Below are positions 1 to 64,000 of a stretch of DNA of 64,000 nucleotides, in pieces. The position numbers and the translations under genes are program-made. The notes below the pieces were generated by a model that was given only the letters and a program-made list of their open reading frames with translations, searched no databases and was not told where the DNA came from. Within the stretch, counting starts at the first letter, position 1. Each line of letters starts with the position of its first letter. Where the stretch lies: the NCBI GenBank assembly GCA_023388355.1, contig JAEWGI010000045.1, positions 1 to 64,000 of the forward strand, written 5' to 3'. The stretch comes from Pseudomonadota bacterium (GTDB taxonomy: Bacteria; Pseudomonadota; Gammaproteobacteria; Xanthomonadales; Xanthomonadaceae).

Positions 1-846
1 GCCATGGCACGGCTCGTACATGCCTTTGTTGCCGGCGTCCAGCGAGGCGGACGGCAGCATGCCGATCGAGCCGGTGAGCATGGAGGCCTCGTCCGACAGG
101 ATGTCGCCGAACATGTTGTCGGTGACGATTACGTCGAACTGCTTCGGCGCGCGCACCAGCTGCATGGCCGCGTTATCGACATACATATGGCTAAGTTCGA
201 TTTCCGGGTAGTCCTTGGCGACTTCCTCGACGACCGCGCGCCACAGCTGACTGGAAGCCAGCACATTCGCCTTGTCCACCGAGCAGAGCTTCTTGTTGCG
301 CACCATGGCCATGTCGAAACCGACCTTGGCGATGCGGCGGATCTCGCTCTCGCTGTACGGCAGCGTGTCGTACGCCATGCGCTCGCCGTTCTCCAGCACC
401 TTGCTCTCGCGCGGCTGGCCGAAGTAGATGCCACCGGTCAGCTCGCGCACGATCAGGATATCCAGACCGGCGACGATTTCGGGCTTGAGCGACGAGGCAT
501 CGGCCAACTGCGGATAGAGCAGCGCCGGCCGCAGGTTGCCGAACAGGCCCAACTGGGAACGGATCTTCAGCAGACCACGCTCCGGACGGATGGCCGGATC
601 GATGGTGTCCCACTTGGGCCCGCCGACCGCGCCCAGCAGAATGGCGTCAGCGGCGCGGGCGCGCTCCAGCGTCTCGTCGGCCAGCGGCACACCGTACTTG
701 TCTACGGCCGCACCACCCAGCTCGTCATAGCTCAGCTCGAAGCCCAGATCGAACTTGTCACTGGCCAGCTGCAGCACCTTGACCGCCTCGGCCATGATTT
801 CCGGGCCGATGCCATCGCCGGGGAGAACCAGAATCTGTTTGGACAT
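1..846 (-). CDS. leuB: 3-isopropylmalate dehydrogenase, 3' end outside window
   Basis: Catalyses the NAD-dependent oxidative decarboxylation of 3-isopropylmalate, the third step of leucine synthesis, in the cytoplasm. The 282 visible codons start [16 protein letters not shown], the usual IPMDH N-terminus, and include the LTGGIYFG and [14 protein letters not shown] blocks; the aspartates of the latter are metal ligands in the family. The gene is cut by the window edge, so about 75 residues are missing from a normal length near 357. The start at 846 has a GGAATAGGAA ribosome-binding region just upstream. A 182-bp gap separates it from leuD, so it may have its own signals. GC is visibly lower (locally 55-60%) than in the flanking DNA. 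Confidence 0.96.
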
Positions 847-1028
847 TTCCTATTCCTTATAAGAGGTCACATCGAGGCAGGGCGCACCGATGGGCTGAGC
901 CCACCTGGTTTTTCGTTCGGCACCAGCCTCGGCTTTTTTGCGTTGCCAGATGGCGCCGAGCAGTCGAGGCGCCATTGCGAGGATCTTTCCGCAGGATGAG
1001 ACCGAACCCGCGCTGCTTGTCGTACAGA

Positions 1029-1676
1029 CTACTTGATCGCGCCGAACAACCAAGGCTGGCTCTGCTGGTGGCGAACTTCGAAGGCCTTGATGGCCTCGGC
1101 GTCCTGCAGGGTCAGACCGATATCGTCCAGACCATTGAGCAGGCAGTGCTTGCGGAAGGCATCGACCTCGAAGCCGTATTGCTTGCCGTCCGGACGGGTA
1201 ACGGTCTGCGCAGCCAGATCGACGGTCAGCTGGTAGCCTTCGGTCGCCTCGGCCTGCTGGAACAGCTCGTCCACCTCCTCTTCTTTCAGCACGATCGGCA
1301 ACAGGCCGTTCTTGAAGCTGTTGTTGTAGAAGATGTCGGCGAAGCTCGGCGCGATGATCGCGCGGAAGCCGTATTCCTCCAGCGCCCAGGGCGCATGCTC
1401 GCGCGAGGAGCCGCAGCCGAAGTTCTCGCGCGCCAGCAGCACGCTGGCCCCGGCGTAGCGGGGAAAGTTCAGCACGAAATCCGGATTCACCGGCCGCGTG
1501 CTGCTGTCCTGGCCCGGCTGGCCGACGTCCAGGTAGCGCCACTCGTCGAACAGGTTCGGCCCGAAGCCGCTGCGCCTGATCGACTTGAGGAACTGCTTGG
1601 GGATGATCTGGTCGGTGTCGACGTTCGCGCGGTCCAGCGGCGCGACCAGGCCGGTGTGGGTGGTGAAGGCTTTCAT
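1029..1676 (-). CDS. leuD: 3-isopropylmalate dehydratase small subunit
   Basis: Small subunit of isopropylmalate isomerase, which with LeuC interconverts 2- and 3-isopropylmalate through an iron-sulfur enzyme. The 215 residues are the usual length. They show the N-terminal [17 protein letters not shown] block, where the family recognises substrate, and the [14 protein letters not shown] motif. Its start lies 13 bp after the leuC stop, so the two subunits are probably cotranscribed. As recalled, the sequence is closer to pseudomonad LeuD than to the usual xanthomonad protein, which fits the lowered GC here. The 847-1028 gap downstream holds a TGGGCT-GA-GCCCA hairpin but no gene that I can support. 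Confidence 0.97.
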
Positions 1677-1689
1677 GGCGGCGTGGTCC

Positions 1690-3117
1690 TCAGGCTTGCA
1701 TCAGTTCGCGCACGTCGACGAAGTGGCCGGCCACCGCGGCAGCGGCAGCCATCGCCGGGCTGACCAGGTGGGTGCGGCCGCCGGCGCCCTGGCGGCCTTC
1801 GAAGTTGCGGTTGGAGGTCGACGCGCAGTGCTCGCCACTGCCGAGCTTGTCTGGATTCATCGCCAGGCACATCGAACAGCCCGGCTCGCGCCATTCGAAG
1901 CCCGCGTCCAGGAAGATCCTGTCCAGCCCCTCGGCCTCCGCCTGGGCCTTGACCAGGCCGGAGCCGGGCACTACCAGCGCCTGTTTCACGCTTGCGGCGA
2001 CCCTGCGGCCGCGGGCGACGTCGGCCGCTGCGCGCAAGTCCTCGATGCGCGAGTTGGTGCACGAGCCGATGAACACGCGATCGAGCCTGATGGTGGTGAT
2101 CGGCTGGTTGGGCTGCAGGCCCATGTACTTCAGCGCGCGCTCGATCGAGTCCTTCTTCACCGGATCGGATTCGCGCGCCGGGTCCGGCACGTTCTGGTCC
2201 ACCGCCAGCACCATCTCGGGCGAGGTGCCCCAGCTGACCTGCGGCCGGATGTCCCGGGCGCGCAGTTCGACGACGGTGTCGAAGTGCGCATCGTCGTCCG
2301 AGACCAGGCTGCGCCACAGCGCCACCGCCGCGTCCAGGTCCGCGCCCTTCGGCGCGAACGGGCGGCCGCGCACGTAGTCGATGGTCTTTTCGTCCACCGC
2401 CACCATGCCCACGCGCGCGCCGGCCTCGATGGCCATGTTGCAGATGGTCATGCGGCCCTCGATGGACAGGTCGCGGATCGCGCTGCCGGCGAACTCCAGC
2501 GCATGGCCGTTGCCGCCGGCGGTGCCGATCCTGCCGATCACCGCCAGCACGATGTCCTTGGCGGTGACGCCGGGGCCGAGTCGGCCTTCGACGCGCACCT
2601 GCATGTTCTTCATCTTCTTGGCCACCAGGCACTGGGTGGCCAGCACGTGCTCGACCTCGGAGGTGCCGATGCCGTGGGCCAGTGCACCGAACGCGCCATG
2701 CGTGGAGGTGTGCGAGTCGCCGCAGACCACGGTCATGCCCGGCAGGGTCGCGCCCTGCTCCGGCCCGACCACGTGGACGATGCCCTGGCGGGCGTCGTTC
2801 ATGCGGAACTCGAGGATCCCGAACTCGTCGCAGTTCTCGTCCAGGGTCTGCACCTGCAGGCGCGAGACCTCGTCCACGATCGCCTCCAGCCCGCCCTGGC
2901 GCTCGGCGCGCGTGGTGGGCACGTTGTGGTCGGGCGTGGCGATGTTGGCGTCCACGCGCCAGGGCCTGCGCCCGGCCAGGCGCAGGCCTTCGAAGGCCTG
3001 CGGCGAGGTGACTTCGTGGAGGATGTGGCGGTCGATATAGATCAGCGAGGAGCCGTCGTCGCGGCGCTTGACCTCGTGCATCTCCCACAGCTTGTCGTAC
3101 AGCGTCTTGCCTGCCAT
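1690..3117 (-). CDS. leuC: 3-isopropylmalate dehydratase large subunit
   Basis: Large, [4Fe-4S]-binding subunit of isopropylmalate isomerase (aconitase family). The 475 residues match the usual length. The cluster cysteines are in FIGSCTNSR and in GCSMCLAMN near the C-terminus; [15 protein letters not shown] is the conserved aconitase signature. The start [16 protein letters not shown] is standard and gives a 101-bp divergent intergenic region with the LysR gene. Gene order leuC-leuD-leuB with a divergent LysR regulator is the arrangement known from pseudomonads, and the protein resembles pseudomonad LeuC as recalled. Confidence 0.98.
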
Positions 3118-3218
3118 CGCCCGCTCCCGCGGTCCGGTCGGTAGCTGGCCATGCTAGGCACTTGCGTTCGATAACTCCAATTCATATTTTTCATCCAACC
3201 CATAACTGGATCGACTGG
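3118..3218. promoter_or_regulatory. divergent leuC / lysR control region
   Basis: This AT-rich 101-bp region separates leuC and the LysR gene. On the minus strand CTCCAA (read TTGGAG, 3175-3180) and ATGCTA (read TAGCAT, 3151-3156) are 18 bp apart and could be the leuC -35 and -10. The T-rich block at 3181-3200 is where a LysR protein would be expected to bind. The boxes were picked by eye. Confidence 0.45.
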
Positions 3219-4097
3219 ATGGACCTGGCCAGCCTGGAGGCGTTCCTGGCCGTTGCCGAGAACGGCGGCTTCTCGGCGGCGGGCGAGCGGCTGCACCTGA
3301 CCCAGCCCGCGGTCAGCAAGCGCATCGCCGCGCTCGAGCAGCAGCTGGGGCGGCGCCTGTTCGACCGGATCGGGCGCGAGGTCGCGCTCACCGAGGCCGG
3401 CCGCGCGCTGCTGCCGCGCGCGCGCCGGATCCTGGGCGAGATGCAGGACACCCGCCGCGCCCTGGGCAACCTCGACGCCTCCATCGACGGCCAGCTCAAC
3501 CTCGCCACCAGCCACCACATCGGCCTGCACCGGCTGCCGCCGCTGCTGCGCGCCTTCGTCCGCGACCATCCCCAGGTCGCGGTCGACATCCGCTTCCTGG
3601 ATTCCGAACTGGCCTGGTCGGAGGTGCTGCACGGCCGCCTGGAGCTGGCGATCACCACCCTGGGCCCGGCCTCGGCACCGCTGCGCGCGGTGCCTGTGTG
3701 GGACGATCCGCTGGAGTTCGTGGTCGCGCCGCACCATCCGCTGGCCGCTAAGGGGCGCACCACGCTGCACGATCTGGCCGGGTACCCGGCGGTGCTGCCC
3801 GACGCCAGCACCTTCACCCACCGCATCGTGGCCGAGCGCTTCGCCGCCGACGGCCTGGCGCCGCGCCTGCACATGACCACCAACGCGATGGAGACGCTGA
3901 AGATGCTGGCCGGCGTGGGCCTGGCCTGGAGCGTGCTGCCGCACACCATGCTCGACGCCTCGACCATGGTCCTGCGCGTGCCGGGCGTGCGCCTGCGGCG
4001 CCGGCTCGGCTACGTCACCCACGGCGGGCGCACGCTGTCGAACGCGGCGCGGGCGTTCATGGAGCTGCTGGACGGGGCGGCGGACCCGCAGCGCTGA
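3219..4097 (+). CDS. LysR-family transcriptional regulator, divergent to leuC
   Basis: A 292-residue LysR-type regulator. The N-terminal winged helix reads MDLASLEAFLAVAENGGFSA, then the LHLTQPAVSKRIAALEQQLG recognition segment. The rest is a periplasmic-binding-protein-like effector domain ending in a conserved VGLAWSVLP stretch. An upstream ATG at 3162 would add 19 residues but lies in the AT-rich promoter region, so the start at 3219 is preferred because it matches the family N-terminus. Its position opposite leuC suggests it controls the leucine genes, perhaps with 2-isopropylmalate or leucine as signal; that ligand is inference. Confidence 0.9.
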   Translation: MDLASLEAFLAVAENGGFSAAGERLHLTQPAVSKRIAALEQQLGRRLFDRIGREVALTEAGRALLPRARRILGEMQDTRRALGNLDASIDGQLNLATSHHIGLHRLPPLLRAFVRDHPQVAVDIRFLDSELAWSEVLHGRLELAITTLGPASAPLRAVPVWDDPLEFVVAPHHPLAAKGRTTLHDLAGYPAVLPDASTFTHRIVAERFAADGLAPRLHMTTNAMETLKMLAGVGLAWSVLPHTMLDASTMVLRVPGVRLRRRLGYVTHGGRTLSNAARAFMELLDGAADPQR

Positions 4098-4111
4098 CGC
4101 CCCCCGCGTGT

Positions 4112-4304
4112 CTCCTTCCCCCGCTTGCCGGGGAAGGCCGGGATGGGGGCGCGCGCCGCAGGCGCGCGGAAGCGGCCAGGCGACCTGCCTGCCCCCACCC
4201 CAACCCGTCCGGCCCGCCGCAGCGCGCCGGGCGTTCGGATGGTCCGCGCGGCAGTGCCGCGCAAACGGCCCATCCTCACCCCCCGCAAGCGGGGGAGGGA
4301 GCAA
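4112..4304. repeat. paired-palindrome repeat (REPIN-like), copy 1, extended form
   Basis: A left palindrome (CTTCCCCCGC..GGGGAAGG) is followed by GGGATGGGGGCGCGCGCCGCAGGCGCGCG, a short spacer, and CCCCCACCCCAACCC on the other side. This copy then carries about 50 bp (CGTCCGGCCCG..GATGGTCCGCGCGGCAG) shared with the copy at 30603-30758, and ends in another GGGGGAGGGAGC palindrome. It fills the gap between the LysR gene and the pump gene and may also stop transcription from either side. Confidence 0.85.
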
Positions 4305-4331
4305 CAAGCGGGGGAGGCGACAGCTGCGCCG

Positions 4332-7300
4332 TCAGCGCGCGATCCCGGGCAGCGGCTCGTCGCGGCGGACCCGGAACCAGGCCGCGTACAGCGCGGGCAG
4401 GAACAGCAGGGTCAGGATCGTGGCGATGGTCAGCCCGCCCATGATCGCCACCGCCATCGGTCCGAAGAAGGCGCTGCGCGAGAGCGGGATCATGGCCAGG
4501 ATCGCCGCCAGCGCGGTCAGCACGATCGGCCGGAAGCGGCGCACCGTGGCGTCGATGATCGCATCCCAGCGGGCGTGACCGGCGGCGATGTCGCGTTCGA
4601 TCTGGTCGACCAGGATCACCGAATTGCGCATGATCATGCCCGCCAGCGCGATCGTGCCCAGCATCGCCACGAAGCCGAACGGCACCCGGAACGCGAGCAG
4701 GAACACGGTCACCCCGATCAGCCCGAGCGGCGCGGTCAGCAGCACCAGCAGCGAGCGCGACAGGCTGCGCAGCTGCAGCATCAGCAGGGTCACCACCACC
4801 AGCAGGAACAGCGGCACGCCGGCCCTGATCGAGTCCTGGCCGCGGGCCGAATCCTCGACCGTGCCGCCGGTCTCGAGCAGGTAGCCCGGCGGCAGCGAGG
4901 CGCGGATGTCGTCGAGCGTGGGCAGGATCTGCGCCACCACCGTCGGCGGGGTCAGGTCGCTGCGGATGTCGGCGCGCACGGTGACCGTCGGCAGCCGGTC
5001 GCGATGCCAGATGATGCCGTCTTCATATCCGTATTCGAGCGTGGCCACCTGCGACAGCGGCACCGGCCCGCCCTCGCCGCCCGGGATCGCCAGGCTGCCG
5101 AGCAGCTCCAGGCGGGTGCGCTCCTCGCCGGTACCGCGCAGCAGTACGCCGATCAGCTCGTTGCCCTCGCGGAAGGTGCTGACCTGCAGCCCGCTGAGCG
5201 AACCGGACAGGAACTGCGCCACCCGCTGCGAGCTGATGCCCAGCGCCCGCGCGCGGTCCTGGTCGATGCGCAGGCGCACCACCCGGCTCGGCTCGCTCCA
5301 GTCCAGCTGCACGTTGGCCAGGTGCGGGTTGTCGCGCACCTGCTCCGCGACCTGATGCGCGTACTCGCGCACGCGCTCGATGTGCTCGCCGGAGACGCGG
5401 AACTGCACCGGGTAGCCGACCGGCGGCCCGTTCTCCAGCCGGGTCACGCGCAGCTGCAGCTCCGGGAAGCGCGGCACCACCTCGTCCAGCAGCCACGTGC
5501 GCACCGCTTCGCGCGCGTCGAGGTCGTTGGCGCGGACCACGAACTGGGCGAAGTTGGTCTGCGGCAGCTGCTGGTCCAGCGGCAGGTAGAAGCGCGGCGA
5601 GCCGGTGCCGACGTAGGCGACGTAATTGTCGACGCCCTCGTGGCCCGAAAGCATGGCCTCCAGGCGGCGCGCCTGTGCCTCGGTCGCGCGCAGCGAGCTG
5701 CCCTCGGCCAGCTCCATGTCGACCATCAGCTCGAGCCGGGTGGAGTCGGGGAAGAACTGCTGCGGCACGAAGCGGAACATGGCCAGCGACAGCGCGAACG
5801 CGGCGACGGTGGCGGCGATCACCAGCCAGCGGTGGCGCAGCGACCAGTCGAGCAGGTCGCGGAAGCGGAGGTAGAAGCGGGTCTGGTAGGGGTCGTGCTC
5901 GCCGCTGCTCCCTCCCCCGTCCACTGGCGAGGGTTGGGTTGGGGGTAGGCCGGTCGCCGCGTCATCCAGCACCGCTTCGCGGCGCGCCCCCACCCCAGCC
6001 CTCCCCCGCGGGCGGGGGAGGGAGCCAGAGCGGGAGCGCAGGCGCGAGAAGAATCCGGACAGCCCCTGCAGCAGCGTCGGCCTGCCCGCCTGTGCGTGCA
6101 GATCCGGCAGCATCTTCTCGCCCAGCCAGGGGATGAACAGCACCGCCGCGATCCACGACACCACCAGCGCGATCGTCACCACCTGGAACAGCGAGCGCGT
6201 GTACTCGCCCACGCCGGACGCGGCCGTGGCGATGGGCAGGAACCCTGCAGCGGTGATCAGCGTCCCGGTCAGCATCGGGAACGCGGTATTGGTCCAGGCG
6301 AAGCCTGCGGCGCGAAAGCGGTCGAAGCCCTGCTCCATCTTGATCGCCATCATCTCCACCGCGATGATCGCGTCGTCGACCATCAGGCCCAGCGCCAGCA
6401 CCAGCGCGCCGAGCGATATCTTGTGCAGGCCGACGCCGAGCCACTCCATCACCGCGAAGGTCATCGCCAGCACCAGCGGGATCGACACCGCCACCACCAG
6501 GCCGGTGCGCAGGCCCAGCGAGAAGAAGCTCACCAGCAGCACGATCGCCACCGCCTCGGCCAGCACCTTGATGAACTCGCCCACCGAATCACGCACCGCG
6601 GCCGGCTGGTCGGTGACCTTGCGCAGCTCCATGCCGGCCGGCAGCGTGCGCTGCAGGCGCTCGAACGCGGCATCGAGGGTGTCGCCCAGGTGCAGGATGT
6701 CGCCGCCGGCGCGCATCGACACGCCCAGGCCGATCGCGTCCTCGCCCATGAAGCGCATGCGCGGCGCGGCCGGGTCGGAAAAGCCGCGGGTGACGCTGGC
6801 GATGTCGCCGAGGCGCACGGTCCGGTCGCCGGCGCGGATCGGGAAGTCGCGGATGTCCTCGACCGAGGCGAACGCGCCATCCACGCGCAGCTGCACGCGG
6901 TCGCTCGGGGTTTCGAAGAAGCCGGCCGGCGACACCGCGTTCTGCTGCGCCAGCGCCTCCTGCACGACCGTGATCGGGATCCCCAGCGTGGCCATCCTGG
7001 TATTGCTGACCTCGATCCAGATCCGCTCGTCCTGCAGCCCGATCAGTTCGACCTTGCCGACGTCGTCGATGCGCTGCAGCTCAAGCTGCACGCGGTCGGC
7101 GTAGTCCTTGAGCACGGCGTAGTCGAAGCCCTCGCCGGTGAGCGCGTAGATGTTGCCGAAGGTGTCGCCGAACTCGTCGTTGAAGAACGGCCCCATCACG
7201 CCCTCGGGCAGGGTCGCGCGGATGTCGCCCACCTTCTTGCGCACCTGGTACCAGAGCTCCGGCACCTCGCGCGAGCGCATCGAATCGCGCGCCATGAAGA

Positions 7301-7580
7301 TCACCTGCGACTCGCCCGGCCGCGAGTACGAGCGGATGAACTCGTACTGGCCGGTTTCCATCAGCGTCTTCTCGATCCGCTCGGTGACCTGGCGCGAGAC
7401 TTCCTCCGCGGTCGCGCCCGGCCACAGGGTGCGCACCACCATCGCCTTGAAGGTGAACGGCGGATCCTCCGAACGCCCCAGCTGCAGGTAGGACAGCGCG
7501 CCGCCGATGGCGACCACGATCATCGCGTACAGCACCAGGCTGCGGTTGCGCAGCGCCCACTCCGACAGGTTGAAACGCAC
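4332..7580 (-). CDS. RND-family multidrug efflux transporter, inner-membrane pump
   Basis: Proton-driven export pump of the AcrB/HAE1 family, expected to work with the adjacent membrane-fusion protein and an outer-membrane channel such as the TolC encoded downstream. The 1082 residues show the N-terminal transmembrane helix, porter domains, the GLMVDDAIIAVEMM segment with the paired aspartates of the proton relay, and the C-terminal half with FAMLGTIALAGMIMRNS-type helix residues. The start is GTG, three bases after the fusion-protein stop. Residues about 519-558, in the cytoplasmic linker between the two halves, are encoded by a dispersed repeat (5907-6025) and are rich in Gly, Pro and Arg; the frame stays open. 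Substrates are not predictable from sequence. Confidence 0.95.
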   Translation of the reverse strand: MRFNLSEWALRNRSLVLYAMIVVAIGGALSYLQLGRSEDPPFTFKAMVVRTLWPGATAEEVSRQVTERIEKTLMETGQYEFIRSYSRPGESQVIFMARDSMRSREVPELWYQVRKKVGDIRATLPEGVMGPFFNDEFGDTFGNIYALTGEGFDYAVLKDYADRVQLELQRIDDVGKVELIGLQDERIWIEVSNTRMATLGIPITVVQEALAQQNAVSPAGFFETPSDRVQLRVDGAFASVEDIRDFPIRAGDRTVRLGDIASVTRGFSDPAAPRMRFMGEDAIGLGVSMRAGGDILHLGDTLDAAFERLQRTLPAGMELRKVTDQPAAVRDSVGEFIKVLAEAVAIVLLVSFFSLGLRTGLVVAVSIPLVLAMTFAVMEWLGVGLHKISLGALVLALGLMVDDAIIAVEMMAIKMEQGFDRFRAAGFAWTNTAFPMLTGTLITAAGFLPIATAASGVGEYTRSLFQVVTIALVVSWIAAVLFIPWLGEKMLPDLHAQAGRPTLLQGLSGFFSRLRSRSGSLPRPRGRAGVGARREAVLDDAATGLPPTQPSPVDGGGSSGEHDPYQTRFYLRFRDLLDWSLRHRWLVIAATVAAFALSLAMFRFVPQQFFPDSTRLELMVDMELAEGSSLRATEAQARRLEAMLSGHEGVDNYVAYVGTGSPRFYLPLDQQLPQTNFAQFVVRANDLDAREAVRTWLLDEVVPRFPELQLRVTRLENGPPVGYPVQFRVSGEHIERVREYAHQVAEQVRDNPHLANVQLDWSEPSRVVRLRIDQDRARALGISSQRVAQFLSGSLSGLQVSTFREGNELIGVLLRGTGEERTRLELLGSLAIPGGEGGPVPLSQVATLEYGYEDGIIWHRDRLPTVTVRADIRSDLTPPTVVAQILPTLDDIRASLPPGYLLETGGTVEDSARGQDSIRAGVPLFLLVVVTLLMLQLRSLSRSLLVLLTAPLGLIGVTVFLLAFRVPFGFVAMLGTIALAGMIMRNSVILVDQIERDIAAGHARWDAIIDATVRRFRPIVLTALAAILAMIPLSRSAFFGPMAVAIMGGLTIATILTLLFLPALYAAWFRVRRDEPLPGIAR
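5907..6025. repeat. paired-palindrome repeat, copy 2, inside the RND pump gene
   Basis: This copy has the same architecture as the intergenic ones: GCTCCCTCCCCCG at one end, GGTTGGGTTGGGGG, a spacer with GGCGCGCCCCCACCCCAGCC, and a closing CCTCCCCCGC..GCGGGGGAGGGAGC palindrome. It lies wholly within the coding region and leaves the frame intact, adding about 40 residues between the two transmembrane halves. Confidence 0.85.
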
Positions 7581-7583
7581 CGG

Positions 7584-8714
7584 TCAGCGCTCCGCCGCCG
7601 GCGCGCCGGCCAGCGGCCGGTTGTCGCGATCCACCGGCGTCACCGCCTGTCCTTCGCGCAGCAGATGGCCGCCCGCCGCCACCACCCACTCGCCCTGCTC
7701 GAGCCCCGACCGGACCGGGACGCGCGCAGCGCCGGGCGGCCCGACTTCCACCGGCACCAGCCGCAGCGTCGATGTCGCCGGATTCACCACCCAGACCGCA
7801 TGCCCGCCGTCGGCGCCCGGCTGCAGCGCCGACAGCGGTACGGCCACCGCGTCGCCCTCGCGCCCCTCGCCCACGTACACCCGCGCGCTCTGGCCGAGCT
7901 CCACCGCATCGGCGTCGCCGGGTCGCAGCGCCACCCGCGCGGCGTAGGTGCGCGCCTGCGGGTCGGCCGCGGCCGCGATCTCGCGCAGCGTGCCGGGCAG
8001 GCGCACCCCGGGCGCACTCCACAGCTCGACCTCGACCGCCTGGCCGACGGCGAAGTTGCGGATCCGCGATTCGGGCAGCGCAATCGCCACCTCGCGGCCG
8101 CTGTCGGCGGCCAGGGTGAAGACCGTCTGGCCGGCGGCCAGCACCTGCCCGGCCTCGGCGTGGCGACTGGCGATCACGCCGTCGCGCGGCGCCCGCAGCT
8201 GCGAATAGCCAGCCTGGTTGCGCGCCACCGCCAGTTCCGCGCGCGCCGCCCGGGCGCGCTCCTCGGCGGCCTTCCAGGTGGCCTCCTGCGCGTCCATCGC
8301 CGAGCGGCTCACCAGCCGGTCGCCGGCCAGGGCGGCGTAGCGGGCGCGGTCGGCGCGCGCGCGGGCCAGCTCGGCATCGGCGGCCGCCAGCTGCGCCTGC
8401 GCGGCCTCCACGCCCTGGCGCTGGTCGCCCGGATCGAGTTCGGCCAGCAGCTGTCCGCGCTCCACCGCTTGCCCGGCGTCGACGTGGCGCCGCACCAGGC
8501 TGCCGCCGATGCGGAACGCCAGCGGACTTTCCTCGCGCGCCCGGATCACGCCGGCATAGGCCGAGCCCGCACCCGCGGTGGCCGTCCCGACGGGCTCGAC
8601 CAGGACCGGCCTGGGCGGTGGCGGCGCGGTGGATTCGCTGCTGCAGGCCGCCAGCAGGGCGGTGATCGCGACGGCCCGCAGGCCTCGTCCGAAAAAGCGG
8701 TTTCCGCCTGCCAT
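7584..8714 (-). CDS. RND efflux periplasmic adaptor (membrane-fusion protein)
   Basis: Periplasmic adaptor that would link the RND pump to an outer-membrane channel. The 376 residues begin with a signal sequence ending in a lipobox-like ALLAACSS, so it is probably a lipoprotein anchored to the inner membrane. It then shows the lipoyl/barrel-sandwich halves (GGSLVRRHVDAGQAVERGQLLAELD and LRAPRDGVIASRHAEAGQVL segments) flanking an Ala/Arg-rich coiled-coil hairpin, then a beta-barrel. It is the first gene of a two-gene operon with the pump, 3 bp apart, and is divergent to tetR. Confidence 0.94.
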   Translation of the reverse strand: MAGGNRFFGRGLRAVAITALLAACSSESTAPPPPRPVLVEPVGTATAGAGSAYAGVIRAREESPLAFRIGGSLVRRHVDAGQAVERGQLLAELDPGDQRQGVEAAQAQLAAADAELARARADRARYAALAGDRLVSRSAMDAQEATWKAAEERARAARAELAVARNQAGYSQLRAPRDGVIASRHAEAGQVLAAGQTVFTLAADSGREVAIALPESRIRNFAVGQAVEVELWSAPGVRLPGTLREIAAAADPQARTYAARVALRPGDADAVELGQSARVYVGEGREGDAVAVPLSALQPGADGGHAVWVVNPATSTLRLVPVEVGPPGAARVPVRSGLEQGEWVVAAGGHLLREGQAVTPVDRDNRPLAGAPAAER

Positions 8715-8743
8715 GGCCAGCGCCCGATTAATGAACCGACGCG

Positions 8744-8783
8744 TATAGTATAAATAGCGAACCGGTTAGTCTACTATTGAGGC
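8744..8783. promoter_or_regulatory. divergent promoter and likely TetR operator
   Basis: The short region between the adaptor gene and tetR is AT-rich. It holds the perfect palindrome AACCGGTT (8760-8767), a candidate operator. TACTAT (8772-8777) is a plausible -10 for tetR with six bases to its ATG, implying a leaderless message. TATAGT/TATAAA (8744-8754) could serve the opposite direction. No -35 is clear. Confidence 0.5.
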
Positions 8784-9455
8784 ATGTCCGCCAAACCGTC
8801 CAATGCACCGGAGCCGCCCCGCCCGGCCCCGGGCCCGGGCCGGCCCAAGGACCTGGCCAAGCGCGCCGCGATCCTGGATGCCGCGGTGCGCATGTTCACC
8901 CGGCACGGGTTCGAGGGCGCGAGCATGGACCAGATCGCGACCGAAGCCGGCGTCTCCAAGCTCACCGTCTACAGCCACTTCGGCGACAAGGAAGCCCTGT
9001 TCGGCGAGGCGGTGCGGGTGGTCTGCGCCTCGCTGATGCCCGACGACCTGTTCGTCCCCGACGCGCGCGCGCCGCTGCGCGCGCAGCTGAGCGGGATCGC
9101 GCGCGCGTTCTTCACCTTGATCACCAGCGAGGGGGCCCTGGCCACCCACCGCATGATGATGACCCCGGGCAGCGACGAGCGCATGCGCAAGATGTTCTGG
9201 CAGGCCGGCCCGGAGCGCACCCAGCGCGCGTTCGCCAGCTTCCTGGAGGCGCGCGCCGCGCGCGGCGAACTCGACCTGCCGGACGTGGATCGCGCCGGGC
9301 GCCAGTTCTTCGCCCTGCTCAAGGGCGACCTGCACACGCGCATGGCCTGCGGCCTGTGCGAGCGCCCGGACGACGCCGGCGTGGAGGCGCACCTGGAGGC
9401 CACCGTCGACATGTTCCTGCGCGCCTATGCGGTTCGCACGCCCGCCGCGGAGTGA
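8784..9455 (+). CDS. TetR-family repressor of the adjacent efflux operon
   Basis: A 223-residue TetR/AcrR-type regulator. After a Pro-rich tail, the helix-turn-helix domain reads ILDAAVRMFTRHGFEG then ASMDQIATEAGVSKLTVYSHF. The remainder is an all-helical ligand domain resembling the TetR_C AefR-like group. It is divergent from the efflux operon across only 69 bp, so repression of the pump and of itself is the simple reading. The message may be leaderless: a -10-like TACTAT ends six bases before the ATG and no Shine-Dalgarno is correctly spaced. Confidence 0.92.
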   Translation: MSAKPSNAPEPPRPAPGPGRPKDLAKRAAILDAAVRMFTRHGFEGASMDQIATEAGVSKLTVYSHFGDKEALFGEAVRVVCASLMPDDLFVPDARAPLRAQLSGIARAFFTLITSEGALATHRMMMTPGSDERMRKMFWQAGPERTQRAFASFLEARAARGELDLPDVDRAGRQFFALLKGDLHTRMACGLCERPDDAGVEAHLEATVDMFLRAYAVRTPAAE

Positions 9456-9551
9456 GCGCGCGGCGCGCCATCGGTCGCGGTGACTTCCGGCACTCAGCCG
9501 CTCCGGCGCCGCTGGCGATGATGGCCGCGGGAAATTGCACGAGCCGGCCAG

Positions 9552-9557
9552 TAGAAT
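9552..9557 (+). promoter_or_regulatory. -10 box of the pcm-like gene
   Basis: TAGAAT, a one-mismatch -10, lies 34 bp before the ATG of the methyltransferase gene. The same hexamer precedes rep, tdk and the small zinc-finger gene here. No convincing -35 is visible. Confidence 0.4.
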
Positions 9558-9591
9558 CGCCTTCCCTCCCATTACATTCCCGGACCGCACG

Positions 9592-10245
9592 ATGACGTTC
9601 GATTACGCCAAGGCACGCGAGACCATGGTCGAGCAGCAGATCCGCCCCTGGGACGTGCTCGACCCGCGGGTGCTCGACGTGCTGGCGCGGATGCCGCGCG
9701 AAGCCTTCGTCGCCGACCGCCATCGCGGCCTGGCCTATGCCGACCTGGAACTGCCGCTGGGCCATGGCGAAACCATGCTCAAGCCGGTGGTCGAGGGCCG
9801 CGCGCTGCAGGCGCTGGCGCTGGAGGGCACCGAGTCGGTGCTCGAGATCGGCACCGGCAGCGGCTTCCTCACCGCCTGCCTGGCCGCGCTCTCGCGCGAG
9901 GTGACCAGCCTCGAGCGCCACGCCGACCTGGCCGAAGGCGCGCACGGCCGGCTGCAGGCGCGCAGCGTGGCCAACGTCGACGTGGTGGTGGCCGACGCCT
10001 TCGCCTGGGAGCCCGGGCGCAGCTTCGACGCGATCTGCGTCACCGGCGCGGTCGATGCGATCCCGTCACGTTTCAGCGAGTGGCTGCGTCCCGGTGGCCG
10101 CATGTTCATCGTCCGCGGCCGCATGCCGGTGATGGAAGCGGTGCTGGTGCGCAACGACGTCAACGACCCGCGCATCGAATCGTTGTTCGAGACCGAGCTG
10201 CCCTACCTCGTCGGCGCCGAGCCGCCGACCGAATTCAAGTTCTGA
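9592..10245 (+). CDS. pcm: protein-L-isoaspartate O-methyltransferase family protein
   Basis: A SAM-dependent methyltransferase of the Pcm family, which methylates isoaspartyl residues so that damaged proteins can be repaired. The start MTFDYAKARETMVEQQIRPW fits the shorter bacterial members. An earlier in-frame ATG at 9535 is unlikely because it overlaps the -10 box. Motif I of the SAM fold is LEIGTGSGFLTACLA (about residue 84). The 217 residues match the usual length. It sits 27 bp upstream of tolC, a linkage I recall from xanthomonads, and may be cotranscribed with it. True isoaspartyl activity of this subgroup is assumed from the family. Confidence 0.85.
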   Translation: MTFDYAKARETMVEQQIRPWDVLDPRVLDVLARMPREAFVADRHRGLAYADLELPLGHGETMLKPVVEGRALQALALEGTESVLEIGTGSGFLTACLAALSREVTSLERHADLAEGAHGRLQARSVANVDVVVADAFAWEPGRSFDAICVTGAVDAIPSRFSEWLRPGGRMFIVRGRMPVMEAVLVRNDVNDPRIESLFETELPYLVGAEPPTEFKF

Positions 10246-10272
10246 CACCGAATATTTCGCCAAGGATTCCCG

Positions 10273-11607
10273 ATGCTCCGCCGCCCCCTCGTTCTCTCCC
10301 TCGCCCTGGCCCTGTCGTCCGCGCCGGTTTTCGCCGAAGACCTGATGCAGACCTACGAGCTGGCGCGGACCAACGACCCGCAGCTGTCGATCGCCGAATC
10401 CCAGCGCCTCAGCACGCGCGAGGGCGCGGTGCAGGCGCGGGCAGCGCTGCTGCCGCAGATCCGCGGCACCGCCGACCTCAGCCGCAACCACGACGCCGGC
10501 GAGACCGGCAGCCTGCGCGGGCGCACCTATCGCGCCAGCCTCGGCCAGACGGTGTTCGACCTGGGCGCGATTTCCGACCTTCGCGCGCAGCGCGATTTCA
10601 GCACCGCCGCCGACTACGACCTGGAGGCCGCGGGCGACGAACTGATCGCGCGCACCGCCAACGCCTACTTCAACGTGCTGGTGGCGCTGGAGACGCTGGC
10701 CGCCGCCGAGGCCGCGGAGGAGGCGTTCCAGAAGCAGTTCGACTACGCCGACAAGCGCCTGGAGGTCGGCCTGGCGCCGATCACCGACGTGCACGAGGCG
10801 CGCGCCCAGTACGACGGCGCCCGCGCCAACACCATCCTGGTGCGCAACGCGCTGCAGGACGCCTACCAGGCCCTGGCCGAGATCACCGGCAAGCCGATCC
10901 ACGCGCTGCGCGCGCTGCCCGAGAACTTCAGCCCCGAGCTGCCGCCCGGCGGCGACGCCGAAAGCTGGGTGCAGCGCGCGATCGACGGCAATCCGGGCCT
11001 GCAGGCCGCGCGCCACGACGTGCAGGGCGCCGAGCACAACGTCACCGCCGCCCGCGCCGGCCACCTGCCCACGCTCGACCTGGGCGTGAACTACAGCAAC
11101 GCCACCAACTGGTACTCGCCCTCGCCGGGCGTGGTCTCGGTGACCGACGAAGGCCACAGCATCGGCCTCACCCTCACCGTGCCGATCTTCTCCGGCGGCG
11201 CCACCCAGTCGCGCGTGCGCCAGGCCATCGCCGGCCGAGACATCGCCCAGGACCAGCTCGAACAGGGCCGGCGCGCGATCGAGCGCAACACCCGCTACGC
11301 CTACCAGGCGCTGGTGGCGGGCATCAGCGAGGTCGAGGCGCGGCGGCTGGCGCTGGTGTCGGCGCAGAGCGCCTACGACGCCTCGCAGGTGGGCCTGGAA
11401 GTCGGCACCCGCACCGTGATCGACGTGCTGATCAACCAGCAGAACCTGTTCAGCGCGCGCCAGGCCTACGCCGAGGCCCGCTACAACTACCTGCGCAACC
11501 GGCTGCTGCTTGAGCAGGCCGCGGGCACCCTTGACGCCGGCACGGTGCAGGACGTCAACCGCCTGCTGACCGTCGACACCACCGCCCCGGCCCCGGTCCA
11601 GCAGTAA
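10273..11607 (+). CDS. tolC: TolC-family outer-membrane efflux channel
   Basis: Outer-membrane channel protein that works with periplasmic adaptors and pumps for drug efflux and type I secretion. The 444 residues begin with a signal peptide (LVLSLALALSSAPVFA) followed by DLMQTYELARTNDPQL, the standard TolC opening. Two internally similar helical halves follow, the second containing the conserved LTVPIFSGGATQSRVRQA block. AAGGA precedes the ATG at proper distance. It lies after pcm and its stop directly abuts the convergent waaA stop, leaving no room for a separate terminator. Confidence 0.94.
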   Translation: MLRRPLVLSLALALSSAPVFAEDLMQTYELARTNDPQLSIAESQRLSTREGAVQARAALLPQIRGTADLSRNHDAGETGSLRGRTYRASLGQTVFDLGAISDLRAQRDFSTAADYDLEAAGDELIARTANAYFNVLVALETLAAAEAAEEAFQKQFDYADKRLEVGLAPITDVHEARAQYDGARANTILVRNALQDAYQALAEITGKPIHALRALPENFSPELPPGGDAESWVQRAIDGNPGLQAARHDVQGAEHNVTAARAGHLPTLDLGVNYSNATNWYSPSPGVVSVTDEGHSIGLTLTVPIFSGGATQSRVRQAIAGRDIAQDQLEQGRRAIERNTRYAYQALVAGISEVEARRLALVSAQSAYDASQVGLEVGTRTVIDVLINQQNLFSARQAYAEARYNYLRNRLLLEQAAGTLDAGTVQDVNRLLTVDTTAPAPVQQ

Positions 11608-12933
11608 TCAGCGCCTGCCACCGGCGCCGTCCGCGGCGCCGCGCGGCAGGTCCGTGCCGATCACCGCGAGCGTGCGCTGGACCGCGCCGCGGCCGTCGCG
11701 TACCAGCGCCAGGCCCGCCTCGCGCATCGCTTCGCGGCCGGCGGCGTCCTCCAGCAGCCGCTCCAGCACCTGTTCCACCTCCGCGGCGTCGGCGCCCACC
11801 CGCAGCGCGCCCGCCGCCTGCATCCGGGTGGCGATGTCGGTGAAGTTGTGCAGGTGCGGGCCGGTCACCACCGGCACCCCGACCGCAGCCGGCTCCAGCA
11901 GGTTGTGGCCGCCGATGTCCTGCAGGCTGCCGCCGACGAAGGCGGCGTCGGCGCAGGCGTAGAACTGCTGCAGTTCGCCCAGCGTATCGATCACGAACAC
12001 CGCGTCATCCGCATCGGGCAGCCTGGTAAGCCTGCGCGTGGCCACGCGCCAGCCGACATCCACCGCCTGCTGCGCCGCGCCGCGGAAGCGTTCGGGATGG
12101 CGCGGCGCCCACAGCAGCAGCAGGTCCGGCCAGCGCTCGCGCAGGCGTCCGTGGATGGCCAGCACCGCGGCCTCCTCCTCCGGATGGGTGCTGGCCGCGA
12201 TCCAGGCCCGGCGCGGGCCCACGGCCTCGCGGAAGCCGGTGGCCACGCGCGCGATCGCCTGGGCGTCGATCTCGATGTCGTACTTGAGGTTGCCGGTGAC
12301 GGTGACCGATCCATCCGGTGCGCCCAGGGCGGTGAAGCGGCGCGCGTCGCCGTCCGACTGCGCCGCGATCCTGCGCAGCGTCGCCAGCACCCGCGCCAGC
12401 AGCGGCCGCAGCGCCCGGTAGCCGCGCAGCGAGCGTTCCGACAGGCGCGCATTGACCAGGTAGGCGGGAATGCCCTCGTCGCGGCAGCACAGCAGCAGGT
12501 TCGGCCACAGCTCGGTTTCGACCACCAGCGCGACCCGCGGCGCGAAGTGGGCCAGGAAACGCCGCACCGCGCCGGACAGGTCGTAGGGCAGGTAGACGTG
12601 GTCCACGCGCTCGTCCCACAGCGCGCGCACCCGCGCCGAGCCGGTGGGGGTGATCGTGGTGACCAGCAGCCGCTGGCCCGGGTACGCGGCCAGCAGCGCA
12701 TCCACCAGCGGCGCGACCGCGTTGACCTCGCCCACCGAGACCGCGTGCACCCAGATCGGGGTCGGCGCAGCGGGCGTCGCATAGCGCGCGTAGCGTTCAC
12801 TCCAGCGCTCGAAGTAGGCCTCCTGGCGGAAGCCGCGCCAGATCAGGTGGTACACCGTGACCGGCACCAGCAGGTAGAGCGCCGTCGAATACAGGCCGCG
12901 CAGCAGGCGTTCGGTCGTATCGGCGGTCGGCAT
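11608..12933 (-). CDS. waaA: 3-deoxy-D-manno-octulosonic acid (Kdo) transferase
   Basis: Transfers Kdo from CMP-Kdo to lipid A precursor at the cytoplasmic face of the inner membrane. The start chosen at 12933 gives MPTADTTERLLRGLYSTALYLLVPVTVYH, the usual N-terminal membrane anchor; longer readings upstream lack family sequence. Diagnostic blocks include IWVHAVSVGEVNA (catalytic Glu region), VVETELWPNLL, the NARLSERSLRGYR segment and GGHNLLEPAAVGVPVVTGP. The 441 residues are of normal length. It is convergent with tolC and back to back with the lpxL-like gene, a typical lipid A neighbourhood. Confidence 0.95.
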   Translation of the reverse strand: MPTADTTERLLRGLYSTALYLLVPVTVYHLIWRGFRQEAYFERWSERYARYATPAAPTPIWVHAVSVGEVNAVAPLVDALLAAYPGQRLLVTTITPTGSARVRALWDERVDHVYLPYDLSGAVRRFLAHFAPRVALVVETELWPNLLLCCRDEGIPAYLVNARLSERSLRGYRALRPLLARVLATLRRIAAQSDGDARRFTALGAPDGSVTVTGNLKYDIEIDAQAIARVATGFREAVGPRRAWIAASTHPEEEAAVLAIHGRLRERWPDLLLLWAPRHPERFRGAAQQAVDVGWRVATRRLTRLPDADDAVFVIDTLGELQQFYACADAAFVGGSLQDIGGHNLLEPAAVGVPVVTGPHLHNFTDIATRMQAAGALRVGADAAEVEQVLERLLEDAAGREAMREAGLALVRDGRGAVQRTLAVIGTDLPRGAADGAGGRR

Positions 12934-13047
12934 GGGCGACAGGATACCGGCAACGCGACGCCGGCCGCGCCTGCACTGGCCGCCGCCGCGGCCCGGGCCC
13001 GCGATTGACGCCAACGACCGCGCACCTGCCCGCCACTGCGCGCCGAC

Positions 13048-13059
13048 TACAATCCGTGC
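13048..13059 (+). promoter_or_regulatory. -10 box of the lpxL-like gene, likely leaderless start
   Basis: TACAAT (13048-13053) is followed by exactly six bases and the ATG at 13060. This is the spacing seen at tetR and close to that at tdk. Transcription would begin at or next to the start codon. No Shine-Dalgarno is visible, which supports a leaderless message. Confidence 0.45.
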
Positions 13060-13986
13060 ATGGCCGCAGACTCCGCGCTTCCTCCACCGCCGCTGTCGCC
13101 GCGCCACTGGCCGGCATGGCTGGGCATCGGCCTGATGGCGCTGGTCGCGCACCTGCCCTGGATGTGGCAGCGCGCGATCGGGCGCGGCCTCGGTACCGCG
13201 CTGCGCGTGCTGGCCCGCGACCGGCGCGAGGTCGCGGCGCGCAATCTCGAACTGTGCTTTCCCGAACTGGACGCGGCCGGGCGCAAGGCGCTGCTGCGGC
13301 GGCATTTCGCCGCGCTGGGCATCGGCCTGTTCGAGTTCGCGCGGGCCTGGTGGGGACCGGTCGGGGCGCTGCGACGCGGCCTTGTCGTCGAGGGCCTGGA
13401 GCACATGCATGCCGCGCGCGCGAACGGCCGCGGCGTGATCGTGGTGTCAGGCCACTTCAGCACGCTCGAGATCTGCGGGCGGCTGATGTGCGACCACGTG
13501 CCGCTGGCCGGCATGTACCGGCCGCACGCCTCGCCGGCGATGGAGTGGGCGGTGCGGCGCGGGCGCGCGCGCTACGCCGCGGCGATGTTTCCCAAGCAGG
13601 ACGTGCGCGGCGCGGTCCGGCACCTGAAGAAGGGCGGGCTGCTGTGGTACGCCCCCGACCAGGACCCGAGCCGCGGCGACGCGGTGTACGTGCCGTTCTT
13701 CGGCCAGCCGGCGCACAGCCTCACCTCGACCCACTCGCTGGCGCGGCTGTCGGGCGCGGCGGTGGTCCTGTTCCGGCACCGTCGGCGCGCCGACGGCGGC
13801 TACACGCTCAGCCTGGAGCCGGCGCTGGAGGAGTTCCCCTCGAAGGACGCGACTGCCGACACCGCGCGCGTGATCGCCGGCATCGAGGCCATGGTCCGCG
13901 CCGCGCCGGAGCAGTACCTGTGGATCCACCGGCGCTTCAAGCGCCAGCCGGACGGCAGTTCGCCCTACGCCCCCGACCGCCTGTAG
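13060..13986 (+). CDS. lipid A biosynthesis lauroyl-type acyltransferase
   Basis: LpxL/LpxM/HtrB-family acyltransferase, which adds a secondary acyl chain to Kdo-lipid A at the inner membrane. The 308 residues show the N-terminal membrane helix (WLGIGLMALVAHLPW), the HX4E-type motif in VSGHFSTLE, the RPHASPAMEW block, WYAPDQDPSRGDAVYVPFFG and the C-terminal QYLWIHRRFKRQP. All are characteristic of the LpxL group. Which acyl chain it transfers cannot be read from sequence. Its neighbour waaA makes the Kdo-lipid A acceptor. Confidence 0.92.
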   Translation: MAADSALPPPPLSPRHWPAWLGIGLMALVAHLPWMWQRAIGRGLGTALRVLARDRREVAARNLELCFPELDAAGRKALLRRHFAALGIGLFEFARAWWGPVGALRRGLVVEGLEHMHAARANGRGVIVVSGHFSTLEICGRLMCDHVPLAGMYRPHASPAMEWAVRRGRARYAAAMFPKQDVRGAVRHLKKGGLLWYAPDQDPSRGDAVYVPFFGQPAHSLTSTHSLARLSGAAVVLFRHRRRADGGYTLSLEPALEEFPSKDATADTARVIAGIEAMVRAAPEQYLWIHRRFKRQPDGSSPYAPDRL

Positions 13987-13996
13987 ACCGATCGTT

Positions 13997-14079
13997 TGTA
14001 GGAGCGGCTTCAGCCGCGAGGGGAAATCCGGATTGCGCGGTAGCCGGTTGCCCCGGTCGCGGCTGAAGCCACTCCTACA
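13997..14079. repeat. inverted repeat of the GTAGGAGCGGCTTCAGCCGCGA type
   Basis: Two 23-bp arms (13997-14019 and 14057-14079) are inverted copies with one mismatch and flank a 37-bp spacer. Each arm is itself partly palindromic (CGGCTTCAGCCG). This sequence type is a well-known dispersed element of pseudomonads and xanthomonads. It lies between convergent genes and could act as a two-way terminator. The right arm contains the stop codon of the ligase-like gene. Confidence 0.9.
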
Positions 14080-15421
14080 GGGGATTCGCCGACGATGCGG
14101 GCACGCGCCCGGCAAGCAGGCTGCCCGCGTACAGCGCCGCCAGCAGCAGGGTCAGCCCGCCCCAGAAGGTCGAATAGAACGCCAGGTGGGTGTTGAACGG
14201 GAACACCGTGACCCCCAGCGCCAGCATCGCCGGGCGGGCGCGGTCGCGCGCCGCCGCGTCGGCATAGCGCCAGGCGCGCCAGGCCAGCGCCGCCCCGGCC
14301 AGCCACAGCAGCAGGCCGATGCCGCCGGTTTCGCTGAGGATCTCGAGCACGATCTGATGGGCGTGGAGCGCGGGCCCCTCGCCCCATGCCGCGATTTCGT
14401 CCGGCTCGGGATCGCAGGCCGGGAATGCCTGCCGGAAGCCGCGCGCGCCGACGCCGTTGACCGGATTCTCGCGGGCCATGCACAGCGCCGCGCCCCAGAT
14501 GCGCGTGCGCCCGGACAGCGCGGTGTCGACCCCCTCGCCACCCTCCACGCTCCAGGCCTGTGCGGTGCGCACCACCCGCTGCTGTACCTGCGGCGACAGG
14601 TACGACAGCACCACCAGCGCCACCGCGCCGGCGGCAAACACGCCCAGCAGCTTCTTCCAGCCCAGCAGGCTCCAGCCGCTGAACAGCAGCACCAGGGCGT
14701 AGGTGATCCACGAGGCGCGCGAGCCGGCGAACAGCACCACCACCCCGACCAGCAGCGCAGCCGCGATCCAGCCACCGCTGCCGAACCGGCGGCCCGCGGC
14801 GTAAAGCGCGAACGGCGACAGGCTCGCCAGCACCACGCCCAGCTTGAGGTTGCACGGCCCCAGCACCCCGCCTAGGCGGTCGGCCACGGCCACCTCGTCG
14901 GCGCTGCACATCGGCCGGCCGCTGATCAGTTGCTTGATCGAATCGATGCCCCAGAACAGCGGGCTGGTGCCCGAGACCACCTGCACCAGGGCATCGAGCG
15001 TCCACACGGCCACGATCACCGCCAGCCCGCCGAAGGTGGTGCGGCGACCGGCCGGGTTCGCCACCGCCGAAGCGGCCAGCCACAGGAACGGCAGATAGCG
15101 CAGGTCGACCAGCGATTCGCGGAAGGCGCGGCCGTGGTCGACCGCGCCGATCGACGACACCAGCTGCGGCAGCCAGTAGGCGCAGAACAGCACGCTGGTC
15201 AGCGCCCAGGCCTGCATGCTGAGCAGGCGCATGCCGCCGCGGAAGCGCCCGACCACCAGGTGCACGATCGCGGCCAGCGCGCCCAGCACCATCACCGCCT
15301 CGGCGTAGCCCGGCGCCGGCCACAGCGCGACGAAGGCCAGCACCCAGTGCGGCGCCCAGCGCCAGCCGGCGCGGGCGTCAGCGGGCGGAAGCGTCGCGGG
15401 CGTCGTCGCGGAGTTCGTCAT
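14075..15421 (-). CDS. O-antigen ligase / polymerase-like membrane protein (Wzy_C family)
   Basis: A polytopic membrane protein of the O-antigen ligase (WaaL) / polymerase (Wzy) superfamily. The 448 residues contain about ten hydrophobic segments and a large periplasmic loop. That loop holds the RIWGAALCMARENPVNGVG and HAHQIVLEILSETGGIG blocks, the conserved region of these enzymes. The start at 15421 (MTNSATTPATLPPADARAG) overlaps the end of the glycosyltransferase gene by 44 bp, suggesting coupled translation. The stop codon TAG is supplied by the dispersed repeat at 14057-14079, so the C-terminus may have been altered by that insertion. Ligase versus polymerase cannot be decided here. Confidence 0.85.
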   Translation of the reverse strand: MTNSATTPATLPPADARAGWRWAPHWVLAFVALWPAPGYAEAVMVLGALAAIVHLVVGRFRGGMRLLSMQAWALTSVLFCAYWLPQLVSSIGAVDHGRAFRESLVDLRYLPFLWLAASAVANPAGRRTTFGGLAVIVAVWTLDALVQVVSGTSPLFWGIDSIKQLISGRPMCSADEVAVADRLGGVLGPCNLKLGVVLASLSPFALYAAGRRFGSGGWIAAALLVGVVVLFAGSRASWITYALVLLFSGWSLLGWKKLLGVFAAGAVALVVLSYLSPQVQQRVVRTAQAWSVEGGEGVDTALSGRTRIWGAALCMARENPVNGVGARGFRQAFPACDPEPDEIAAWGEGPALHAHQIVLEILSETGGIGLLLWLAGAALAWRAWRYADAAARDRARPAMLALGVTVFPFNTHLAFYSTFWGGLTLLLAALYAGSLLAGRVPASSANPL

Positions 15422-16517
15422 AGACCGACAGGGTGGCGTCCTGCATCGCCTGCAGGGTGAACGCAATGGTATCGGGAAGCGCGGGCGGCTGCGCAAGCAG
15501 CGTCCGCGCCACATCCGTCAGCGCCCGCGCGTCGAACGGCGGCACCGCGCCAGCCGGCTGCAGCGCGCGCAGCAGTTCGCCCACGCCGCCGTGGTCCCAG
15601 CCCAGCACCGGGCGCCCGACCGACAGCGCTTCGACCACGGTGCGTCCGAAGGCCTCCGGCTTGCGCGAGAGCTGCAGCACCAGGTCGCAGCCGGCATAGG
15701 CCTCGGCGATGGCGTCGGTGGCCGGTCCCAGTTCGAGCACGTCCTCGACCCCCGTGGTACGGGCGCGGCCGCGCAGCTCGTCCACATAGGTCTCGCGCCC
15801 GGCCTGCAGCACGCCCGGCATCCACAGCCGCGCATCGCTGCCGCCGGCGCGCAGGGCGACGAGCAGGTCGATCGCATCGGCATGGCCCTTGAGCCGGGTG
15901 CCGCGCCCGGGCAGCAGCAGCAGCGGGCCCTCGCCCGCAAGCGCCGGATGCAGCGCGGCCAGGCGCGCGCGCGCCTCGCGGCCGGGCCACGGCGCGCGCG
16001 GGAACTGCGCCGGATCGACCCCGCGCGGAATCACCCGCAGCTTCGCCGGACCGGTGCGCGGGTAGTGCCGCAACACGTACTCGCGCACCGTGTCCGAGAC
16101 GCAGACCACGCGTTCGCCGCGGGCCATGATCGCGCTGTAGCGCGAGGGCGAATTGAGCCCGTGCACGGTGGTGACGAAGCGCGGGCACGTCGCCGCCGGC
16201 ATGCCCTGCAGCGCGCGCCAGCCGATCCAGGCCGGCAGCCGCGAGCGCGCGTGCACGATGTCGACCCGCTCGCGCGCGAACAGCCGCCGCAGCGCCGGCA
16301 CGTGGCGCAGCACCAGCGGCGACTTGCGGCCGATGTCCAGGGTCACGTGTTCCGCGCCGGTGGCAAGCAGGCGCGGCAGCAGCCGTCCGCCGGCCGAGAC
16401 CACGATGGCGCGATGGCCGGCGCGCTGCAGCGCCTGCGCGATTTCCAGGGTGGAACGTTCGACGCCGCCCGACTCCAGCGCCGGCAGCAGCTGCACCACG
16501 GTCAGGGGGCGCGGCAC
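15378..16517 (-). CDS. glycosyltransferase, GT4 family, cell-surface polysaccharide
   Basis: A retaining GT-B glycosyltransferase. The N-terminal MPRPLTVVQLLPALESGGVERSTLEIA holds the glycine-rich GGVE donor-domain motif; the C-terminal half has RKPEAFGRTVVEALSVGRPVLG, the E-x7-E nucleotide-sugar motif of GT4 enzymes. At 379 residues it is complete. It overlaps the ligase-like gene downstream and is 19 bp from the small zinc-finger gene upstream. With waaA and the acyltransferase nearby, a role in lipopolysaccharide core or O-chain assembly is likely; the sugar is unknown. Confidence 0.9.
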   Translation of the reverse strand: MPRPLTVVQLLPALESGGVERSTLEIAQALQRAGHRAIVVSAGGRLLPRLLATGAEHVTLDIGRKSPLVLRHVPALRRLFARERVDIVHARSRLPAWIGWRALQGMPAATCPRFVTTVHGLNSPSRYSAIMARGERVVCVSDTVREYVLRHYPRTGPAKLRVIPRGVDPAQFPRAPWPGREARARLAALHPALAGEGPLLLLPGRGTRLKGHADAIDLLVALRAGGSDARLWMPGVLQAGRETYVDELRGRARTTGVEDVLELGPATDAIAEAYAGCDLVLQLSRKPEAFGRTVVEALSVGRPVLGWDHGGVGELLRALQPAGAVPPFDARALTDVARTLLAQPPALPDTIAFTLQAMQDATLSVYDELRDDARDASAR

Positions 16518-16536
16518 GGGCGCTGCCGCCGCCGCG

Positions 16537-16737
16537 TCAGTCGACCAGGACGAAATGCGCGCTGCAGTACGGGCAGTCGGCCTCGCCGCCGTCGGTCTCG
16601 ATCGGCAGGTACACGCGCGGGTGCGAGTTCCACAGCGCCATCGACGGCAGCGGGCAGCTCAACGGCAGGTCGGTGCGATGCACCTCGTACTGGCGCTGGG
16701 CGTTGGCTTGCAGGGGCTGGGGCTGGGTGGAGGTCAT
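16537..16737 (-). CDS. small zinc-finger (zf-CHCC) protein
   Basis: A 66-residue protein of the zf-CHCC family, related to the NDUFS6 subunit of complex I and common in proteobacteria. Visible zinc ligands are the Cys in LSCPLP, the His in WNSHPRVYL and the CPYC pair near the end, followed by HFVLVD. The function in bacteria is not established. It has its own TAGAAT -10 about 28 bp upstream and is followed closely by the glycosyltransferase gene, so it may head that operon. Confidence 0.85.
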   Translation of the reverse strand: MTSTQPQPLQANAQRQYEVHRTDLPLSCPLPSMALWNSHPRVYLPIETDGGEADCPYCSAHFVLVD

Positions 16738-16884
16738 GTCGGCACGCGGTGGGGAAAGCGGCGACATTCTAGCGCGGCGGCGGGGGTGGGGAGTTTCGTG
16801 GCGGCGGGGGATTGGTGTTGGTGGTTGGTTGGGGGTTGGTGGTGGGCGGCGGGCGCGCTGGGCGCGGAAGGATCGTGCCACCGT
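16738..16884. promoter_or_regulatory. promoter of the zinc-finger gene and a GT-rich tract
   Basis: ATTCTA (16766-16771, read TAGAAT on the minus strand) is a good -10 giving a leader near 20 nt. Beyond it, 16781-16860 is a run of G blocks separated by T (GGGGGTGGGG, GGTTGG repeats, GGGCGGCGGG) on the plus strand, compatible with G-quadruplex formation. It resembles nothing else in the window. Confidence 0.4.
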
Positions 16885-16926
16885 CTGCCCCCACCCCGGC
16901 CCTCCCCCGCAAGCGGGGGAGGGAGT
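16885..16926. repeat. paired-palindrome repeat, half copy (copy 3)
   Basis: Only the right half is present: CCCCCACCCCGGCCCTCCCCCGC, loop, GCGGGGGAGGGAG. It lies 20 bp beyond the yceI stop and could form its terminator hairpin. A solitary half supports the view that the family is built from mobile palindromic units. Confidence 0.8.
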
Positions 16927-16946
16927 GAAGCCGGAAGGCCGATGGC

Positions 16947-17651
16947 TCAGCCTGCGGCCGCCTCGCCTTCCGGCGCGGCGACGGCCGCCTCGGTGGTGAT
17001 GCGGATGTGGACCTCGTCGCTGACGGCGGGCGCGATCATGTCGACGCCGAAGTCGCTGCGCTTGATCGTGGTGGTGGCGTCGAAACCGGCCGCTGCCCGC
17101 TTGAGCATCGGGTGCTCGGCGAAGCGGTTCATGGTCACGTCCAGCACCACCGGATGGGTGTTGTCCTTGATGGTCAGGTCGCCGGTGACCTTGAGCTGGT
17201 TGGGCCCGGCCGCTTCCACCGCCGTGCTGCGGAAGGTCGCGGCCGGGAAGCGGTCGGCCTCGAAGAAGTCGGCGCTGAGCAGGTGGGTGTCGAAGTCGGC
17301 GACGAACGAGTTCAGCCCCGACAGCGGCAGGGTCACCTCGACCGACGAGGCCGACACGTTGTCGGCGTCGAACACGATGGTGCCCTCGGCGCCGCCGAAG
17401 TTGGCCACCGGGTTGGAGAAGCCAAGGTGGTTCCACTGCGCGATCACGGTGGTGTGGGTCGGGTCGATCACGTAGGTGCCCGACACGCCCTCGACCGCCT
17501 CCGGCGCCGGGGCGGCGGCATCCGGCGTGGTCGCGGCGATCTCCGCGGCGGGGCCGGCGGCTTCGGCCGGAGCCGGCGGCGGCGACGGCTGGCAGGCGGC
17601 CAGGGCCACGGTCAGGGCGAGGGGGAGCAGGAGCCGGGATGGGGTGTGCAT
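16947..17651 (-). CDS. YceI-family lipoprotein
   Basis: A secreted YceI-like protein, a lipocalin-type beta barrel that binds isoprenoid-like lipids. The start at 17651 gives MHTPSRLLLPLALTVALAAC, a lipoprotein signal with lipobox LAAC. About 35 low-complexity Ala/Pro residues act as a tether, then the barrel begins with GTYVIDPTHTTVIAQWNHLGFS and continues through FDTHLLSADFFEADRFPAATF, the family signature. At 234 residues the barrel is complete. The gene appears monocistronic. The specific ligand is unknown. Confidence 0.92.
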   Translation of the reverse strand: MHTPSRLLLPLALTVALAACQPSPPPAPAEAAGPAAEIAATTPDAAAPAPEAVEGVSGTYVIDPTHTTVIAQWNHLGFSNPVANFGGAEGTIVFDADNVSASSVEVTLPLSGLNSFVADFDTHLLSADFFEADRFPAATFRSTAVEAAGPNQLKVTGDLTIKDNTHPVVLDVTMNRFAEHPMLKRAAAGFDATTTIKRSDFGVDMIAPAVSDEVHIRITTEAAVAAPEGEAAAG

Positions 17652-17763
17652 GCGGGTTGCCTCTGATAGCGATGGAGGGGTGGGAACGGCGGGCCGTTCC
17701 CGGGGCGCTGCGGCAGTCGTACTGCACCGCGGACGACGCGCGCCCGCGGGTGGAATCATGCGC

Positions 17764-18354
17764 TCATTCGATCCTGGCGGCCTCGTCGAACGACAGCCGC
17801 GGCGAACGCGGATACACCGCCGCCGGATCGCCGCGGCCGAGGTTGACCAGCACGTTGGAGCGTATCGACGTGCCCTTGAAGAAGGCGTCGTCCACCTTCG
17901 CGGGGTCGAAGCCGCTCATCGGGCCGGTGTCGAGGCCGAGCGCGCGCGCGGCCAGGATCAGGTAGGCGACCTGCATGCTCGACCCGCGCAGCGCCACCCG
18001 CTCCAGACGCGCGTCCGGCGAGCCTTCGAACCAGGACTTCGCGTCCACGTGCGGGAACAGCACCGGCAGCTTGTCGTAGAAGCGCAGGTCGTGGCCGACG
18101 ATCACGGTCACCGGCGCGGCCATGGTCTTGGCGAGGTTGCCCTCACTCAGCGCCGGCGCCAGCCTGGCCTTGGCCTCGGGCGAGCGCACGAACACGAACC
18201 GGCCCGGGCCGGTATTGGCCTCGGTCGGGCCCAGCTTCACCAGGTCGTAGAGCCGGCGCAGAGTGGCGTCGTCGATCTCGCCGGAGAAGGCGTTGTGGGT
18301 GCGGGCGGAGAGGAACAGCTGGTCGAGCGCGGCATCGGGAAGCGTGTCGGTCAT
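17764..18354 (-). CDS. nitroreductase-family protein, RutE/HadB-like
   Basis: An FMN-dependent nitroreductase-fold protein similar to malonic semialdehyde reductase RutE. The start at 18354 yields [23 protein letters not shown], the normal opening of this subgroup, with 196 residues. [19 protein letters not shown] matches the FMN-phosphate/substrate region, and [22 protein letters not shown] is the conserved C-terminal block. No other rut genes are nearby, so a pyrimidine role should not be assumed; a general quinone or aldehyde reductase is equally possible. It is divergent to the ELM1-like gene. Confidence 0.88.
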
Positions 18355-18471
18355 CAGGGGGCCGGGCGGCAGTGGGAATGTGGGTGCCAGTGTAGAGTTC
18401 CACGGCTGTCGTTCAGCCGCGGTCGCCGCAACGAGTTGAAGCGATAAATGGAACAATCGGCAGGCAGAACA

Positions 18472-19437
18472 ATGGATTCGACCCGTTTATGGTCGATCAG
18501 CGACGGCCGCGCCGGCAATGCGCGCCAGGCCGATGCGCTGGCGGCAGCGCTGGGCGGAGCCAGTCGCAGCCTGGTGCTTGCGCCACGCACCCCGTGGCGC
18601 TGGCTGGCCCCGCGCGCGCTGCCCGGAGCAGGCGCGGCCTTCGGCCCGGCCTTCACCCGCGCCCTGGACCGGCCGCCCGCGCTCGCCGTCGGCTGCGGGC
18701 GCCAGGCCGCGCTGGCCACGCGGCTGCTGGGCGCGCGCGGCGCGCGGACGGTGCAGATCCTCGATCCGCGCATCGACGCGCGCCACTGGGACCTGCTGGT
18801 CGTGCCCGAACACGACCGGCGCAGCGGCGCGAACGTGATCGCGCTGCTGGGCAGCCTCAACCCGGTCGACGACGCCTGGCTGGAGCGGGCGCGCCGGGAC
18901 TTCGCCACGCTGGCCGCGCTGCCCGCGCCGCGCACCGTCCTGCTGCTGGGCGGCCCCACCGCCCACGCCCGCTACGATGCCGCCCGCCTGCAGGCGCTGT
19001 GCGGCGAACTCGCCGCGCGCGCCGCGGGCGAATCGGGCAGCGTGCTGGCCACGGTCTCGCGGCGCACGCCGCCGGCCATGGTCGACCTGGTCCACGATGC
19101 GCTGGCCCGGACGCCCGGGATGGTCTGGCGCGACGCGCGCGACGGCGCCAATCCCTACCCCGGTCTGCTGGCCTGGGCCGACCGCATCGTCTGCTCGCCC
19201 GATTCGGTCAACATGGTGTCCGAGGCCTGCGCTACCCGGGTTCCGGTCGAGGTCTTCGCCATCGGGCGCAGCGATGGCCGCCCGCGCCGCTTCCTGGATG
19301 CCCTGCTCGCGCGCGGCCGGATCCGCCCCGCGGACCGGGCCCCGTGGCCGGACGATGGCCCGGTCGAACCGCTGCGCGAGACCACGCGCGTGGCGCAGGC
19401 GGTGCGCGAGCGGCTGGGATGGAGCGCCGGCGGCTGA
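18472..19437 (+). CDS. ELM1-like (DUF1022) protein
   Basis: A member of the mitochondrial-fission ELM1-like family (GT-B-like fold), widespread in proteobacteria and of uncertain function. Family features are [19 protein letters not shown] at the N-terminus, the PHD-like [21 protein letters not shown] block, [12 protein letters not shown] and [19 protein letters not shown] near the C-terminus. The start at 18472 has a purine-rich GGCAGGCAG upstream; another ATG at 18448 would add eight residues. The nearby envelope genes would suit an envelope role but do not show it. Confidence 0.82.
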
Positions 19438-19452
19438 ACGCCCGGCGGGCGG

Positions 19453-19791
19453 CTACTGCGGCGGCGCCGACAGCTCGCGCGCGTCGAGGAAGCCGCTGCG
19501 GTCCAGGTCCTGGCGGCGGAAGCGGTCGGCCAGGCGCGCGCGATGCTGCTCGCGGGTGATCGCACGGCCCTTGCCGCCGGGCTGCTCGGCGGGCGACAGC
19601 ACGCCGTCGCGGTTCCCGTCCATGGCGTCGAAGGCGTAGCTCATCCAGTCCTGGTACTCGACCAGCGAGACCCGGCCGTCGCCGTCGGCATCCATCTTCG
19701 CCAGGTAGTCGCCGGTGGCCTCGACCTGCGCGAACGCCGTCGCGGGCGCGGCCAGGGCAACGAGGACGAGGAGGTGTCGGAAGGGCGTCAT
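19453..19791 (-). CDS. secreted EF-hand calcium-binding protein
   Basis: A 112-residue protein with a signal peptide (LLVLVALAAPATAFAQ) and three EF-hand loops: DADGDGRVSLVE, DGNRDGVLSPAE and DLDRSGFLDARE. Each keeps the acidic calcium ligands and the closing Glu, so it probably binds calcium in the periplasm. It sits 67 bp downstream of the desaturase gene on the same strand and may be cotranscribed with it. Nothing indicates a partner. Confidence 0.87.
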   Translation of the reverse strand: MTPFRHLLVLVALAAPATAFAQVEATGDYLAKMDADGDGRVSLVEYQDWMSYAFDAMDGNRDGVLSPAEQPGGKGRAITREQHRARLADRFRRQDLDRSGFLDARELSAPPQ

Positions 19792-19858
19792 GGCGGCTGT
19801 GGCCCGGCTCCCGCGCGCCCGGCCCGTGGGCGGCGGGCGCAGGGGCCGCGGCCCGGAT

Positions 19859-21067
19859 TCAGGCGTGGGCCGGCTGCAGCGAATAGCCCTTGAGCCGCTC
19901 CGAATACTCCTGCAGCGCGCGGATCCCGCTGGCCTCGGCCTCGCGGCACCAGGCCTGCAGGTTCTGCAGGGCCTCGCCGGCGTTGTGGGTGCGCGCTTCG
20001 AGCACCGCGGCCAGGCGCCGACGGTATTCGACCAGGGTGTGGATCCGCGGACGCTGCGAGACCCACTGCTGCATCTGCTCGCGCGCTTCCGGGCTGAGCC
20101 AGCGGCCGTCGTCCACCAGGCCCTTGCGCAGCCGCCGCGGCAGCAGCGAGCGCAGCTTCGCGCCGGCGGCATTGGCCTCCTCGCGCAGCGCCGGCATCAG
20201 CACCTTGCGCTGGTAGTCGGTCATGGCCTGGAAGCGGTGCGCGAGCAGCGCGCGCATGGTGTCGGTGTCGGGCACCTGGATGTTGGGGCGCACGTCCAGC
20301 GCCGGGGCCACGCGCAGCACCTTCGCCAGCTTCACCTTTTCCAGTCCCTTGATCACGGTCCAGCCGATGTCGAACTCCCAGCGGCGCAGCGCGAACTTGG
20401 CCGAGCTGGGGAAGGCGTGGTGGTTGTTGTGCAGCTCCTCGCCGCCGATCCACACGCCCCAGGGGGTGAGGTTGGTGGCGGTGTCGGTGGTCTCGAAGTT
20501 GCGGTAGCCCCACCAGTGGCCCAGGCCGTTGACCACGCCGGCGGCCCAGAACGGGATCCACGCCATCTGGATCGCCCAGATCGCCACCCCGGCAAAACCG
20601 AACAGGGCGAACGAGACGAACAGCAGCAGGACCGGGCCGAGGGTCGCGTACGGGGTGTACAGGCGGCGCTCGATCCAGTCGCTGGGCGCGCCCTTGCCGT
20701 ACTGCTCGATGTCCGCGCGCATGCCGCGCGCCTCGCGGTACAGCTCCACGCCCTGCCAGAACACCTTGCCGATGCCCTTGTGCATCGGGCTGTGCGGGTC
20801 GTCCTCGGTTTCGCACTTGGCGTGGTGCTTGCGGTGGATGGCCACCCACTCGCGGGTGATCATCGAGGTGGTCAGCCAGGTCCAGAAGCGGAAGACGTGC
20901 GCGACCAGCGGGTGGAAATCCACGCCCCGGTGCGCCTGGCTGCGGTGCAGGTACAGGGTGACCGAGAAGATGGTCAGCTGGGTGGCGGCGAGGAAGTACA
21001 GCGCGAGCGGCCAGAAGCCCCACTGCAGCAGGCCACCGGCGAGGAAATCGATTGCGGACGCGGGCAT
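19859..21067 (-). CDS. membrane fatty acid (acyl-CoA delta-9 type) desaturase
   Basis: An integral-membrane di-iron desaturase that introduces a cis double bond into saturated acyl chains, adjusting membrane fluidity. Its three histidine boxes are HRSQAHR, HRKHH and HNNHH, all intact. Hydrophobic pairs of helices flank them, including LALYFLAATQLTIFSVTLYL. At 402 residues it is longer than many because of a soluble Arg-rich C-terminal extension after the third box. As usual for aerobic gammaproteobacteria this route complements FabA/FabB. The start ATG at 21067 is the first in frame. Confidence 0.92.
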   Translation of the reverse strand: MPASAIDFLAGGLLQWGFWPLALYFLAATQLTIFSVTLYLHRSQAHRGVDFHPLVAHVFRFWTWLTTSMITREWVAIHRKHHAKCETEDDPHSPMHKGIGKVFWQGVELYREARGMRADIEQYGKGAPSDWIERRLYTPYATLGPVLLLFVSFALFGFAGVAIWAIQMAWIPFWAAGVVNGLGHWWGYRNFETTDTATNLTPWGVWIGGEELHNNHHAFPSSAKFALRRWEFDIGWTVIKGLEKVKLAKVLRVAPALDVRPNIQVPDTDTMRALLAHRFQAMTDYQRKVLMPALREEANAAGAKLRSLLPRRLRKGLVDDGRWLSPEAREQMQQWVSQRPRIHTLVEYRRRLAAVLEARTHNAGEALQNLQAWCREAEASGIRALQEYSERLKGYSLQPAHA

Positions 21068-21173
21068 GACGGTGTCGAAGTGAAAGGAACCCGGGCATCA
21101 TGGGGCCCGGACCACGACAAGGCCAGCCCTGCGCCGCACTGGTGCGCGCGCTATTCATCCCCATGTCCCGCAG

Positions 21174-22004
21174 ATGACCGATGCTCCCCCCGCGCCCGCG
21201 CTGATCGAACTCGACCAGGCCCGCGTGCTGCGCGACGGTCGCGCCGCCCTGGACGGCATCAGCCTGCGCCTGCCGCAGGGCCGCCACACCGCGATCCTGG
21301 GGCCGAACGGCTGCGGAAAGTCCACGTTCATCCAGCTGATCACGCGCCAGCTCTACCCGCTGGCCCACCTCGACCGACGACCGGCGGTGAAGATCCTCGG
21401 CCAGTCGCGCTGGAAGGTGGCGACGCTGCGCGCGCGCCTGGGCATCGTGACCGGCGCCATGCACGACGAGCTGCTGGACGTGCCCGGACTGGGCGTGCGC
21501 GACGTGGTCCTGGGGGCGTTCGAGGCGCGCCTTGCGCCCCAGGACGACGACACCCCGCCGCCCGCGATCTGGCAGGAGCAGGCGCACGCCGCCCTGGTGC
21601 GGGTGGAGGCCGACCACCTGGCCGACCGCGGGTACGCCACCCTGTCGACCGGCGAGGCCAGGCGGGTGCTGCTGGCACGGGCGCTGGCGAACGCGCCCAT
21701 GGCGCTGCTGCTCGACGAGCCGGCCGCGGGCCTGGACGTGGTGGCCCGCGCGGGCCTGCTGCGGATCCTGCGCCGGCTGGCGCGCGAGGGCGTGACCCTG
21801 GTGCTGATCACCCACCACGCCGAGGAGCTGGTGCCCGAGATCGGCCACGTGGTGCTGCTGCATGCCGGCCGGGTGCTGGCCGACGGTCCGCGCGGCGAGG
21901 TGCTGGTGCCGGAACTGCTGGGCCGCGCCTTCGGCGCCCCGCTGCGCCTGGAGGACGGCGAGGTGCCGCGCTTCGTGCTCGAAGGGGCCGGCGCGGATGC
22001 CTGA
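21174..22004 (+). CDS. ABC transporter ATP-binding protein, no permease nearby
   Basis: A 276-residue ABC ATPase. Walker A is GPNGCGKST (about residues 43-51), the signature is [15 protein letters not shown] (degenerate LSxGE), Walker B is [13 protein letters not shown] and the switch histidine is in LITHHAEEL. It resembles the ModF/iron-type stand-alone ATPases. No membrane or binding-protein gene is adjacent, so its partner must be elsewhere. Its last eight bases overlap mutM, which suggests cotranscription with that repair gene. Confidence 0.88.
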
Positions 22005-22809
22005 GCTGCCCGAGGTCGAGACCACCCGCGCCGGGCTGGCGCCGCACGTGGAAGGCCGGCGCGTGCGCGCGGTCGTGCTGCGGCGGCCGGACCTGCGGTG
22101 GCCGATCCCGGACGAGGTGCCGGCCCTGCTGCCGGGGCAGCGCATCGCCGCGGTGCGCCGGCGCGCCAAGTACCTGCTGCTCGATTCGGACGCCGGCAGC
22201 GCGCTGCTGCACCTGGGCATGTCGGGCAGCCTGCGGGTGCTGCCCGCGGCCACCCCAGTGCGCGAGCACGACCACGTCGACCTGGTCCTGGATTCGGGCC
22301 AGGCGCTGCGCTTCAACGACCCGCGCCGCTTCGGCTGCCTGCTGTGGCAGCCGCCCGGGCAGGTGCACCCGCTGCTGCGCGGGCTGGGACCCGAGCCGCT
22401 GTCGGAGACGTTCGACGGCGACTACCTGCACGCCCGCAGCCGCGGCCGCCGCGCACCGGTGAAAACCTTCCTGATGGACCAGCGGATCGTGGTCGGGGTG
22501 GGCAACATCTACGCCGCCGAAGCCCTGCACGCGGCCGGCATCTCGCCGCTGCGCGCGGCCGGGCGGGTGTCGCGCGAACGCTACCGTGCGCTGGCCGATG
22601 CGGTCCGCGCCATCCTCGCCCACGCCATCGCGCGCGGCGGCACCACCCTGCGCGACTTCATCGCCCCCGACGGGGCCCCCGGCTATTTCGAGCAGGAGTT
22701 GTCGGCCTATGGCCGCGGCGGCGAACCCTGCCCGCGCTGCGGGCGGCGGCTGCGCCAGGCCCTGGTCGGCCAGCGCGCCACCGTCTGGTGCGGCCGCTGC
22801 CAGCGGTGA
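21997..22809 (+). CDS. mutM: formamidopyrimidine-DNA glycosylase
   Basis: Base-excision repair enzyme that removes 8-oxoguanine and formamidopyrimidines and nicks the abasic site. The start at 21997 exposes the catalytic N-terminal [13 protein letters not shown] after Met removal; upstream readings lose this. Other features are the KYLLLDSD and [10 protein letters not shown] blocks, [12 protein letters not shown], and the C-terminal zinc finger CPRC..CGRC. The 270 residues match the usual length. It overlaps the ABC ATPase stop by eight bases. Confidence 0.97.
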
Positions 22810-22845
22810 ATCCGCGCCGCAGCCGCGGTTCGTGCACCTTCGCGG

Positions 22846-22851
22846 TATAGT
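22846..22851 (+). promoter_or_regulatory. -10 box of the ECF sigma gene
   Basis: TATAGT lies 30 bp before the sigma-factor ATG in the mutM-sigma gap. It is the best -10-like hexamer there; no clear -35 is seen. Confidence 0.35.
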
Positions 22852-22881
22852 CCGCGCGCTGACCGTACGGTTTGGGGACGC

Positions 22882-23442
22882 ATGACCGACACCGCCGACA
22901 TCACCCTCTGGCTCGACGCCGCGCGCGGTGGCGACCGCGGCGCGCTGGACCGGGTACTGGCGCGGCTGTACCAGGAACTGCACACCATGGCGCGGCGCCA
23001 GCTGTCGGGCCAGATGGGCCAGACGCTCGACGCCACCGCGCTGGTGCACGAGGCCTACCTGAAGCTGATCGGGCGCAAGGAAATCCAGTTCGACGACCGC
23101 GCCCACTTCTTCGCCTACGCCGCCTCGGCGATGCGCAGCGTGGTGATCGACTACGCCCGCCAGCGCCTGGCGCAGAAGCGCGGCGGCGACCTGCACCGGG
23201 TCACCGACCTGCCCGAGAACATCGAGGGCGGGCTGCGCCTGGACGAGGACATGCTGGCCCTGGACGCGGCGCTCAACCGCCTGGCCGGGGTCGACGCCAA
23301 GCTCGCGCACGTGGTCGAGCTGCGCTATTTCGGCGGCCTGTCCGAGTCCGAGATCGCCACCCTGCTCGGGCGCTCCGACCGCAGCATCCGCCGCGACTGG
23401 CAGAAGGCGCGGATGTACCTTCTGGCCTCGCTGCAGGACTAG
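22882..23442 (+). CDS. ECF-type RNA polymerase sigma factor, EcfK/ECF43-like
   Basis: A 186-residue ECF sigma factor with region 2 (LVHEAYLKLIG, FFAYAASAMRSVVIDYARQR) and region 4 (VVELRYFGGLSESEIATLLGRSDRSIRRDWQKAR). In region 2.2 the usual acidic pair is replaced by T52-A53 within LDATALV. In EcfP/EcfK (ECF43) sigma factors of Vibrio and Xanthomonas a threonine here must be phosphorylated by a partner Ser/Thr kinase for activity. The kinase gene immediately downstream supplies that partner. In Xanthomonas citri this pair controls type VI secretion; the targets here are unknown. Confidence 0.88.
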   Translation: MTDTADITLWLDAARGGDRGALDRVLARLYQELHTMARRQLSGQMGQTLDATALVHEAYLKLIGRKEIQFDDRAHFFAYAASAMRSVVIDYARQRLAQKRGGDLHRVTDLPENIEGGLRLDEDMLALDAALNRLAGVDAKLAHVVELRYFGGLSESEIATLLGRSDRSIRRDWQKARMYLLASLQD

Positions 23443-23527
23443 CGGCCTGCGTCCGGATCCGCGTCCCGCATGCAAGGCCCGCCGCGCGTGAACCCCTCCG
23501 CACCCGCTTCGCAGGCGCGCTGACGCC

Positions 23528-26395
<2,868 letters not shown>

Positions 26396-26971
26396 TCCGC
26401 TTGAACTCGGCGCGGCTGACCGACACGTAGCGCTCGTTGCCGCCGATTTCCACCTGCGGCCCCTCGCTCACCGCATGGCCGCCGGCGTCCACCCGCACGG
26501 TCATCGTGGCCTTGCTGCCGCTGTGGCAGATGGTCTTGATCTCGCTGATCTCGTCGGCCCAGGCCAGCAGGTACTGGCTGCCCTCGAACAGCTCGCCGCG
26601 GAAATCCGTGCGCAGCCCGTAGCACAGCACCGGCACGCCCAGCGCATCGACCACGTCGCCCAGTTGCCAGACCTGGGCGCGGGCCAGGAACTGGGCCTCG
26701 TCGATGAGCAGGCAGTGCAGCCGGCCGTGCGCGGCGATGTCGCGTTCGACCAGGGCCTGCAGGTCGTCGTCGCGCCCGAACGCCACGCCCTGCGCCTGGA
26801 GCCCGATCCGCGACGCCACCGTGCCGCTGCCGTCGCGGTGGTCCAGGCGCGGGGTCAGGATCAGCGTGCGCATCCCGCGCTCGCGGTAGTTGTGCGCCGA
26901 CTGCAGCAGGGTGGTGGTCTTCCCGGCGTTCATCGCCGAGTAGTAGAAGTAGAGCTTGGCCATGGGGCGGG

Positions 26972-26977
26972 ATTCTA
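26972..26977 (-). promoter_or_regulatory. -10 box of tdk, likely leaderless
   Basis: ATTCTA on the plus strand reads TAGAAT toward tdk, with eight bases between it and the ATG. Transcription would start zero to two bases before the start codon. No Shine-Dalgarno is present. Confidence 0.45.
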
Positions 26978-27000
26978 GCGTCCGGTGCAGTGCGCTTCTG

Positions 27001-27120
27001 GCCCCTTCCCCCGTTCACGGGGGAAGGCTGGGATGGGGGGCGCGCGCGCGGCGCGCGTCGGAAGTTGCGGCGGCCTGCCTGCCCCCACCCCGGCCCTCCC
27101 CCGTGAACGGGGGAGGGAGC
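27001..27120. repeat. paired-palindrome repeat (REPIN-like), copy 4
   Basis: The cleanest full copy. The left palindrome is CCTTCCCCCGTTCACGGGGG and the right CCCTCCCCCGTGAACGGGGG; their loops GTTCAC and GTGAAC are reverse complements, so the two halves are inverted copies. GGGATGGGGGGCGCGCG and CCCCCACCCCGG form the inner arms. It lies between the divergent tdk and rep promoters. Confidence 0.9.
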
Positions 27121-27142
27121 AGGGCGCGCGACGCGGCCCGGG

Positions 27143-27148
27143 TAGAAT
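27143..27148 (+). promoter_or_regulatory. -10 box of rep
   Basis: TAGAAT lies 26 bp before the rep ATG, just after the repeat. The -35 position falls in the edge of the repeat, so the insertion may contribute to or disturb this promoter. Confidence 0.4.
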
Positions 27149-27174
27149 GCCCAGCCGATTCCAGCAGTTCCGCG

Positions 27175-29151
27175 ATGCACGGCCTCAATCCCCAGCAATC
27201 CGCCGCGGTCGCGCACGTCGAAGGCCCGCTGCTCGTCCTGGCCGGCGCCGGCAGCGGCAAGACCCGGGTGATCGTGGAGAAGATCGCGCACCTGATCCAG
27301 ACCCGCCGCTACCCGGCCAGGCGCATCGCCGCGATCACCTTCACCAACAAGTCGGCCAAGGAAATGCGCGAGCGCGTGGCCAGGCGGATCAAGGGCGACG
27401 CGGCCGAAGGCCTGACGGTGTGCACCTTCCACGCGCTGGGGCTGAAGATCCTGCAGATCGACCACGCCAGGGTCGGCCTGCGCCGCGGCTTCTCGATCTT
27501 CGACAGCGACGACACCCTGGCGCAGGTCAAGGACCTGATGCCCGGCGCCAAGCCCGATGCGGTGCAGGCGATGCAGTCGCTGGTGTCGAACATCAAGAAC
27601 GCCGGACTGTCGCCGGAGCAGGCGGCCGAGGCTGCGCGCAGCGCGCGCGAGCACGAGGCGGCGGCGCTGTACGCGCGCTACCAGCAGCGCCTGTCCGCAT
27701 TCAACGCGGTCGACTTCGACGACCTGATCCGGCTCCCGGTGCAGCTGCTCGAATCCGACCAAGACGCCGTCGCCGGCTGGCGCGAGCGCATCGGCTACCT
27801 GCTGGTCGACGAGTGCCAGGACACCAACGACGCGCAGTACCGCCTGCTCAAGGCGCTGGCCGGGCCGAAGGCCAACTTCACCTGCGTGGGCGACGACGAC
27901 CAGAGCATCTACGCCTGGCGCGGCGCCAATCCGGAAAATCTCAGCCAGCTGGGCAGGGACTACCCCAACCTGGTGGTGGTCAAGCTCGAGCAGAACTACC
28001 GCTGCTCCAACCGCGTGCTGCGCTCGGCCAACGCGCTGATCGCCAACAACCCGCACGAGCACCCCAAGACCCTGTGGAGCGCGCAGGCCGACGGCGAGCG
28101 CATCCGCGTCTGGGAATGCCGCGACGCCGCGCACGAGGCCGAGCGCGTGGCCGGCGAGATCCACTTCATCGCCACCTCGCGCCAGGTCGAATGGGGCGAG
28201 TTCTGCATCCTGTTCCGCGGCAACCACCAGTCGCGTGCGCTGGAGAAGGCGCTGCAGCTGCTGCGCGTGCCCTACCACCTCTCGGGCGGCACCGCCTTCC
28301 TCGACCGCGGCGAGGTCAAGGACGCGCTGGCCTGGCTGCGGCTGCTGGCCAATCCCGAGGACGATGCCGCGTTCCTGCGCGCGGTGCAGTCGCCCTCGCG
28401 TGGCGTCGGCGCGACCTCGCTGGCGAAGCTTGCGGAGATGGCGCAGCACGCGCAGTTGCCGCTGTCGCGCGCCGCCGAGTCGATGGGCCTGCTCAAGCAG
28501 CTGCAGCCGCGCACCGCCAATGCGCTGGGCGCGTTCACCGACATCGTGCGCGGCCTGCGCGGCGATGCCGCGCGCCTGCCGGCGGCCGAACTGGTGCGCA
28601 GGCTCAACGAGAAGTCCGGCCTGGTCGCCGCGCTGCGCGAGCAGTGCAAGAGCGACGAGCTGTTCCGCATCCGGCGCGGCAACCTGGACGAGCTGGCCGA
28701 CTGGTTCGAGGGCGCGAAGGCCGCGGGCCCGGGCGAACTGGCCGCGCAGCTGGCCCTGCTCTCGCACGCCGACAAGGGCGACCCGGGCAACCAGGTGCGG
28801 CTGATGAGCCTGCACGCGGCCAAGGGCCTGGAGTTCCGCTACGTGTTCATCATCGGCATGGACGACAACACCCTGCCGCACGAGGCCAGCCTCGACGAGG
28901 GCCGGCTGGACGAGGAGCGACGCCTGCTCTACGTCGGCATCACCCGCGCCAAGGAGCAGCTGTGGCTGTCGTATTCGCTGCAGGCACAGCGCTGGGGCGC
29001 GAAGCTGCGGCTGGCGCCGAGCCGCTTCTTCGAGGAGCTGCCCGCGGCGGAACTGCAGCGCGACGGCGCCGACCCGGTTGCCGACGCCGCGCGCAAGGCC
29101 GAGCGCGCCAGCGCCGGCTTCGCCTCGATCCGCGCCATGCTCGAGGACTGA
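27175..29151 (+). CDS. rep: ATP-dependent DNA helicase Rep
   Basis: Superfamily 1A 3'-5' helicase that clears proteins from DNA ahead of the fork. The start at 27175 gives MHGLNPQQSAAVAHVEGPLLVLAGAGSGKT, Q motif plus Walker A. Later motifs are AAITFTNKSAKEMRER (Ia), VDECQDTN (II), VGDDDQSIYAWRGA (III), LEQNYRCSNRVL (IV), LMSLHAAKGLEFRYVFI (V) and YVGITRAKEQLWLSY (VI). All are intact. At 658 residues it is close to E. coli Rep. Longer upstream readings run through the repeat and are rejected. Confidence 0.96.
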   Translation: MHGLNPQQSAAVAHVEGPLLVLAGAGSGKTRVIVEKIAHLIQTRRYPARRIAAITFTNKSAKEMRERVARRIKGDAAEGLTVCTFHALGLKILQIDHARVGLRRGFSIFDSDDTLAQVKDLMPGAKPDAVQAMQSLVSNIKNAGLSPEQAAEAARSAREHEAAALYARYQQRLSAFNAVDFDDLIRLPVQLLESDQDAVAGWRERIGYLLVDECQDTNDAQYRLLKALAGPKANFTCVGDDDQSIYAWRGANPENLSQLGRDYPNLVVVKLEQNYRCSNRVLRSANALIANNPHEHPKTLWSAQADGERIRVWECRDAAHEAERVAGEIHFIATSRQVEWGEFCILFRGNHQSRALEKALQLLRVPYHLSGGTAFLDRGEVKDALAWLRLLANPEDDAAFLRAVQSPSRGVGATSLAKLAEMAQHAQLPLSRAAESMGLLKQLQPRTANALGAFTDIVRGLRGDAARLPAAELVRRLNEKSGLVAALREQCKSDELFRIRRGNLDELADWFEGAKAAGPGELAAQLALLSHADKGDPGNQVRLMSLHAAKGLEFRYVFIIGMDDNTLPHEASLDEGRLDEERRLLYVGITRAKEQLWLSYSLQAQRWGAKLRLAPSRFFEELPAAELQRDGADPVADAARKAERASAGFASIRAMLED

Positions 29152-29239
29152 CTGGCAGCGCAGTCCGCCAGGCGACGGCGCGGCGTGGAATTCCCGCCGC
29201 TACACTCGGCCCCTCCCTCCCCTGTCCAAGGTGCCCCCC

Positions 29240-30145
29240 ATGCGCGCGCACGCTTCCGCCGCGGTCCTGCTCGCGGCCATCCTCGCCTCCGGCTGCGCGT
29301 CGGCGCCATCCACGCGCGAGGCAGCGGCCACGCCCGCGCCGACGCCACCGGCGGTCACCGTCGCCGCCGACGACAACCTCAACGCCGTGCTCTGGGTCCA
29401 GCGCTCCGCCGAGTACCGGGCCAACGCGATCTCGCTGTTCCGCGCCGCCGCCGCTCGCCTGGACCACGCGCTGGCGCAGCCGGACTGGGACGCGCTGGTG
29501 CCCGCCGAGCGCGCGCAGGCCGCGCCACTGGCGAAGCTGCCGCCGGCGGTGATCATGGACATCGACGAAACCGTGCTCGACAACTCGCCCTACCAGGCGC
29601 GCCTGGTCGCCGGCGGCGGGGAGTACGACGAGGTGACCTGGGCCGCCTGGGTGGAGGAGCGCCGGGCCGAGCCGGTGCCCGGCGTGCTCGGGTTCGCGCG
29701 CGCCGCGCAGGCCCGCGGCGTGACCATCCTGTACCTGTCCAACCGCGCCCAGCACCTGCAGGAGCCAACCCTGGCCAACCTGCGCGCGGTCGGCCTGCCG
29801 GTGAAGGACGAAAGCGTGTTCCTCGGCCTGGGCACGCAGGTCGAAGGCTGCGATCAGCACGGCTCGGAAAAGCTGTGCCGTCGCCGGGTGGCCGGGCGCG
29901 ACTACCGGATCCTGATGCAGTTCGGCGACCAGCTGGGCGATTTCGTCGAGGTGGTGGCCAACACGCCACAGGCCCGCGACGCGCTGCTCGATCGGCACGA
30001 GGCCTGGTTCGGCGAGCGCTGGTGGATGCTGGCCAACCCCAGCTACGGCTCCTGGGAACCGGCCCTGTTCAACAACGCCTGGAGCGAACCACGCGAGCGC
30101 CGGCGCCAGATCAAGCGGGAAAGCCTGGAGCTTTCTGCCGATTGA
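29240..30145 (+). CDS. lipoprotein acid phosphatase / 5'-nucleotidase, e(P4)-like HAD family
   Basis: A 301-residue outer-membrane or periplasmic phosphatase of the HAD class C acid phosphatase group, which in Haemophilus (e(P4)) hydrolyses nucleotides for salvage. The start at 29240 gives a lipoprotein signal with lipobox ILASGCAS. The catalytic DxD is in VIMDIDETVLDNSPY, motif II in VTILYLSNRAQ, and the later FGDQLGDFVEV block has the metal-binding aspartates. An Ala/Pro tether follows the lipid anchor. It is apparently monocistronic and followed by a candidate terminator at 30250-30281. Confidence 0.92.
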   Translation: MRAHASAAVLLAAILASGCASAPSTREAAATPAPTPPAVTVAADDNLNAVLWVQRSAEYRANAISLFRAAAARLDHALAQPDWDALVPAERAQAAPLAKLPPAVIMDIDETVLDNSPYQARLVAGGGEYDEVTWAAWVEERRAEPVPGVLGFARAAQARGVTILYLSNRAQHLQEPTLANLRAVGLPVKDESVFLGLGTQVEGCDQHGSEKLCRRRVAGRDYRILMQFGDQLGDFVEVVANTPQARDALLDRHEAWFGERWWMLANPSYGSWEPALFNNAWSEPRERRRQIKRESLELSAD

Positions 30146-30281
30146 AATCAATATGTTAGACGCGATAAGTTAAGGTATTGCATAAGATTTGCCCACGCGC
30201 TAATCTGCCCGCGCCACAACTACAGTCCTCCGGCGAAAGCCGGATTCAGCGGGAAACCCAAGCGGTTTCCCGTTTTTTTTT
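30142..30281 (+). ncRNA. candidate small RNA ending in a tetraloop hairpin and terminator
   Basis: AT-rich promoter-like DNA (TTGAAA 30142-30147, GATAAG 30164-30169, 16 bp apart; a second extended -10 TGCATAAGAT at 30179-30188) is followed by a non-coding stretch. It ends in TCCGGC-GAAA-GCCGGA (30229-30244), a GNRA tetraloop hairpin, and a strong terminator just after. A short independent RNA of roughly 70-110 nt is plausible. The alternative is that both hairpins belong to the 3' end of the phosphatase message. No known RNA family is recognised. Confidence 0.4.
30250..30281 (+). terminator. Rho-independent terminator
   Basis: CGGGAAACC (30250-30258), a five-base loop and GGTTTCCCG (30264-30272) form a perfect nine-pair stem followed by nine T (30273-30281). 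It is the best intrinsic terminator in the window, about 105 bp after the phosphatase stop. Confidence 0.85.
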
Positions 30282-30476
30282 GGTTCTTCTCCGAACTGGG
30301 GGAACGCTGAACGCGGCAGGCCATGCGGCGGCCCCGCGGGCGGAGTCGGCGCTCAAGCGCCTGCCGAAGGCGAAGAAGCCGGTCTTCTTTCCAGGACGGG
30401 ATCGAAGGCTGGCCGACCGCGGAGTTCTCCGCAGCATCAGGGCATCGGCCCGTGATACCGGTAAGGGAGCTGACGC
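30282..30476. other. gene-free stretch before the tandem repeat
   Basis: No gene, promoter or hairpin that I can support is seen here. Open frames on both strands have no family resemblance and run into the repeats, so they are taken as chance. Confidence 0.5.
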
Positions 30477-30616
30477 ACGCAAGCGCCGCTCCGCCCTGCC
30501 CCTTCCCCCACACGCAAGCGCCGCTCCGCCCTGCTCCTTCCCCCATACGCAAGCGCCGCTCCGCCCTGCTCCTTCCCCCATACGCAAGCGCCGCTCCGCC
30601 CTGCTCCTTCCCCCGC
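30477..30616. repeat. 35-bp tandem repeat, four units
   Basis: Four contiguous 35-bp units begin at 30477, 30512, 30547 and 30582. Each starts ACGCAAGCGCCGCTCCGCCC and ends in CTTCCCCC plus two bases; units differ at one to three positions. The end of the last unit is the left palindrome of the dispersed repeat at 30603-30758, so the array seems to have grown from its edge. There are no spacers, so it is not a CRISPR array. Confidence 0.92.
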
Positions 30617-30758
30617 ATGCGGGGGAAGGTCGGGATGGGGGCGCGCGCCGCAGGCGCGCGTGAACTGGCGCGGCAACCGGTTTGCCCCCACCCCAACCCG
30701 TCCGGCCCGGCGCAGCGCGCCGGGCGTTCGGATGGTCCGCGCGGCAGATGCCGCACGC
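30603..30758. repeat. paired-palindrome repeat, copy 5, extended form
   Basis: The left palindrome CTTCCCCCGCATGCGGGGGA is followed by GGGATGGGGGCGCGCGCCGC, a spacer, CCCCCACCCCAACCC and then the same 50-bp extension (from CGTCCGGCCCGG to GATGGTCCGCGCGGCAG) found in copy 1. Copies 1 and 5 thus form a subfamily. Confidence 0.88.
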
Positions 30759-30892
30759 GCCCGGCGGACCAATCCGCAGACCCGCTGCCCGTCATTCCGC
30801 GAGCGCAGGCGTGTTCCAACGGCCGCCGCACTGTTGAAAAGCGCTCCTGCCTTCGCCGGAATCGCGGACCAGGTGCGCGCGGGGACGACACA

Positions 30893-30938
30893 CTAGGGTC
30901 GGCCCCAGATATCGGCATACGCCGGGCCGCCGTAGCGT
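30893..30938 (+). promoter_or_regulatory. candidate type III operator site 1 and -10
   Basis: CTAGGGTCGGCCCCAG (30893-30908) is an imperfect dyad (CTAGGGT / CTGGGGC) lying 76 bp before the gene at 30985. A weak -10, TAGCGT (30933-30938), follows, placing the dyad centre near -44. Near-identical dyads precede other units of the secretion locus at 34923, 35758, 35774 and 41457. Confidence 0.55.
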
Positions 30939-30984
30939 ACGGACATGACAGGCGTGTGTCGCGCCGGCAGCGGGGAGGCAAGCC

Positions 30985-32541
30985 GTGACGTCGATTCCCT
31001 CCCCCGGCCAGGTCCTGCGCGCGCTGCTGCCGCCGGGCCTGCGCGACGCCGAGATTCCCCTGCCCTTGGCGCAGGCCGATGGGCCGACCACGGAAGACGG
31101 CGGCGATCCTCCGCGGGTGCCGGCTCCGCCCTGGCAGGCAGGCAACCGTCCGGAGGCGGGTCCGCCACCGCATGCGCAGGTCCATTCGCACGCGCCGATG
31201 CGTTCCGACGGCCTGCCGCCGATGTCGATTCCCGACGCCACGCGGCTGGCCGACTCACTGGCCAACATGGTGCGGCAGAACCCCTCCCATCCCCTGTTCC
31301 GGGAAGTCACCACAACGCCTCCGGAAGTATTCCGGCAATGGGTGGTCCAGGCGCTGACCCGGCAGCTGTCCGCGGCGCAGGACGTGCCCGCGCAGGCCCT
31401 GGCCGACGCCCGCCATGCGGTGCCGTCGCCGGTCGCGAGCGAGGCCCGTGCGCAGTCGTACGCCCTGCGCGCGGCCGTGCAGGCACAGGCCCAAGGCCAG
31501 GCCTCGAACCTGCCGCAGCAGGTGCCACCGCACGCTGCGGAGGCCGAGCGCCTGGCCGCCCGCACGGGCGACGACGCCCGCATGCCGGTCCCCGGCGCGC
31601 CTGCACAGGCAGGTGGGCGCAGCGCGAACGAAGCGTCCGCCGGCATCGCCCACGCGTTGGCGCAGGGCCAGCGTGCGGACGTCGCGCCAGGCCCGCCCAC
31701 GCTGCCGCCCGGGGCGACGACCATGGCGGCCACGCCCGGTGCCCAGGCTCCGGCTGGCGATGCCGCGCACACGCCGGCCGGCGCCGGCCAGGCCGCAGCC
31801 GAGTCCACCCGTCCCGCCGACACCCGTCCCGCCGACACCCTCATGCCGGCGCCGCAAGGCCGCAGCCTCAACGAGGGCGCGATGCTGCCCGCGCGCGCCG
31901 AACGCGCCGGCGGCGGCGACCCGTCGGGCGGCCTGCCGGGCATGACCGCCGCGGCCGGAATCACCCTGGCCGCCGTCGCCAGTCCGGCCGGCACCACGTT
32001 CGCCCACGCTCCGCAGGAAGCATTGCGCGCGCGCCAGCCCGAGGCGGGCCGTGCGAAGGACGGACAGCGCGACGGCGAGGAGGCCAGCGGCGAAACCGGA
32101 TCGGAACCCGACGCGCACGGGCGCGGGGAAGGCGACGGATCCGATGCCGACCGAGGCTCCGGCGAACCTGCGGCCGACACGGCCCGGGACAGGTCCACGC
32201 GCAGCGCAGCGGCCGCCGCCGGCCACACCGTCGCAGCCGCTGGCCTGGGCCTGGCGCTGGCCGACGACGGGAACGAGGACAACGACCTGCGCCTCCCCGG
32301 CCATGCCGTCGACCGGTCGGTCGATGACGGGGGCGCTCCGCGCGATCCGCGGCAATGGCTCTACTGGAGCCTGATCGCGGTCACCTATGCCTGCCTGGCG
32401 CTGGCCCTGGCCACGGTTTCGCCTCTGGCCCCGTCGCTGCCGCTGGCCACCGAAGCGCTGCCGGCGTGGCGCACCGGGCTCACCGCGATCGGCCTTGCGA
32501 CCGGGTTCTGGGCCTGGCTGCTGGCGCGCCGCATGCGCTGA
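30985..32541 (+). CDS. unrecognised Ala/Pro-rich protein with C-terminal membrane hairpin
   Basis: A 518-residue protein I do not recognise. GTG start with GGGGAGG seven bases upstream. About the first 450 residues are low-complexity, rich in Ala, Pro, Gly and Gln, and predicted disordered. Near the C-terminus are two hydrophobic helices (LYWSLIAVTYACLALALATV and LTAIGLATGFWAWLL) separated by a short loop and ending in RRMR. It is preceded by operator site 1 and transcribed away from the main minus-strand cluster. Position and regulation suggest a substrate or accessory part of the secretion system; a two-helix hairpin is seen in translocators, but there is no sequence match. Confidence 0.7.
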   Translation: MTSIPSPGQVLRALLPPGLRDAEIPLPLAQADGPTTEDGGDPPRVPAPPWQAGNRPEAGPPPHAQVHSHAPMRSDGLPPMSIPDATRLADSLANMVRQNPSHPLFREVTTTPPEVFRQWVVQALTRQLSAAQDVPAQALADARHAVPSPVASEARAQSYALRAAVQAQAQGQASNLPQQVPPHAAEAERLAARTGDDARMPVPGAPAQAGGRSANEASAGIAHALAQGQRADVAPGPPTLPPGATTMAATPGAQAPAGDAAHTPAGAGQAAAESTRPADTRPADTLMPAPQGRSLNEGAMLPARAERAGGGDPSGGLPGMTAAAGITLAAVASPAGTTFAHAPQEALRARQPEAGRAKDGQRDGEEASGETGSEPDAHGRGEGDGSDADRGSGEPAADTARDRSTRSAAAAAGHTVAAAGLGLALADDGNEDNDLRLPGHAVDRSVDDGGAPRDPRQWLYWSLIAVTYACLALALATVSPLAPSLPLATEALPAWRTGLTAIGLATGFWAWLLARRMR

Positions 32542-32580
32542 GGTTCCCTCCGGACGTCGCAATCCCGCCCGCGCAACCGC

Positions 32581-33015
32581 TCAATGCGGATCCCGCGCGC
32601 GCGCATCGCCCTGCGCGTCATAGCGGCCACGCGCATGCCTGCGCCTGACCTCGGCGCCATCCTCGCGACCCAGCGCATGTGCCTGCTCCCGCAGCCAGGC
32701 GTCCGCGCGCGTGCGTCCCTCGCTGCGTACGCGCCGCTCGTATTCGGGCAGCAGTTCGCGCCTGCGACGCTCGATCATGCGCTGCATATCCGCGCGCAGC
32801 GCCTGCTCGTCCACGGCCTGCTCGTCCAGTGCCTGCGCGTCCGCGTCGGCCGCAGCGCGCTGCGCGTCCGCCGGTGACGGCGTCGGCATCGCCAGCAGCA
32901 GCACCGTGCATGCGGCCAGCATCGGCGCGCGCAGCGTGGCGACACCCGCCGTCCGGATCCTTCGGCCCCCGCACCGGCCGGCATCGGCAGTCGCGCCGCG
33001 CTTGCCGGCGCTCAT
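32581..33015 (-). CDS. unrecognised exported protein sharing a motif with two other locus proteins
   Basis: A 144-residue protein. The ATG at 33015 overlaps the stop of the gene upstream (ATGA), pointing to coupled translation. After 31 basic residues comes a hydrophobic, signal-like segment (MLAACTVLLLAMPTPSPADA); a second possible start is the Met at 32922. The C-terminal half is charged and helical. It has the block EYERRVRSEGRTRADAWL followed by ALGRxDG, which recurs in modified form in the proteins at 34270-34860 and 34960-35391. Function unknown. Confidence 0.7.
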   Translation of the reverse strand: MSAGKRGATADAGRCGGRRIRTAGVATLRAPMLAACTVLLLAMPTPSPADAQRAAADADAQALDEQAVDEQALRADMQRMIERRRRELLPEYERRVRSEGRTRADAWLREQAHALGREDGAEVRRRHARGRYDAQGDARARDPH

Positions 33016-33737
33016 CGCGACACCGCCAGCCCAGCGCCAGTGGCCGCGACCCGGCCGGGATCGATTCCGGTCGCACGCGAGACGTTGCCGCGCACGCGGG
33101 TGCGAAACGCCTCCAGATCCCGGCTGCGGCCCGCTCGACTGAGCACCTGGAACGTGAGTCCGGTGGAAAGCGTCGAATAGGCGTAGCGCTCGGCCAGCAC
33201 CTGGCGGTCCTCGGCCGAAAGCGCGCGCAGCTGCGAGGATGCGGCCAGCTTGCCGGCAATGGCCCGGCGCACCGCATTGCGTTCGTTCGCGTCGGGCGTC
33301 TGTCCGTTCACCGCCTCCATCGACACCAGCAGGTAGGCGGTCATCACGTCGGCGATATCGCTTTTCGACAGGCCGAGGTGGCGCATCAGCTTGTCGTACT
33401 CGCCCAGCAGCCCGCCCGAGGCGATCACCGGCCGCAGCAATTCGTCCGAGCGCGGATCTCCGGTCGATTCGCGCAGGATCTCCTCGCGCAGGCGCGCGCT
33501 CACGCTGCTTCGGTAGGTCACCCGCATGGGCATGGTCTGCGATGACGCCGACTGCTTCCCCGCATCCGCGCGCCGGGTCGGTTTGGGTACCGTGGCGTCG
33601 CGCACCAGGCTCTGCAGCATGTCCATGCGATAGCCTTCGGCGAACCCCGCGGTGGCGCTCGGTTCGAACTGCGCCTGCGATGGCAGCGGCAGCGCCAGCG
33701 CCGCCAGCAGGAAAAGCAGGATCGCGGGTGTGTGCAT
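33012..33737 (-). CDS. secreted protein resembling DUF6683
   Basis: A 241-residue protein with a clear signal peptide (ILLFLLAALALPLPSQAQ). The mature part is helical: a conserved-looking core runs through TYRSSVSARLREEILRES, LLGEYDKLMRHLGLSKSDIADV, TAYLLVSMEAVNG and LAERYAYSTLSTGLTFQ. This pattern reminds me of DUF6683 proteins, a family of unknown function; the match is from memory. GGAGG precedes the ATG. It heads a two-gene unit with the protein at 32581-33015, beyond the terminator of the needle-like gene. Confidence 0.72.
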   Translation of the reverse strand: MHTPAILLFLLAALALPLPSQAQFEPSATAGFAEGYRMDMLQSLVRDATVPKPTRRADAGKQSASSQTMPMRVTYRSSVSARLREEILRESTGDPRSDELLRPVIASGGLLGEYDKLMRHLGLSKSDIADVMTAYLLVSMEAVNGQTPDANERNAVRRAIAGKLAASSQLRALSAEDRQVLAERYAYSTLSTGLTFQVLSRAGRSRDLEAFRTRVRGNVSRATGIDPGRVAATGAGLAVSR

Positions 33738-33769
33738 GCGTGTCCTCCGTGGTGCCGGCGTCGCCGCTG

Positions 33770-33810
33770 AAAAAAAAGGAACGCCATGCCTTCGACAGAC
33801 ATGGCGCTCC
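33770..33810 (-). terminator. Rho-independent terminator of the needle-like gene
   Basis: Read on the minus strand, GGAGCGCCATG, an 11-base loop and CATGGCGTTCC form a stem followed by eight T (33777-33770). Two further GC-rich hairpins lie between it and the gene (33825-33864). It separates the gene at 33879-34214 from the two-gene unit that follows. Confidence 0.8.
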
Positions 33811-33878
33811 GATGTTGCCGGACTCTCCGGCTTCGCGCCGGAGCCGCCGGGACGCCCGGCGGCGACGTCCGCGCGCCG

Positions 33879-34214
33879 CTACTGCTTGCGCGCCAGGCCG
33901 GTCAGGCCTTCACCGATCGCCTTGATGGCGGTGGCGGCGGTGTTGCTCATGATGTTGAAACGCTGGCTGGCCACCTGGAAGTCGGTGGAGGCCTCCATGA
34001 AGTCGGCGCCGTCCTTCTTCTCGCTGTGCGCAACCATGCGGTCGGCGGCGTCGACGAGGCGGGCCGATTCCTTGCCCAGCATCTCGCCCAGCGCCTTGCC
34101 CAGCGCTTCGAAGAAGTTGCGGGCCTTGGTGCTGCTCGAAGCGGTCTCGGACGAGGCGAGGTTCTCGCCGGTGACGATGTTGTTGAAGATGAAGTTGGTG
34201 ATGTCGGTAGCCAT
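33879..34214 (-). CDS. type III needle/filament-like protein, paralogue of 41013-41345
   Basis: A 111-residue, mostly helical protein starting MATDITNFIFNNIVTGENL after a good AGGAG. It aligns with the protein at 41013-41345 over most of its length: an aromatic-EA block (FFEALGKALGEMLG versus WYEAMSRAWGQTLD) and the C-termini MSNTAATAIKAIGEGLTGLA and MSNNAATSQNSVAEALNAVA, both ending RKQ. Size and composition suit a needle or extracellular filament subunit, but it matches none I can name. It has its own terminator, as expected for a highly expressed monocistronic unit. Confidence 0.72.
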   Translation of the reverse strand: MATDITNFIFNNIVTGENLASSETASSSTKARNFFEALGKALGEMLGKESARLVDAADRMVAHSEKKDGADFMEASTDFQVASQRFNIMSNTAATAIKAIGEGLTGLARKQ

Positions 34215-34269
34215 GATCGTGTACTCCTGGATTCGCTGATGTCTGTCGGGATCGGTGCGCGCGCTGCGG

Positions 34270-34860
34270 TCAGCGGCGCGGCGGACCCCGCAGGCGGCGG
34301 GACCTGGAGTTGACGATCGAGGTGGCCAGCGACGCCGGCGGCGCGTGGACGACGGCGACGGCGTCGTCATCGTCGTCGCCGGCCTGGTCCTGCGCCTTCA
34401 GCCAGGCCAGCGCCTGGTCCTGTCCCTGCTCGCGCACGCGACGCCCGAATTCGAGCGCGCGCGCGACGTCGCGATCGCGCTCCGGCGTCAGCACGCCGTC
34501 GAGCTGGCGCAGCAGCGCGCTGGCGTCGTCTTCCGTGAGCACCTCGCTGCGGCGCAGCCCTTCCACCGTTTCGCGCCATTCGGCGCGGGCGGCATCGGGC
34601 GTGGCCTCGGCGCTGGCGTCGCCCTGCTGCTGGCGCAGGGCGAGCTCGACCTGTCCGCGCAGCGCCGCGCGGTCCTGCGGATCGAGCACGCCACCGGCCT
34701 CGAGCGCGGTGGCCAGTTCGTCCACCAGGGCCTCGATCACGGCCGCGTATCCATCGTCGTCCGCAGCCGCCACACCGGCCTCGTCCGCGTCCGGGCGCAG
34801 CGCGACGACCGTCTGCGACGGACGCGGCTGGGGGGGAGGGCGGCGGGGAGGACGGGCCAT
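34270..34860 (-). CDS. unrecognised acidic helical protein of the secretion locus
   Basis: A 196-residue soluble protein with a Pro/Arg-rich start, an Asp/Glu/Ala-rich helical middle and an acidic DDDDD patch before a basic tail. Residues about 100-165 (LRRSEVLTEDDASALLRQLD, then EFGRRVREQGQDQALAWLK) align with the protein at 34960-35391. No Shine-Dalgarno is present: the minus strand upstream of the ATG is pyrimidine-rich. A -10-like TAGACT and operator site 3 lie upstream, so it has its own promoter. Chaperone, regulator or substrate are all possible. Confidence 0.65.
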   Translation of the reverse strand: MARPPRRPPPQPRPSQTVVALRPDADEAGVAAADDDGYAAVIEALVDELATALEAGGVLDPQDRAALRGQVELALRQQQGDASAEATPDAARAEWRETVEGLRRSEVLTEDDASALLRQLDGVLTPERDRDVARALEFGRRVREQGQDQALAWLKAQDQAGDDDDDAVAVVHAPPASLATSIVNSRSRRLRGPPRR

Positions 34861-34894
34861 GGGGGGGAAGGAGGAGTCAGGGCGGGCCGGATCG

Positions 34895-34938
34895 AGTCTA
34901 CGGACGCACCGGATGGCGACAACTGGGGCGGACCCTAG
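34895..34938 (-). promoter_or_regulatory. candidate type III operator site 3 and -10
   Basis: CTAGGGTCCGCCCCAG on the minus strand (34923-34938) differs at one base from site 1. TAGACT (34895-34900) follows 22 bp downstream. With a start site near 34888 the dyad centre would be at about -42, the normal place for an activator touching RNA polymerase. It lies 62 bp before the gene at 34860. Confidence 0.6.
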
Positions 34939-34959
34939 CCAGCCGGACCGTGCGGCCGC

Positions 34960-35391
34960 TCAGGTATGCGCGTCGATTTCCTGCGACAGCGAGGGGATCG
35001 TCTGCACCAGTTGGCGCATCTGCTCGCCCTGGCGTCGGCCGAGCGCTTCGGCGGCAGCGGCCAGCCAGTCGCGGGTGGCATCCTCGCCATCGCCCGCGAG
35101 TCGCTCGCGGTACTCGGCTTCCAGCCGCGCCTTCTCCGCGCGCAGCTCGGAGGCAAGCGCGTCGTAGCGGCGCAGCAGCGCGCCCTCGTCGGCGACATCG
35201 AGCCGGCCCTGCCGGCGCAGGTCGGCGAGCAGGTCGACCAGGTCCATGCGGCTGGTGGGGATCGGTGGCTGCGGCGCGGACACCGGTTCCGCGGTCGCGG
35301 CCTCGACGTCCAGTGGACGGGCGAAGCGGACATCGGCGGCGTTCGCCGGGCCACCGCGTGGCTGCGGGCGTGGTGCGGGACGTCTGTTCAT
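34960..35391 (-). CDS. unrecognised helical protein, paralogous motif
   Basis: A 143-residue soluble protein. The first 45 residues are Pro/Arg-rich; the rest is charged coiled-coil-like helix: LVDLLADLRRQGRLDVADEG, EYRERLAGDGEDATRDWLAA and ALGRRQGEQMRQLV. The last two blocks correspond to those of the proteins at 32581-33015 and 34270-34860. GGAG lies seven bases before the ATG. It follows the 69-residue gene by 63 bp and may share its promoter. Function unknown. Confidence 0.68.
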   Translation of the reverse strand: MNRRPAPRPQPRGGPANAADVRFARPLDVEAATAEPVSAPQPPIPTSRMDLVDLLADLRRQGRLDVADEGALLRRYDALASELRAEKARLEAEYRERLAGDGEDATRDWLAAAAEALGRRQGEQMRQLVQTIPSLSQEIDAHT

Positions 35392-35454
35392 CGTGCACTC
35401 CGGCAGGTGGCGCGGCGACCGGCGGCTTCGCGCCGGGCGCCAGCCGCCGCCCGC

Positions 35455-35664
35455 TTACATGCCCATGGCGTTGAGGAAGCCGTTGCTGAAGGCACCGTTG
35501 AACACCGAGTCGAAGGCCGCGTTGCCGCTGCCGCCGGATTCGCCGAGCAGGGAACCGACCAGTCCGCCGGCCAGCTGGCCGAGCATGGGGTTGCCGGTGT
35601 AGGCGGTGACCGCGAGGGAGACGACGTTGGACACCAGGTCGCCGAGGCCGCTGAGGAAGCTCAT
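35455..35664 (-). CDS. small Gly-rich hydrophobic protein, possible secretion substrate
   Basis: A 69-residue protein starting MSFLSGLGDLVSNVVSLAV with a strong AAGGAG upstream. It is rich in Gly, Ser, Asn, Leu and Phe, has no Cys or charge clusters, and ends in phenylalanine-glycine spaced residues (FDSVFNGAFSNGFLNAMGM). The composition recalls harpin- or pilin-like secreted proteins but there is no specific match. Two tandem operator dyads (35758-35789) stand upstream, the only doubled site in the locus, which suggests strong, controlled expression. Confidence 0.68.
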   Translation of the reverse strand: MSFLSGLGDLVSNVVSLAVTAYTGNPMLGQLAGGLVGSLLGESGGSGNAAFDSVFNGAFSNGFLNAMGM

Positions 35665-35757
35665 GATGGACTCCTTGTCTTGCCGGGATGTCGGGGGGAA
35701 ACATCGCGCGCTGGGGGCGCAGCTGCAGTCTGCGACCGCCCGCGATCCCGCTCCAAG

Positions 35758-35789
35758 CTGGGGCGTGCCCCATCTGGGGCCGACCCTTT
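35758..35789 (-). promoter_or_regulatory. tandem candidate type III operators, sites 2a and 2b
   Basis: On the minus strand AAAGGGTCGGCCCCAG (35774-35789) is directly followed by ATGGGGCACGCCCCAG (35758-35773), two 16-bp dyads end to end. The inner TGGGGC-GT-GCCCCA is a perfect palindrome on the plus strand. Downstream TTGGAG (35751-35756) and CAGACT (35727-35732), 18 bp apart, could be -35 and -10, placing the dyad centres near -45 and -61. Confidence 0.6.
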
Positions 35790-35793
35790 GGCC

Positions 35794-36495
35794 TCAGCCG
35801 TTGAAGTGCGGATCGACCCGCAGCTGACCGAGGTCGTGCTCGGCGAAGCGGCGCGCCAGCGAAGGCGCCGCCTCCTGGATGGCGTCGTAGCTGTCGCGTG
35901 AACGCACGTCCGCGCGCAGCAGCCAGCCGTCGGCGGTGCGGCTGAGCAGCAGGTCGGTGCCGGGCAGGGTCGCGTCGGACATGCGCAGCAGCACGTGGCC
36001 GTCGCCGTCGGCCGAGGCCGCGCCGTCGACCGCAAGCTGGCGCACATGGCGCTCCAGCATCTCGGCCAGGGCACGGCCGCTGGCCATGGGCGCGGCCGGG
36101 GCCGCAGGCGGCGGCAGCGCGCTGCCCTCGCGCAGGGCCGACTGCGCCTGCATCATCGCCAGCAGGTCGGCGCCCTCGAGCGAATTGGCGCCCATGCCGT
36201 TGTTGTCGGTCCCGGCGTCCCGACCACCGTGGCCGTCGAGGCCGCGCAGCGCGGCCTGTTCGTCGGCGCCGCGCGCGGCCGCCTGCGCGGCATGGCGCCC
36301 CGCGTCCTGCGCGCCCGGCCGCTGCTCCTGCGCGGCGCGGCCTTCCTGGCGCCCGTGCTGCATCAGCTGGCGGAAACGGTCGACCTGTTCCTTCGGCGGC
36401 GCCTCGCGGGGCCTGTCGGCGGAACGATCGCCGTCGGCCGGCTTCGCATCCGCGACCGGGCGGTTCGAGAGCGACGATGTGCTGCTGTTGTCCAT
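35794..36495 (-). CDS. sctP: type III secretion needle-length/specificity protein, SctP/HpaP-like
   Basis: A 233-residue protein that by position and architecture is the SctP (YscP/HpaP) component, which sets needle length and triggers the substrate switch. The N-terminal half is Gln/Ala/Arg-rich and disordered. The C-terminal 110 residues are compact (ALAEMLERHVRQLAVDG, GHVLLRMSDATLPGTDLLLSRTADGWLLRADVRS), like the T3S4/HpaP domain. The start at 36495 leaves two bases after the sctO stop. Last gene of the needle-sctIJKLNOP operon. Its normal partner SctU is not encoded in this window. Confidence 0.7.
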   Translation of the reverse strand: MDNSSTSSLSNRPVADAKPADGDRSADRPREAPPKEQVDRFRQLMQHGRQEGRAAQEQRPGAQDAGRHAAQAAARGADEQAALRGLDGHGGRDAGTDNNGMGANSLEGADLLAMMQAQSALREGSALPPPAAPAAPMASGRALAEMLERHVRQLAVDGAASADGDGHVLLRMSDATLPGTDLLLSRTADGWLLRADVRSRDSYDAIQEAAPSLARRFAEHDLGQLRVDPHFNG

Positions 36496-36497
36496 GC

Positions 36498-37016
36498 TCA
36501 CGGCCTTGCTCCTCCTGTGTCGGTGCGGGCGACGTGCGCGGCCTGCACCAGGTCGGCAACGGCGTCCTCCTCGCGGCGCGCCTCCAGCGCGATCACTTCT
36601 CCCTTCCACACGTGCTTGCGCTGCTCGAGCGCGTCCTCGCGAGCCCTGGCCCGGAAGAAGGCCTGCATCGCCTCGGCCAGCGCCTGTTCGGCCTGGACCA
36701 GCGCCTGCCGCGCCTGCTGCAGGCGCCGGACCGCGGCCTGCTCCTGTTCGCCGAGCCAGTCGATGTGCGCCTCGCGCTGCTCCAGCGCCAGCGGGAACGG
36801 AATCCCGGGTGGCGGCGGTTCGAGCATGCGCAGCCGCTGGCCGGCGCGCTCGCGGCGCAGCCCGTCGATTTCCTGCTCGATCCGCTCGCAGGCCTCGCGC
36901 CGCTCGCGCACATCGCGCTGGCGCTCGGTCACCACCCGGCGCGCCTTCTCCGTGCGGTGCGCGCGCAGCTGCAGCAGCTGCTGCAGGGGATAGCGCCGGC
37001 GCGATGCGCCACTCAT
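36498..37016 (-). CDS. sctO: type III secretion stalk protein SctO
   Basis: A 172-residue, almost wholly coiled-coil protein (YPLQQLLQLRAHRTEKARRV, long Arg/Glu/Gln heptads) of the YscO/FliJ type. In the family it inserts into the SctN hexamer and links it to SctV, and it handles chaperones. Its ATG overlaps the sctN stop (ATGA), so expression is coupled. No catalytic residues are expected. Assignment rests on position between sctN and sctP, length and coiled-coil nature. Confidence 0.82.
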   Translation of the reverse strand: MSGASRRRYPLQQLLQLRAHRTEKARRVVTERQRDVRERREACERIEQEIDGLRRERAGQRLRMLEPPPPGIPFPLALEQREAHIDWLGEQEQAAVRRLQQARQALVQAEQALAEAMQAFFRARAREDALEQRKHVWKGEVIALEARREEDAVADLVQAAHVARTDTGGARP

Positions 37017-38371
37017 GCGAACAGCTTCCCGAGCATCTGCGACGAGCGCGCGAACGGCACCAGCTCGTCCGAGGACTGCTGCAGCAGCTGGCGGATCGGG
37101 TCGATGCGCTCGATCGCGTAGTCGGCCTCGCTATCGCTGCCGCGCTTGTATTCGCCCAGCTGAAGCAGCAGCTCGATGTCCTGGTGCTTGGCCAGCGCCT
37201 TGCGCAGCTGCCCGGCCGCGCGCAGGTGCGCGGCGTCGACCACGCGCGGCATGGTGCGGCTGAGGCTGGTGAGCACGTCGATCGCCGGATAGTGGTAGGC
37301 GGCGGCGAGCTTGCGCGAGAGCACGATGTGGCCGTCGAGGATCGAGCGCACTTCCTCGACGACCGGGTCGCCGCCGTCCTCGTCCTCGGCCAGCACGGTG
37401 TAGAAGGCGGTGATGCTGCCGGTCTCGTTGTTGCCGGCGCGCTCGAACAGCCGCGGCAGCGCGCTGAACACCGAAGGCGGGAAGCCGCGCCGCGCCGGCG
37501 GCTCGCCGATCGCCAGGCCGACGTCGCGCAGCGCGCGCGCGAAGCGGGTCACCGAGTCGAGCAGCAGCAGCACGCGCTTGCCCTGGTCGCGGAAATGCTC
37601 GGCGATGGCGGTGCCGACCCAGGCCGCGCGGCTGCGCTCGAGCGCGGGGCGGTCGGAGGTGGCGACCACGATCACCGATTTCGCCAGTCCGGCCTGGCCA
37701 AGGTTGTCGTGGATGAACTCGTTGACCTCGCGGCCGCGCTCGCCAACCAGCACGATCACGTTGACGTCGGCGTCGCCGCCGCGCGCCAGCATTCCCAGCA
37801 GGGTGCTCTTGCCGCCACCCGCGACGGCGAAGATGCCCACGCGCTGGCCTTCGCCCGCGGTCATCACCGCATCGATCGCGCGCACGCCGGTGGAGAACGG
37901 ACGCTCGATCAGCCTGCGGGTGAGCGGGTTGGGCGAGGCGGCGTAGATCGGCATGTCCACGCCCGGGCCGGTCGGGCCGCGGTCGTCGATCGGTTCGCCG
38001 TGGGCATCGAGGATCCGCCCGAGCAGGCCCGGGCCGGCACGCACGGAAGCCTGGCGCCCGCTGGCCACGATCTGGGTGGTCGCGGAAATGCCGTCCAGCG
38101 CGCCCAGCGGAGTCAGCAGGGTGTGCTGGCGCGACACGCCCACGACTTCGGCGGCGAGATCGAAGGACGGATCGCCCTCGCCGTCGGGATTGCGCAGGTG
38201 GCACAGCTCGCCGATCGCGGCCTTCAGGCCGGTGGCGCGGATCAGGGTGCCGTAGGCTTCGACCACGCGCCCCACGCGCTGCACCGACTTGACCCCGGCC
38301 AGGGCGTCGAGCAGCGGATCGAGCGCGGCGTCCCCACTTGCCTGTGCCAGCGGCGGTCCGGGCAGGTTCAC
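37013..38371 (-). CDS. sctN: type III secretion ATPase SctN
   Basis: The cytoplasmic hexameric ATPase that unfolds substrates and strips chaperones. Walker A is AVAGGGKSTLLG (about residues 182-193), Walker B LLLLDSVTRFARALRD; the VGERGREVNEFI and GFPPSVFSALPRLFERAG blocks are diagnostic of the SctN/FliI family. The start is GTG at 38371, overlapping the sctL stop as GTGA; much longer readings run antisense through sctL and are rejected. The 452 residues are normal length. Translationally coupled to sctL and sctO. Confidence 0.95.
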   Translation of the reverse strand: MNLPGPPLAQASGDAALDPLLDALAGVKSVQRVGRVVEAYGTLIRATGLKAAIGELCHLRNPDGEGDPSFDLAAEVVGVSRQHTLLTPLGALDGISATTQIVASGRQASVRAGPGLLGRILDAHGEPIDDRGPTGPGVDMPIYAASPNPLTRRLIERPFSTGVRAIDAVMTAGEGQRVGIFAVAGGGKSTLLGMLARGGDADVNVIVLVGERGREVNEFIHDNLGQAGLAKSVIVVATSDRPALERSRAAWVGTAIAEHFRDQGKRVLLLLDSVTRFARALRDVGLAIGEPPARRGFPPSVFSALPRLFERAGNNETGSITAFYTVLAEDEDGGDPVVEEVRSILDGHIVLSRKLAAAYHYPAIDVLTSLSRTMPRVVDAAHLRAAGQLRKALAKHQDIELLLQLGEYKRGSDSEADYAIERIDPIRQLLQQSSDELVPFARSSQMLGKLFA

Positions 38372-39054
38372 GCCCCGCCCCCGCCCTGGCTGGCGCCGGC
38401 AAGCGCCAGCCGGATCGCCTCGATCTGCTGCGCCACGCCGGCGCGCACCTCGCCCGCTTCCGAGACCACGACGCAGCTGAGCGGATCCTGGCTTTCGTCG
38501 TCGACCAGTTCGATCACGCCCACCGCCGGATGCGCCTGGCGCACCGCGCCCAGTCCGTCCTGGACCGCGGCGCGCGCGCGCGGATGCACGCGGATCAGCA
38601 GGAACTGTTCGGCCTGCGCGGCCTCGACCGCCTGCCGCACCAGCGGCGGCACCACGCTGGCGGCGTCGAAGCCCGGTGCCACGCGCGCAACGATCGCGCA
38701 GGCCAGTTCGGTGATCCGGCCCGAGGCATCGGCCAGCACCCGCGCACGGCGCTCGTTGAGATCGGTGAGCTGTCCGGTCATCTGCTGCTGCGCGCGCTTG
38801 AGGCCCTCGGCGAAGCCCTCGGCCTGCCCGGCCTCGCGGGCTTGCGCGACTTCGTCCTCCACCTCCGCGCACAGCGCGTTGACGCGTTCGAGCAGCGCGT
38901 CGAGTTCCTCCAGCCGCGCCCAGTGCCGCGCCGGGACCACGCGCGCGGTGAGCGCACGCGCGAACTCGCGGCGCTCGAAGACGGCCACGCCCGCCTCCGA
39001 TGCGGCCGGCGCCGGATGCGGGTCGACCGCCGACGGCAGCGGGCTAGTCGCCAT
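38368..39054 (-). CDS. sctL: type III secretion stator protein SctL
   Basis: A 228-residue FliH/YscL-type peripheral stalk protein that tethers SctN to the sorting platform. The N-terminal half is coiled coil (LEELDALLERVNALCAEVED, then a Gly-spaced AGQAEGFAEGLKRAQ stretch, typical of FliH proteins); the C-terminal half carries the V1/F1-stalk-like fold (FLLIRVHPRARAAVQDGL, VELVDDESQDP-type). It overlaps sctK by 11 bases and sctN by four. Confidence 0.9.
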   Translation of the reverse strand: MATSPLPSAVDPHPAPAASEAGVAVFERREFARALTARVVPARHWARLEELDALLERVNALCAEVEDEVAQAREAGQAEGFAEGLKRAQQQMTGQLTDLNERRARVLADASGRITELACAIVARVAPGFDAASVVPPLVRQAVEAAQAEQFLLIRVHPRARAAVQDGLGAVRQAHPAVGVIELVDDESQDPLSCVVVSEAGEVRAGVAQQIEAIRLALAGASQGGGGA

Positions 39055-39679
39055 CGCGATCCTCGTGGTGCGACACGACCACCAGCGCCGCCTTTTCCGG
39101 CAGGTGCACGGGCCGCGCCGGCGCGGGCGCGCGCAGCAGCAGCGCCCAGTCGGCGAGCGCGCGGTTGCGGCGCGTGGCCCAGGCCAGCAGCTCGGCCTGG
39201 CCCTGGCGATCGAGCATGCCGCCAAGCAGCGATGGATCCTGCCCGAAGGCCGGTTCGGCCAGCAGCGCATTCCAGTCCGCGGCCAGGCGCGCGTGGGTGT
39301 CGGCGCCGATGCGGCCGTCCCACACGCTGCGGTCGAGCGCGAGCAGATAGCTGTTGCCCAGGGTTGCGCGCAGCCAGCGCACCGGCTCGCGGCGCACCTC
39401 GGCGCGGATCGCCGGCGCATACGCGAGTACGCCCAGGTCGCGCACCAGGCCCGCCACCCGCGGCGAGGGCCAGCGCGCGCGCGTGGCGCGGTACGCCGGT
39501 TCGCCGGGCCGCGGCGCGAACAGGCCGTCGCCGAGCGCCGGCGGCAGCGCGCGCAGCAGCAGGCGCCGGCCCAGCGCGCTGGTGCGCGCGCGCTCGATCA
39601 GTGCACCGGCGGATGCCGGGTCGAGCCGATCCGCGTACCACGCCGGATGCACGTCGGCGAGCAGCGCCTGCAGGGACAT
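39044..39679 (-). CDS. sctK: type III secretion sorting-platform protein SctK
   Basis: A 211-residue YscK-like protein. It is helical and rich in Arg/Leu/Ala, with HPAWYADRLDPASAG near the N-terminus and a conserved-looking ALGDGLFAPRPGEPAYRATR region. SctK joins the cytoplasmic SctQ/SctL/SctN assembly to SctD. Recognition is partly by position between sctJ and sctL, exactly as in Ysc-type loci. Start ATG at 39679, four bases after the sctJ stop. Confidence 0.82.
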   Translation of the reverse strand: MSLQALLADVHPAWYADRLDPASAGALIERARTSALGRRLLLRALPPALGDGLFAPRPGEPAYRATRARWPSPRVAGLVRDLGVLAYAPAIRAEVRREPVRWLRATLGNSYLLALDRSVWDGRIGADTHARLAADWNALLAEPAFGQDPSLLGGMLDRQGQAELLAWATRRNRALADWALLLRAPAPARPVHLPEKAALVVVSHHEDRDGD

Positions 39680-39683
39680 GCGC

Positions 39684-40484
39684 TCAGCCGTTCCAGAGCT
39701 TGCCGGCGTCGGCGCGGCGCGGCGCGCGGCGCTGGCGGATGCGGTCCCAGGCGGCCCAGATCAGGGCCAGCAGGGCCAGCACGCCCAGGCCGATGCCGAT
39801 CGACATGGCGTTGGCCGCCGACAGCGCCGCCGGGGCCGCGGCGGTGCGCTGCAGCGGCGCGTTGGCCGGCGGGCCGGGCATCGGCACGAACTCGACCGAG
39901 ACCTTGTTGATGTCGTCCAGGCCCTCGATGCCGTCCTTGACCACGGTCTTGATCCGGGTCTGCATGCTCTCGAGGTTCGCGCCCGGCTGCTGGAAGATCA
40001 CCACCGCCGCCGAGGAATCGTTCGCCTCGCCGCCAAACGGGTCGCGCTGGGCCATGGCGATGTGCACCCGCGCGTCGACCACGCCCGGATACCCGGCCAG
40101 GGTGCGCGCCAGCTCCTGCTGGCGGCTGCACAGGTAGCGCGCGTTCTCCTCGACCGCGGACGAGGCGATGCCCTCCTTCTTGAACACGTCGCACATCGAC
40201 ACGTACTGCTGGCGCGGCAGTCCGCGCGACTGCAGCACCTGCATGGCGCGCGCGAACTCGCCCTTGTCGACGCGGATCTCCCAGCCGGTCTTGCTGATCG
40301 AGGTGCGCTTCTCGGCGTTGACGCCGGCTGCAAGCAGGGCGGCGAACACCTCGTTGGCCTGGCGCTCGTCCAGGTCGCCGTACATCGTGACCCCTGAACA
40401 CGCGACCATGAGCAGGCAGGCGGACAACACGCCGACCGCGCGCAGCAGGCGCAGCGGGCGGAACCGGTCGCGGACAATGTGCAT
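39684..40484 (-). CDS. sctJ: type III secretion inner-membrane ring lipoprotein SctJ
   Basis: A 266-residue YscJ/HrcJ-family lipoprotein forming the inner-membrane ring. The signal ends in LLMVACSG (lipid-modified Cys29), followed by the hallmark LYxxL-type MYGDLDERQANEVFAAL segment, the ring-building domains (VVDARVHIAMAQRDPFGG, SSAAVVIF) and a C-terminal transmembrane helix (IGIGLGVLALLALIWAAW). The start at 40484 lies 20 bp after the sctI stop; upstream in-frame sequence is antisense-like and rejected. Confidence 0.95.
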   Translation of the reverse strand: MHIVRDRFRPLRLLRAVGVLSACLLMVACSGVTMYGDLDERQANEVFAALLAAGVNAEKRTSISKTGWEIRVDKGEFARAMQVLQSRGLPRQQYVSMCDVFKKEGIASSAVEENARYLCSRQQELARTLAGYPGVVDARVHIAMAQRDPFGGEANDSSAAVVIFQQPGANLESMQTRIKTVVKDGIEGLDDINKVSVEFVPMPGPPANAPLQRTAAAPAALSAANAMSIGIGLGVLALLALIWAAWDRIRQRRAPRRADAGKLWNG

Positions 40485-40504
40485 GGGAATGGACTCCGGC
40501 GCGT

Positions 40505-40921
40505 TCAGGACTGCTGCCGGAACAGCTGCTGCACGCCGTCGGAGGTCCGGTTGGCCACGTTCGCGGTCAGCTGCGACTGGAACAGGAACTGGTGGCACTG
40601 GGTGGTCAGCTGGATCATCTGCCCCGGCGTCATCTCCGTGGCGCTCGCGGACATCGCGCTCGACAGCGCCTGGACCTGCTCGGCGGTGCCGTTGAGGCTG
40701 TCGAAGGCCTGGACCATCATCTTCGCCCCGGCCGACTCGCCTGCCGGCGCGGTCGTGGCCACCTGCGCATCGGCCTTCGCCGCCGTGCCGGCGCCGCCGG
40801 TGCGTTCGAACGCCTGCGCGAACTCGCGCACCTCGACCGCCGAAGCCTGCGGCTGCAGTGCCGGCGCCGCTGCCGGGGCCGCGGCCGCGTCGAGCGCCGC
40901 CACCTGGATTGCATCGATCAT
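40505..40921 (-). CDS. sctI: type III secretion inner rod protein SctI
   Basis: A 138-residue YscI/HrpB-family inner rod protein. Ala-rich first half; the C-terminal LTTQCHQFLFQSQLTANVAN followed by RTSDGVQQLFRQQS is the conserved end of the family, which packs beneath the needle. The start at 40921 is supported by the family N-terminus (MIDAIQVAALDA) and the AGGAGACAGGCA upstream. Located between the needle-like gene and sctJ. Confidence 0.88.
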   Translation of the reverse strand: MIDAIQVAALDAAAAPAAAPALQPQASAVEVREFAQAFERTGGAGTAAKADAQVATTAPAGESAGAKMMVQAFDSLNGTAEQVQALSSAMSASATEMTPGQMIQLTTQCHQFLFQSQLTANVANRTSDGVQQLFRQQS

Positions 40922-41012
40922 TGCCTGTCTCCTTCCGAAGTTGTCCAAGCCGCGCCGACGGGCGCGCGTGGCGCGGCGGCCACGCCTGCGCATCACCGTT
41001 GCGGCGCTGCGC

Positions 41013-41345
41013 CTACTGCTTGCGCGCGACCGCGTTCAGCGCCTCGGCGACGCTGTTCTGCGAGGTGGCCGCGTTGTTGGACATGAACTGCATCTTCAGG
41101 CTGGCGGCGGTGAGCGCGACCATCTGCGAGGGCTGGTCGGAACCGGTGCCGATCTGGTCGGACAGTTCGGTGATGTGGGTCGCCTGGGCGTCGAGCGTCT
41201 GCCCCCATGCGCGCGACATCGCCTCGTACCAGCTGGTGCCGCCCGCGCCGCCGCCGCTGCGGACGTTGCCGGTGCCCGGCCCGTTCTGGAACGTGGCCGC
41301 GCCGACGTACTGGTTGATGAGGTTGGCGTTGGTTGGAATCGTCAT
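41013..41345 (-). CDS. probable type III needle subunit, SctF-like
   Basis: A 110-residue protein starting MTIPTNANLINQYVGAATF after a good AGGAG. The N-terminal third is Gly/Asn-rich; the rest is helical and ends MSNNAATSQNSVAEALNAVA then RKQ. Position directly before sctI, where sctF lies in Ysc loci, makes it the likely needle subunit. It is longer than usual (80-90) and has no classic needle motif I can name. The protein at 33879-34214 is its paralogue. First gene of the needle-I-J-K-L-N-O-P operon, with operator site 4 upstream. Confidence 0.72.
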   Translation of the reverse strand: MTIPTNANLINQYVGAATFQNGPGTGNVRSGGGAGGTSWYEAMSRAWGQTLDAQATHITELSDQIGTGSDQPSQMVALTAASLKMQFMSNNAATSQNSVAEALNAVARKQ

Positions 41346-41456
41346 CGCAATGCTCCTGTTGCGTCGGGGGATCGGACTCCGGAGGCCACGCTGCATCTGG
41401 CCCGTGGACTGTCTCGTCTGGAACTGTAGCGGATAAACATTGCAGCGAACCGTGAC

Positions 41457-41472
41457 CTAGGGTTTACCTCAG
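41457..41472. promoter_or_regulatory. candidate type III operator site 4
   Basis: CTAGGGTTTACCTCAG matches site 1 at 12 of 16 positions, with the left half identical. It lies 111 bp before the needle-like gene in the gap after sctD, oriented opposite to the gene, which a dyad allows. ACTGTA (41423-41428, TACAGT on the minus strand) is a possible -10. Confidence 0.5.
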
Positions 41473-41479
41473 TGCACGT

Positions 41480-42715
41480 TTACGGCGCGTCGCCGGCACG
41501 CGCGCGCCGCGCCGGTCGCGCGTCTGTTTCAGCTTGCTGAATGGCGGTCTGCGAACCCGTCGCGCCCGCGGGCGGCGACGATTCGCGCGCGTCGGTGCCG
41601 GCTTCCGGCTGCGAAGGCGGCTCGGCCGACGGCTTGATCCTCGCGAGCGCGCCGTCCGGGCGCAGCACGTGGGCGTAGGCGCCGATCGAGATCAGCGCGC
41701 CCCAGCCGGGGATCGGTTCGCCGACGTGGTAGCGCTCACCGTCGGCCGATTCGACGTACGGCGTCTCGCCGCGCACGATCGCGACGATGTGCTTGCGGGT
41801 GATGTCGACCGCATCCGCCACCGCGTCGGCGACGGGTTCGTCCAGGTCCACGGGTTCGACCGTGTTGACGCCGGTTTCCGCCATCGCGCGCGACTGGATG
41901 AAATCGCGCACGGCGCGGGCATCGCCGCCGAGCGCTCCGGTGACGCGCACGTTGCGGTCGCCCAGGTATTCGGCCTGCACGGTGTAGCCGCCGGTGCGCA
42001 TCACCTCGGCCACGTCCGAGGCGAGGTCCTGTCCGCTGCGCAGGGCCAGGCTCGCCGGCAGCTTCTCGTCGGCGATGCGCGCATCGAGGCGGGCGCGGCT
42101 GGCGTCGTCGTCGACCATGCCCGCAAGCACGGCGCGACCTTCCACGTCGCGGGTGATCCGCGCGTCGCCGACGCGGTACTCGCGCGCCAGTTCGCGCAGG
42201 CGCTGCTCGACGTCGACCGGCGGCGGGGCGGACGGCATCCACGCGGCGAAGATCGCGAGTCCGGCCAGGGCCAGGACCGCGACGCCCGCGATCATCGGCA
42301 GCCTGCTTGCGAAGGCGGGCGGGCGGCGCGGCGGCGGACCGGCGTCGATCCCGGGCGCCAGCGCCAGCCATTCGGGCGCATCGGCGCGGCCGAACGCGAT
42401 CGCGGCCTGGCCCAGGCCGATGCGCTGCACCTGCGCCACTTCGACCGGATCGCCGGGATGCAGGGTGCGGCCCGGCAGCTCCAGCGGCGCATCCAGCGCA
42501 CGCAGGTGGAAGCGGCCGTCGACCGCGTTGACCAGGGCATGGTGCGGCGCCACGCCAGGGTCGGCCAGCACCACGTCGCAGTCGTCGCCGCTGCCCACCA
42601 GCACCATCTCGCGCCGCGACAGCGGGCGGCTGGCGCCGGCGTGCAGGCCGGCGACGATGCGCAGGATCGCGGCGTCGGCCTCAGGCGGGTGCGGTTCGTT
42701 TTCGGGGGAAGACAT
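41480..42715 (-). CDS. sctD: type III secretion inner-membrane ring protein SctD
   Basis: A 411-residue SctD (YscD/PrgH-type) protein. It has an N-terminal FHA-like cytoplasmic domain (LVGSGDDCDVVLADPGVAPHH), a single transmembrane helix (MIAGVAVLALAGLAIFAAW, about residues 140-160) and a periplasmic part with repeated BON/ring-building folds (VEGRAVLAGMVDDDASRARL, NVRVTGALGGDARAVRDFIQ). The C-terminal 40 residues are disordered. The FHA end binds SctK in the sorting platform. The start at 42715 has GGAGCGAAATACG upstream; it follows sctV by 62 bp. Confidence 0.9.
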   Translation of the reverse strand: MSSPENEPHPPEADAAILRIVAGLHAGASRPLSRREMVLVGSGDDCDVVLADPGVAPHHALVNAVDGRFHLRALDAPLELPGRTLHPGDPVEVAQVQRIGLGQAAIAFGRADAPEWLALAPGIDAGPPPRRPPAFASRLPMIAGVAVLALAGLAIFAAWMPSAPPPVDVEQRLRELAREYRVGDARITRDVEGRAVLAGMVDDDASRARLDARIADEKLPASLALRSGQDLASDVAEVMRTGGYTVQAEYLGDRNVRVTGALGGDARAVRDFIQSRAMAETGVNTVEPVDLDEPVADAVADAVDITRKHIVAIVRGETPYVESADGERYHVGEPIPGWGALISIGAYAHVLRPDGALARIKPSAEPPSQPEAGTDARESSPPAGATGSQTAIQQAETDARPARRARAGDAP

Positions 42716-42777
42716 CGTATTTCGCTCCAGCGGGCGGGGGATCCCACGGGATGGACAGGGGGAATGGCAGCGGCCGC

Positions 42778-44835
42778 TCAGGCATTGACCTGGCCGGCCT
42801 GGACGATACGCAGGTCCGGTGCCAGCTCCTGGTAGGAGAGCACCGGCAGATCGAAGAAATCCACTTCCAGCAGCTTGCGCAGGTGGCGGCGCACGTCGAG
42901 CGAGCACAGCAGCACCGGCTGCACGCCGGGCGCCTGCCGCGCCAGCTGTGCGCGCACCTCGCCGCCGAGGCGCGCGGCCAGCTCCGGCGAGATCGCAAGC
43001 TGGCTGGCGCCGCCGGCCACGCGCACCGACTGGCGCAGCTTGTCCTCGAGCTCCGGATGGATCAGCAGCACGTGCAGCTGGCGATCATGGTCGGACCAGC
43101 GCTCGGCGATCTCGCGCTTGAGCGCCACCCGCACGTACTCGGTCAGCAGCACCACGTCCTTCTCGCGGCTGCCGACGTCGGTGATCGCCTCGAACGCGTC
43201 GCGCAGATTGCGGATCGGCACGCCCTCCTCCGCCAGCCTTCGCAGCACGTCGGCCACCCGCTGCGGCGCGACCACGCGCAGCATCTCCTTGACCAGGTCC
43301 GGATAGTCGCGCTGCATCTTGCCGAACAGGTTGGACGTCTCCTGGATGCCGAGGAAACTGCCGAGCCTGCGCCGCAGCGCGCTCCCGGCATGCAGCGCCA
43401 GCACGTCCAGCGGCGCCAGCGCGCCTTCGGCCGCGGGCCCTTCGCGCCAGCGGCCCGACAGCGGCGGGAACCAGCCCGGCAGCGGCGCGGCTCCCGGCGT
43501 CTGCGGCTCGAATGCGGCGCCGCGCGGCAGGTTGCCCGAAGCGACCCGCGCCCCGTGCGCGCTGAGCCTGAACTCGCCTTCGCCCAGCAGCGCCGACACG
43601 CGCACCACCGGTACCGGCAGCGGCACGCCGAACTCGTCGCGCAGCTCGCGCGCCAGGCTGGCCAGGCGCGCGCGCGCCGGCTCCTGCCCCAGGTGGGCGG
43701 CCAGCAGCGGCGCCAGTTCCAGCAGCAGCGGCGGCGGCGGCGCGAAATCGTCGGTTTCCTCCGGCGCGTGGGAGGCGGCGATCTCCTCGTCGCTGACCTT
43801 GAACACGCGCCGCAGGGTTTCGAACTGGTGCCGGTAGCGCCACGCGCTGAAGACCATCAGCGACAGGCCCAGCACCAGGAACACCGGCCACGGGAACCCG
43901 GGCACCAGGGTCATCAGCAGCGCCAGCAGGCCGGTGATCAGCGCCACCCGCGGCTGCGCCCCGACCTGGCGCGAGATCGCATCGCCCAGGTGGCGGTCTT
44001 CGGCCTCGCCCGCGGTGCGCGTCACCACCAGGCCCGCGGCCATGGTCGCCAGGATCGCGGGGATCTGCGATACCAGGCCGTCGCCGATGGTGAGGATGCT
44101 GTAGGTGTGGGTCGCCTGCGCCAGCGACATGTCCCGCTGCAGCACGCCGATGGCCAGGCCGCCAAGCAGGTTGACCAGGATGATGACGATGCCGCAGATC
44201 GCATCGCCCTTGACGAACTTCATCGCCCCGTCGAGCGAGCCGTGCAGCTGGCTCTCGGTCTCGAGCAGGCGACGCTTGCGGCGCGCCTCGTCCTTGTCGA
44301 TCAGGCCCGCGCGCAGGTCCGAGTCGATCGACAGCTGCTTGCCGGGCATCGCGTCGAGGGTGAAGCGCGCGGCCACCTCGGCCACGCGCTCGGCGCCCTT
44401 GGCGATGACGATGAACTGGACCACGGTGATGATCAGGAACACCACCAGGCCGACCACCAGGTTGTTGCCGGCAACCAGGGTGCCGAAGGTCTCCACGATG
44501 TGCCCGCCCTCGGCGTGCAGCAGGATCGACTTGGTGATCGCGATCGAGATCGCGAGCCGGAACAGCGTGGTCAGCAGCAGCACGCTGGGGAAGCTGGAGA
44601 ACGCCACCGGGTTGGGGATGTAGATGCCCAGCAGCAGCAGGCCGAAGCCGATCGAGATGTTGACCGCGACCAGCGTGTCGAGCGCCACCAGCGGCAGCGG
44701 CAGGATCATCACGCTGATGATCAGCACCGCGCCGAAGGCCAGGATCACGTCGCTGTAGCCGGTCCGCCTGCGCGGCGCGGCGCCCGCGGGGGCCGCGAAC
44801 AGGGTATTGAGCCAGCTGCGTACGTTCGTCGTCAT
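42778..44835 (-). CDS. sctV: type III secretion export gate protein SctV
   Basis: The large export-gate subunit (FlhA/YscV/HrcV family), a nonamer binding substrate-chaperone complexes. The 685 residues have eight transmembrane helices in the first half with the FHIPEP-type NISIGFGLLLLGIYIPNPVA and FPSVLLLTTLFRLAISIA segments, the conserved PGKQLSIDSDLRAGLID loop, and a large cytoplasmic domain ending in FDLPVLSYQELAPDLRI. Start at 44835. An upstream promoter with direct repeats is seen at 44925-44980. Confidence 0.96.
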   Translation of the reverse strand: MTTNVRSWLNTLFAAPAGAAPRRRTGYSDVILAFGAVLIISVMILPLPLVALDTLVAVNISIGFGLLLLGIYIPNPVAFSSFPSVLLLTTLFRLAISIAITKSILLHAEGGHIVETFGTLVAGNNLVVGLVVFLIITVVQFIVIAKGAERVAEVAARFTLDAMPGKQLSIDSDLRAGLIDKDEARRKRRLLETESQLHGSLDGAMKFVKGDAICGIVIILVNLLGGLAIGVLQRDMSLAQATHTYSILTIGDGLVSQIPAILATMAAGLVVTRTAGEAEDRHLGDAISRQVGAQPRVALITGLLALLMTLVPGFPWPVFLVLGLSLMVFSAWRYRHQFETLRRVFKVSDEEIAASHAPEETDDFAPPPPLLLELAPLLAAHLGQEPARARLASLARELRDEFGVPLPVPVVRVSALLGEGEFRLSAHGARVASGNLPRGAAFEPQTPGAAPLPGWFPPLSGRWREGPAAEGALAPLDVLALHAGSALRRRLGSFLGIQETSNLFGKMQRDYPDLVKEMLRVVAPQRVADVLRRLAEEGVPIRNLRDAFEAITDVGSREKDVVLLTEYVRVALKREIAERWSDHDRQLHVLLIHPELEDKLRQSVRVAGGASQLAISPELAARLGGEVRAQLARQAPGVQPVLLCSLDVRRHLRKLLEVDFFDLPVLSYQELAPDLRIVQAGQVNA

Positions 44836-44924
44836 CCGTGGCCCTTGGGGGAAGAGGGCGGGTGGAGGAGAGGCCGGGGTAGCGGTCGATCCGGTGCGTG
44901 CTCCGCAAGCGCGGAACGCGACCA

Positions 44925-44980
44925 TATATCGCCGCGATGTTACCCGTCCGTCAACAGGATGTTGCAGGGAATGTTGCAGG
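44925..44980 (-). promoter_or_regulatory. promoter of sctV with upstream direct repeat
   Basis: On the minus strand TTGACG (44949-44954) and GATATA (44925-44930) are 18 bp apart. Immediately upstream of the -35 stand two exact copies of CCTGCAACAT (44959-44968 and 44971-44980), 12 bp in period, a likely activator site distinct from the CTAGGG dyad. The remaining gap 44836-45019 shows no gene. Confidence 0.55.
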
Positions 44981-45019
44981 CGCCGTGCGACGCGGCGCGC
45001 GAGTGTGACACAGGCCGCA

Positions 45020-45475
45020 TCACGGTCGTTTAACCTTCAGTCGCTGTAATAGGCTTGGCAACAGGCCCGTCGTCACCGCGTCCTCGCGCATCTGCGCCTG
45101 GGCGATGGCCGCCGGACCGAGGTCGTCGTCGTCGAGCATGGACACCAGCGTCACCGCGTTGGCGCTCACGCCCACCGCGAAGGCGCGTCCGGCGCGCGAA
45201 CGCAGCACCACGACGCGTTCGCGCGGGCCGACCGGCAGCACCTGCACCACCGACAGCGGCGCGTCCGGGCCGGCAAGGCCGAAACGCCGACGCAACAGGC
45301 GCAGCAGCACCAGCAGGAAGATGATGATGATGGCGAGCGGCAGCAGGATCGCGACCAGTTCCCAGACGTACGACGTCCCCGGTTCGGCGACGGCCTCCAT
45401 CGCCGGGGCCGCAGCGGCCGGCAGCGGCAGCCACGCACACACGATGGCCATGGACAGGCGTTGGCGCGACGGCAT
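45020..45475 (-). CDS. FliO-like protein in the type III secretion locus
   Basis: A 151-residue membrane protein with a signal-like start, one long transmembrane helix (LVAILLPLAIIIIFLLVLLRLL) and a cytoplasmic domain PLSVVQVLPVGPRERVVVLR, AFAVGVSANAVTLVSML. This is the FliO/MopB pattern (short periplasmic end, one helix, beta-rich domain with GPRERVVVL). In flagella FliO helps assemble the FliP-FliQ-FliR gate, the SctRST equivalents. Injectisomes normally lack it. It is divergent to the kinase-regulator-sctQRST unit and 184 bp before sctV. Confidence 0.82.
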   Translation of the reverse strand: MPSRQRLSMAIVCAWLPLPAAAAPAMEAVAEPGTSYVWELVAILLPLAIIIIFLLVLLRLLRRRFGLAGPDAPLSVVQVLPVGPRERVVVLRSRAGRAFAVGVSANAVTLVSMLDDDDLGPAAIAQAQMREDAVTTGLLPSLLQRLKVKRP

Positions 45476-45522
45476 CGGCGGTCCTCTTTCGATGGAAGCT
45501 CCCGGGGTTCCCGGGGCCGCTT

Positions 45523-45529
45523 ACCCTAG
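45523..45529 (-). promoter_or_regulatory. candidate type III operator half-site 5
   Basis: CTAGGGT on the minus strand, within CTAGGGTAAGCGGCCCC, matches the left half of the dyad exactly; the right half is displaced by a few bases. It sits in the 60-bp gap between the fliO-like and histidine kinase genes and could serve both. Confidence 0.35.
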
Positions 45530-45535
45530 CAGGCG

Positions 45536-46648
45536 ATGGCTGCGCGCGCGTGCCGGGAGCATGCCCGCGTGACGGCGCGCACCGCCCGCGCCCGGTCCGC
45601 CACGGAGGCGAATCGCCCGGCGCTGGCCGCGATGCTCGACGCGATTCCGTTCGCCTGCGCCGCGTTCGCCCGCGAGGGCGGGGCGATGCTGGCCTGCAAC
45701 CGCGGCTTCAGCGAGGCCTTCGGCGCCCTGCCCGGCCACCGCGACCGCGATCGGCTTGCCGCGGCCCTGGGGGTCGCGCCCGATGCCGACGGCGCCGAAG
45801 CGCGCGCCGCGCACAACGGCCACTGGTACGCGCTGCACTGGCGCATGCTGGAACTCGACGCGCAGGCCTGCGACCTGCTGACCGCGGTCGACATCAGCGC
45901 GCGGCTCGAGGCCCTGGACAGCCACAAGGACCGGCAGGAGAAGCTGCTGTTCACCTCGCGGCTGATGTCGGTCGGCGAAATGGCCGCCACCCTGGCCCAC
46001 GAGCTCAACCAGCCGCTTGCGGCGATCGTCAACTACCTCAACGGCAGCCTGCGCCTGGTCGGCCAGGCCGGCGGTCCGGCGCAGGTGGAGCGGGCGCTGG
46101 TCGCCGCGCGCACCCAGGCCGAACACGCCGCCGCGGTGATCTCGCGCGTGCGCGAATTCGTGCGCGCGCGCGAGCCGCGCCGCGACGCCCAGGACGTGGC
46201 GGCGATCGCGCACACGGTGCTGGAGCTGCTGCGGCTCGAGGCCGAACGCCAGCAGCTGCACATCGACCTGGCCCTGCCGGCCACCCTGCCGCAGGTGTAC
46301 GCCGACCGGGTGATGGTGGAACAGGTGCTGCTGAACCTGGTCAAGAACGCGATCGAGGCGATGCGCGAAACCGCGCCGGCGCAGCGCGGGCTGCGGATCG
46401 AGGGCCGGCTCAACCTCGACGACGAGGTCGAGGTGCGCGTGCTCGACCGCGGCGGCGGGCTGGCGCCGGCCGAGAGCGAGCAGCTGTTCTCGCCCTTCTT
46501 CACCACCAAGCCGGAGGGGCTGGGGATCGGCCTGGCCATCTGCCGCTCGATCATCGAATACCATGAGGGCCGGCTGTTCTTCGAACCCAGGACCGATGGC
46601 GGCAGCGTGTTCGCGTTCACGCTGCCGCGTGCTGAAGGGAGGCTGTAG
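45536..46648 (+). CDS. soluble sensor histidine kinase of the secretion locus
   Basis: A 370-residue kinase without transmembrane helices. The N-terminal part (about residues 30-120) looks like a PAS domain (MLDAIPFACAAFAREGGAML). The dimerisation region has the phospho-accepting H155 in TLAHELNQPLAAIVNYL, of the NtrB/FixL/DctB type, and the ATPase domain has LLNLVKNAIEAM (N), DRGGGL (G1) and GLGIGLAICRSI (G2). A GTG at 45569 with GGGAG upstream is an alternative start. It is three bases from the regulator gene and heads the sctQRST operon, so it should control the secretion system from a cytoplasmic signal. Confidence 0.9.
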   Translation: MAARACREHARVTARTARARSATEANRPALAAMLDAIPFACAAFAREGGAMLACNRGFSEAFGALPGHRDRDRLAAALGVAPDADGAEARAAHNGHWYALHWRMLELDAQACDLLTAVDISARLEALDSHKDRQEKLLFTSRLMSVGEMAATLAHELNQPLAAIVNYLNGSLRLVGQAGGPAQVERALVAARTQAEHAAAVISRVREFVRAREPRRDAQDVAAIAHTVLELLRLEAERQQLHIDLALPATLPQVYADRVMVEQVLLNLVKNAIEAMRETAPAQRGLRIEGRLNLDDEVEVRVLDRGGGLAPAESEQLFSPFFTTKPEGLGIGLAICRSIIEYHEGRLFFEPRTDGGSVFAFTLPRAEGRL

Positions 46649-46651
46649 GCG

Positions 46652-47248
46652 ATGGCATGCGCGCGGATCTACCTGGTCGACGACAACGAGGCCTTCCGCG
46701 AATCCACCGCCTGGCTGCTGGAAACGGCGGGCTTCGAACCGCAGGCGTTTGCCTCCGGCCCGGCGTTCCTCTCCGCCTACCAGGGCGACCGCCACGGCGC
46801 GCGCGACGAGTGCCTGGTCTCGGACATCCGCATGCCGCAGATGAGCGGCCTGCAGCTGCAGGACGAGATGCACCGGCGCGGGATCCGCCTGCCGCTGGTG
46901 TTCGTCACCGCGCACGGCGACGTGCCGCTGGCGGTCGAGGCGATGCGCAAGGGCGCGACCAATTTCCTTGAGAAACCCTTCACCGACGAGGCCCTGGTGC
47001 ACGCGGTGGAAGCCGCCTTCGCCAGCCGGCGGCTGCCGGCGCAGATGCGCAACGAATCGCTGGAGAAGCTCAGCCCGCGCGAGCGCCAGGTGCTCGACCT
47101 GGTGGTCGCCAGCAAGCCCAACAAGATCATCGCCGACATCCTCGGCATCAGCATCAAGACCGTGGAGCTGCATCGCGCCAACATGATGTCCAAGCTGGGC
47201 GTGCGCTCGCTGCCCGAACTGATGAAGGTAGCCCTCGGCCATGGCTGA
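46652..47248 (+). CDS. FixJ/NarL-type response regulator of the secretion locus
   Basis: A 198-residue regulator. The receiver domain has the acidic pair D10-D11, phospho-acceptor D58 (LVSDIRMPQMSG), T87 region (FVTAHGD) and K108 (FLEKPF). The output is a LuxR-type helix-turn-helix (LSPRERQVLDLVVASKPNKI, ADILGISIKTVELHRANMM). Coupled to its kinase and overlapping sctQ by eight bases. As a dimeric LuxR-type factor it would bind a short dyad, and the CTAGGGT-type dyads of this locus are the obvious candidates. Confidence 0.93.
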   Translation: MACARIYLVDDNEAFRESTAWLLETAGFEPQAFASGPAFLSAYQGDRHGARDECLVSDIRMPQMSGLQLQDEMHRRGIRLPLVFVTAHGDVPLAVEAMRKGATNFLEKPFTDEALVHAVEAAFASRRLPAQMRNESLEKLSPRERQVLDLVVASKPNKIIADILGISIKTVELHRANMMSKLGVRSLPELMKVALGHG

Positions 47249-48356
47249 ACGCCGCGGCAAGGCGGCGCGCAGGGCGCCGGCACGCGGACAGTCCGCGCCA
47301 GCACCCGACGCGCGCGAGGTGCGTCCCGCCGGCGAGCGCCTGCCGCGGCTCTCGCCCGCGCAGGCCGGCGCGCTGCGCGGCCTGTTCTCCAGCGCCCAGG
47401 CCTGGAGCCTGTCCGGCAACGGCGTGCTCCAGTGCATGCCCGGCCGGCCGGCGCCGGCGGCGCAGCGGTTCGAACTCGACGCCGAGGGCACACGCATCGG
47501 GCTGGCGCTGCAGGCGCCGCACGACCCGGCGGCGCTGCACTGGAACGACTACCAGGGCCGCGCGCGCGTGCTGGCCTGGAGCCTGGCGCACGAACCGGCG
47601 CTGATGCGCCTGAGCGAGGCCTTCGGCGTGGCGCTCACGCCGCTGCCCGATGCGCCCGAAGACGCCGACGACGGCACTGCGCTGTGGCTCGATTTCATCG
47701 TCGACGAGGACGGCGGCGAGGACGACGGGGCGCGCATGCCCGCCCTGCAGGGCGCGCTGCGGGTGCCGCCGGCATGGACCGACCGCCTGCTCGAACGCGC
47801 CGACCCGCCCTACGAAGAGCACGCGCAGCTGGCCGCGCGCTGGCGCGAACTCGGCGTGCCGATCTCGCTGCAGTGGCGGATCGCGCCGCTGCCGGTCGGC
47901 GACTGGGCCGCGCTGCGCCCCGGCGACGTGATCGTGGCCGGGCACCGCGGCCAGCCGCCGCATGCGCTCGCCTGCGCCGGCGGCCTGGCCTGGCCGCTGG
48001 TGCCCGATCCGGGCGGCTGGCGCATCGATGGACCGCCGCAACATATCCAGACCTCCGTGGAGCCTTTCCCCATGAACGACACTTCCCAGGACACCGGCGG
48101 CGAGCCCGCCGGCGACGCTTCCGTCGACGGCGATGCGCTTGCGCGCAGGCTGCCGGTCGAGGTCGCCTTCGAGCTCGGCCGCAGCGAGCTGCGCGTGGGC
48201 GAGCTCTCGGCGCTGCAGCCGGGCTACGTGTTCCCGCTGGCGGCGCCGGTGGATGGCGCCAGCGTGACCATCCGCGCCAACGGCCAGGCCGTTGGCCAGG
48301 GCGAACTGGTCGCGGTGGGCGACACGCTCGGCGTGCGCCTGCTGTGGTGGAACTGA
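47241..48356 (+). CDS. sctQ: type III secretion sorting-platform protein SctQ
   Basis: The C-ring-like sorting-platform component (YscQ/HrcQ, FliM/FliN relative). The 371 residues have a divergent N-terminal region and a C-terminal SpoA domain (LPVEVAFELGRSELRVGELS, FPLAAPVDGASVTIRANGQA, GQGELVAVGDTLGVRLL). An internal ATG at 48072 with its own Shine-Dalgarno would yield the 94-residue SpoA domain alone, as known for YscQ-C and SpaO. Overlaps the regulator gene by eight bases. Confidence 0.9.
   Translation: MAERRGKAARRAPARGQSAPAPDAREVRPAGERLPRLSPAQAGALRGLFSSAQAWSLSGNGVLQCMPGRPAPAAQRFELDAEGTRIGLALQAPHDPAALHWNDYQGRARVLAWSLAHEPALMRLSEAFGVALTPLPDAPEDADDGTALWLDFIVDEDGGEDDGARMPALQGALRVPPAWTDRLLERADPPYEEHAQLAARWRELGVPISLQWRIAPLPVGDWAALRPGDVIVAGHRGQPPHALACAGGLAWPLVPDPGGWRIDGPPQHIQTSVEPFPMNDTSQDTGGEPAGDASVDGDALARRLPVEVAFELGRSELRVGELSALQPGYVFPLAAPVDGASVTIRANGQAVGQGELVAVGDTLGVRLLWWN
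48057..48074 (+). promoter_or_regulatory. internal ribosome-binding site and start for SctQ-C
   Basis: GTGGAG (48057-48062) stands nine bases before an in-frame ATG (48072, codon 278 of sctQ). Translation from here gives a 94-residue protein starting MNDTSQDTGGEP that contains only the SpoA domain. Several injectisomes make this shorter form, which dimerises and binds full-length SctQ. Confidence 0.65.
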
Positions 48357-48378
48357 GCCGCAACCGACCGGACCGTCC

Positions 48379-49410
48379 ATGGACCTGAGCAGCTATTCCC
48401 CCGCGCTGGTGCTGGTGGTGGTCGTCAGCCTGGCGCTGGCGCCCTTCGTCGCGGTGATGGTGACCTCGTTCACCAAGATCGTCGTGGTGCTGAGCCTGCT
48501 GCGCAACGCGCTGGGGCTGCAGCAGGTGCCGCCGAACGTGGTCATCAACGGTCTTGCGATCGTGCTGTCGATCTACGTGATGTACCCGGTGATCCTCGAC
48601 ACCTACGAAGCGGTGACCGCGCACCAGCAGGGCCGCCCGGTGCCCGCCTCGGTGCAGGCGCAGATCGACCAGCGCCAGCAGGCGCAGGCCGAGCGCCGCC
48701 GGGTGCAGGCCGAGCGCGCGGCGCAGCGTGCCCAGGGTGCGGCGCCGGCACAGGCCGAAGGCGAACCGGCGCCGACCAGCCCCGCGGCCGCCGACGCGCT
48801 GCAGGCCGAAGCCGACGCCCTCCAGGCGCAGGCCGATGCGCCGCAGGCCGGGGACGGAGCCGCGCCCGGCGCGCAACCCGGACCGCTGTTCCGCAATGTC
48901 GTCACCGGCCAGGGCCCCGCGGCCCCGCCCGCACCCGACGCCGGGGCGGGGGTCGACGCCGGGATCGTGGTGCCCGCGCCCGCGCAGGCGACGCCGCTGG
49001 CTCCCCCGGGCAGCGACGGCGCGCGCCTGCTGGCCACGTTCGAGGCGGGCAAGGAGCCGCTGCGCGGGTTCCTGATCGAGCACTCCAACGACGCCGAACG
49101 CGCCTTCTTCCTGCGCAGCGCGCAGCGCCTGCTGCCGCCCGACCGGCGCGACGCGCTGAGCGTTGACGACTTCATCGTGGTCGTCCCGGCCTTCACCGTC
49201 AGCGAACTGACCGCCGCGTTCCAGATCGGCTTCCTGATCTTCCTGCCGTTCCTGATCATCGACCTGGTGGTGGCCAACATCCTGCTCGCGCTGGGCATGA
49301 TGATGATGTCGCCGACCACGGTCTCGCTGCCGTTCAAGCTGCTGCTGTTCGTGATGATCGACGGCTGGGCCAAGCTGGTGCATGGCCTCGTGCTCACCTA
49401 CACCGGCTAG
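48379..49410 (+). CDS. sctR: type III secretion export-gate protein SctR with a large insertion
   Basis: Core gate protein (FliP/YscR family). The N-terminal VTSFTKIVVVLSLLRNALGL and VPPNVVINGLAIVLSIYVMYP, and the C-terminal DDFIVVVPAFTVSELTAAFQ, VANILLALGMMMMSPTTVSL and LPFKLLLFVMIDGW are textbook. The total is 343 residues against about 215-220 normally. The surplus lies at about residues 80-212, in the loop after the second hydrophobic stretch: it is rich in Ala, Gln and Pro and has no membrane segment. The frame is clean and both flanks are conserved, so this is an insertion, not an error. Start at 48379, 22 bp after sctQ. Confidence 0.93.
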   Translation: MDLSSYSPALVLVVVVSLALAPFVAVMVTSFTKIVVVLSLLRNALGLQQVPPNVVINGLAIVLSIYVMYPVILDTYEAVTAHQQGRPVPASVQAQIDQRQQAQAERRRVQAERAAQRAQGAAPAQAEGEPAPTSPAAADALQAEADALQAQADAPQAGDGAAPGAQPGPLFRNVVTGQGPAAPPAPDAGAGVDAGIVVPAPAQATPLAPPGSDGARLLATFEAGKEPLRGFLIEHSNDAERAFFLRSAQRLLPPDRRDALSVDDFIVVVPAFTVSELTAAFQIGFLIFLPFLIIDLVVANILLALGMMMMSPTTVSLPFKLLLFVMIDGWAKLVHGLVLTYTG

Positions 49411-49420
49411 GAGGCGGGCG

Positions 49421-49687
49421 ATGGGCGAAGTGCTCGAACTCACCCGCCAGGCGCTGTGGCTGGTGCTGCTGCTGTCGGGGCCGCCGATCGCGGCGGCGGC
49501 GATCGTGGGCTTGGTGGTGGCGTTCCTGCAGGCGGCCACCCAGATCCAGGAGCAGACCTTCGCCTACGCGCTGAAGTTCGTGGCGATCGTGCTGGCGCTG
49601 TTCGTCACCGGGGCGATGATCGGCGGCACCCTGTACACCTATTCCAACCGCATCTTCATCGAATTCCCCTCCCTGATCCGGCGCTGA
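49421..49687 (+). CDS. sctS: type III secretion export-gate protein SctS
   Basis: An 88-residue FliQ/YscS-family protein with two transmembrane helices (ALWLVLLLSGPPIAAAAIVG and FVAIVLALFVTGAMIGGTLY) and the conserved AATQIQEQTFAYALKF between them. Complete and of usual length. GGAGG stands seven bases before the ATG, and the stop overlaps the sctT start by one base. Confidence 0.95.
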   Translation: MGEVLELTRQALWLVLLLSGPPIAAAAIVGLVVAFLQAATQIQEQTFAYALKFVAIVLALFVTGAMIGGTLYTYSNRIFIEFPSLIRR

Positions 49688-50475
49688 TGCAGTTCTTCTC
49701 GTCCGCCGAAACCGCGCTGCTGGCGCTGGGCCTGACCCTGCCGCGCATCATCGGCGCGTTCATCATGCTGCCGCTGATCAGCCCGCAGAACATGCCGGCG
49801 ATGGTGCGCAACAGTTTCCTGGTCAGCCTGGCGATCGTGGCGCTGCCGATCGTGGTCACGACTGCGCCGCCGGGCACGATGAGCGCGCTGTCGTGGCCTG
49901 CACTGGTAGTCAAGGAGCTGTTCATCGGCATCGCCATCGGCTTCTGTTTCGGCATCGTGTTCTGGGCGATCGCGGCCGCGGGCAACGTGATCGACACCCA
50001 GGTCGGCATGGCGATGGCGATGGTGTTCGACCCGATCCAGGGCCACCAGACCTCGCTGCACAGCGAGTTCCTGTCGCATTTCGCGGCCTGGGTGTTCATG
50101 GCCAGCGGCGCGTTCGTGATCTTCCTCGACCTGCTGCTGGGCAGCTACATCATCTGGCCGCCGACCTCGTTCTTCCCCGACCTCGCGGCCTCGGGCATGA
50201 ACCTGTTCGTCGGCCACTTCGGCTACTTCATGACCACGATGCTGGTGCTGGCCGCGCCGGTGATGGTGATCCTGCTGATCATCGACCTGTCGTTCGGCCT
50301 GGTGAACCGCTACGCGCCGCAGCTGAACGTGTTCGCGCTCACCCTGCCGCTCAAGGCCTGGGCGGCCACCGGCGTGATCCTGCTGCTGCTGGGCGTGTAC
50401 GTCGAGGTGCTGGTGCGCCGCCTCCACGACAGCCAGGGACTGCAGGAACTGCTGCGCAGGACGTTCGGCGGCTGA
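49687..50475 (+). CDS. sctT: type III secretion export-gate protein SctT
   Basis: A 262-residue FliR/YscT-family gate protein with about six transmembrane segments. Conserved blocks are LPRIIGAFIMLPLISPQNMP near the N-terminus, VVKELFIGIAIGFCFGIVFW, and DLSFGLVNRYAPQLNVFAL. In other loci sctU follows directly; here the next gene is an unrelated kinase, so the gate operon ends without sctU. The ATG at 49687 overlaps the sctS stop (TGATG). Confidence 0.94.
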   Translation: MQFFSSAETALLALGLTLPRIIGAFIMLPLISPQNMPAMVRNSFLVSLAIVALPIVVTTAPPGTMSALSWPALVVKELFIGIAIGFCFGIVFWAIAAAGNVIDTQVGMAMAMVFDPIQGHQTSLHSEFLSHFAAWVFMASGAFVIFLDLLLGSYIIWPPTSFFPDLAASGMNLFVGHFGYFMTTMLVLAAPVMVILLIIDLSFGLVNRYAPQLNVFALTLPLKAWAATGVILLLLGVYVEVLVRRLHDSQGLQELLRRTFGG

Positions 50476-50574
50476 GGCCGGCGCCCCGGCACGCGGCCAC
50501 GTCAGGCTTTTCGCCGCGGGCTTGCCACCCGCCGGCGACTGGGCAATGCTGTCGGCGCTTTCAGGGGGAAGTGC

Positions 50575-53010
50575 GTGACGATCAATGAATTTCCGGCGCC
50601 GTCGCCAGCGCCGCCGCCCGGCATGTGGCGCTTCGGCGACGCGGTGCTGGACGAACAGCAGGCGTCGCTGCACGTGGCCGGCGTCCGGGTCGCACTCGAC
50701 CGCAGCAGCCACGACGTGCTCCTGGCGCTGCTGCGCCACGCCGGCGAAGTGGTCACCAAGGAAGAGCTGCTCGAGGCCGGCTGGCCGGGGCGCGTGGTCT
50801 CGGAGAACTCGCTTGCCAAGGCGGTGAGCCGCCTGCGCCAGGCCCTGGGCACGCAGGGCGCGGGCATCCGCGCGGTGCACGGCTACGGCTATCGCCTGGC
50901 GGCAGCGGTGGAGTTCGGCGCGGCCAGCCGCGAGGACGCCGCGCCGCAGCCCTTGGCGGATGCCCTCCCCGGCGAAGGCGACGAACCTGCCCAGCGACCC
51001 GGCTGGCGCGTGGTGCGGCGACTGGGGGTCGGGGCCGCTTCGGCCGCGTTCCTCGCCCGCGACGGCAGCGGCGAAGAGCGGGTACTGAAGTTCGCCCGCG
51101 GCGAGGCGGGCCTGCGCGGGCTCAAGCGCGAAGTCGCGCTGTCGCGGCATATCGGTTCGCTGCAGGTGGAACTGCCCGACCTGGTGCGCGTGCTCGACTG
51201 GAACCTCGCGCAGCCGCCATTCTTCATCGACCTGCCCTATTTCGCCGACGGTCACCTGGGCGCCTGGGCAAGCGGTCCCGACGGACTGGCGACACTGGAC
51301 CGCGCCGCCCGCGTCGGGCTTTGCGCGCAGCTGTGCGAATCCGTCGCCGGGCTGCACGAGATCGGCATCATCCACAGGGACCTCAAGCCCGAAAACCTGT
51401 ATCCGTGGCGCGACGGCGCGGGGCGACTGCGGCTTGCGGTCGCCGACCTGGGTGCGGGACAGGCGGCGATCTCGCTGCGCCTGCTGGACATGGACATCAC
51501 CCTGGGCGCGACGGCCGGCCAGCTCGAGGAGAGCGCCGGCAGCCTGCGCTATGTCGCGCCCGAGGTGGTCGCCGGCGGCGTGGCCACCCAGCGCAGCGAC
51601 GTGTACGCCCTCGGCGTGCTGGCCTACCAGATGCTGGTGGGCGACCTGCGCCGGCCGCTCGCACCCGGCTGGGAGGCCGACCTCGACGATCCGCTGCTGT
51701 GCGCGGACATCGCGCTGGCCGCGGCCGCCAGCCCGGCCAGGCGCCTGCCGTCGGCCTCGGCGTTCGCCGCCCGCCTGCGCACGCTCGAGGCGCGCCGCGC
51801 CGGGCAGCAGGCCCAGCGCGAGGCCGAACGCGAGCAGGCGCAGGCCCGGCGGGTGCTTGAGCGCCAGCGCACCCGCCGGCCCTGGCTGCTGGCCACGGCC
51901 GCCGCCCTCGTCCTGGGCATCGCCGTCAGCGGCTGGCTGTACCTGCAGGCCGTGGAAGCCGGCCGCGACGCGCGCGAGCAGGCGGCCATCGCGGACGCGG
52001 TCAACCGGTTCTTCAACGAGGACGTGCTCGCCGCGGCCTCGCCCTATGCGCACGGCGGCCAGGGCGAGCGCACGGTGCGCGAGGCGATCGACCACGCCGT
52101 GACCCGCATCGGCGACCGGATCGGCCACCAGCCGGTGGTCGAGGCCACGGTGCGCCTGGCGATCGGCCGCGCCTATGGCGAGGCCATGCTGATCGCGCAG
52201 GCGATCGAGCAGAAGCGGCGTGCGGTGGCGCTGTTCGAGCAGCACCTGGGGCCGCGCGATCCGCGCACGCAGCGCGCGCGCTACCAGCTTGCCGCCGACC
52301 TGGTCGACGACTCGCGCTTCGACGAGGCCGCGGCACTGATCCGCAAGACCGACGCCCTGCGCACCGCGCGCGCCCGGCCCGACCCCGAAACGGCGCTCGC
52401 CGCGCACCGCGCCAGCTGCTACTGGCACATCCGCAAGGGCGAGTACGAAGCGGGACAGGCCGCGTGCGAGAACGCAGTCTGGGCCCAGCTCGCGTTCGAC
52501 GACGAGGACCACACCGCCGTGGTCAAGGTACGGGCGAACCTGGCCGTGCTGCACAGCCGGGCCGGGCGCGCCGCCCAGGCCGAGCGGCAGTTCGCCGAGC
52601 TGGCCGCCGCGTTCGCCGCGCTGGGCGATACGGCCAGCCCGACCCGGCTGCGGATCCTCTACCTGCACGGCATGAACCTGCTGGCGCTGGGCCGCCTCGA
52701 CGACGCCGGACGCGCCCTCGCCGAGGCGCACCGCGGCTCCGCGGCCACCCTGGGCGCGGACAATCCGCATACGCTGGAAATCCAGGTCGGACTGGGCCAG
52801 CTGCACACGGCCGCCGGGCGGCACGCCGAGGCCGTGCCGCTGTTGCGGCAGGCCCATGCGGCCTATGCACGGGAGCTGGGCGAGGACAACCACTACACGC
52901 TGGAGGCGCGGCAGCACCTGGAAACCGCGCTGTGCGCCGCAGGCACGGAGGCGGGCAGCATGGCCCCGACCTGCACCGTGGCGCCCCGGGCGGCTCCCGC
53001 GGGCGCCTGA
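50575..53010 (+). CDS. fusion of DNA-binding wHTH, Ser/Thr kinase, membrane helix and TPR region
   Basis: An 811-residue protein with an unusual domain order. Residues about 17-106 form an OmpR/CadC-type winged helix (MWRFGDAVLDEQQASLHVAG, LLEAGWPGRVVSENSLAKAV, IRAVHGYGYRL). Residues about 140-420 are a Hanks-type kinase: VLKF lysine, IIHRDLKPENLY loop, DLG in place of DFG, and a weak glycine loop (LGVGAASAAF). A transmembrane helix lies near 437-456, then TPR-like repeats. GTG start with AGGGGGAA. Both DNA binding and kinase would be cytoplasmic, the TPR part periplasmic. It is transcribed after sctT and converges on the lpoB-like operon; its target is unknown. Confidence 0.88.
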   Translation: MTINEFPAPSPAPPPGMWRFGDAVLDEQQASLHVAGVRVALDRSSHDVLLALLRHAGEVVTKEELLEAGWPGRVVSENSLAKAVSRLRQALGTQGAGIRAVHGYGYRLAAAVEFGAASREDAAPQPLADALPGEGDEPAQRPGWRVVRRLGVGAASAAFLARDGSGEERVLKFARGEAGLRGLKREVALSRHIGSLQVELPDLVRVLDWNLAQPPFFIDLPYFADGHLGAWASGPDGLATLDRAARVGLCAQLCESVAGLHEIGIIHRDLKPENLYPWRDGAGRLRLAVADLGAGQAAISLRLLDMDITLGATAGQLEESAGSLRYVAPEVVAGGVATQRSDVYALGVLAYQMLVGDLRRPLAPGWEADLDDPLLCADIALAAAASPARRLPSASAFAARLRTLEARRAGQQAQREAEREQAQARRVLERQRTRRPWLLATAAALVLGIAVSGWLYLQAVEAGRDAREQAAIADAVNRFFNEDVLAAASPYAHGGQGERTVREAIDHAVTRIGDRIGHQPVVEATVRLAIGRAYGEAMLIAQAIEQKRRAVALFEQHLGPRDPRTQRARYQLAADLVDDSRFDEAAALIRKTDALRTARARPDPETALAAHRASCYWHIRKGEYEAGQAACENAVWAQLAFDDEDHTAVVKVRANLAVLHSRAGRAAQAERQFAELAAAFAALGDTASPTRLRILYLHGMNLLALGRLDDAGRALAEAHRGSAATLGADNPHTLEIQVGLGQLHTAAGRHAEAVPLLRQAHAAYARELGEDNHYTLEARQHLETALCAAGTEAGSMAPTCTVAPRAAPAGA

Positions 53011-53028
53011 GCGCGCCCGCGGGAGCGA

Positions 53029-54087
53029 CTATGGCGCGGACGTCACCAGCGCTTCCCTGAAGGCCCGTTCGCCCAGGCTGAACTGGACGTGCAGCGCTTC
53101 GCCTTTGGCCAGCACGGTGTCGTGGCTCCGTCCGGTCGCCTGTCCCATGCGACAGGCACCCCGCCCCTGCGGATCCGCACTCACGGTCACCCGCACCTCG
53201 CCGGCCGGTACGTTGAAGGTCGCCGCTTCAGCTTCATCGAGCCGCGCGGCCCAGCGCCCGTTGATATGGACCGCCGCATAGCAGGCGCTGCCGTCCCAGG
53301 CATTGGCGCGCGAGATGCGCAGGGTGGCGGCCGGTCCGCGCACGGGTTCCTGGTACGCCAGCACGCGGTCCGCCGGCACGGCGGCCAGGGGCGTCTCCGG
53401 GATCCCCGCCTCGCGCAGGGCGATCCGGGCCGACTCGTCCGCCGTCGCCTCCTCCGCAGCCAGCTCGACGACGCGCTGCTGTTGCGCGGCCGACGCGACG
53501 TCGCGATAGACCGCATGCGCCTGCACCTCGCCGCGCTTGACGGTCTTCATCTCGTAGCTGTCGTCGTCGAGCAGCTGGACCACGCTTTCCCAGCCGAACG
53601 GCAGGTCGAACCTGAGCGTGCCGGCGTCGGCGACCTGGGCGGTGGAGTTCGGCGCCGCCTTCACGTCGAACTTCAGCTTGCCGGGGCCCGCCGGCAGGAT
53701 CCGCATCTGCGGAATCTCGGTGCCATTGACCTGGGTACCGGTCTCCACCATGACCTCGCCCGGCACCTCCCACTGGATGCTGCGGGTGACGCTGGCATAG
53801 CCGTCCCAGCCGGCCACCGTCTCGCCGGCGAAGGTCCGGCCCACCAGCCGCGCGTACGGCCCCCACACGGCGGGATCGGCGGCCGCGGCGTCCTGCGGCG
53901 GGGCGACCGTTTGCGCCGGACGGTCGGCATCCACCGCGTCCCCGGCATGGGCGGTCGCCGCCGCGTCGGCCTCCCGGGCCGGCGGCGCCGGATCGTTGCC
54001 CGCCGCATCCTGGGCGCGTGCCCCGGCGTGCATGGCCAGCAGCACGCACAGGGCGGCTGCCGCGGTCTTGTTGATCGTCGGGGTCAT
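53029..54087 (-). CDS. unrecognised periplasmic protein, last gene of the lpoB-like operon
   Basis: A 352-residue exported protein with a signal peptide (TAAAALCVLLAMHAGARAQ) followed by 50 Ala/Pro/Asp-rich residues and a folded region of beta-rich repeats (KLKFDVKAAPNSTAQVADAG, LRFDLPFGWESVVQLLDDDS, FNVPAGEVRVTVSADPQGRG). I do not recognise the family. Its ATG overlaps the stop of the COG3014-like gene (ATGA), so it is translated with it and probably works in the same envelope process. Confidence 0.78.
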   Translation of the reverse strand: MTPTINKTAAAALCVLLAMHAGARAQDAAGNDPAPPAREADAAATAHAGDAVDADRPAQTVAPPQDAAAADPAVWGPYARLVGRTFAGETVAGWDGYASVTRSIQWEVPGEVMVETGTQVNGTEIPQMRILPAGPGKLKFDVKAAPNSTAQVADAGTLRFDLPFGWESVVQLLDDDSYEMKTVKRGEVQAHAVYRDVASAAQQQRVVELAAEEATADESARIALREAGIPETPLAAVPADRVLAYQEPVRGPAATLRISRANAWDGSACYAAVHINGRWAARLDEAEAATFNVPAGEVRVTVSADPQGRGACRMGQATGRSHDTVLAKGEALHVQFSLGERAFREALVTSAP

Positions 54088-55385
54088 GGAAGGTCCGCTC
54101 CGGCAACGGCATCGGCGTCCGACTCGAAGCGCAGCCCCATTTCCTCGCGGAAGCGGGCGTCGCGCGCTTCGTTGCGCCTGGACAGGGACTTGCGCTCCTT
54201 GGCGGAGAGGTTGCTGACCGGCTCCGCGCGCAGCACGCCGGGCTCGCGGGTGCGGTACACCAGCAGGCGGCAGGCTCCGGCCGCGGCATCGATCACCGGC
54301 GCGGGCACGTCGTAGGCATCGCCGTCGGCGGTGATTTCCGCGATCGCGGGGCCGGGCGCGTCGGCGGCGAGGAAATCGCCGTGGATGCGGTCGGGCAGGT
54401 TCTCCCAGTGGCGGATGTCGGCCTTGGCCTTGGTCGCGGCGCTGATCAGGATCGCGGCCACGCCGACCAGGGCCAGGGCGCCCGCCGCGCCGCTGTCGCC
54501 ACTGCCCAGCGCGACCTGGGCGCCGACCATGCCGACGCCGGCCACGGTCTCGCTGCCGGCGCGGAAACGGGCCTTTCCATCGAGCACCACGTCGACCTGG
54601 CGGCCGCCCAGGGTGCTGGCCTGCCAGCCGATGTCGCCGAGCACCGGCAGCGCCTGGCCGCCGGCGTGCACGGCGGCGAACGGGTTCCCGCCTGGCTGGA
54701 AGGTCAGCGCTTCACCGTAGTTGCCGGTCGCGGTCTTGACCGGGGATGTGCCCGACTCGACCAGCAGCAGGGTGCTGCGTCCGGGTGGCGGCGGCTGCAG
54801 GCCTTCGGGCTGCTGGGTTTGCGCGCGCCGGTACAGGTCCTCGGCCATGCCCGGATCGCCGGCGCAGCCCGAGGCCCAGCCGGCGAGCAGCGACATCATC
54901 CCGAAATCGCCGGCGTAGGTTTCGTCGTTGGAAATGGTGTCCTGGTACTCGGCGGAGCGGAAGCTGGCGCGCGCGTTCTCGTAGTCGCCCTCGGCCGCGA
55001 ACAGCAGGCCACGGTAGTAGTAGCTCATCGCCCGCTCGTAAGGCTCGCCCTTGTAGTCCTTGACGCCTTCGGACGACCACAGCGAGCGGGCCTTCTTCGC
55101 CGAGTCGGAGTTGGCGTAGACCAGCTCGATGCGCGCGATGGCTGCGTCGAAGGCGCGCGCGGCGATGTCCGGCCGGCGCTGGTCGACAGCTTCAAGGCCG
55201 AGCCGCTGCAGGTTGAGCACGGCGCCCCACTCGCCCTCCTCCAGCAGCGTGTCGTAGTAGGGACGCAGGCCGTCGGGGATGCCCGCCGCCGCTTCCTGGC
55301 CCTGCGCCATCGCCGGCAGCGTGCAGGCCAGTCCGAGGCAGGCCGCGAGCGAGCGGGCCAGCAGGCCGGTGCGGCGCGCGATCAT
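54084..55385 (-). CDS. COG3014-like exported TPR protein
   Basis: A 433-residue protein of the COG3014 type, of unknown function, often encoded beside LpoB and YcfL homologues. A signal peptide (LAACLGLACTLPAMAQ) is followed by a TPR-like region (AMSYYYRGLLFAAEGDYENARASFR, QDTISNDETYAGDFG), the family block LLLVESGTSPVKTATGNYGE, and a hydrophobic Gly/Ala stretch (GAAGALALVGVAAILISAATK) that may associate with membrane. It overlaps both neighbours by ATGA. An envelope or peptidoglycan role is inferred from linkage only. Confidence 0.82.
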   Translation of the reverse strand: MIARRTGLLARSLAACLGLACTLPAMAQGQEAAAGIPDGLRPYYDTLLEEGEWGAVLNLQRLGLEAVDQRRPDIAARAFDAAIARIELVYANSDSAKKARSLWSSEGVKDYKGEPYERAMSYYYRGLLFAAEGDYENARASFRSAEYQDTISNDETYAGDFGMMSLLAGWASGCAGDPGMAEDLYRRAQTQQPEGLQPPPPGRSTLLLVESGTSPVKTATGNYGEALTFQPGGNPFAAVHAGGQALPVLGDIGWQASTLGGRQVDVVLDGKARFRAGSETVAGVGMVGAQVALGSGDSGAAGALALVGVAAILISAATKAKADIRHWENLPDRIHGDFLAADAPGPAIAEITADGDAYDVPAPVIDAAAGACRLLVYRTREPGVLRAEPVSNLSAKERKSLSRRNEARDARFREEMGLRFESDADAVAGADLP

Positions 55386-56224
55386 CGCGACACCCGCCCG
55401 GCCAGCTGGCGGCCGGTCTCGATCGCGAGCAGCCGCGCCACCTCGGCGTCCGGGGCGACCGGATCTTCGGCGCGTTCGAAGCCGCTGCCGGTGGCGACCC
55501 AGGGTCGCGGCCCGCCCTGCGCCGGCTCGGCCGCGGTCTCGAAATCGACCACGGTCTCGCCGCTGGCCACGTCGCGCAGCGCGACGTGGAAGCGGCGTCC
55601 CGAAGCGGCGTCGGGCGCGGACCGCGAGCTCACTTCCATCAGGTAATCGGCGTGGTCGACCAGGCCATGCATCTCGATCGCATGCGCGTTCGGACGTTCG
55701 CCCTGCACCGACATGCCCGCCAGCCGCGTGGCCAGGGTGCGGTCGATGAAGCGCACACCGCCCTGGCGCAGCTGGGCCATGAACTCGGACTGCAGGCTGC
55801 GCGCTTCGTGCGACAGCACGGGAGCGTCCGGGGCATCGTCCTCGGTGTAGCGTTCGCGGCGCTCGTGCAGGTGCGCACGCGCACCCGCGACCGCGATCCC
55901 GGTCGAACCGTCGTAGTAGTGCGCAACCGACCCGGCCTGCGCGGCCTTGCCGTGCGCCTGGCGGTCAAGCGTTTGCACCTCGCGGTAGCGCGTGGCCACG
56001 CTGCCGTCGAGCCCGTCTTCCCAGAACAGCATCACCCGGTTGCGCGCGCCCAGCCGCTGGCGCAGCTCGCTCCACGGGGTGGCGATGGTGGCCGGCGCCC
56101 GGGGGGCGGGGGTCAGGACCTGCGGCTGGCCGGGGCGCATCTGCGCCACGGCGTCCGAGGAGTCTGCCGGGAGCGTCATGACCAGGATCAGGGCCAGGAC
56201 GGAAGCGATCAGAACGGTGCGCAT
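55382..56224 (-). CDS. unrecognised exported protein, lpoB-like operon
   Basis: A 280-residue protein with a signal anchor (VLIASVLALILVMTLPADS). The later part (FIDRTLATRLAGMSVQGERP, VDHADYLMEVSSRSAPDAAS, FHVALRDVASGETVVDFET) has the layout of CsgG/LpoB-like folds, where a hydrophobic strand LxVxLxDxxSGxxV closes the domain, but sequence similarity is faint. It stands between the YcfL-like gene (13 bp) and the COG3014-like gene (ATGA overlap). Function unknown. Confidence 0.75.
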   Translation of the reverse strand: MRTVLIASVLALILVMTLPADSSDAVAQMRPGQPQVLTPAPRAPATIATPWSELRQRLGARNRVMLFWEDGLDGSVATRYREVQTLDRQAHGKAAQAGSVAHYYDGSTGIAVAGARAHLHERRERYTEDDAPDAPVLSHEARSLQSEFMAQLRQGGVRFIDRTLATRLAGMSVQGERPNAHAIEMHGLVDHADYLMEVSSRSAPDAASGRRFHVALRDVASGETVVDFETAAEPAQGGPRPWVATGSGFERAEDPVAPDAEVARLLAIETGRQLAGRVSR

Positions 56225-56237
56225 TGGGTCCTCCCGG

Positions 56238-56720
56238 TCACTGGTTCGGTGCGAGTTCGATGTAGTAGTGCGCGGCATTGCCGAACGACGACTCCTGGTA
56301 CACGGCCATGCCGCCCGGCGGCAGGAACACCGTGCGCCAGGCCGACACCGGCTCGGCCGGGCCCATGGCCTGGTCGAGGAAGGCGGTGCGCGCGCGCACG
56401 CTGAACCCAGCGCCGGTGCAGTTGGCCAGGCGCGCGGTGACCTGCACGGTGCCACCCGCCGTGGGCTGGGTGGCCAGCTGCTGCACCATCACGCTGCGGA
56501 ACAGGCTCGCATTGCTCATCAGCACCGCGTCGGCCGGGATGTCCTTGACCGCGCCGTAGGCCACCGAGGTCAGGGCCGGGCCGCCGGTGGGCGCATTGCG
56601 CTTGAGCGCCTTGTAGTCGCAGGTGAGCAGCGACTGCGGCCGCGTGTTGGGCGTGGAGCAGGCGGACAGCAGCAGCGCCAGCGCGGCGCTGCAGCACAGG
56701 GTCTGGGTGGCAAGTTTCAT
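56238..56720 (-). CDS. YcfL-like (DUF1425) lipoprotein
   Basis: A 160-residue lipoprotein with lipobox LLLSACST. The C-terminal region (RARTAFLDQAMGPAEPVSAW, RTVFLPPGGMAVYQESSFG, HYYIELAPN) follows the YcfL pattern, an immunoglobulin-like domain whose gene neighbours lpoB in E. coli. The N-terminal half is less conserved. It lies in the same operon order, after the lpoB-like gene, supporting the assignment. Its biochemical role is not known. Confidence 0.8.
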   Translation of the reverse strand: MKLATQTLCCSAALALLLSACSTPNTRPQSLLTCDYKALKRNAPTGGPALTSVAYGAVKDIPADAVLMSNASLFRSVMVQQLATQPTAGGTVQVTARLANCTGAGFSVRARTAFLDQAMGPAEPVSAWRTVFLPPGGMAVYQESSFGNAAHYYIELAPNQ

Positions 56721-56782
56721 GGTGACTCCTTCGATGTGGGTGGCGACGTCCGCCGCGGCGCCATGCGGGCGCACGCGTCCGG

Positions 56783-56800
56783 ATCGCCGCATGCGGCGAT
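56783..56800. promoter_or_regulatory. 18-bp perfect palindrome between lpoB-like and ycfL-like genes
   Basis: ATCGCCGCATGCGGCGAT is a perfect palindrome in the 145-bp gap after the lpoB-like stop. In RNA it would form a hairpin that could attenuate or stabilise the message; as DNA it could be an operator. There is no T run after it. Confidence 0.4.
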
Positions 56801-56865
56801 GTCGGGGCCGGGGGAATGGAGCAGGACTTCCGTGTCGCCGCGCGCACGACTGCGCGGTGGCTGCG

Positions 56866-57519
56866 TCAGCGGTAGACGACGTCGTCGGCGGCCGCGCGCT
56901 GGAACTCGTACATGCCCGCCCAGACCACGGCGCCGGTCTCGGCGTCGACCAGTTCGAAGGCGATCTGGTTGTAGCGCTGGACCACGCCGCTGGCCGGGTC
57001 GCGGCTGTCCAGGGTCATCAGCGCGCCGGCAAGGAAGAAGTCGATGCCGGCCTGGCCGCCGGTCAGCCCGGTGGTGCCGACGTCCGTGGTGCCCTCGCGC
57101 TTGAGTTCGCGCTGCTTGGCGACCATGCTGGCGTAGCGCTGGCCGACGAAACTCATGCGGCCCTGCGCGGCGCGGTTGAGCTCGGTCATCAGGCGCTGGG
57201 TGATCATGCGCCGGTTGATGATCTGCGAGCCCTCGTTGCGGAACTCCTGCTCGTCCACCAGCACGCGCGGGGCGTGCTGGAGATGGTTGAGGAAGCCGCT
57301 GGCGAACATGTCGCGCGCCATCTGGTTGGTCATGCTCTGGATGTCGTGGGCCTCGATGCCCACGCCGGTGACCAGGCCCTTCTGGCCGGGGTCGAGGTCG
57401 CGCGCCTGCACGCCGTGGCGGTTCTCGAGCCTGCGCTCGCGGGCCAGTCCGTCGCCGCCGGCAAGCAGCAGCAGGCCGCATGCCAGCCAGAGGCCGGCAT
57501 TGAAATGGTGTGCTCTCAC
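56866..57519 (-). CDS. LpoB-like penicillin-binding protein activator
   Basis: A 217-residue protein of the LpoB family. In enterobacteria LpoB is an outer-membrane lipoprotein that activates PBP1b. Family features are MARDMFASGFLNHLQHAPRV, GIDFFLAGALMTLDSRD, and RYNQIAFELVDAETGAVVWA near the C-terminus. The start is GTG at 57519, with AGGGGGA upstream. The signal sequence (LWLACGLLLLAGGDGLA) lacks a good lipobox, so the protein may be soluble in the periplasm rather than lipid-anchored. It heads a five-gene operon. Confidence 0.82.
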   Translation of the reverse strand: MRAHHFNAGLWLACGLLLLAGGDGLARERRLENRHGVQARDLDPGQKGLVTGVGIEAHDIQSMTNQMARDMFASGFLNHLQHAPRVLVDEQEFRNEGSQIINRRMITQRLMTELNRAAQGRMSFVGQRYASMVAKQRELKREGTTDVGTTGLTGGQAGIDFFLAGALMTLDSRDPASGVVQRYNQIAFELVDAETGAVVWAGMYEFQRAAADDVVYR

Positions 57520-57724
57520 GATGTCCCCCTGTTGCGATAGCGGGCGGCCGCGCTGTCGACGGCTGCCACCGCGTCCCCGCCCGTGCGGCGGGAACATCGG
57601 GCGAGTTGAGCATGCGACCCGGGGGAAATTCTTGGCCGGCGCCTGAAAGTTTCTGAAAACTTGTGAATGCGGCCAGCGGCGCGGGCCGCGGGGCCTTGCG
57701 CAGGTGCCGCAAGCGCGCCGTTGA
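57520..57724. other. leader region of the lpoB-like operon
   Basis: The gap from the lpoB-like start to the opgH stop is about 400 bp. This part holds an AT-richer stretch with AAGTTT-CTG-AAAACTT (57650-57665) that could be an operator for the operon. No gene is supported, and no convincing -10/-35 pair stands out. The repeat below fills the rest. Confidence 0.4.
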
Positions 57725-57846
57725 GCTCCCTCCCCCGCTTGCGGGGGAGGGCTGGGGTGGGGGTCCGTCAGATTGCCGCGCACCTCTTCGCGCGCCTGCG
57801 GCGCGCGCCCCCATCCCAACCTTCCCCCGCACGCGGGGGAAGGAGC
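57725..57846. repeat. paired-palindrome repeat (REPIN-like), copy 6
   Basis: A full copy: CTCCCTCCCCCGC-TT-GCGGGGGAGGG, GGGGTGGGGG, a spacer with GCGCGCCTGCGGCGCGC, CCCCCATCCCAACC and CTTCCCCCGCACGCGGGGGA. It lies between the opgH stop and the lpoB-like promoter. The remaining 57847-57925 shows no feature. Confidence 0.88.
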
Positions 57847-57925
57847 AGGGCGGCATCCGTCCACAGCGCCGGGCGGACGTGCCCTGCTGCGTCCAGCATT
57901 CCTCGCCCGGGAGAAGAGTCCGGAC

Positions 57926-59815
57926 TCAGCCGCCCTGGCGCAGCGCCTCCGCGCGCCGCAGGATCCTCGCCGGCGCCAGCTCCTCCGGCGTGGCGAAGAT
58001 GCCCGTCCTTCGCAGCCAGTGCCCCGGGCGGCGGGCCGAGGTCAGCGCCACCACCGGGATCGACAGCACCATGCCGGCGATCACCGGCGCCATCCACGCC
58101 GCGAGCCCGGGCGAGACCAGCCAGGCGGCCACGCCGGCGCCGATGCCGAACGCGGTCAGGCCGCCGTAGCGCGCCAGCAGCGCCGACAGCGGCAGGCTGC
58201 CGTCGTCGCGCCGCTGCGGGTTCCAGCCCGAGTCCTTTCCGGCCAGCACCTGGGCCACGCCGCGCGACTGCAGGTACATGGTGACCGGCGCCATCAGCGC
58301 CGCCAGCACCGTCTCCAGCAGCGCGCCGGCGACGAGCCGGGCCGCGCCGCCGCAGGCGCGGCGGGTGTCGCGGTCGCGCAGGGTCGCGGCCAGGCCCAGC
58401 AGCTTGGGCGCGAACAGCAGGACCATGGTCAGGCCGAACACCCACAGGAAGCGCGTCGGGTCGATCCCGTGCCAGTACCCCAGGGGCGCGTAGCCGGCGC
58501 TCGCCGCTTCGAGCGGGATCGCCAGCCCCACCAGCATCAGCATCGCCCACATCGGCGCGGTGAAGTAGTGGCCGATGCCGATCATCAGGTGCACGCGGCT
58601 GATCCAGTGCAGGCCACGCGCCGGCAGCACCAGCGAGTGCTGCAGGTTGCCCTGGCACCAGCGGCGGTCGCGCACCAGCATGTCGGTCAGCGACGGCGGC
58701 CCTTCCTCGTAGCTGCCGCCCAGGCCCGGCTCCATGTGCAGCGCCCAGCCGTCGCGGCGCATCAGCGCGGCCTCGACGAAATCGTGGCTGAGCACGTTGC
58801 CGCCGAACGGTGCGCGCCCCTGCAGCGCCGGCAGGCCCGCGCTGGCGGCGAAGGCGCGGGTGCGGATCATCGCGTTGTGGCCCCAGTAGTTGCTCTCCGC
58901 GCCGTGCCACCAGGCCACGCCGTGGGCGATCACGGGGCCGTACACGCGCCCGGAGAACTGCTGCATGCGGGCGAACACCGTGCTGCCGTTGACCACCAGC
59001 GGCAGGGTCTGGATCAGGGCCAGGTCCTGGTTGCGCTCCATCGCGCCGGCCAGGCGCACGACGGTGGCGCCTTCCATCAGGCTGTCGGCGTCGAGGATCA
59101 GCATGTGCGCGAACGCGCCGCCGAAGCGGCGCACCCAGCCGGCGATGTTGCCGGCCTTGCGCTCGCGGTTGTCGCGCCGACGGCGGTAGTAGACGCCGAT
59201 CTCCTCGCCCAGCTGCGCGCGCAGGGCCAGGAACGCGCCCTCCTCGGCCGCGGCGATGCCCGGGTCGCGGGTGTCGCTGAGGATGAAGCAGTCGAAGTGC
59301 GCGGCCTTGCCGGTTGCGATCACCGATTCGAGCACCGCGCGGATGCCGGCGAAGGTGCGGCGCGGATCCTCGTTGTAGACCGGCACCAGCAGCGCGGTGC
59401 GGGTGGCCAGCTGCGGCAGCGGACCGTGGTTCGACAGCCCCAGCCGCAGCGGTCGCCGCGCCATGATCCGGGCGAAGCCGGCCAGCGCACCGGTGAACGA
59501 CAGCGCGATCCAGGCGAACAGCGGCACGAACAGGGCGAGCAGCAGCCCTTCCAGCACGCCGATGCCGGCACCGCGCATCAGCCACCACATCTGGTAGCTG
59601 GCCAGCAGGGTCAGCGCGGCGGTGCCGCCGAACACCAGCGCGCGCCGCCAGCCGATCGCCGGCGGCATGGACGGCGCGCGCGCGGCGGCGAGCGTGCCCG
59701 TGTCCAGCGCCTGCACCGGCATTGCCCGCGGCGCGTCGGGCGGCAGCCAGGGGGCGAGCCGTTCCTCGACCTCCTCCCGCCGCAGGGCGACGGCCAGCTC
59801 CACCGGCGGGCTCAT
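57926..59815 (-). CDS. opgH: glucans biosynthesis glucosyltransferase H
   Basis: Inner-membrane glucosyltransferase (GT2) that makes the linear backbone of osmoregulated periplasmic glucans from UDP-glucose and extrudes it. The 629 residues are shorter at the N-terminus than E. coli OpgH (847). They hold two N-terminal helices, the catalytic domain with [11 protein letters not shown] (DxD), [15 protein letters not shown] and [10 protein letters not shown] (Q/RxxRW), and C-terminal helices. Start at 59815 overlaps the opgD stop (ATGA), so the two are translated together. Confidence 0.95.
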
Positions 59816-61371
59816 GCCGGCCACCTCGACAGCCAGGTTTCCGACAGCGGCCCGCCGCCGGCATCGAGCAGGCGCGCGCGCAGCTCCACCACCCCGGCGG
59901 CGCCCGGCGCCAGCTCGAAGCTCAGCCGCCAGCGACCGGTGTCGGCCAGCCGATAGGCAACCGGATTGCGCAGTTCGCCGGCCGAAGCGCTGGCCTCGAC
60001 CCGCGGCGCGGCGTCGCCGGCCAGCGCGTCCAGGCGCCCGCCTTCCAGGTCGATCACGAACTGGCGCGGGCGCACGCCCTCGCCGTCGGCCTGGCCGCTG
60101 CGCGTGGCCACCACGCGCGCCAGCTCCGGCCGCCAGGCGTGGCCGGCGGACCAGTGCAGGCGGTATTCGAAGCGATGCTCGCGCCCGGCCGCGAGCGGCT
60201 CGCGCGGGCGCCAGAAGGCGACGATGTTGTCGGCGAATTCGTTGCCGGTGGGCAGTTCGACCAGGTGCACCTCGCCCGCGCCCCAGGCGCCGCGCGGCTC
60301 GACCCAGGCGCTGGGCCGCTGTTCGTAACGGGCCTCGGCGTCCGCGAAGTCGGCGAAGTCGCGCTTGCGCTGCATCAGGCCGAAGCCACGCGGATCGACG
60401 TCCTGGAATCCGCTGTGCGAGACCTGCGGCGGATTGCGCAGCGGCCGCCAGACCTGCTCGCCGCTGCCGGTGAACAGGGCCAGGCCGTCGGAGTCGTGGA
60501 CCGCGGGCCGGAAGTCGTCGACCCCCGCGCGGTCGCCGTGGTCGAACTCGAACATGCTGGTCAGCGGCGCGATGCCGGCATTGCCCAGCGCGATCCGCGG
60601 ATACAGGCGCGCGTCCACGTCGATCAGGGTCTCGGCGCCGGCCGGGTGCAGCTCGAAGCGGTAGGCGCCGGCCACGCTCGGTCCGTCGAGCAGCGCATGC
60701 ACCACCGCGGTGTCGGCATCGTGCGCGGGGCGCTCCAGCCAGAACGCGCGGAACAGCGGGAACTCCTCCGGCCCCGGCTCCCCGCTGCCCAGCGCCAGGC
60801 CGCGCGCCGACAGCCCGTAGACCAGGCCACGCGCCACCGCGCGGAAATAGCTGGCGCCCAGGAACACCGCCAGCTCGTCGAAATGGTCGTCGCGGTTGAC
60901 CGGCGCGTGCAGGCGGAAGCCGGCATGGCCGAGCGCGGGATCGTCCGGCGGCGCCGCCTGCGGGCCGAAGTCGAAGCGTCCGCGGCGGTACTCCAGCGGC
61001 TGCGCGCGCCCGCCCTGCACCAGGTGCAGGTCCACCCGATCCTTGAAGATGAAGCCGCGATGGAACAGCTGCACCTGGAAGCACCCACCATCCTCGCGCC
61101 AGAGGGCCTGTTCGGGCCGGTAGCGGTAGTCGCGGAACTGGTCGTAGTCGATCTCGTCCAGCGCCGCCGGCAGCGCGCGCGAAGGCGCGGCATAGGCGCG
61201 CGAAGCCAGCGCCCGCGCCAGCGCGGGGACGGTGTCGCTGTCGAAGGGCGTGGCATCGACGGGCGCGACGGTCGCTTCCGCCGCGCGCACCGCCGGCAGC
61301 AGGCCGGGCAGCGCGCACAGCAGCGGCAGCGACGCGCCGGCCGCAATCAGGTGTCGGCGTCGCAAGTGCAC
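59812..61371 (-). CDS. opgD: periplasmic glucan biosynthesis protein, OpgD/OpgG family, Tat-type signal
   Basis: A 519-residue OpgG/OpgD-family protein, which modifies or releases periplasmic glucans. The N-terminus [20 protein letters not shown] has a twin-arginine motif, as in OpgD. Conserved regions include [60 protein letters not shown] and [20 protein letters not shown]. First gene of the opgD-opgH operon. The ATG at 61371 is preferred since it gives the complete signal. Which of OpgG or OpgD it is rests on the twin arginine. Confidence 0.9.
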
Positions 61372-61440
61372 CTCGGGGGGAGGAAGGCGGAACCGACGCC
61401 CATTAGACGGGCGGACGCTTAACCGGGCGTCAAGGGCGCA

Positions 61441-63480
61441 TCAAGACGCCTGGCCGGCCATTCCCGAATGCCGCAGCAGCGCGTCGATCCGCGGCGCCCT
61501 CCCGCGGAAGGCGTGGAAGTTCTCCGCGGCCGCGCGGCTGCCGCCGCGGGCCAGCACCTCGTGGCGGAAGCGCGCGCCGATCCTGGCCACCTCCCCCGGC
61601 GCTTCCTCGAACGCTTCATAAACGTCCGCGCTCAGCACCTCGGCCCACTTGTAGCTGTAGTAGCCGGCCGCATAGCCGCCGGCGAAGATATGGCTGAACT
61701 GGTTCTGGAACCTGTTCCAGGCCGGCGGCAGGTTCACCGCGACGTCCGCCCGCACCCGGTCGAGCAGCTGCTGCACGCTGTCGCCGGCCGGATCGAAGCC
61801 GTGGTGCAGGCCCATGTCGAACAGCGCGAACTCCAGCTGGCGCACGGTGAACATGCCGCTCTGGAAGTTCTTCGCCGCCAGCATCCTGTCGAACAGCGCG
61901 CGCGGCAGCGGCTCGCCGCTGTCCACGTGCCGGCTCATGGCACGCACCCGCTCCCACTCCCAGCAGAAGTTCTCCATGAGCTGGCTGGGCAGCTCGACCG
62001 CGTCCCACTCCACGCCGTCGATCCCGGCCACGCCCGGCTCGCCGACCGCGGTCAGCAGCTGGTGCAGGCCGTGACCCATCTCGTGGAACAGGGTGGTCAC
62101 CTCGTCGTGGCTCAGGGTCGCCGGGCGCCCGTCCACGCCCTTGCCGAAGTTGCACACCAGGTGCACCACCGGCGTCTGCACCCGTCCGTCGCGGTCGCGG
62201 CGGTTGCGGCAGTCGTCCATCCACGCGCCGCCGCGCTTGCCCTCGCGCGCATACGGATCGAGATAGAACTGGCCGACCAGGGCGCCGCCCGCGTCGACCA
62301 GCCGGTACAGGCGCACGTCCTGGTGCCAGACCGGCCCCTCGTCCGGCTCCACGCGCAGGCCGTACAGGTCGCCGATCAGGCCGAACAGGCCGGCCAGCAC
62401 CTCCGGCTCGGTGAAGTACTGCTTCAGCTCCTGGGCCGAGAAGCTGTAGCGCGCCTGGCGCAGCTTTTCGCTGGCGTATGCCAGGTCCCAGGCCTCCAGC
62501 GCGTCGAGGCCGAGCGTGTCGCGCGCGAAGGCCTCGAGTTCGGCGCGGTCGCGCTGCGCGTGCGGCCTGGCGCGCGCGGCCAGGTCGCGCAGGAACGCGT
62601 GCACCTGGTCGGGCGTATCGGCCATCTTGGTCGCCAGCGAATACGCCGCATAGCTGTCGAAACCCAGCAGCGCGGCGAGTTCGGCGCGCAGCGCCAGGAT
62701 GCGGTCGACCAGGGCGCTGTTGTCGAGCGCGGGATCGTCGCCCAGCTCCGAGGCGCGCACCGCGTTGGCGCGATAGATCGTGGCGCGCAGGTCGCGGTCG
62801 TCGGCCAGCGACTGTACCGCCAGGTACACCGGCATCTGCAGGCCCAGCTTCCAGCCCTCGCGTCCCTCGCGCCGCGCCGCGTCGCGGCAGGCGGCAAGCA
62901 CGTCCGCGGGCAGGCCCGACAGGCGCGCCTCGTCATCGACGTACAGCGCCCAGGCGTCGGTGGCATCGAGCACGTTCTGCGAGAACTTCGCCGCCAGCGC
63001 CGAGAGCTCCTCGCGGATCGCGGCATGGCGCGCCCTGCCCGCTTCGTCCAGCTCGGCCCCGCCGAGGCGGAAATCGCGCAGCGCGTTCTCCACCACCTTC
63101 CGCCGCGCCTGGCTGAAGCCCTCGAACTCCGGCGCATCGGCCAGGCGCCGGTACTGCGCGAACAGCGCCCGGTTCTGCCCCAGCGCCGCCCGGAACCGGG
63201 TCACCGCCGGCAGCGCCTCGTTGTAGGCCGCGCGCAGCGGCGGCGTGCTGGCCACCGCCTCCAGATGCGTCACCTGGCCCCAGGCGCGCGCCAGGCGGCT
63301 GGTGGCCTCGTCCAGCGGCAGCACGAAGTTCTCCCAGGTCGGCCCGGAAACGGCCTCCGCCGTGCGCACGGCCGTCCCGGCCTCGTCCAGCAGTTGCGCA
63401 ACGGCGGGCGCGACGTGTTCCGGAGCGATCGCATCGAAGCGCGGCAGGCCGGAGAAATCGAGCAGTGGATTGGAAGTCAT
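61441..63480 (-). CDS. prlC: oligopeptidase A (M3 family zinc metallopeptidase)
   Basis: Cytoplasmic thimet-type oligopeptidase that degrades short peptides, including cleaved signal peptides. The 679 residues are normal length. The zinc site is LFHEMGHGLHQLL (about residue 465) with the downstream glutamate in DAVELPSQLMENFCWE; the C-terminal FSHIFAGGYAAGYYSYKWAE contains the substrate-contacting His/Tyr residues of M3 enzymes. The start at 63480 (MTSNPLLDFSGLPRFDAI) matches E. coli OpdA. Monocistronic; 69 bp from opgD. Confidence 0.95.
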   Translation of the reverse strand: MTSNPLLDFSGLPRFDAIAPEHVAPAVAQLLDEAGTAVRTAEAVSGPTWENFVLPLDEATSRLARAWGQVTHLEAVASTPPLRAAYNEALPAVTRFRAALGQNRALFAQYRRLADAPEFEGFSQARRKVVENALRDFRLGGAELDEAGRARHAAIREELSALAAKFSQNVLDATDAWALYVDDEARLSGLPADVLAACRDAARREGREGWKLGLQMPVYLAVQSLADDRDLRATIYRANAVRASELGDDPALDNSALVDRILALRAELAALLGFDSYAAYSLATKMADTPDQVHAFLRDLAARARPHAQRDRAELEAFARDTLGLDALEAWDLAYASEKLRQARYSFSAQELKQYFTEPEVLAGLFGLIGDLYGLRVEPDEGPVWHQDVRLYRLVDAGGALVGQFYLDPYAREGKRGGAWMDDCRNRRDRDGRVQTPVVHLVCNFGKGVDGRPATLSHDEVTTLFHEMGHGLHQLLTAVGEPGVAGIDGVEWDAVELPSQLMENFCWEWERVRAMSRHVDSGEPLPRALFDRMLAAKNFQSGMFTVRQLEFALFDMGLHHGFDPAGDSVQQLLDRVRADVAVNLPPAWNRFQNQFSHIFAGGYAAGYYSYKWAEVLSADVYEAFEEAPGEVARIGARFRHEVLARGGSRAAAENFHAFRGRAPRIDALLRHSGMAGQAS

Positions 63481-63669
63481 CGGGCGCGTCCTGGAGGTCG
63501 AATAGTGGATCTGGGCACGATCGCGCGAACGATCAAGCCCCGCTGCGGCTGCCGGGACGTCGACGCGCCGTCGGCGGATCGGCGCGCATCGATCATGGTG
63601 CATTGATGGCCCGCGCCCCACCTCGAGCCCGGCGCTTCGCTCAACCGCAGGCGGATACGGTAGCCGGCG

Positions 63670-64000
63670 GTGCCGTTCGGCTACAGCGCCCTGTACGGCG
63701 GCGTGCCTGGCGGGCAGCCCGAACTGGGGCGGGTGCCGAAGGCGAACGTCGGCCCGCTACCGGTGCCCGATGCGCTGTCGGACCCGCAGGTGCCGGTCCT
63801 GTCCGACAGCCTGCCCGCCGCCTGCCAGGCCGCGACCAATGCCGGCACCAGGCAGGGTTCGAGCGTGGCGATCTTCGGCGCCGCCCCGGCCGGCTGCATG
63901 TCCGCGGCCTGCGCGCGCATGCCCGGCAAGGGTCGGCTGGCGCCGGAGGCGATCATCTCCCACCGCTTGAAGCCGGCCGACGCCGCGGAAGGCTGGCGGA
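63670..64000 (+). pseudogene. remnant of a zinc-dependent alcohol dehydrogenase, Rossmann core deleted
   Basis: The open frame from 63670 to the window end reads as two separated pieces of a medium-chain zinc alcohol dehydrogenase. The first is [39 protein letters not shown], then [20 protein letters not shown] (start of the nucleotide fold). It jumps within a few codons to [18 protein letters not shown], which in intact proteins lies about 150 residues further on. The N-terminal catalytic zinc region is also absent. With no start codon and a missing coenzyme domain it is a decayed fragment. Confidence 0.75.

What the first reader, a model, noticed from the sequence alone, without database searches (positions are those of the whole stretch)
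30893..45529. Recurring 16-bp dyad in front of type III secretion units: a candidate dedicated regulon operator
Seen: CTAGGGTCGGCCCCAG (30893-30908), CTAGGGTCCGCCCCAG (34923-34938, minus), AAAGGGTCGGCCCCAG and ATGGGGCACGCCCCAG in tandem (35758-35789, minus), CTAGGGTTTACCTCAG (41457-41472), and an isolated CTAGGGT half at 45523-45529. All lie in intergenic DNA of the secretion locus, 50-110 bp before a gene. At 34923 the centre is near -42 from a TAGACT -10. By eye I saw CTAGGG nowhere else in the 64 kb. Inference: the LuxR-type regulator encoded in the locus binds these dyads and activates the needle operon and the accessory genes.
Basis: partly seen in the sequence, partly recalled or inferred. 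Interest (0 to 1): 0.85.

Follow-up and report, generated by a model that had tools for sequence, protein, structure and literature searches.

The report
Shared switch of a secretion system
A short mirror-image DNA sequence in front of needle-type secretion genes of soil and water bacteria was found only in those relatives that carry the same secretion system and control protein, and it also marks far-away genes that look like delivered toxins, so it is very probably that control protein's docking site.

Summary
The tandem pair (35758/35774) is weak alone but kept in the two nearest relatives; the 45523 half-site is better read as a -10 element. The full consensus is CTAGGG-N4-CCCTAG, often followed 22-25 nt later (28 at the needle candidate) by TANNNT, which puts the dyad over the -35 position. 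In 247 family genomes this RR and this SctV occur in the same 31; an exact palindrome or composite promoter occurs in 30 of these 31 and 0 of 216 others. The composite also precedes dispersed genes with secreted-toxin-like products (lipase-like, LysM, Ntox46, a nuclease with a putative immunity gene). Best reading: a T3SS-dedicated two-component regulon working like SsrA/SsrB. Binding is untested, distribution alone cannot separate the RR from other genes of the island, and Scleromatobacter has an RR beside its T3SS without exact dyads.

The parts
30893..30908 (+). dyad CTAGGGTCGGCCCCAG upstream of gene 30985-32541
   Evidence: score 20.3, joint first; dyad (0-1 mismatch) before mapped orthologues in G001, G002, G006, G007, G012, and probably, by position only, in G003-G005, G008, G009, G014
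30933..30938 (+). TAGCGT, -10-like, 24 nt after the dyad
   Evidence: sequence; spacing
30985..32541 (+). 518-aa protein with a C-terminal hydrophobic segment, no Pfam family; putative regulon member
34923..34938 (-). dyad CTAGGGTCCGCCCCAG upstream of gene 34270-34860
   Evidence: score 20.3; dyad before mapped orthologues in G001, G002, G003 (1 mismatch), G004-G006, G008, G009, G010 (1 mismatch)
34895..34900 (-). TAGACT, -10-like, 22 nt after the dyad (dyad centre near -42)
   Evidence: sequence; spacing
34270..34860 (-). 196-aa accessory protein, function unknown
35774..35789 (-). tandem dyad copy AAAGGGTCGGCCCCAG (weak)
   Evidence: score 4.1; tandem kept in G001 and G002
35758..35773 (-). 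tandem dyad copy ATGGGGCACGCCCCAG (weak) upstream of gene 35455-35664
   Evidence: score 9.3
35455..35664 (-). 69-aa small protein of the secretion locus, no Pfam family
41457..41472 (+). dyad CTAGGGTTTACCTCAG; lies upstream of the minus-strand operon starting at 41345
   Evidence: score 19.3; dyad (0-1 mismatch) before orthologues in G001-G006
41423..41428 (-). TACAGT, -10-like, 28 nt after the dyad
   Evidence: sequence; TAGAGT/TACAGT near the same spot in relatives
41016..41345 (-). needle (SctF) candidate, first gene of the operon towards sctI and sctJ
   Evidence: position between sctD and sctI; paralogous to 33879-34214; no T3SS family in Pfam for 14 orthologues; low-confidence model with long helices, pLDDT 55
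45522..45527 (+).
45536..46648 (+). histidine kinase (HisKA + HATPase_c)
   Evidence: orthologues in L001-L017
46652..47248 (+). FixJ/LuxR-type response regulator, proposed dyad-binding activator
45020..45475 (-). FliO-like protein of the T3SS
   Evidence: Pfam FliO E 3.7e-09, above cut-off; T3SS-associated FliO in Luteimonas described in PMC12403147 (passages)

Best explanation
The sequence is the operator of a regulon dedicated to this T3SS. A dimer of the response regulator encoded at 46652-47248, presumably after phosphorylation by the kinase at 45536-46648, binds CTAGGG-N4-CCCTAG. The dyad occupies about -51 to -36, taking the place of a -35 element, and the bound protein recruits RNA polymerase to a TANNNT -10 some 22-25 nt downstream. 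It switches on the needle-candidate operon, accessory genes of the locus, and dispersed genes that probably encode secreted substrates. Shown by computation: the motif, its spacing, its recurrence and its co-occurrence with the regulator and T3SS. Inferred: binding by this regulator, phosphorylation, the activating sign, and secretion of the products.
For: Matrix from relatives ranks three window sites first. RR of at least 73% identity and SctV at E <= 1e-250 occur in the same 31 of 247 family genomes. Palindrome in 24 of 31 and 0 of 216; composite promoter in 15 of 31 and 0 of 216; either in 30 of 31 and 0 of 216. 25 of the 31 genomes were not among those used to define the motif, and 24 of these 25 are positive. 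Among exact dyads outside the T3SS regions, TANNNT starts at 23 or 24 nt in 21 of 78 oriented sites, and at any other offset from 0 to 60 in at most 2. In the extended T3SS regions no near-match falls within a stretch aligned to the window's genes, and many lie before orthologous genes at similar distances. Kinase-RR relatives occur with such dyads in the T3SS loci of Dyella, Hahella (1-mismatch dyads) and Caulobacter. The helix stretch KTVELHR is the same in all aligned RRs of dyad-bearing systems and differs in the other FixJ-type proteins aligned.
Against: No binding or expression data. SctV tracks the dyad as exactly as the RR does, so any gene of the island could be responsible on distribution alone. 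Scleromatobacter (G020) has a kinase and an RR (43% identical) beside its T3SS but no exact dyad; one 1-mismatch match in 59 kb. G041 has RR and T3SS but neither exact palindrome nor composite. Many exact sites outside the T3SS lie inside open frames and lack the -10, so not every match is functional; in the T3SS regions TANNNT stands at 23-25 nt in only 17 of 41 oriented exact sites (palindromes counted in both directions). Genomes are related, so the Fisher values overstate independence, and the reversed control pattern does not share the rarity of CTAG.
Confidence: 0.86

Rival explanations
1. The dyad is the operator of another regulator that travels with the T3SS, and the encoded RR acts elsewhere.
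For: No direct binding data; SctV has the same distribution as the RR, so another island gene would fit equally; other FixJ/NarL-type proteins exist in these genomes; Scleromatobacter keeps a T3SS-linked RR without exact dyads.
Against: The RR is the only DNA-binding regulator recognised among the window T3SS proteins scanned (not every gene of the locus was scanned). A FixJ-type dimer fits a dyad with 4-bp centre, as for SsrB. The RR helix KTVELHR follows the dyad.
Confidence: 0.09
2. The dyad is a repressor site: the bound regulator blocks the promoter rather than activating it.
For: A dyad over the -35 region can also repress (general knowledge).
Against: The spacing to the -10 is tight, the dyad sits where a -35 element would be, and a centre near -42 to -45 is the usual place of LuxR-type activators (recalled).
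Confidence: 0.04
3. Chance or a repeat element: rare hexamers happening to lie in intergenic DNA.
For: The loose pattern is at chance level; two window copies score in the chance range.
Confidence: 0.01

Closest known systems
SsrA-SsrB of Salmonella SPI-2 and its 18-bp 7-4-7 palindrome (PMC2837388, passages seen)
   Same: Two-component system tied to a T3SS; NarL/FixJ-type regulator (recalled for SsrB); inverted repeat with 4-bp centre before apparatus genes and before dispersed effector genes.
   Different: Arms CTAGGG/CCCTAG instead of the SsrB heptamers; other bacteria; a T3SS with FliO; a fixed TANNNT spacing; target genes look like lipases, nucleases and LysM proteins. No sequence comparison with SsrB or its sites was run.
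NreC of staphylococci, TAGGGN4CCCTA (recalled; searches gave no relevant text)
   Same: Nearly the same arms and the same 4-bp spacing; NarL/FixJ-type regulator (recalled).
   Different: Nitrate/oxygen regulation in Firmicutes, not T3SS (recalled).
HrpG/HrpX and the PIP box of Xanthomonas T3SS (box recalled)
   Same: T3SS-dedicated box in the same family of bacteria that also marks dispersed effectors (recalled).
   Different: Direct repeat with 15-bp spacer; the window holds only the chance number of PIP boxes (1 seen, 0.83 expected).
FixJ-type response regulators
   Same: Best solved-structure relatives of the RR are FixJ (5xso, E 3.7e-41) and 1yio, 'response regulatory protein' (E 3.4e-40).
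   Different: NCBIfam FixJ equivalog cut-off not reached (207 of 255 bits).

Membership tests
NarL/FixJ (LuxR-type) response regulators | receiver domain plus GerE helix-turn-helix | tested here: met
   Pfam Response_reg 1.1e-23 and GerE 2.8e-19
FixJ proper (equivalog) | score above the NCBIfam NF006900 cut-off | tested here: not met
   207 bits against 255
T3SS-encoded two-component regulons (SsrAB type of system) | kinase and regulator genes inside the T3SS gene cluster | tested here: met
   also reported for Lysobacter capsici and L. antibioticus (passages)
T3SS-encoded two-component regulons (SsrAB type of system) | palindromic operator with 4-bp centre at apparatus promoters | tested here: met
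   as sequence only:
T3SS-encoded two-component regulons (SsrAB type of system) | same operator at dispersed effector genes | tested here: inconclusive
   dispersed genes carry it, but secretion of their products is not shown
T3SS-encoded two-component regulons (SsrAB type of system) | regulator binds and activates the promoters | not testable with these tools
   needs footprinting and expression data
HrpX/PIP-box regulon | TTCGB-N15-TTCGB boxes at T3SS promoters (recalled) | tested here: not met
   1 match, at 42701-42725 across the start of the sctD gene, 0.83 expected by chance
HrpL/hrp-box regulon | GGAAC-N16-CCACNNA boxes (recalled) | tested here: not met
   1 match, with one mismatch, 2.2 expected

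The most novel reading that the evidence does not exclude
The regulon reveals a T3SS used against other bacteria: the dyad controls toxin-immunity pairs and wall- or membrane-directed enzymes that the needle delivers into rival or prey bacteria. In G009 a composite-promoter gene for a DNA/RNA endonuclease is followed 32 nt later by a small gene with a sub-threshold YezG-like immunity match (Pfam E 0.017); in G008 (small gene 80% identical) and G014 (51% identical) a related pair also follows dyads, as expected for a bacteria-killing toxin. A FliO-bearing T3SS of Myxococcus is reported to take part in prey killing (PMC12403147, passages).
Probability: 0.3. Interest if true: 0.88.

Novelty: new member of a known kind. 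Interest (0 to 1): 0.7.

Why it matters
Papers on Lysobacter note a two-component system in this T3SS cluster (PMC10384520: its function 'has not yet been elucidated') and leave the role of the T3SS open (PMC13163355). The dyad gives that system a testable DNA target, and the composite promoter is a search key that picks out candidate secreted substrates anywhere in the genome, much as the SsrB palindrome did. The candidates (lipase-like, LysM, nuclease with putative immunity gene, Ntox46) make the question of what this T3SS attacks directly testable.

Tried and rejected
Isolated half-site at 45523: in 18 regions (window and G001-G017) no second arm within 2 mismatches at that spot; near-matches within 2 mismatches lie elsewhere in the interval in G010 and Hahella only. 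It reads as TACC[C/G]TAGCAG in several relatives, a probable -10 of the kinase/RR genes. Loose pattern counting: uninformative. PIP and hrp boxes in the window: chance level. Needle identity: no T3SS family in Pfam for 14 members of A1, no PDB match for A1, a weak needle-protein hit for A2 (E 0.93), structure model too poor for a fold search (pLDDT 55); kept as candidate only. Lipase family as a T3SS marker: matches in 78 of 247 genomes, that is all 31 RR+ and 47 of 216 others; only matches with E below 3e-35 are confined to RR+ genomes. The sctR query was read in a wrong frame (17 stops), so sctR positions there are not used. Literature: searches. I saw no description of this box, but I saw listings only, except passages of PMC2837388, PMC10384520, PMC13163355 and PMC12403147; two searches matched 75 and 48 papers of which 20 and 15 were listed, and the library lacks most subscription journals. 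My note says 14 of 17 loci with an exact dyad; recounting one search gives 13 of 17, used here.
Full report
What is there. The window is a 72% GC chromosome stretch whose nearest named relatives are Luteimonas kalidii and L. saliphila (SctV 92 and 91% identical). No whole genome is held for it, so genome-wide tests used relatives. The T3SS locus holds SctP (HpaP family), SctO, SctN, SctL, SctK, SctJ, SctI, a needle candidate, SctD, SctV, a FliO-like protein, then on the other strand a histidine kinase, a FixJ-type response regulator (RR) and SctQ (SctK and SctL by position, SctI by a match below cut-off).

Checking the sites. The quoted sequences and coordinates are right, and CTAGGG is found only four times in 64 kb, all at the quoted places. 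A matrix from 30 sites in relatives, leaving out the window and its two closest relatives, gives the three strong window sites scores of 19.3-20.3; the next window match is 9.3, and 40 simulated windows peak at 15.6. Those 30 sites were chosen by likeness to the dyad, so the test is not fully independent. The tandem pair is within the chance range by score, but the 16-bp tandem recurs upstream of the same gene in G001 and G002, and a contiguous tandem also occurs in Caulobacter. The 45523 half-site has no partner arm at that spot in relatives; the block there is TACC[C/G]TAGCAG in several of them, more like a -10 of the kinase and RR genes.

Conservation at the locus. Of the 80 T3SS loci fetched, 17 (L001-L017: Luteimonas, Lysobacter, one unnamed Lysobacteraceae, Dyella, Hahella) hold RR and kinase orthologues within the fetched stretch, at most 10 kb on each side of SctV and less where contigs end. 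Of these 17, 13 have an exact CTRGGGN4CCCYAG, against 2 of the other 63. Those two are Caulobacter; wider stretches show that one (G019) has kinase, RR and SctQ just outside the first fetch, and the other (G018) has RR, kinase, SctQ and SctN on another contig. In the extended regions besides the window no near-match (0-1 mismatch) falls within a stretch aligned to the window's genes, though genes without alignment were not called there. Dyads recur before orthologous genes: the needle candidate (window and G001-G006), the 69-aa gene (window, G001, G002, G005), the 196-aa gene (window, G001-G006, G008-G010), the 518-aa gene (window, G001, G002, G006, G007, G012, and by position probably six more), and sctV in two Dyella and, with one mismatch, Hahella. 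Against this, Scleromatobacter (G020) has a kinase and RR next to its T3SS, no exact dyad, and one 1-mismatch match in 59 kb.

Promoter geometry. Aligning 45 hand-picked oriented sites shows a T two bases after the dyad in 37 of 45, and by eye a TAGNNT-like hexamer 22-25 nt after many of them, 28 for the needle candidate. Counted over exact CTAGGGN4CCCYAG sites in the T3SS regions, TANNNT starts at 23-25 nt in 17 of 41 oriented sites and at only two other offsets, once each; the two window sites counted have it at 22 and 24. The independent test is on sites outside the T3SS: of 78 oriented exact sites from 62 loci (2 of 64 loci dropped because they lie in T3SS regions), TANNNT starts at 23 nt in 14 and at 24 nt in 7, and at no other offset from 0 to 60 in more than 2. 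Related genomes contribute related sites. With a -10 at -12 to -7, the dyad covers about -51 to -36, where LuxR-type activators that touch polymerase usually sit (recalled).

Distribution test. In 247 genomes of the family, RR matches of at least 73% identity occur in 31; the next best is 51% (G140). SctV at E <= 1e-250 occurs in the same 31. The composite promoter CTAGGGN4CCCYAG-N22-25-TAGNNT occurs in 15 genomes, 24 sites, with 2 sites for the reversed control pattern. The perfect palindrome occurs in 24 genomes; its reversed control is found in RR+ and RR- genomes alike. Every positive genome is among the 31: 15 of 31, 24 of 31, and 30 of 31 for either, against 0 of 216; G041 is the exception. 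Six of the 31 (G001, G008, G009, G011-G013) had served to define the motif; 24 of the remaining 25 are positive. Fisher values (8e-16, 2e-27, 9e-38) ignore kinship. Because SctV tracks the dyad as well as the RR does, this test ties the dyad to the island, and the tie to the RR rests on its being a DNA-binding regulator and on its helix.

Dispersed targets. Of the 24 composite sites, 13 are on another contig than the T3SS or more than 300 kb away. In one search, 16 of 20 sites examined have a plausible start codon 24-88 nt after the -10, two Dyella sites have it at 298 nt, and two lie too near the end of the stretch; starts were chosen by eye. Many of the products begin with a Ser/Pro/Thr-rich, disordered-looking stretch. 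Ten products were scanned in Pfam: nine from the 13 off-locus composite sites and one (L230, G004) from a site. Found were Ntox46 (9e-23, L230), a non-specific endonuclease (1e-18), LysM in two (1.2e-10, and 0.0014 below cut-off), lipase or Mbeg1-like matches in three (one above cut-off), a DUF1990 match just below cut-off, and nothing in two. The other four of the 13 were not scanned. Lipase-like relatives in RR+ genomes carry an exact dyad within 400 nt upstream in at least 13 of 67 matches, from 11 genomes (two second pieces of split matches left out; for most of these genomes only palindromes and composites were known, so this is a lower bound). Lipase-like matches as such occur in all 31 RR+ and in 47 of 216 other genomes. 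Relatives of the LysM protein occur in 8 of 247 genomes, all RR+, six of them matching only within the first 174 residues. The endonuclease gene of G009 is followed 32 nt later by a small gene with a sub-threshold YezG-like immunity match; the small gene recurs in G008 (80%) and G014 (51%), each after a related larger gene preceded by a dyad; the G014 larger gene also has the endonuclease domain (1.8e-17), while its small gene has no Pfam match and its exact dyad has no -10 at 23-24 nt. No immunity-like gene was obvious behind the Ntox46 gene.

Mechanism and comparison. The simplest account is a T3SS-dedicated two-component regulon in which the RR binds the dyad in place of a -35 element. It works like SsrA/SsrB, whose 18-bp 7-4-7 palindrome marks SPI-2 promoters and was found at 17 of 22 effectors (PMC2837388, passages). 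The arms resemble the recalled NreC site. PIP and hrp boxes are at chance level in the window. The two-component genes have been noted in Lysobacter T3SS clusters (PMC10384520 and PMC13163355, passages), and T3SS-associated FliO in Luteimonas is described in PMC12403147 (passages). I saw no paper naming this box; the searches and their limits are under Tried and rejected.

Verdict. Operator and regulon: very likely (0.86). Antibacterial use of the secretion system: open (0.3).

Noticed in passing
L232:140-1467, L226 (minus strand), L096:1630-2974: Dyad-preceded endonuclease-type gene followed directly by a small gene (YezG-like immunity match below cut-off in L232); looks like a bacteria-directed toxin-immunity pair inside a T3SS regulon.
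   Followed up: partly
45020-45475: FliO-like gene in a non-flagellar T3SS; PMC12403147 reports T3SS-associated FliO in Luteimonas and other Pseudomonadota.
   Followed up: partly
33879-34214 and 41016-41345: Two paralogous small proteins (28% identical over 78 aa, E 2e-10), both ending in ARKQ; possibly two needle-type subunits in one system.
   Followed up: partly
30476-30614: Tandem array of four 35-bp units, 98% matching, a few hundred bases upstream of the 30893 promoter.
   Followed up: no
G020 (L018, L149, L150): Scleromatobacter T3SS carries kinase and RR but no exact dyad; its recognition helix reads KTVDLHR instead of KTVELHR, a possible operator change.
   Followed up: partly
L084, L101, L152, L153 (Dyella and Hahella genomes): Exact dyads outside any open frame of 70 codons and away from the T3SS region, whose downstream genes were not examined.
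   Followed up: no
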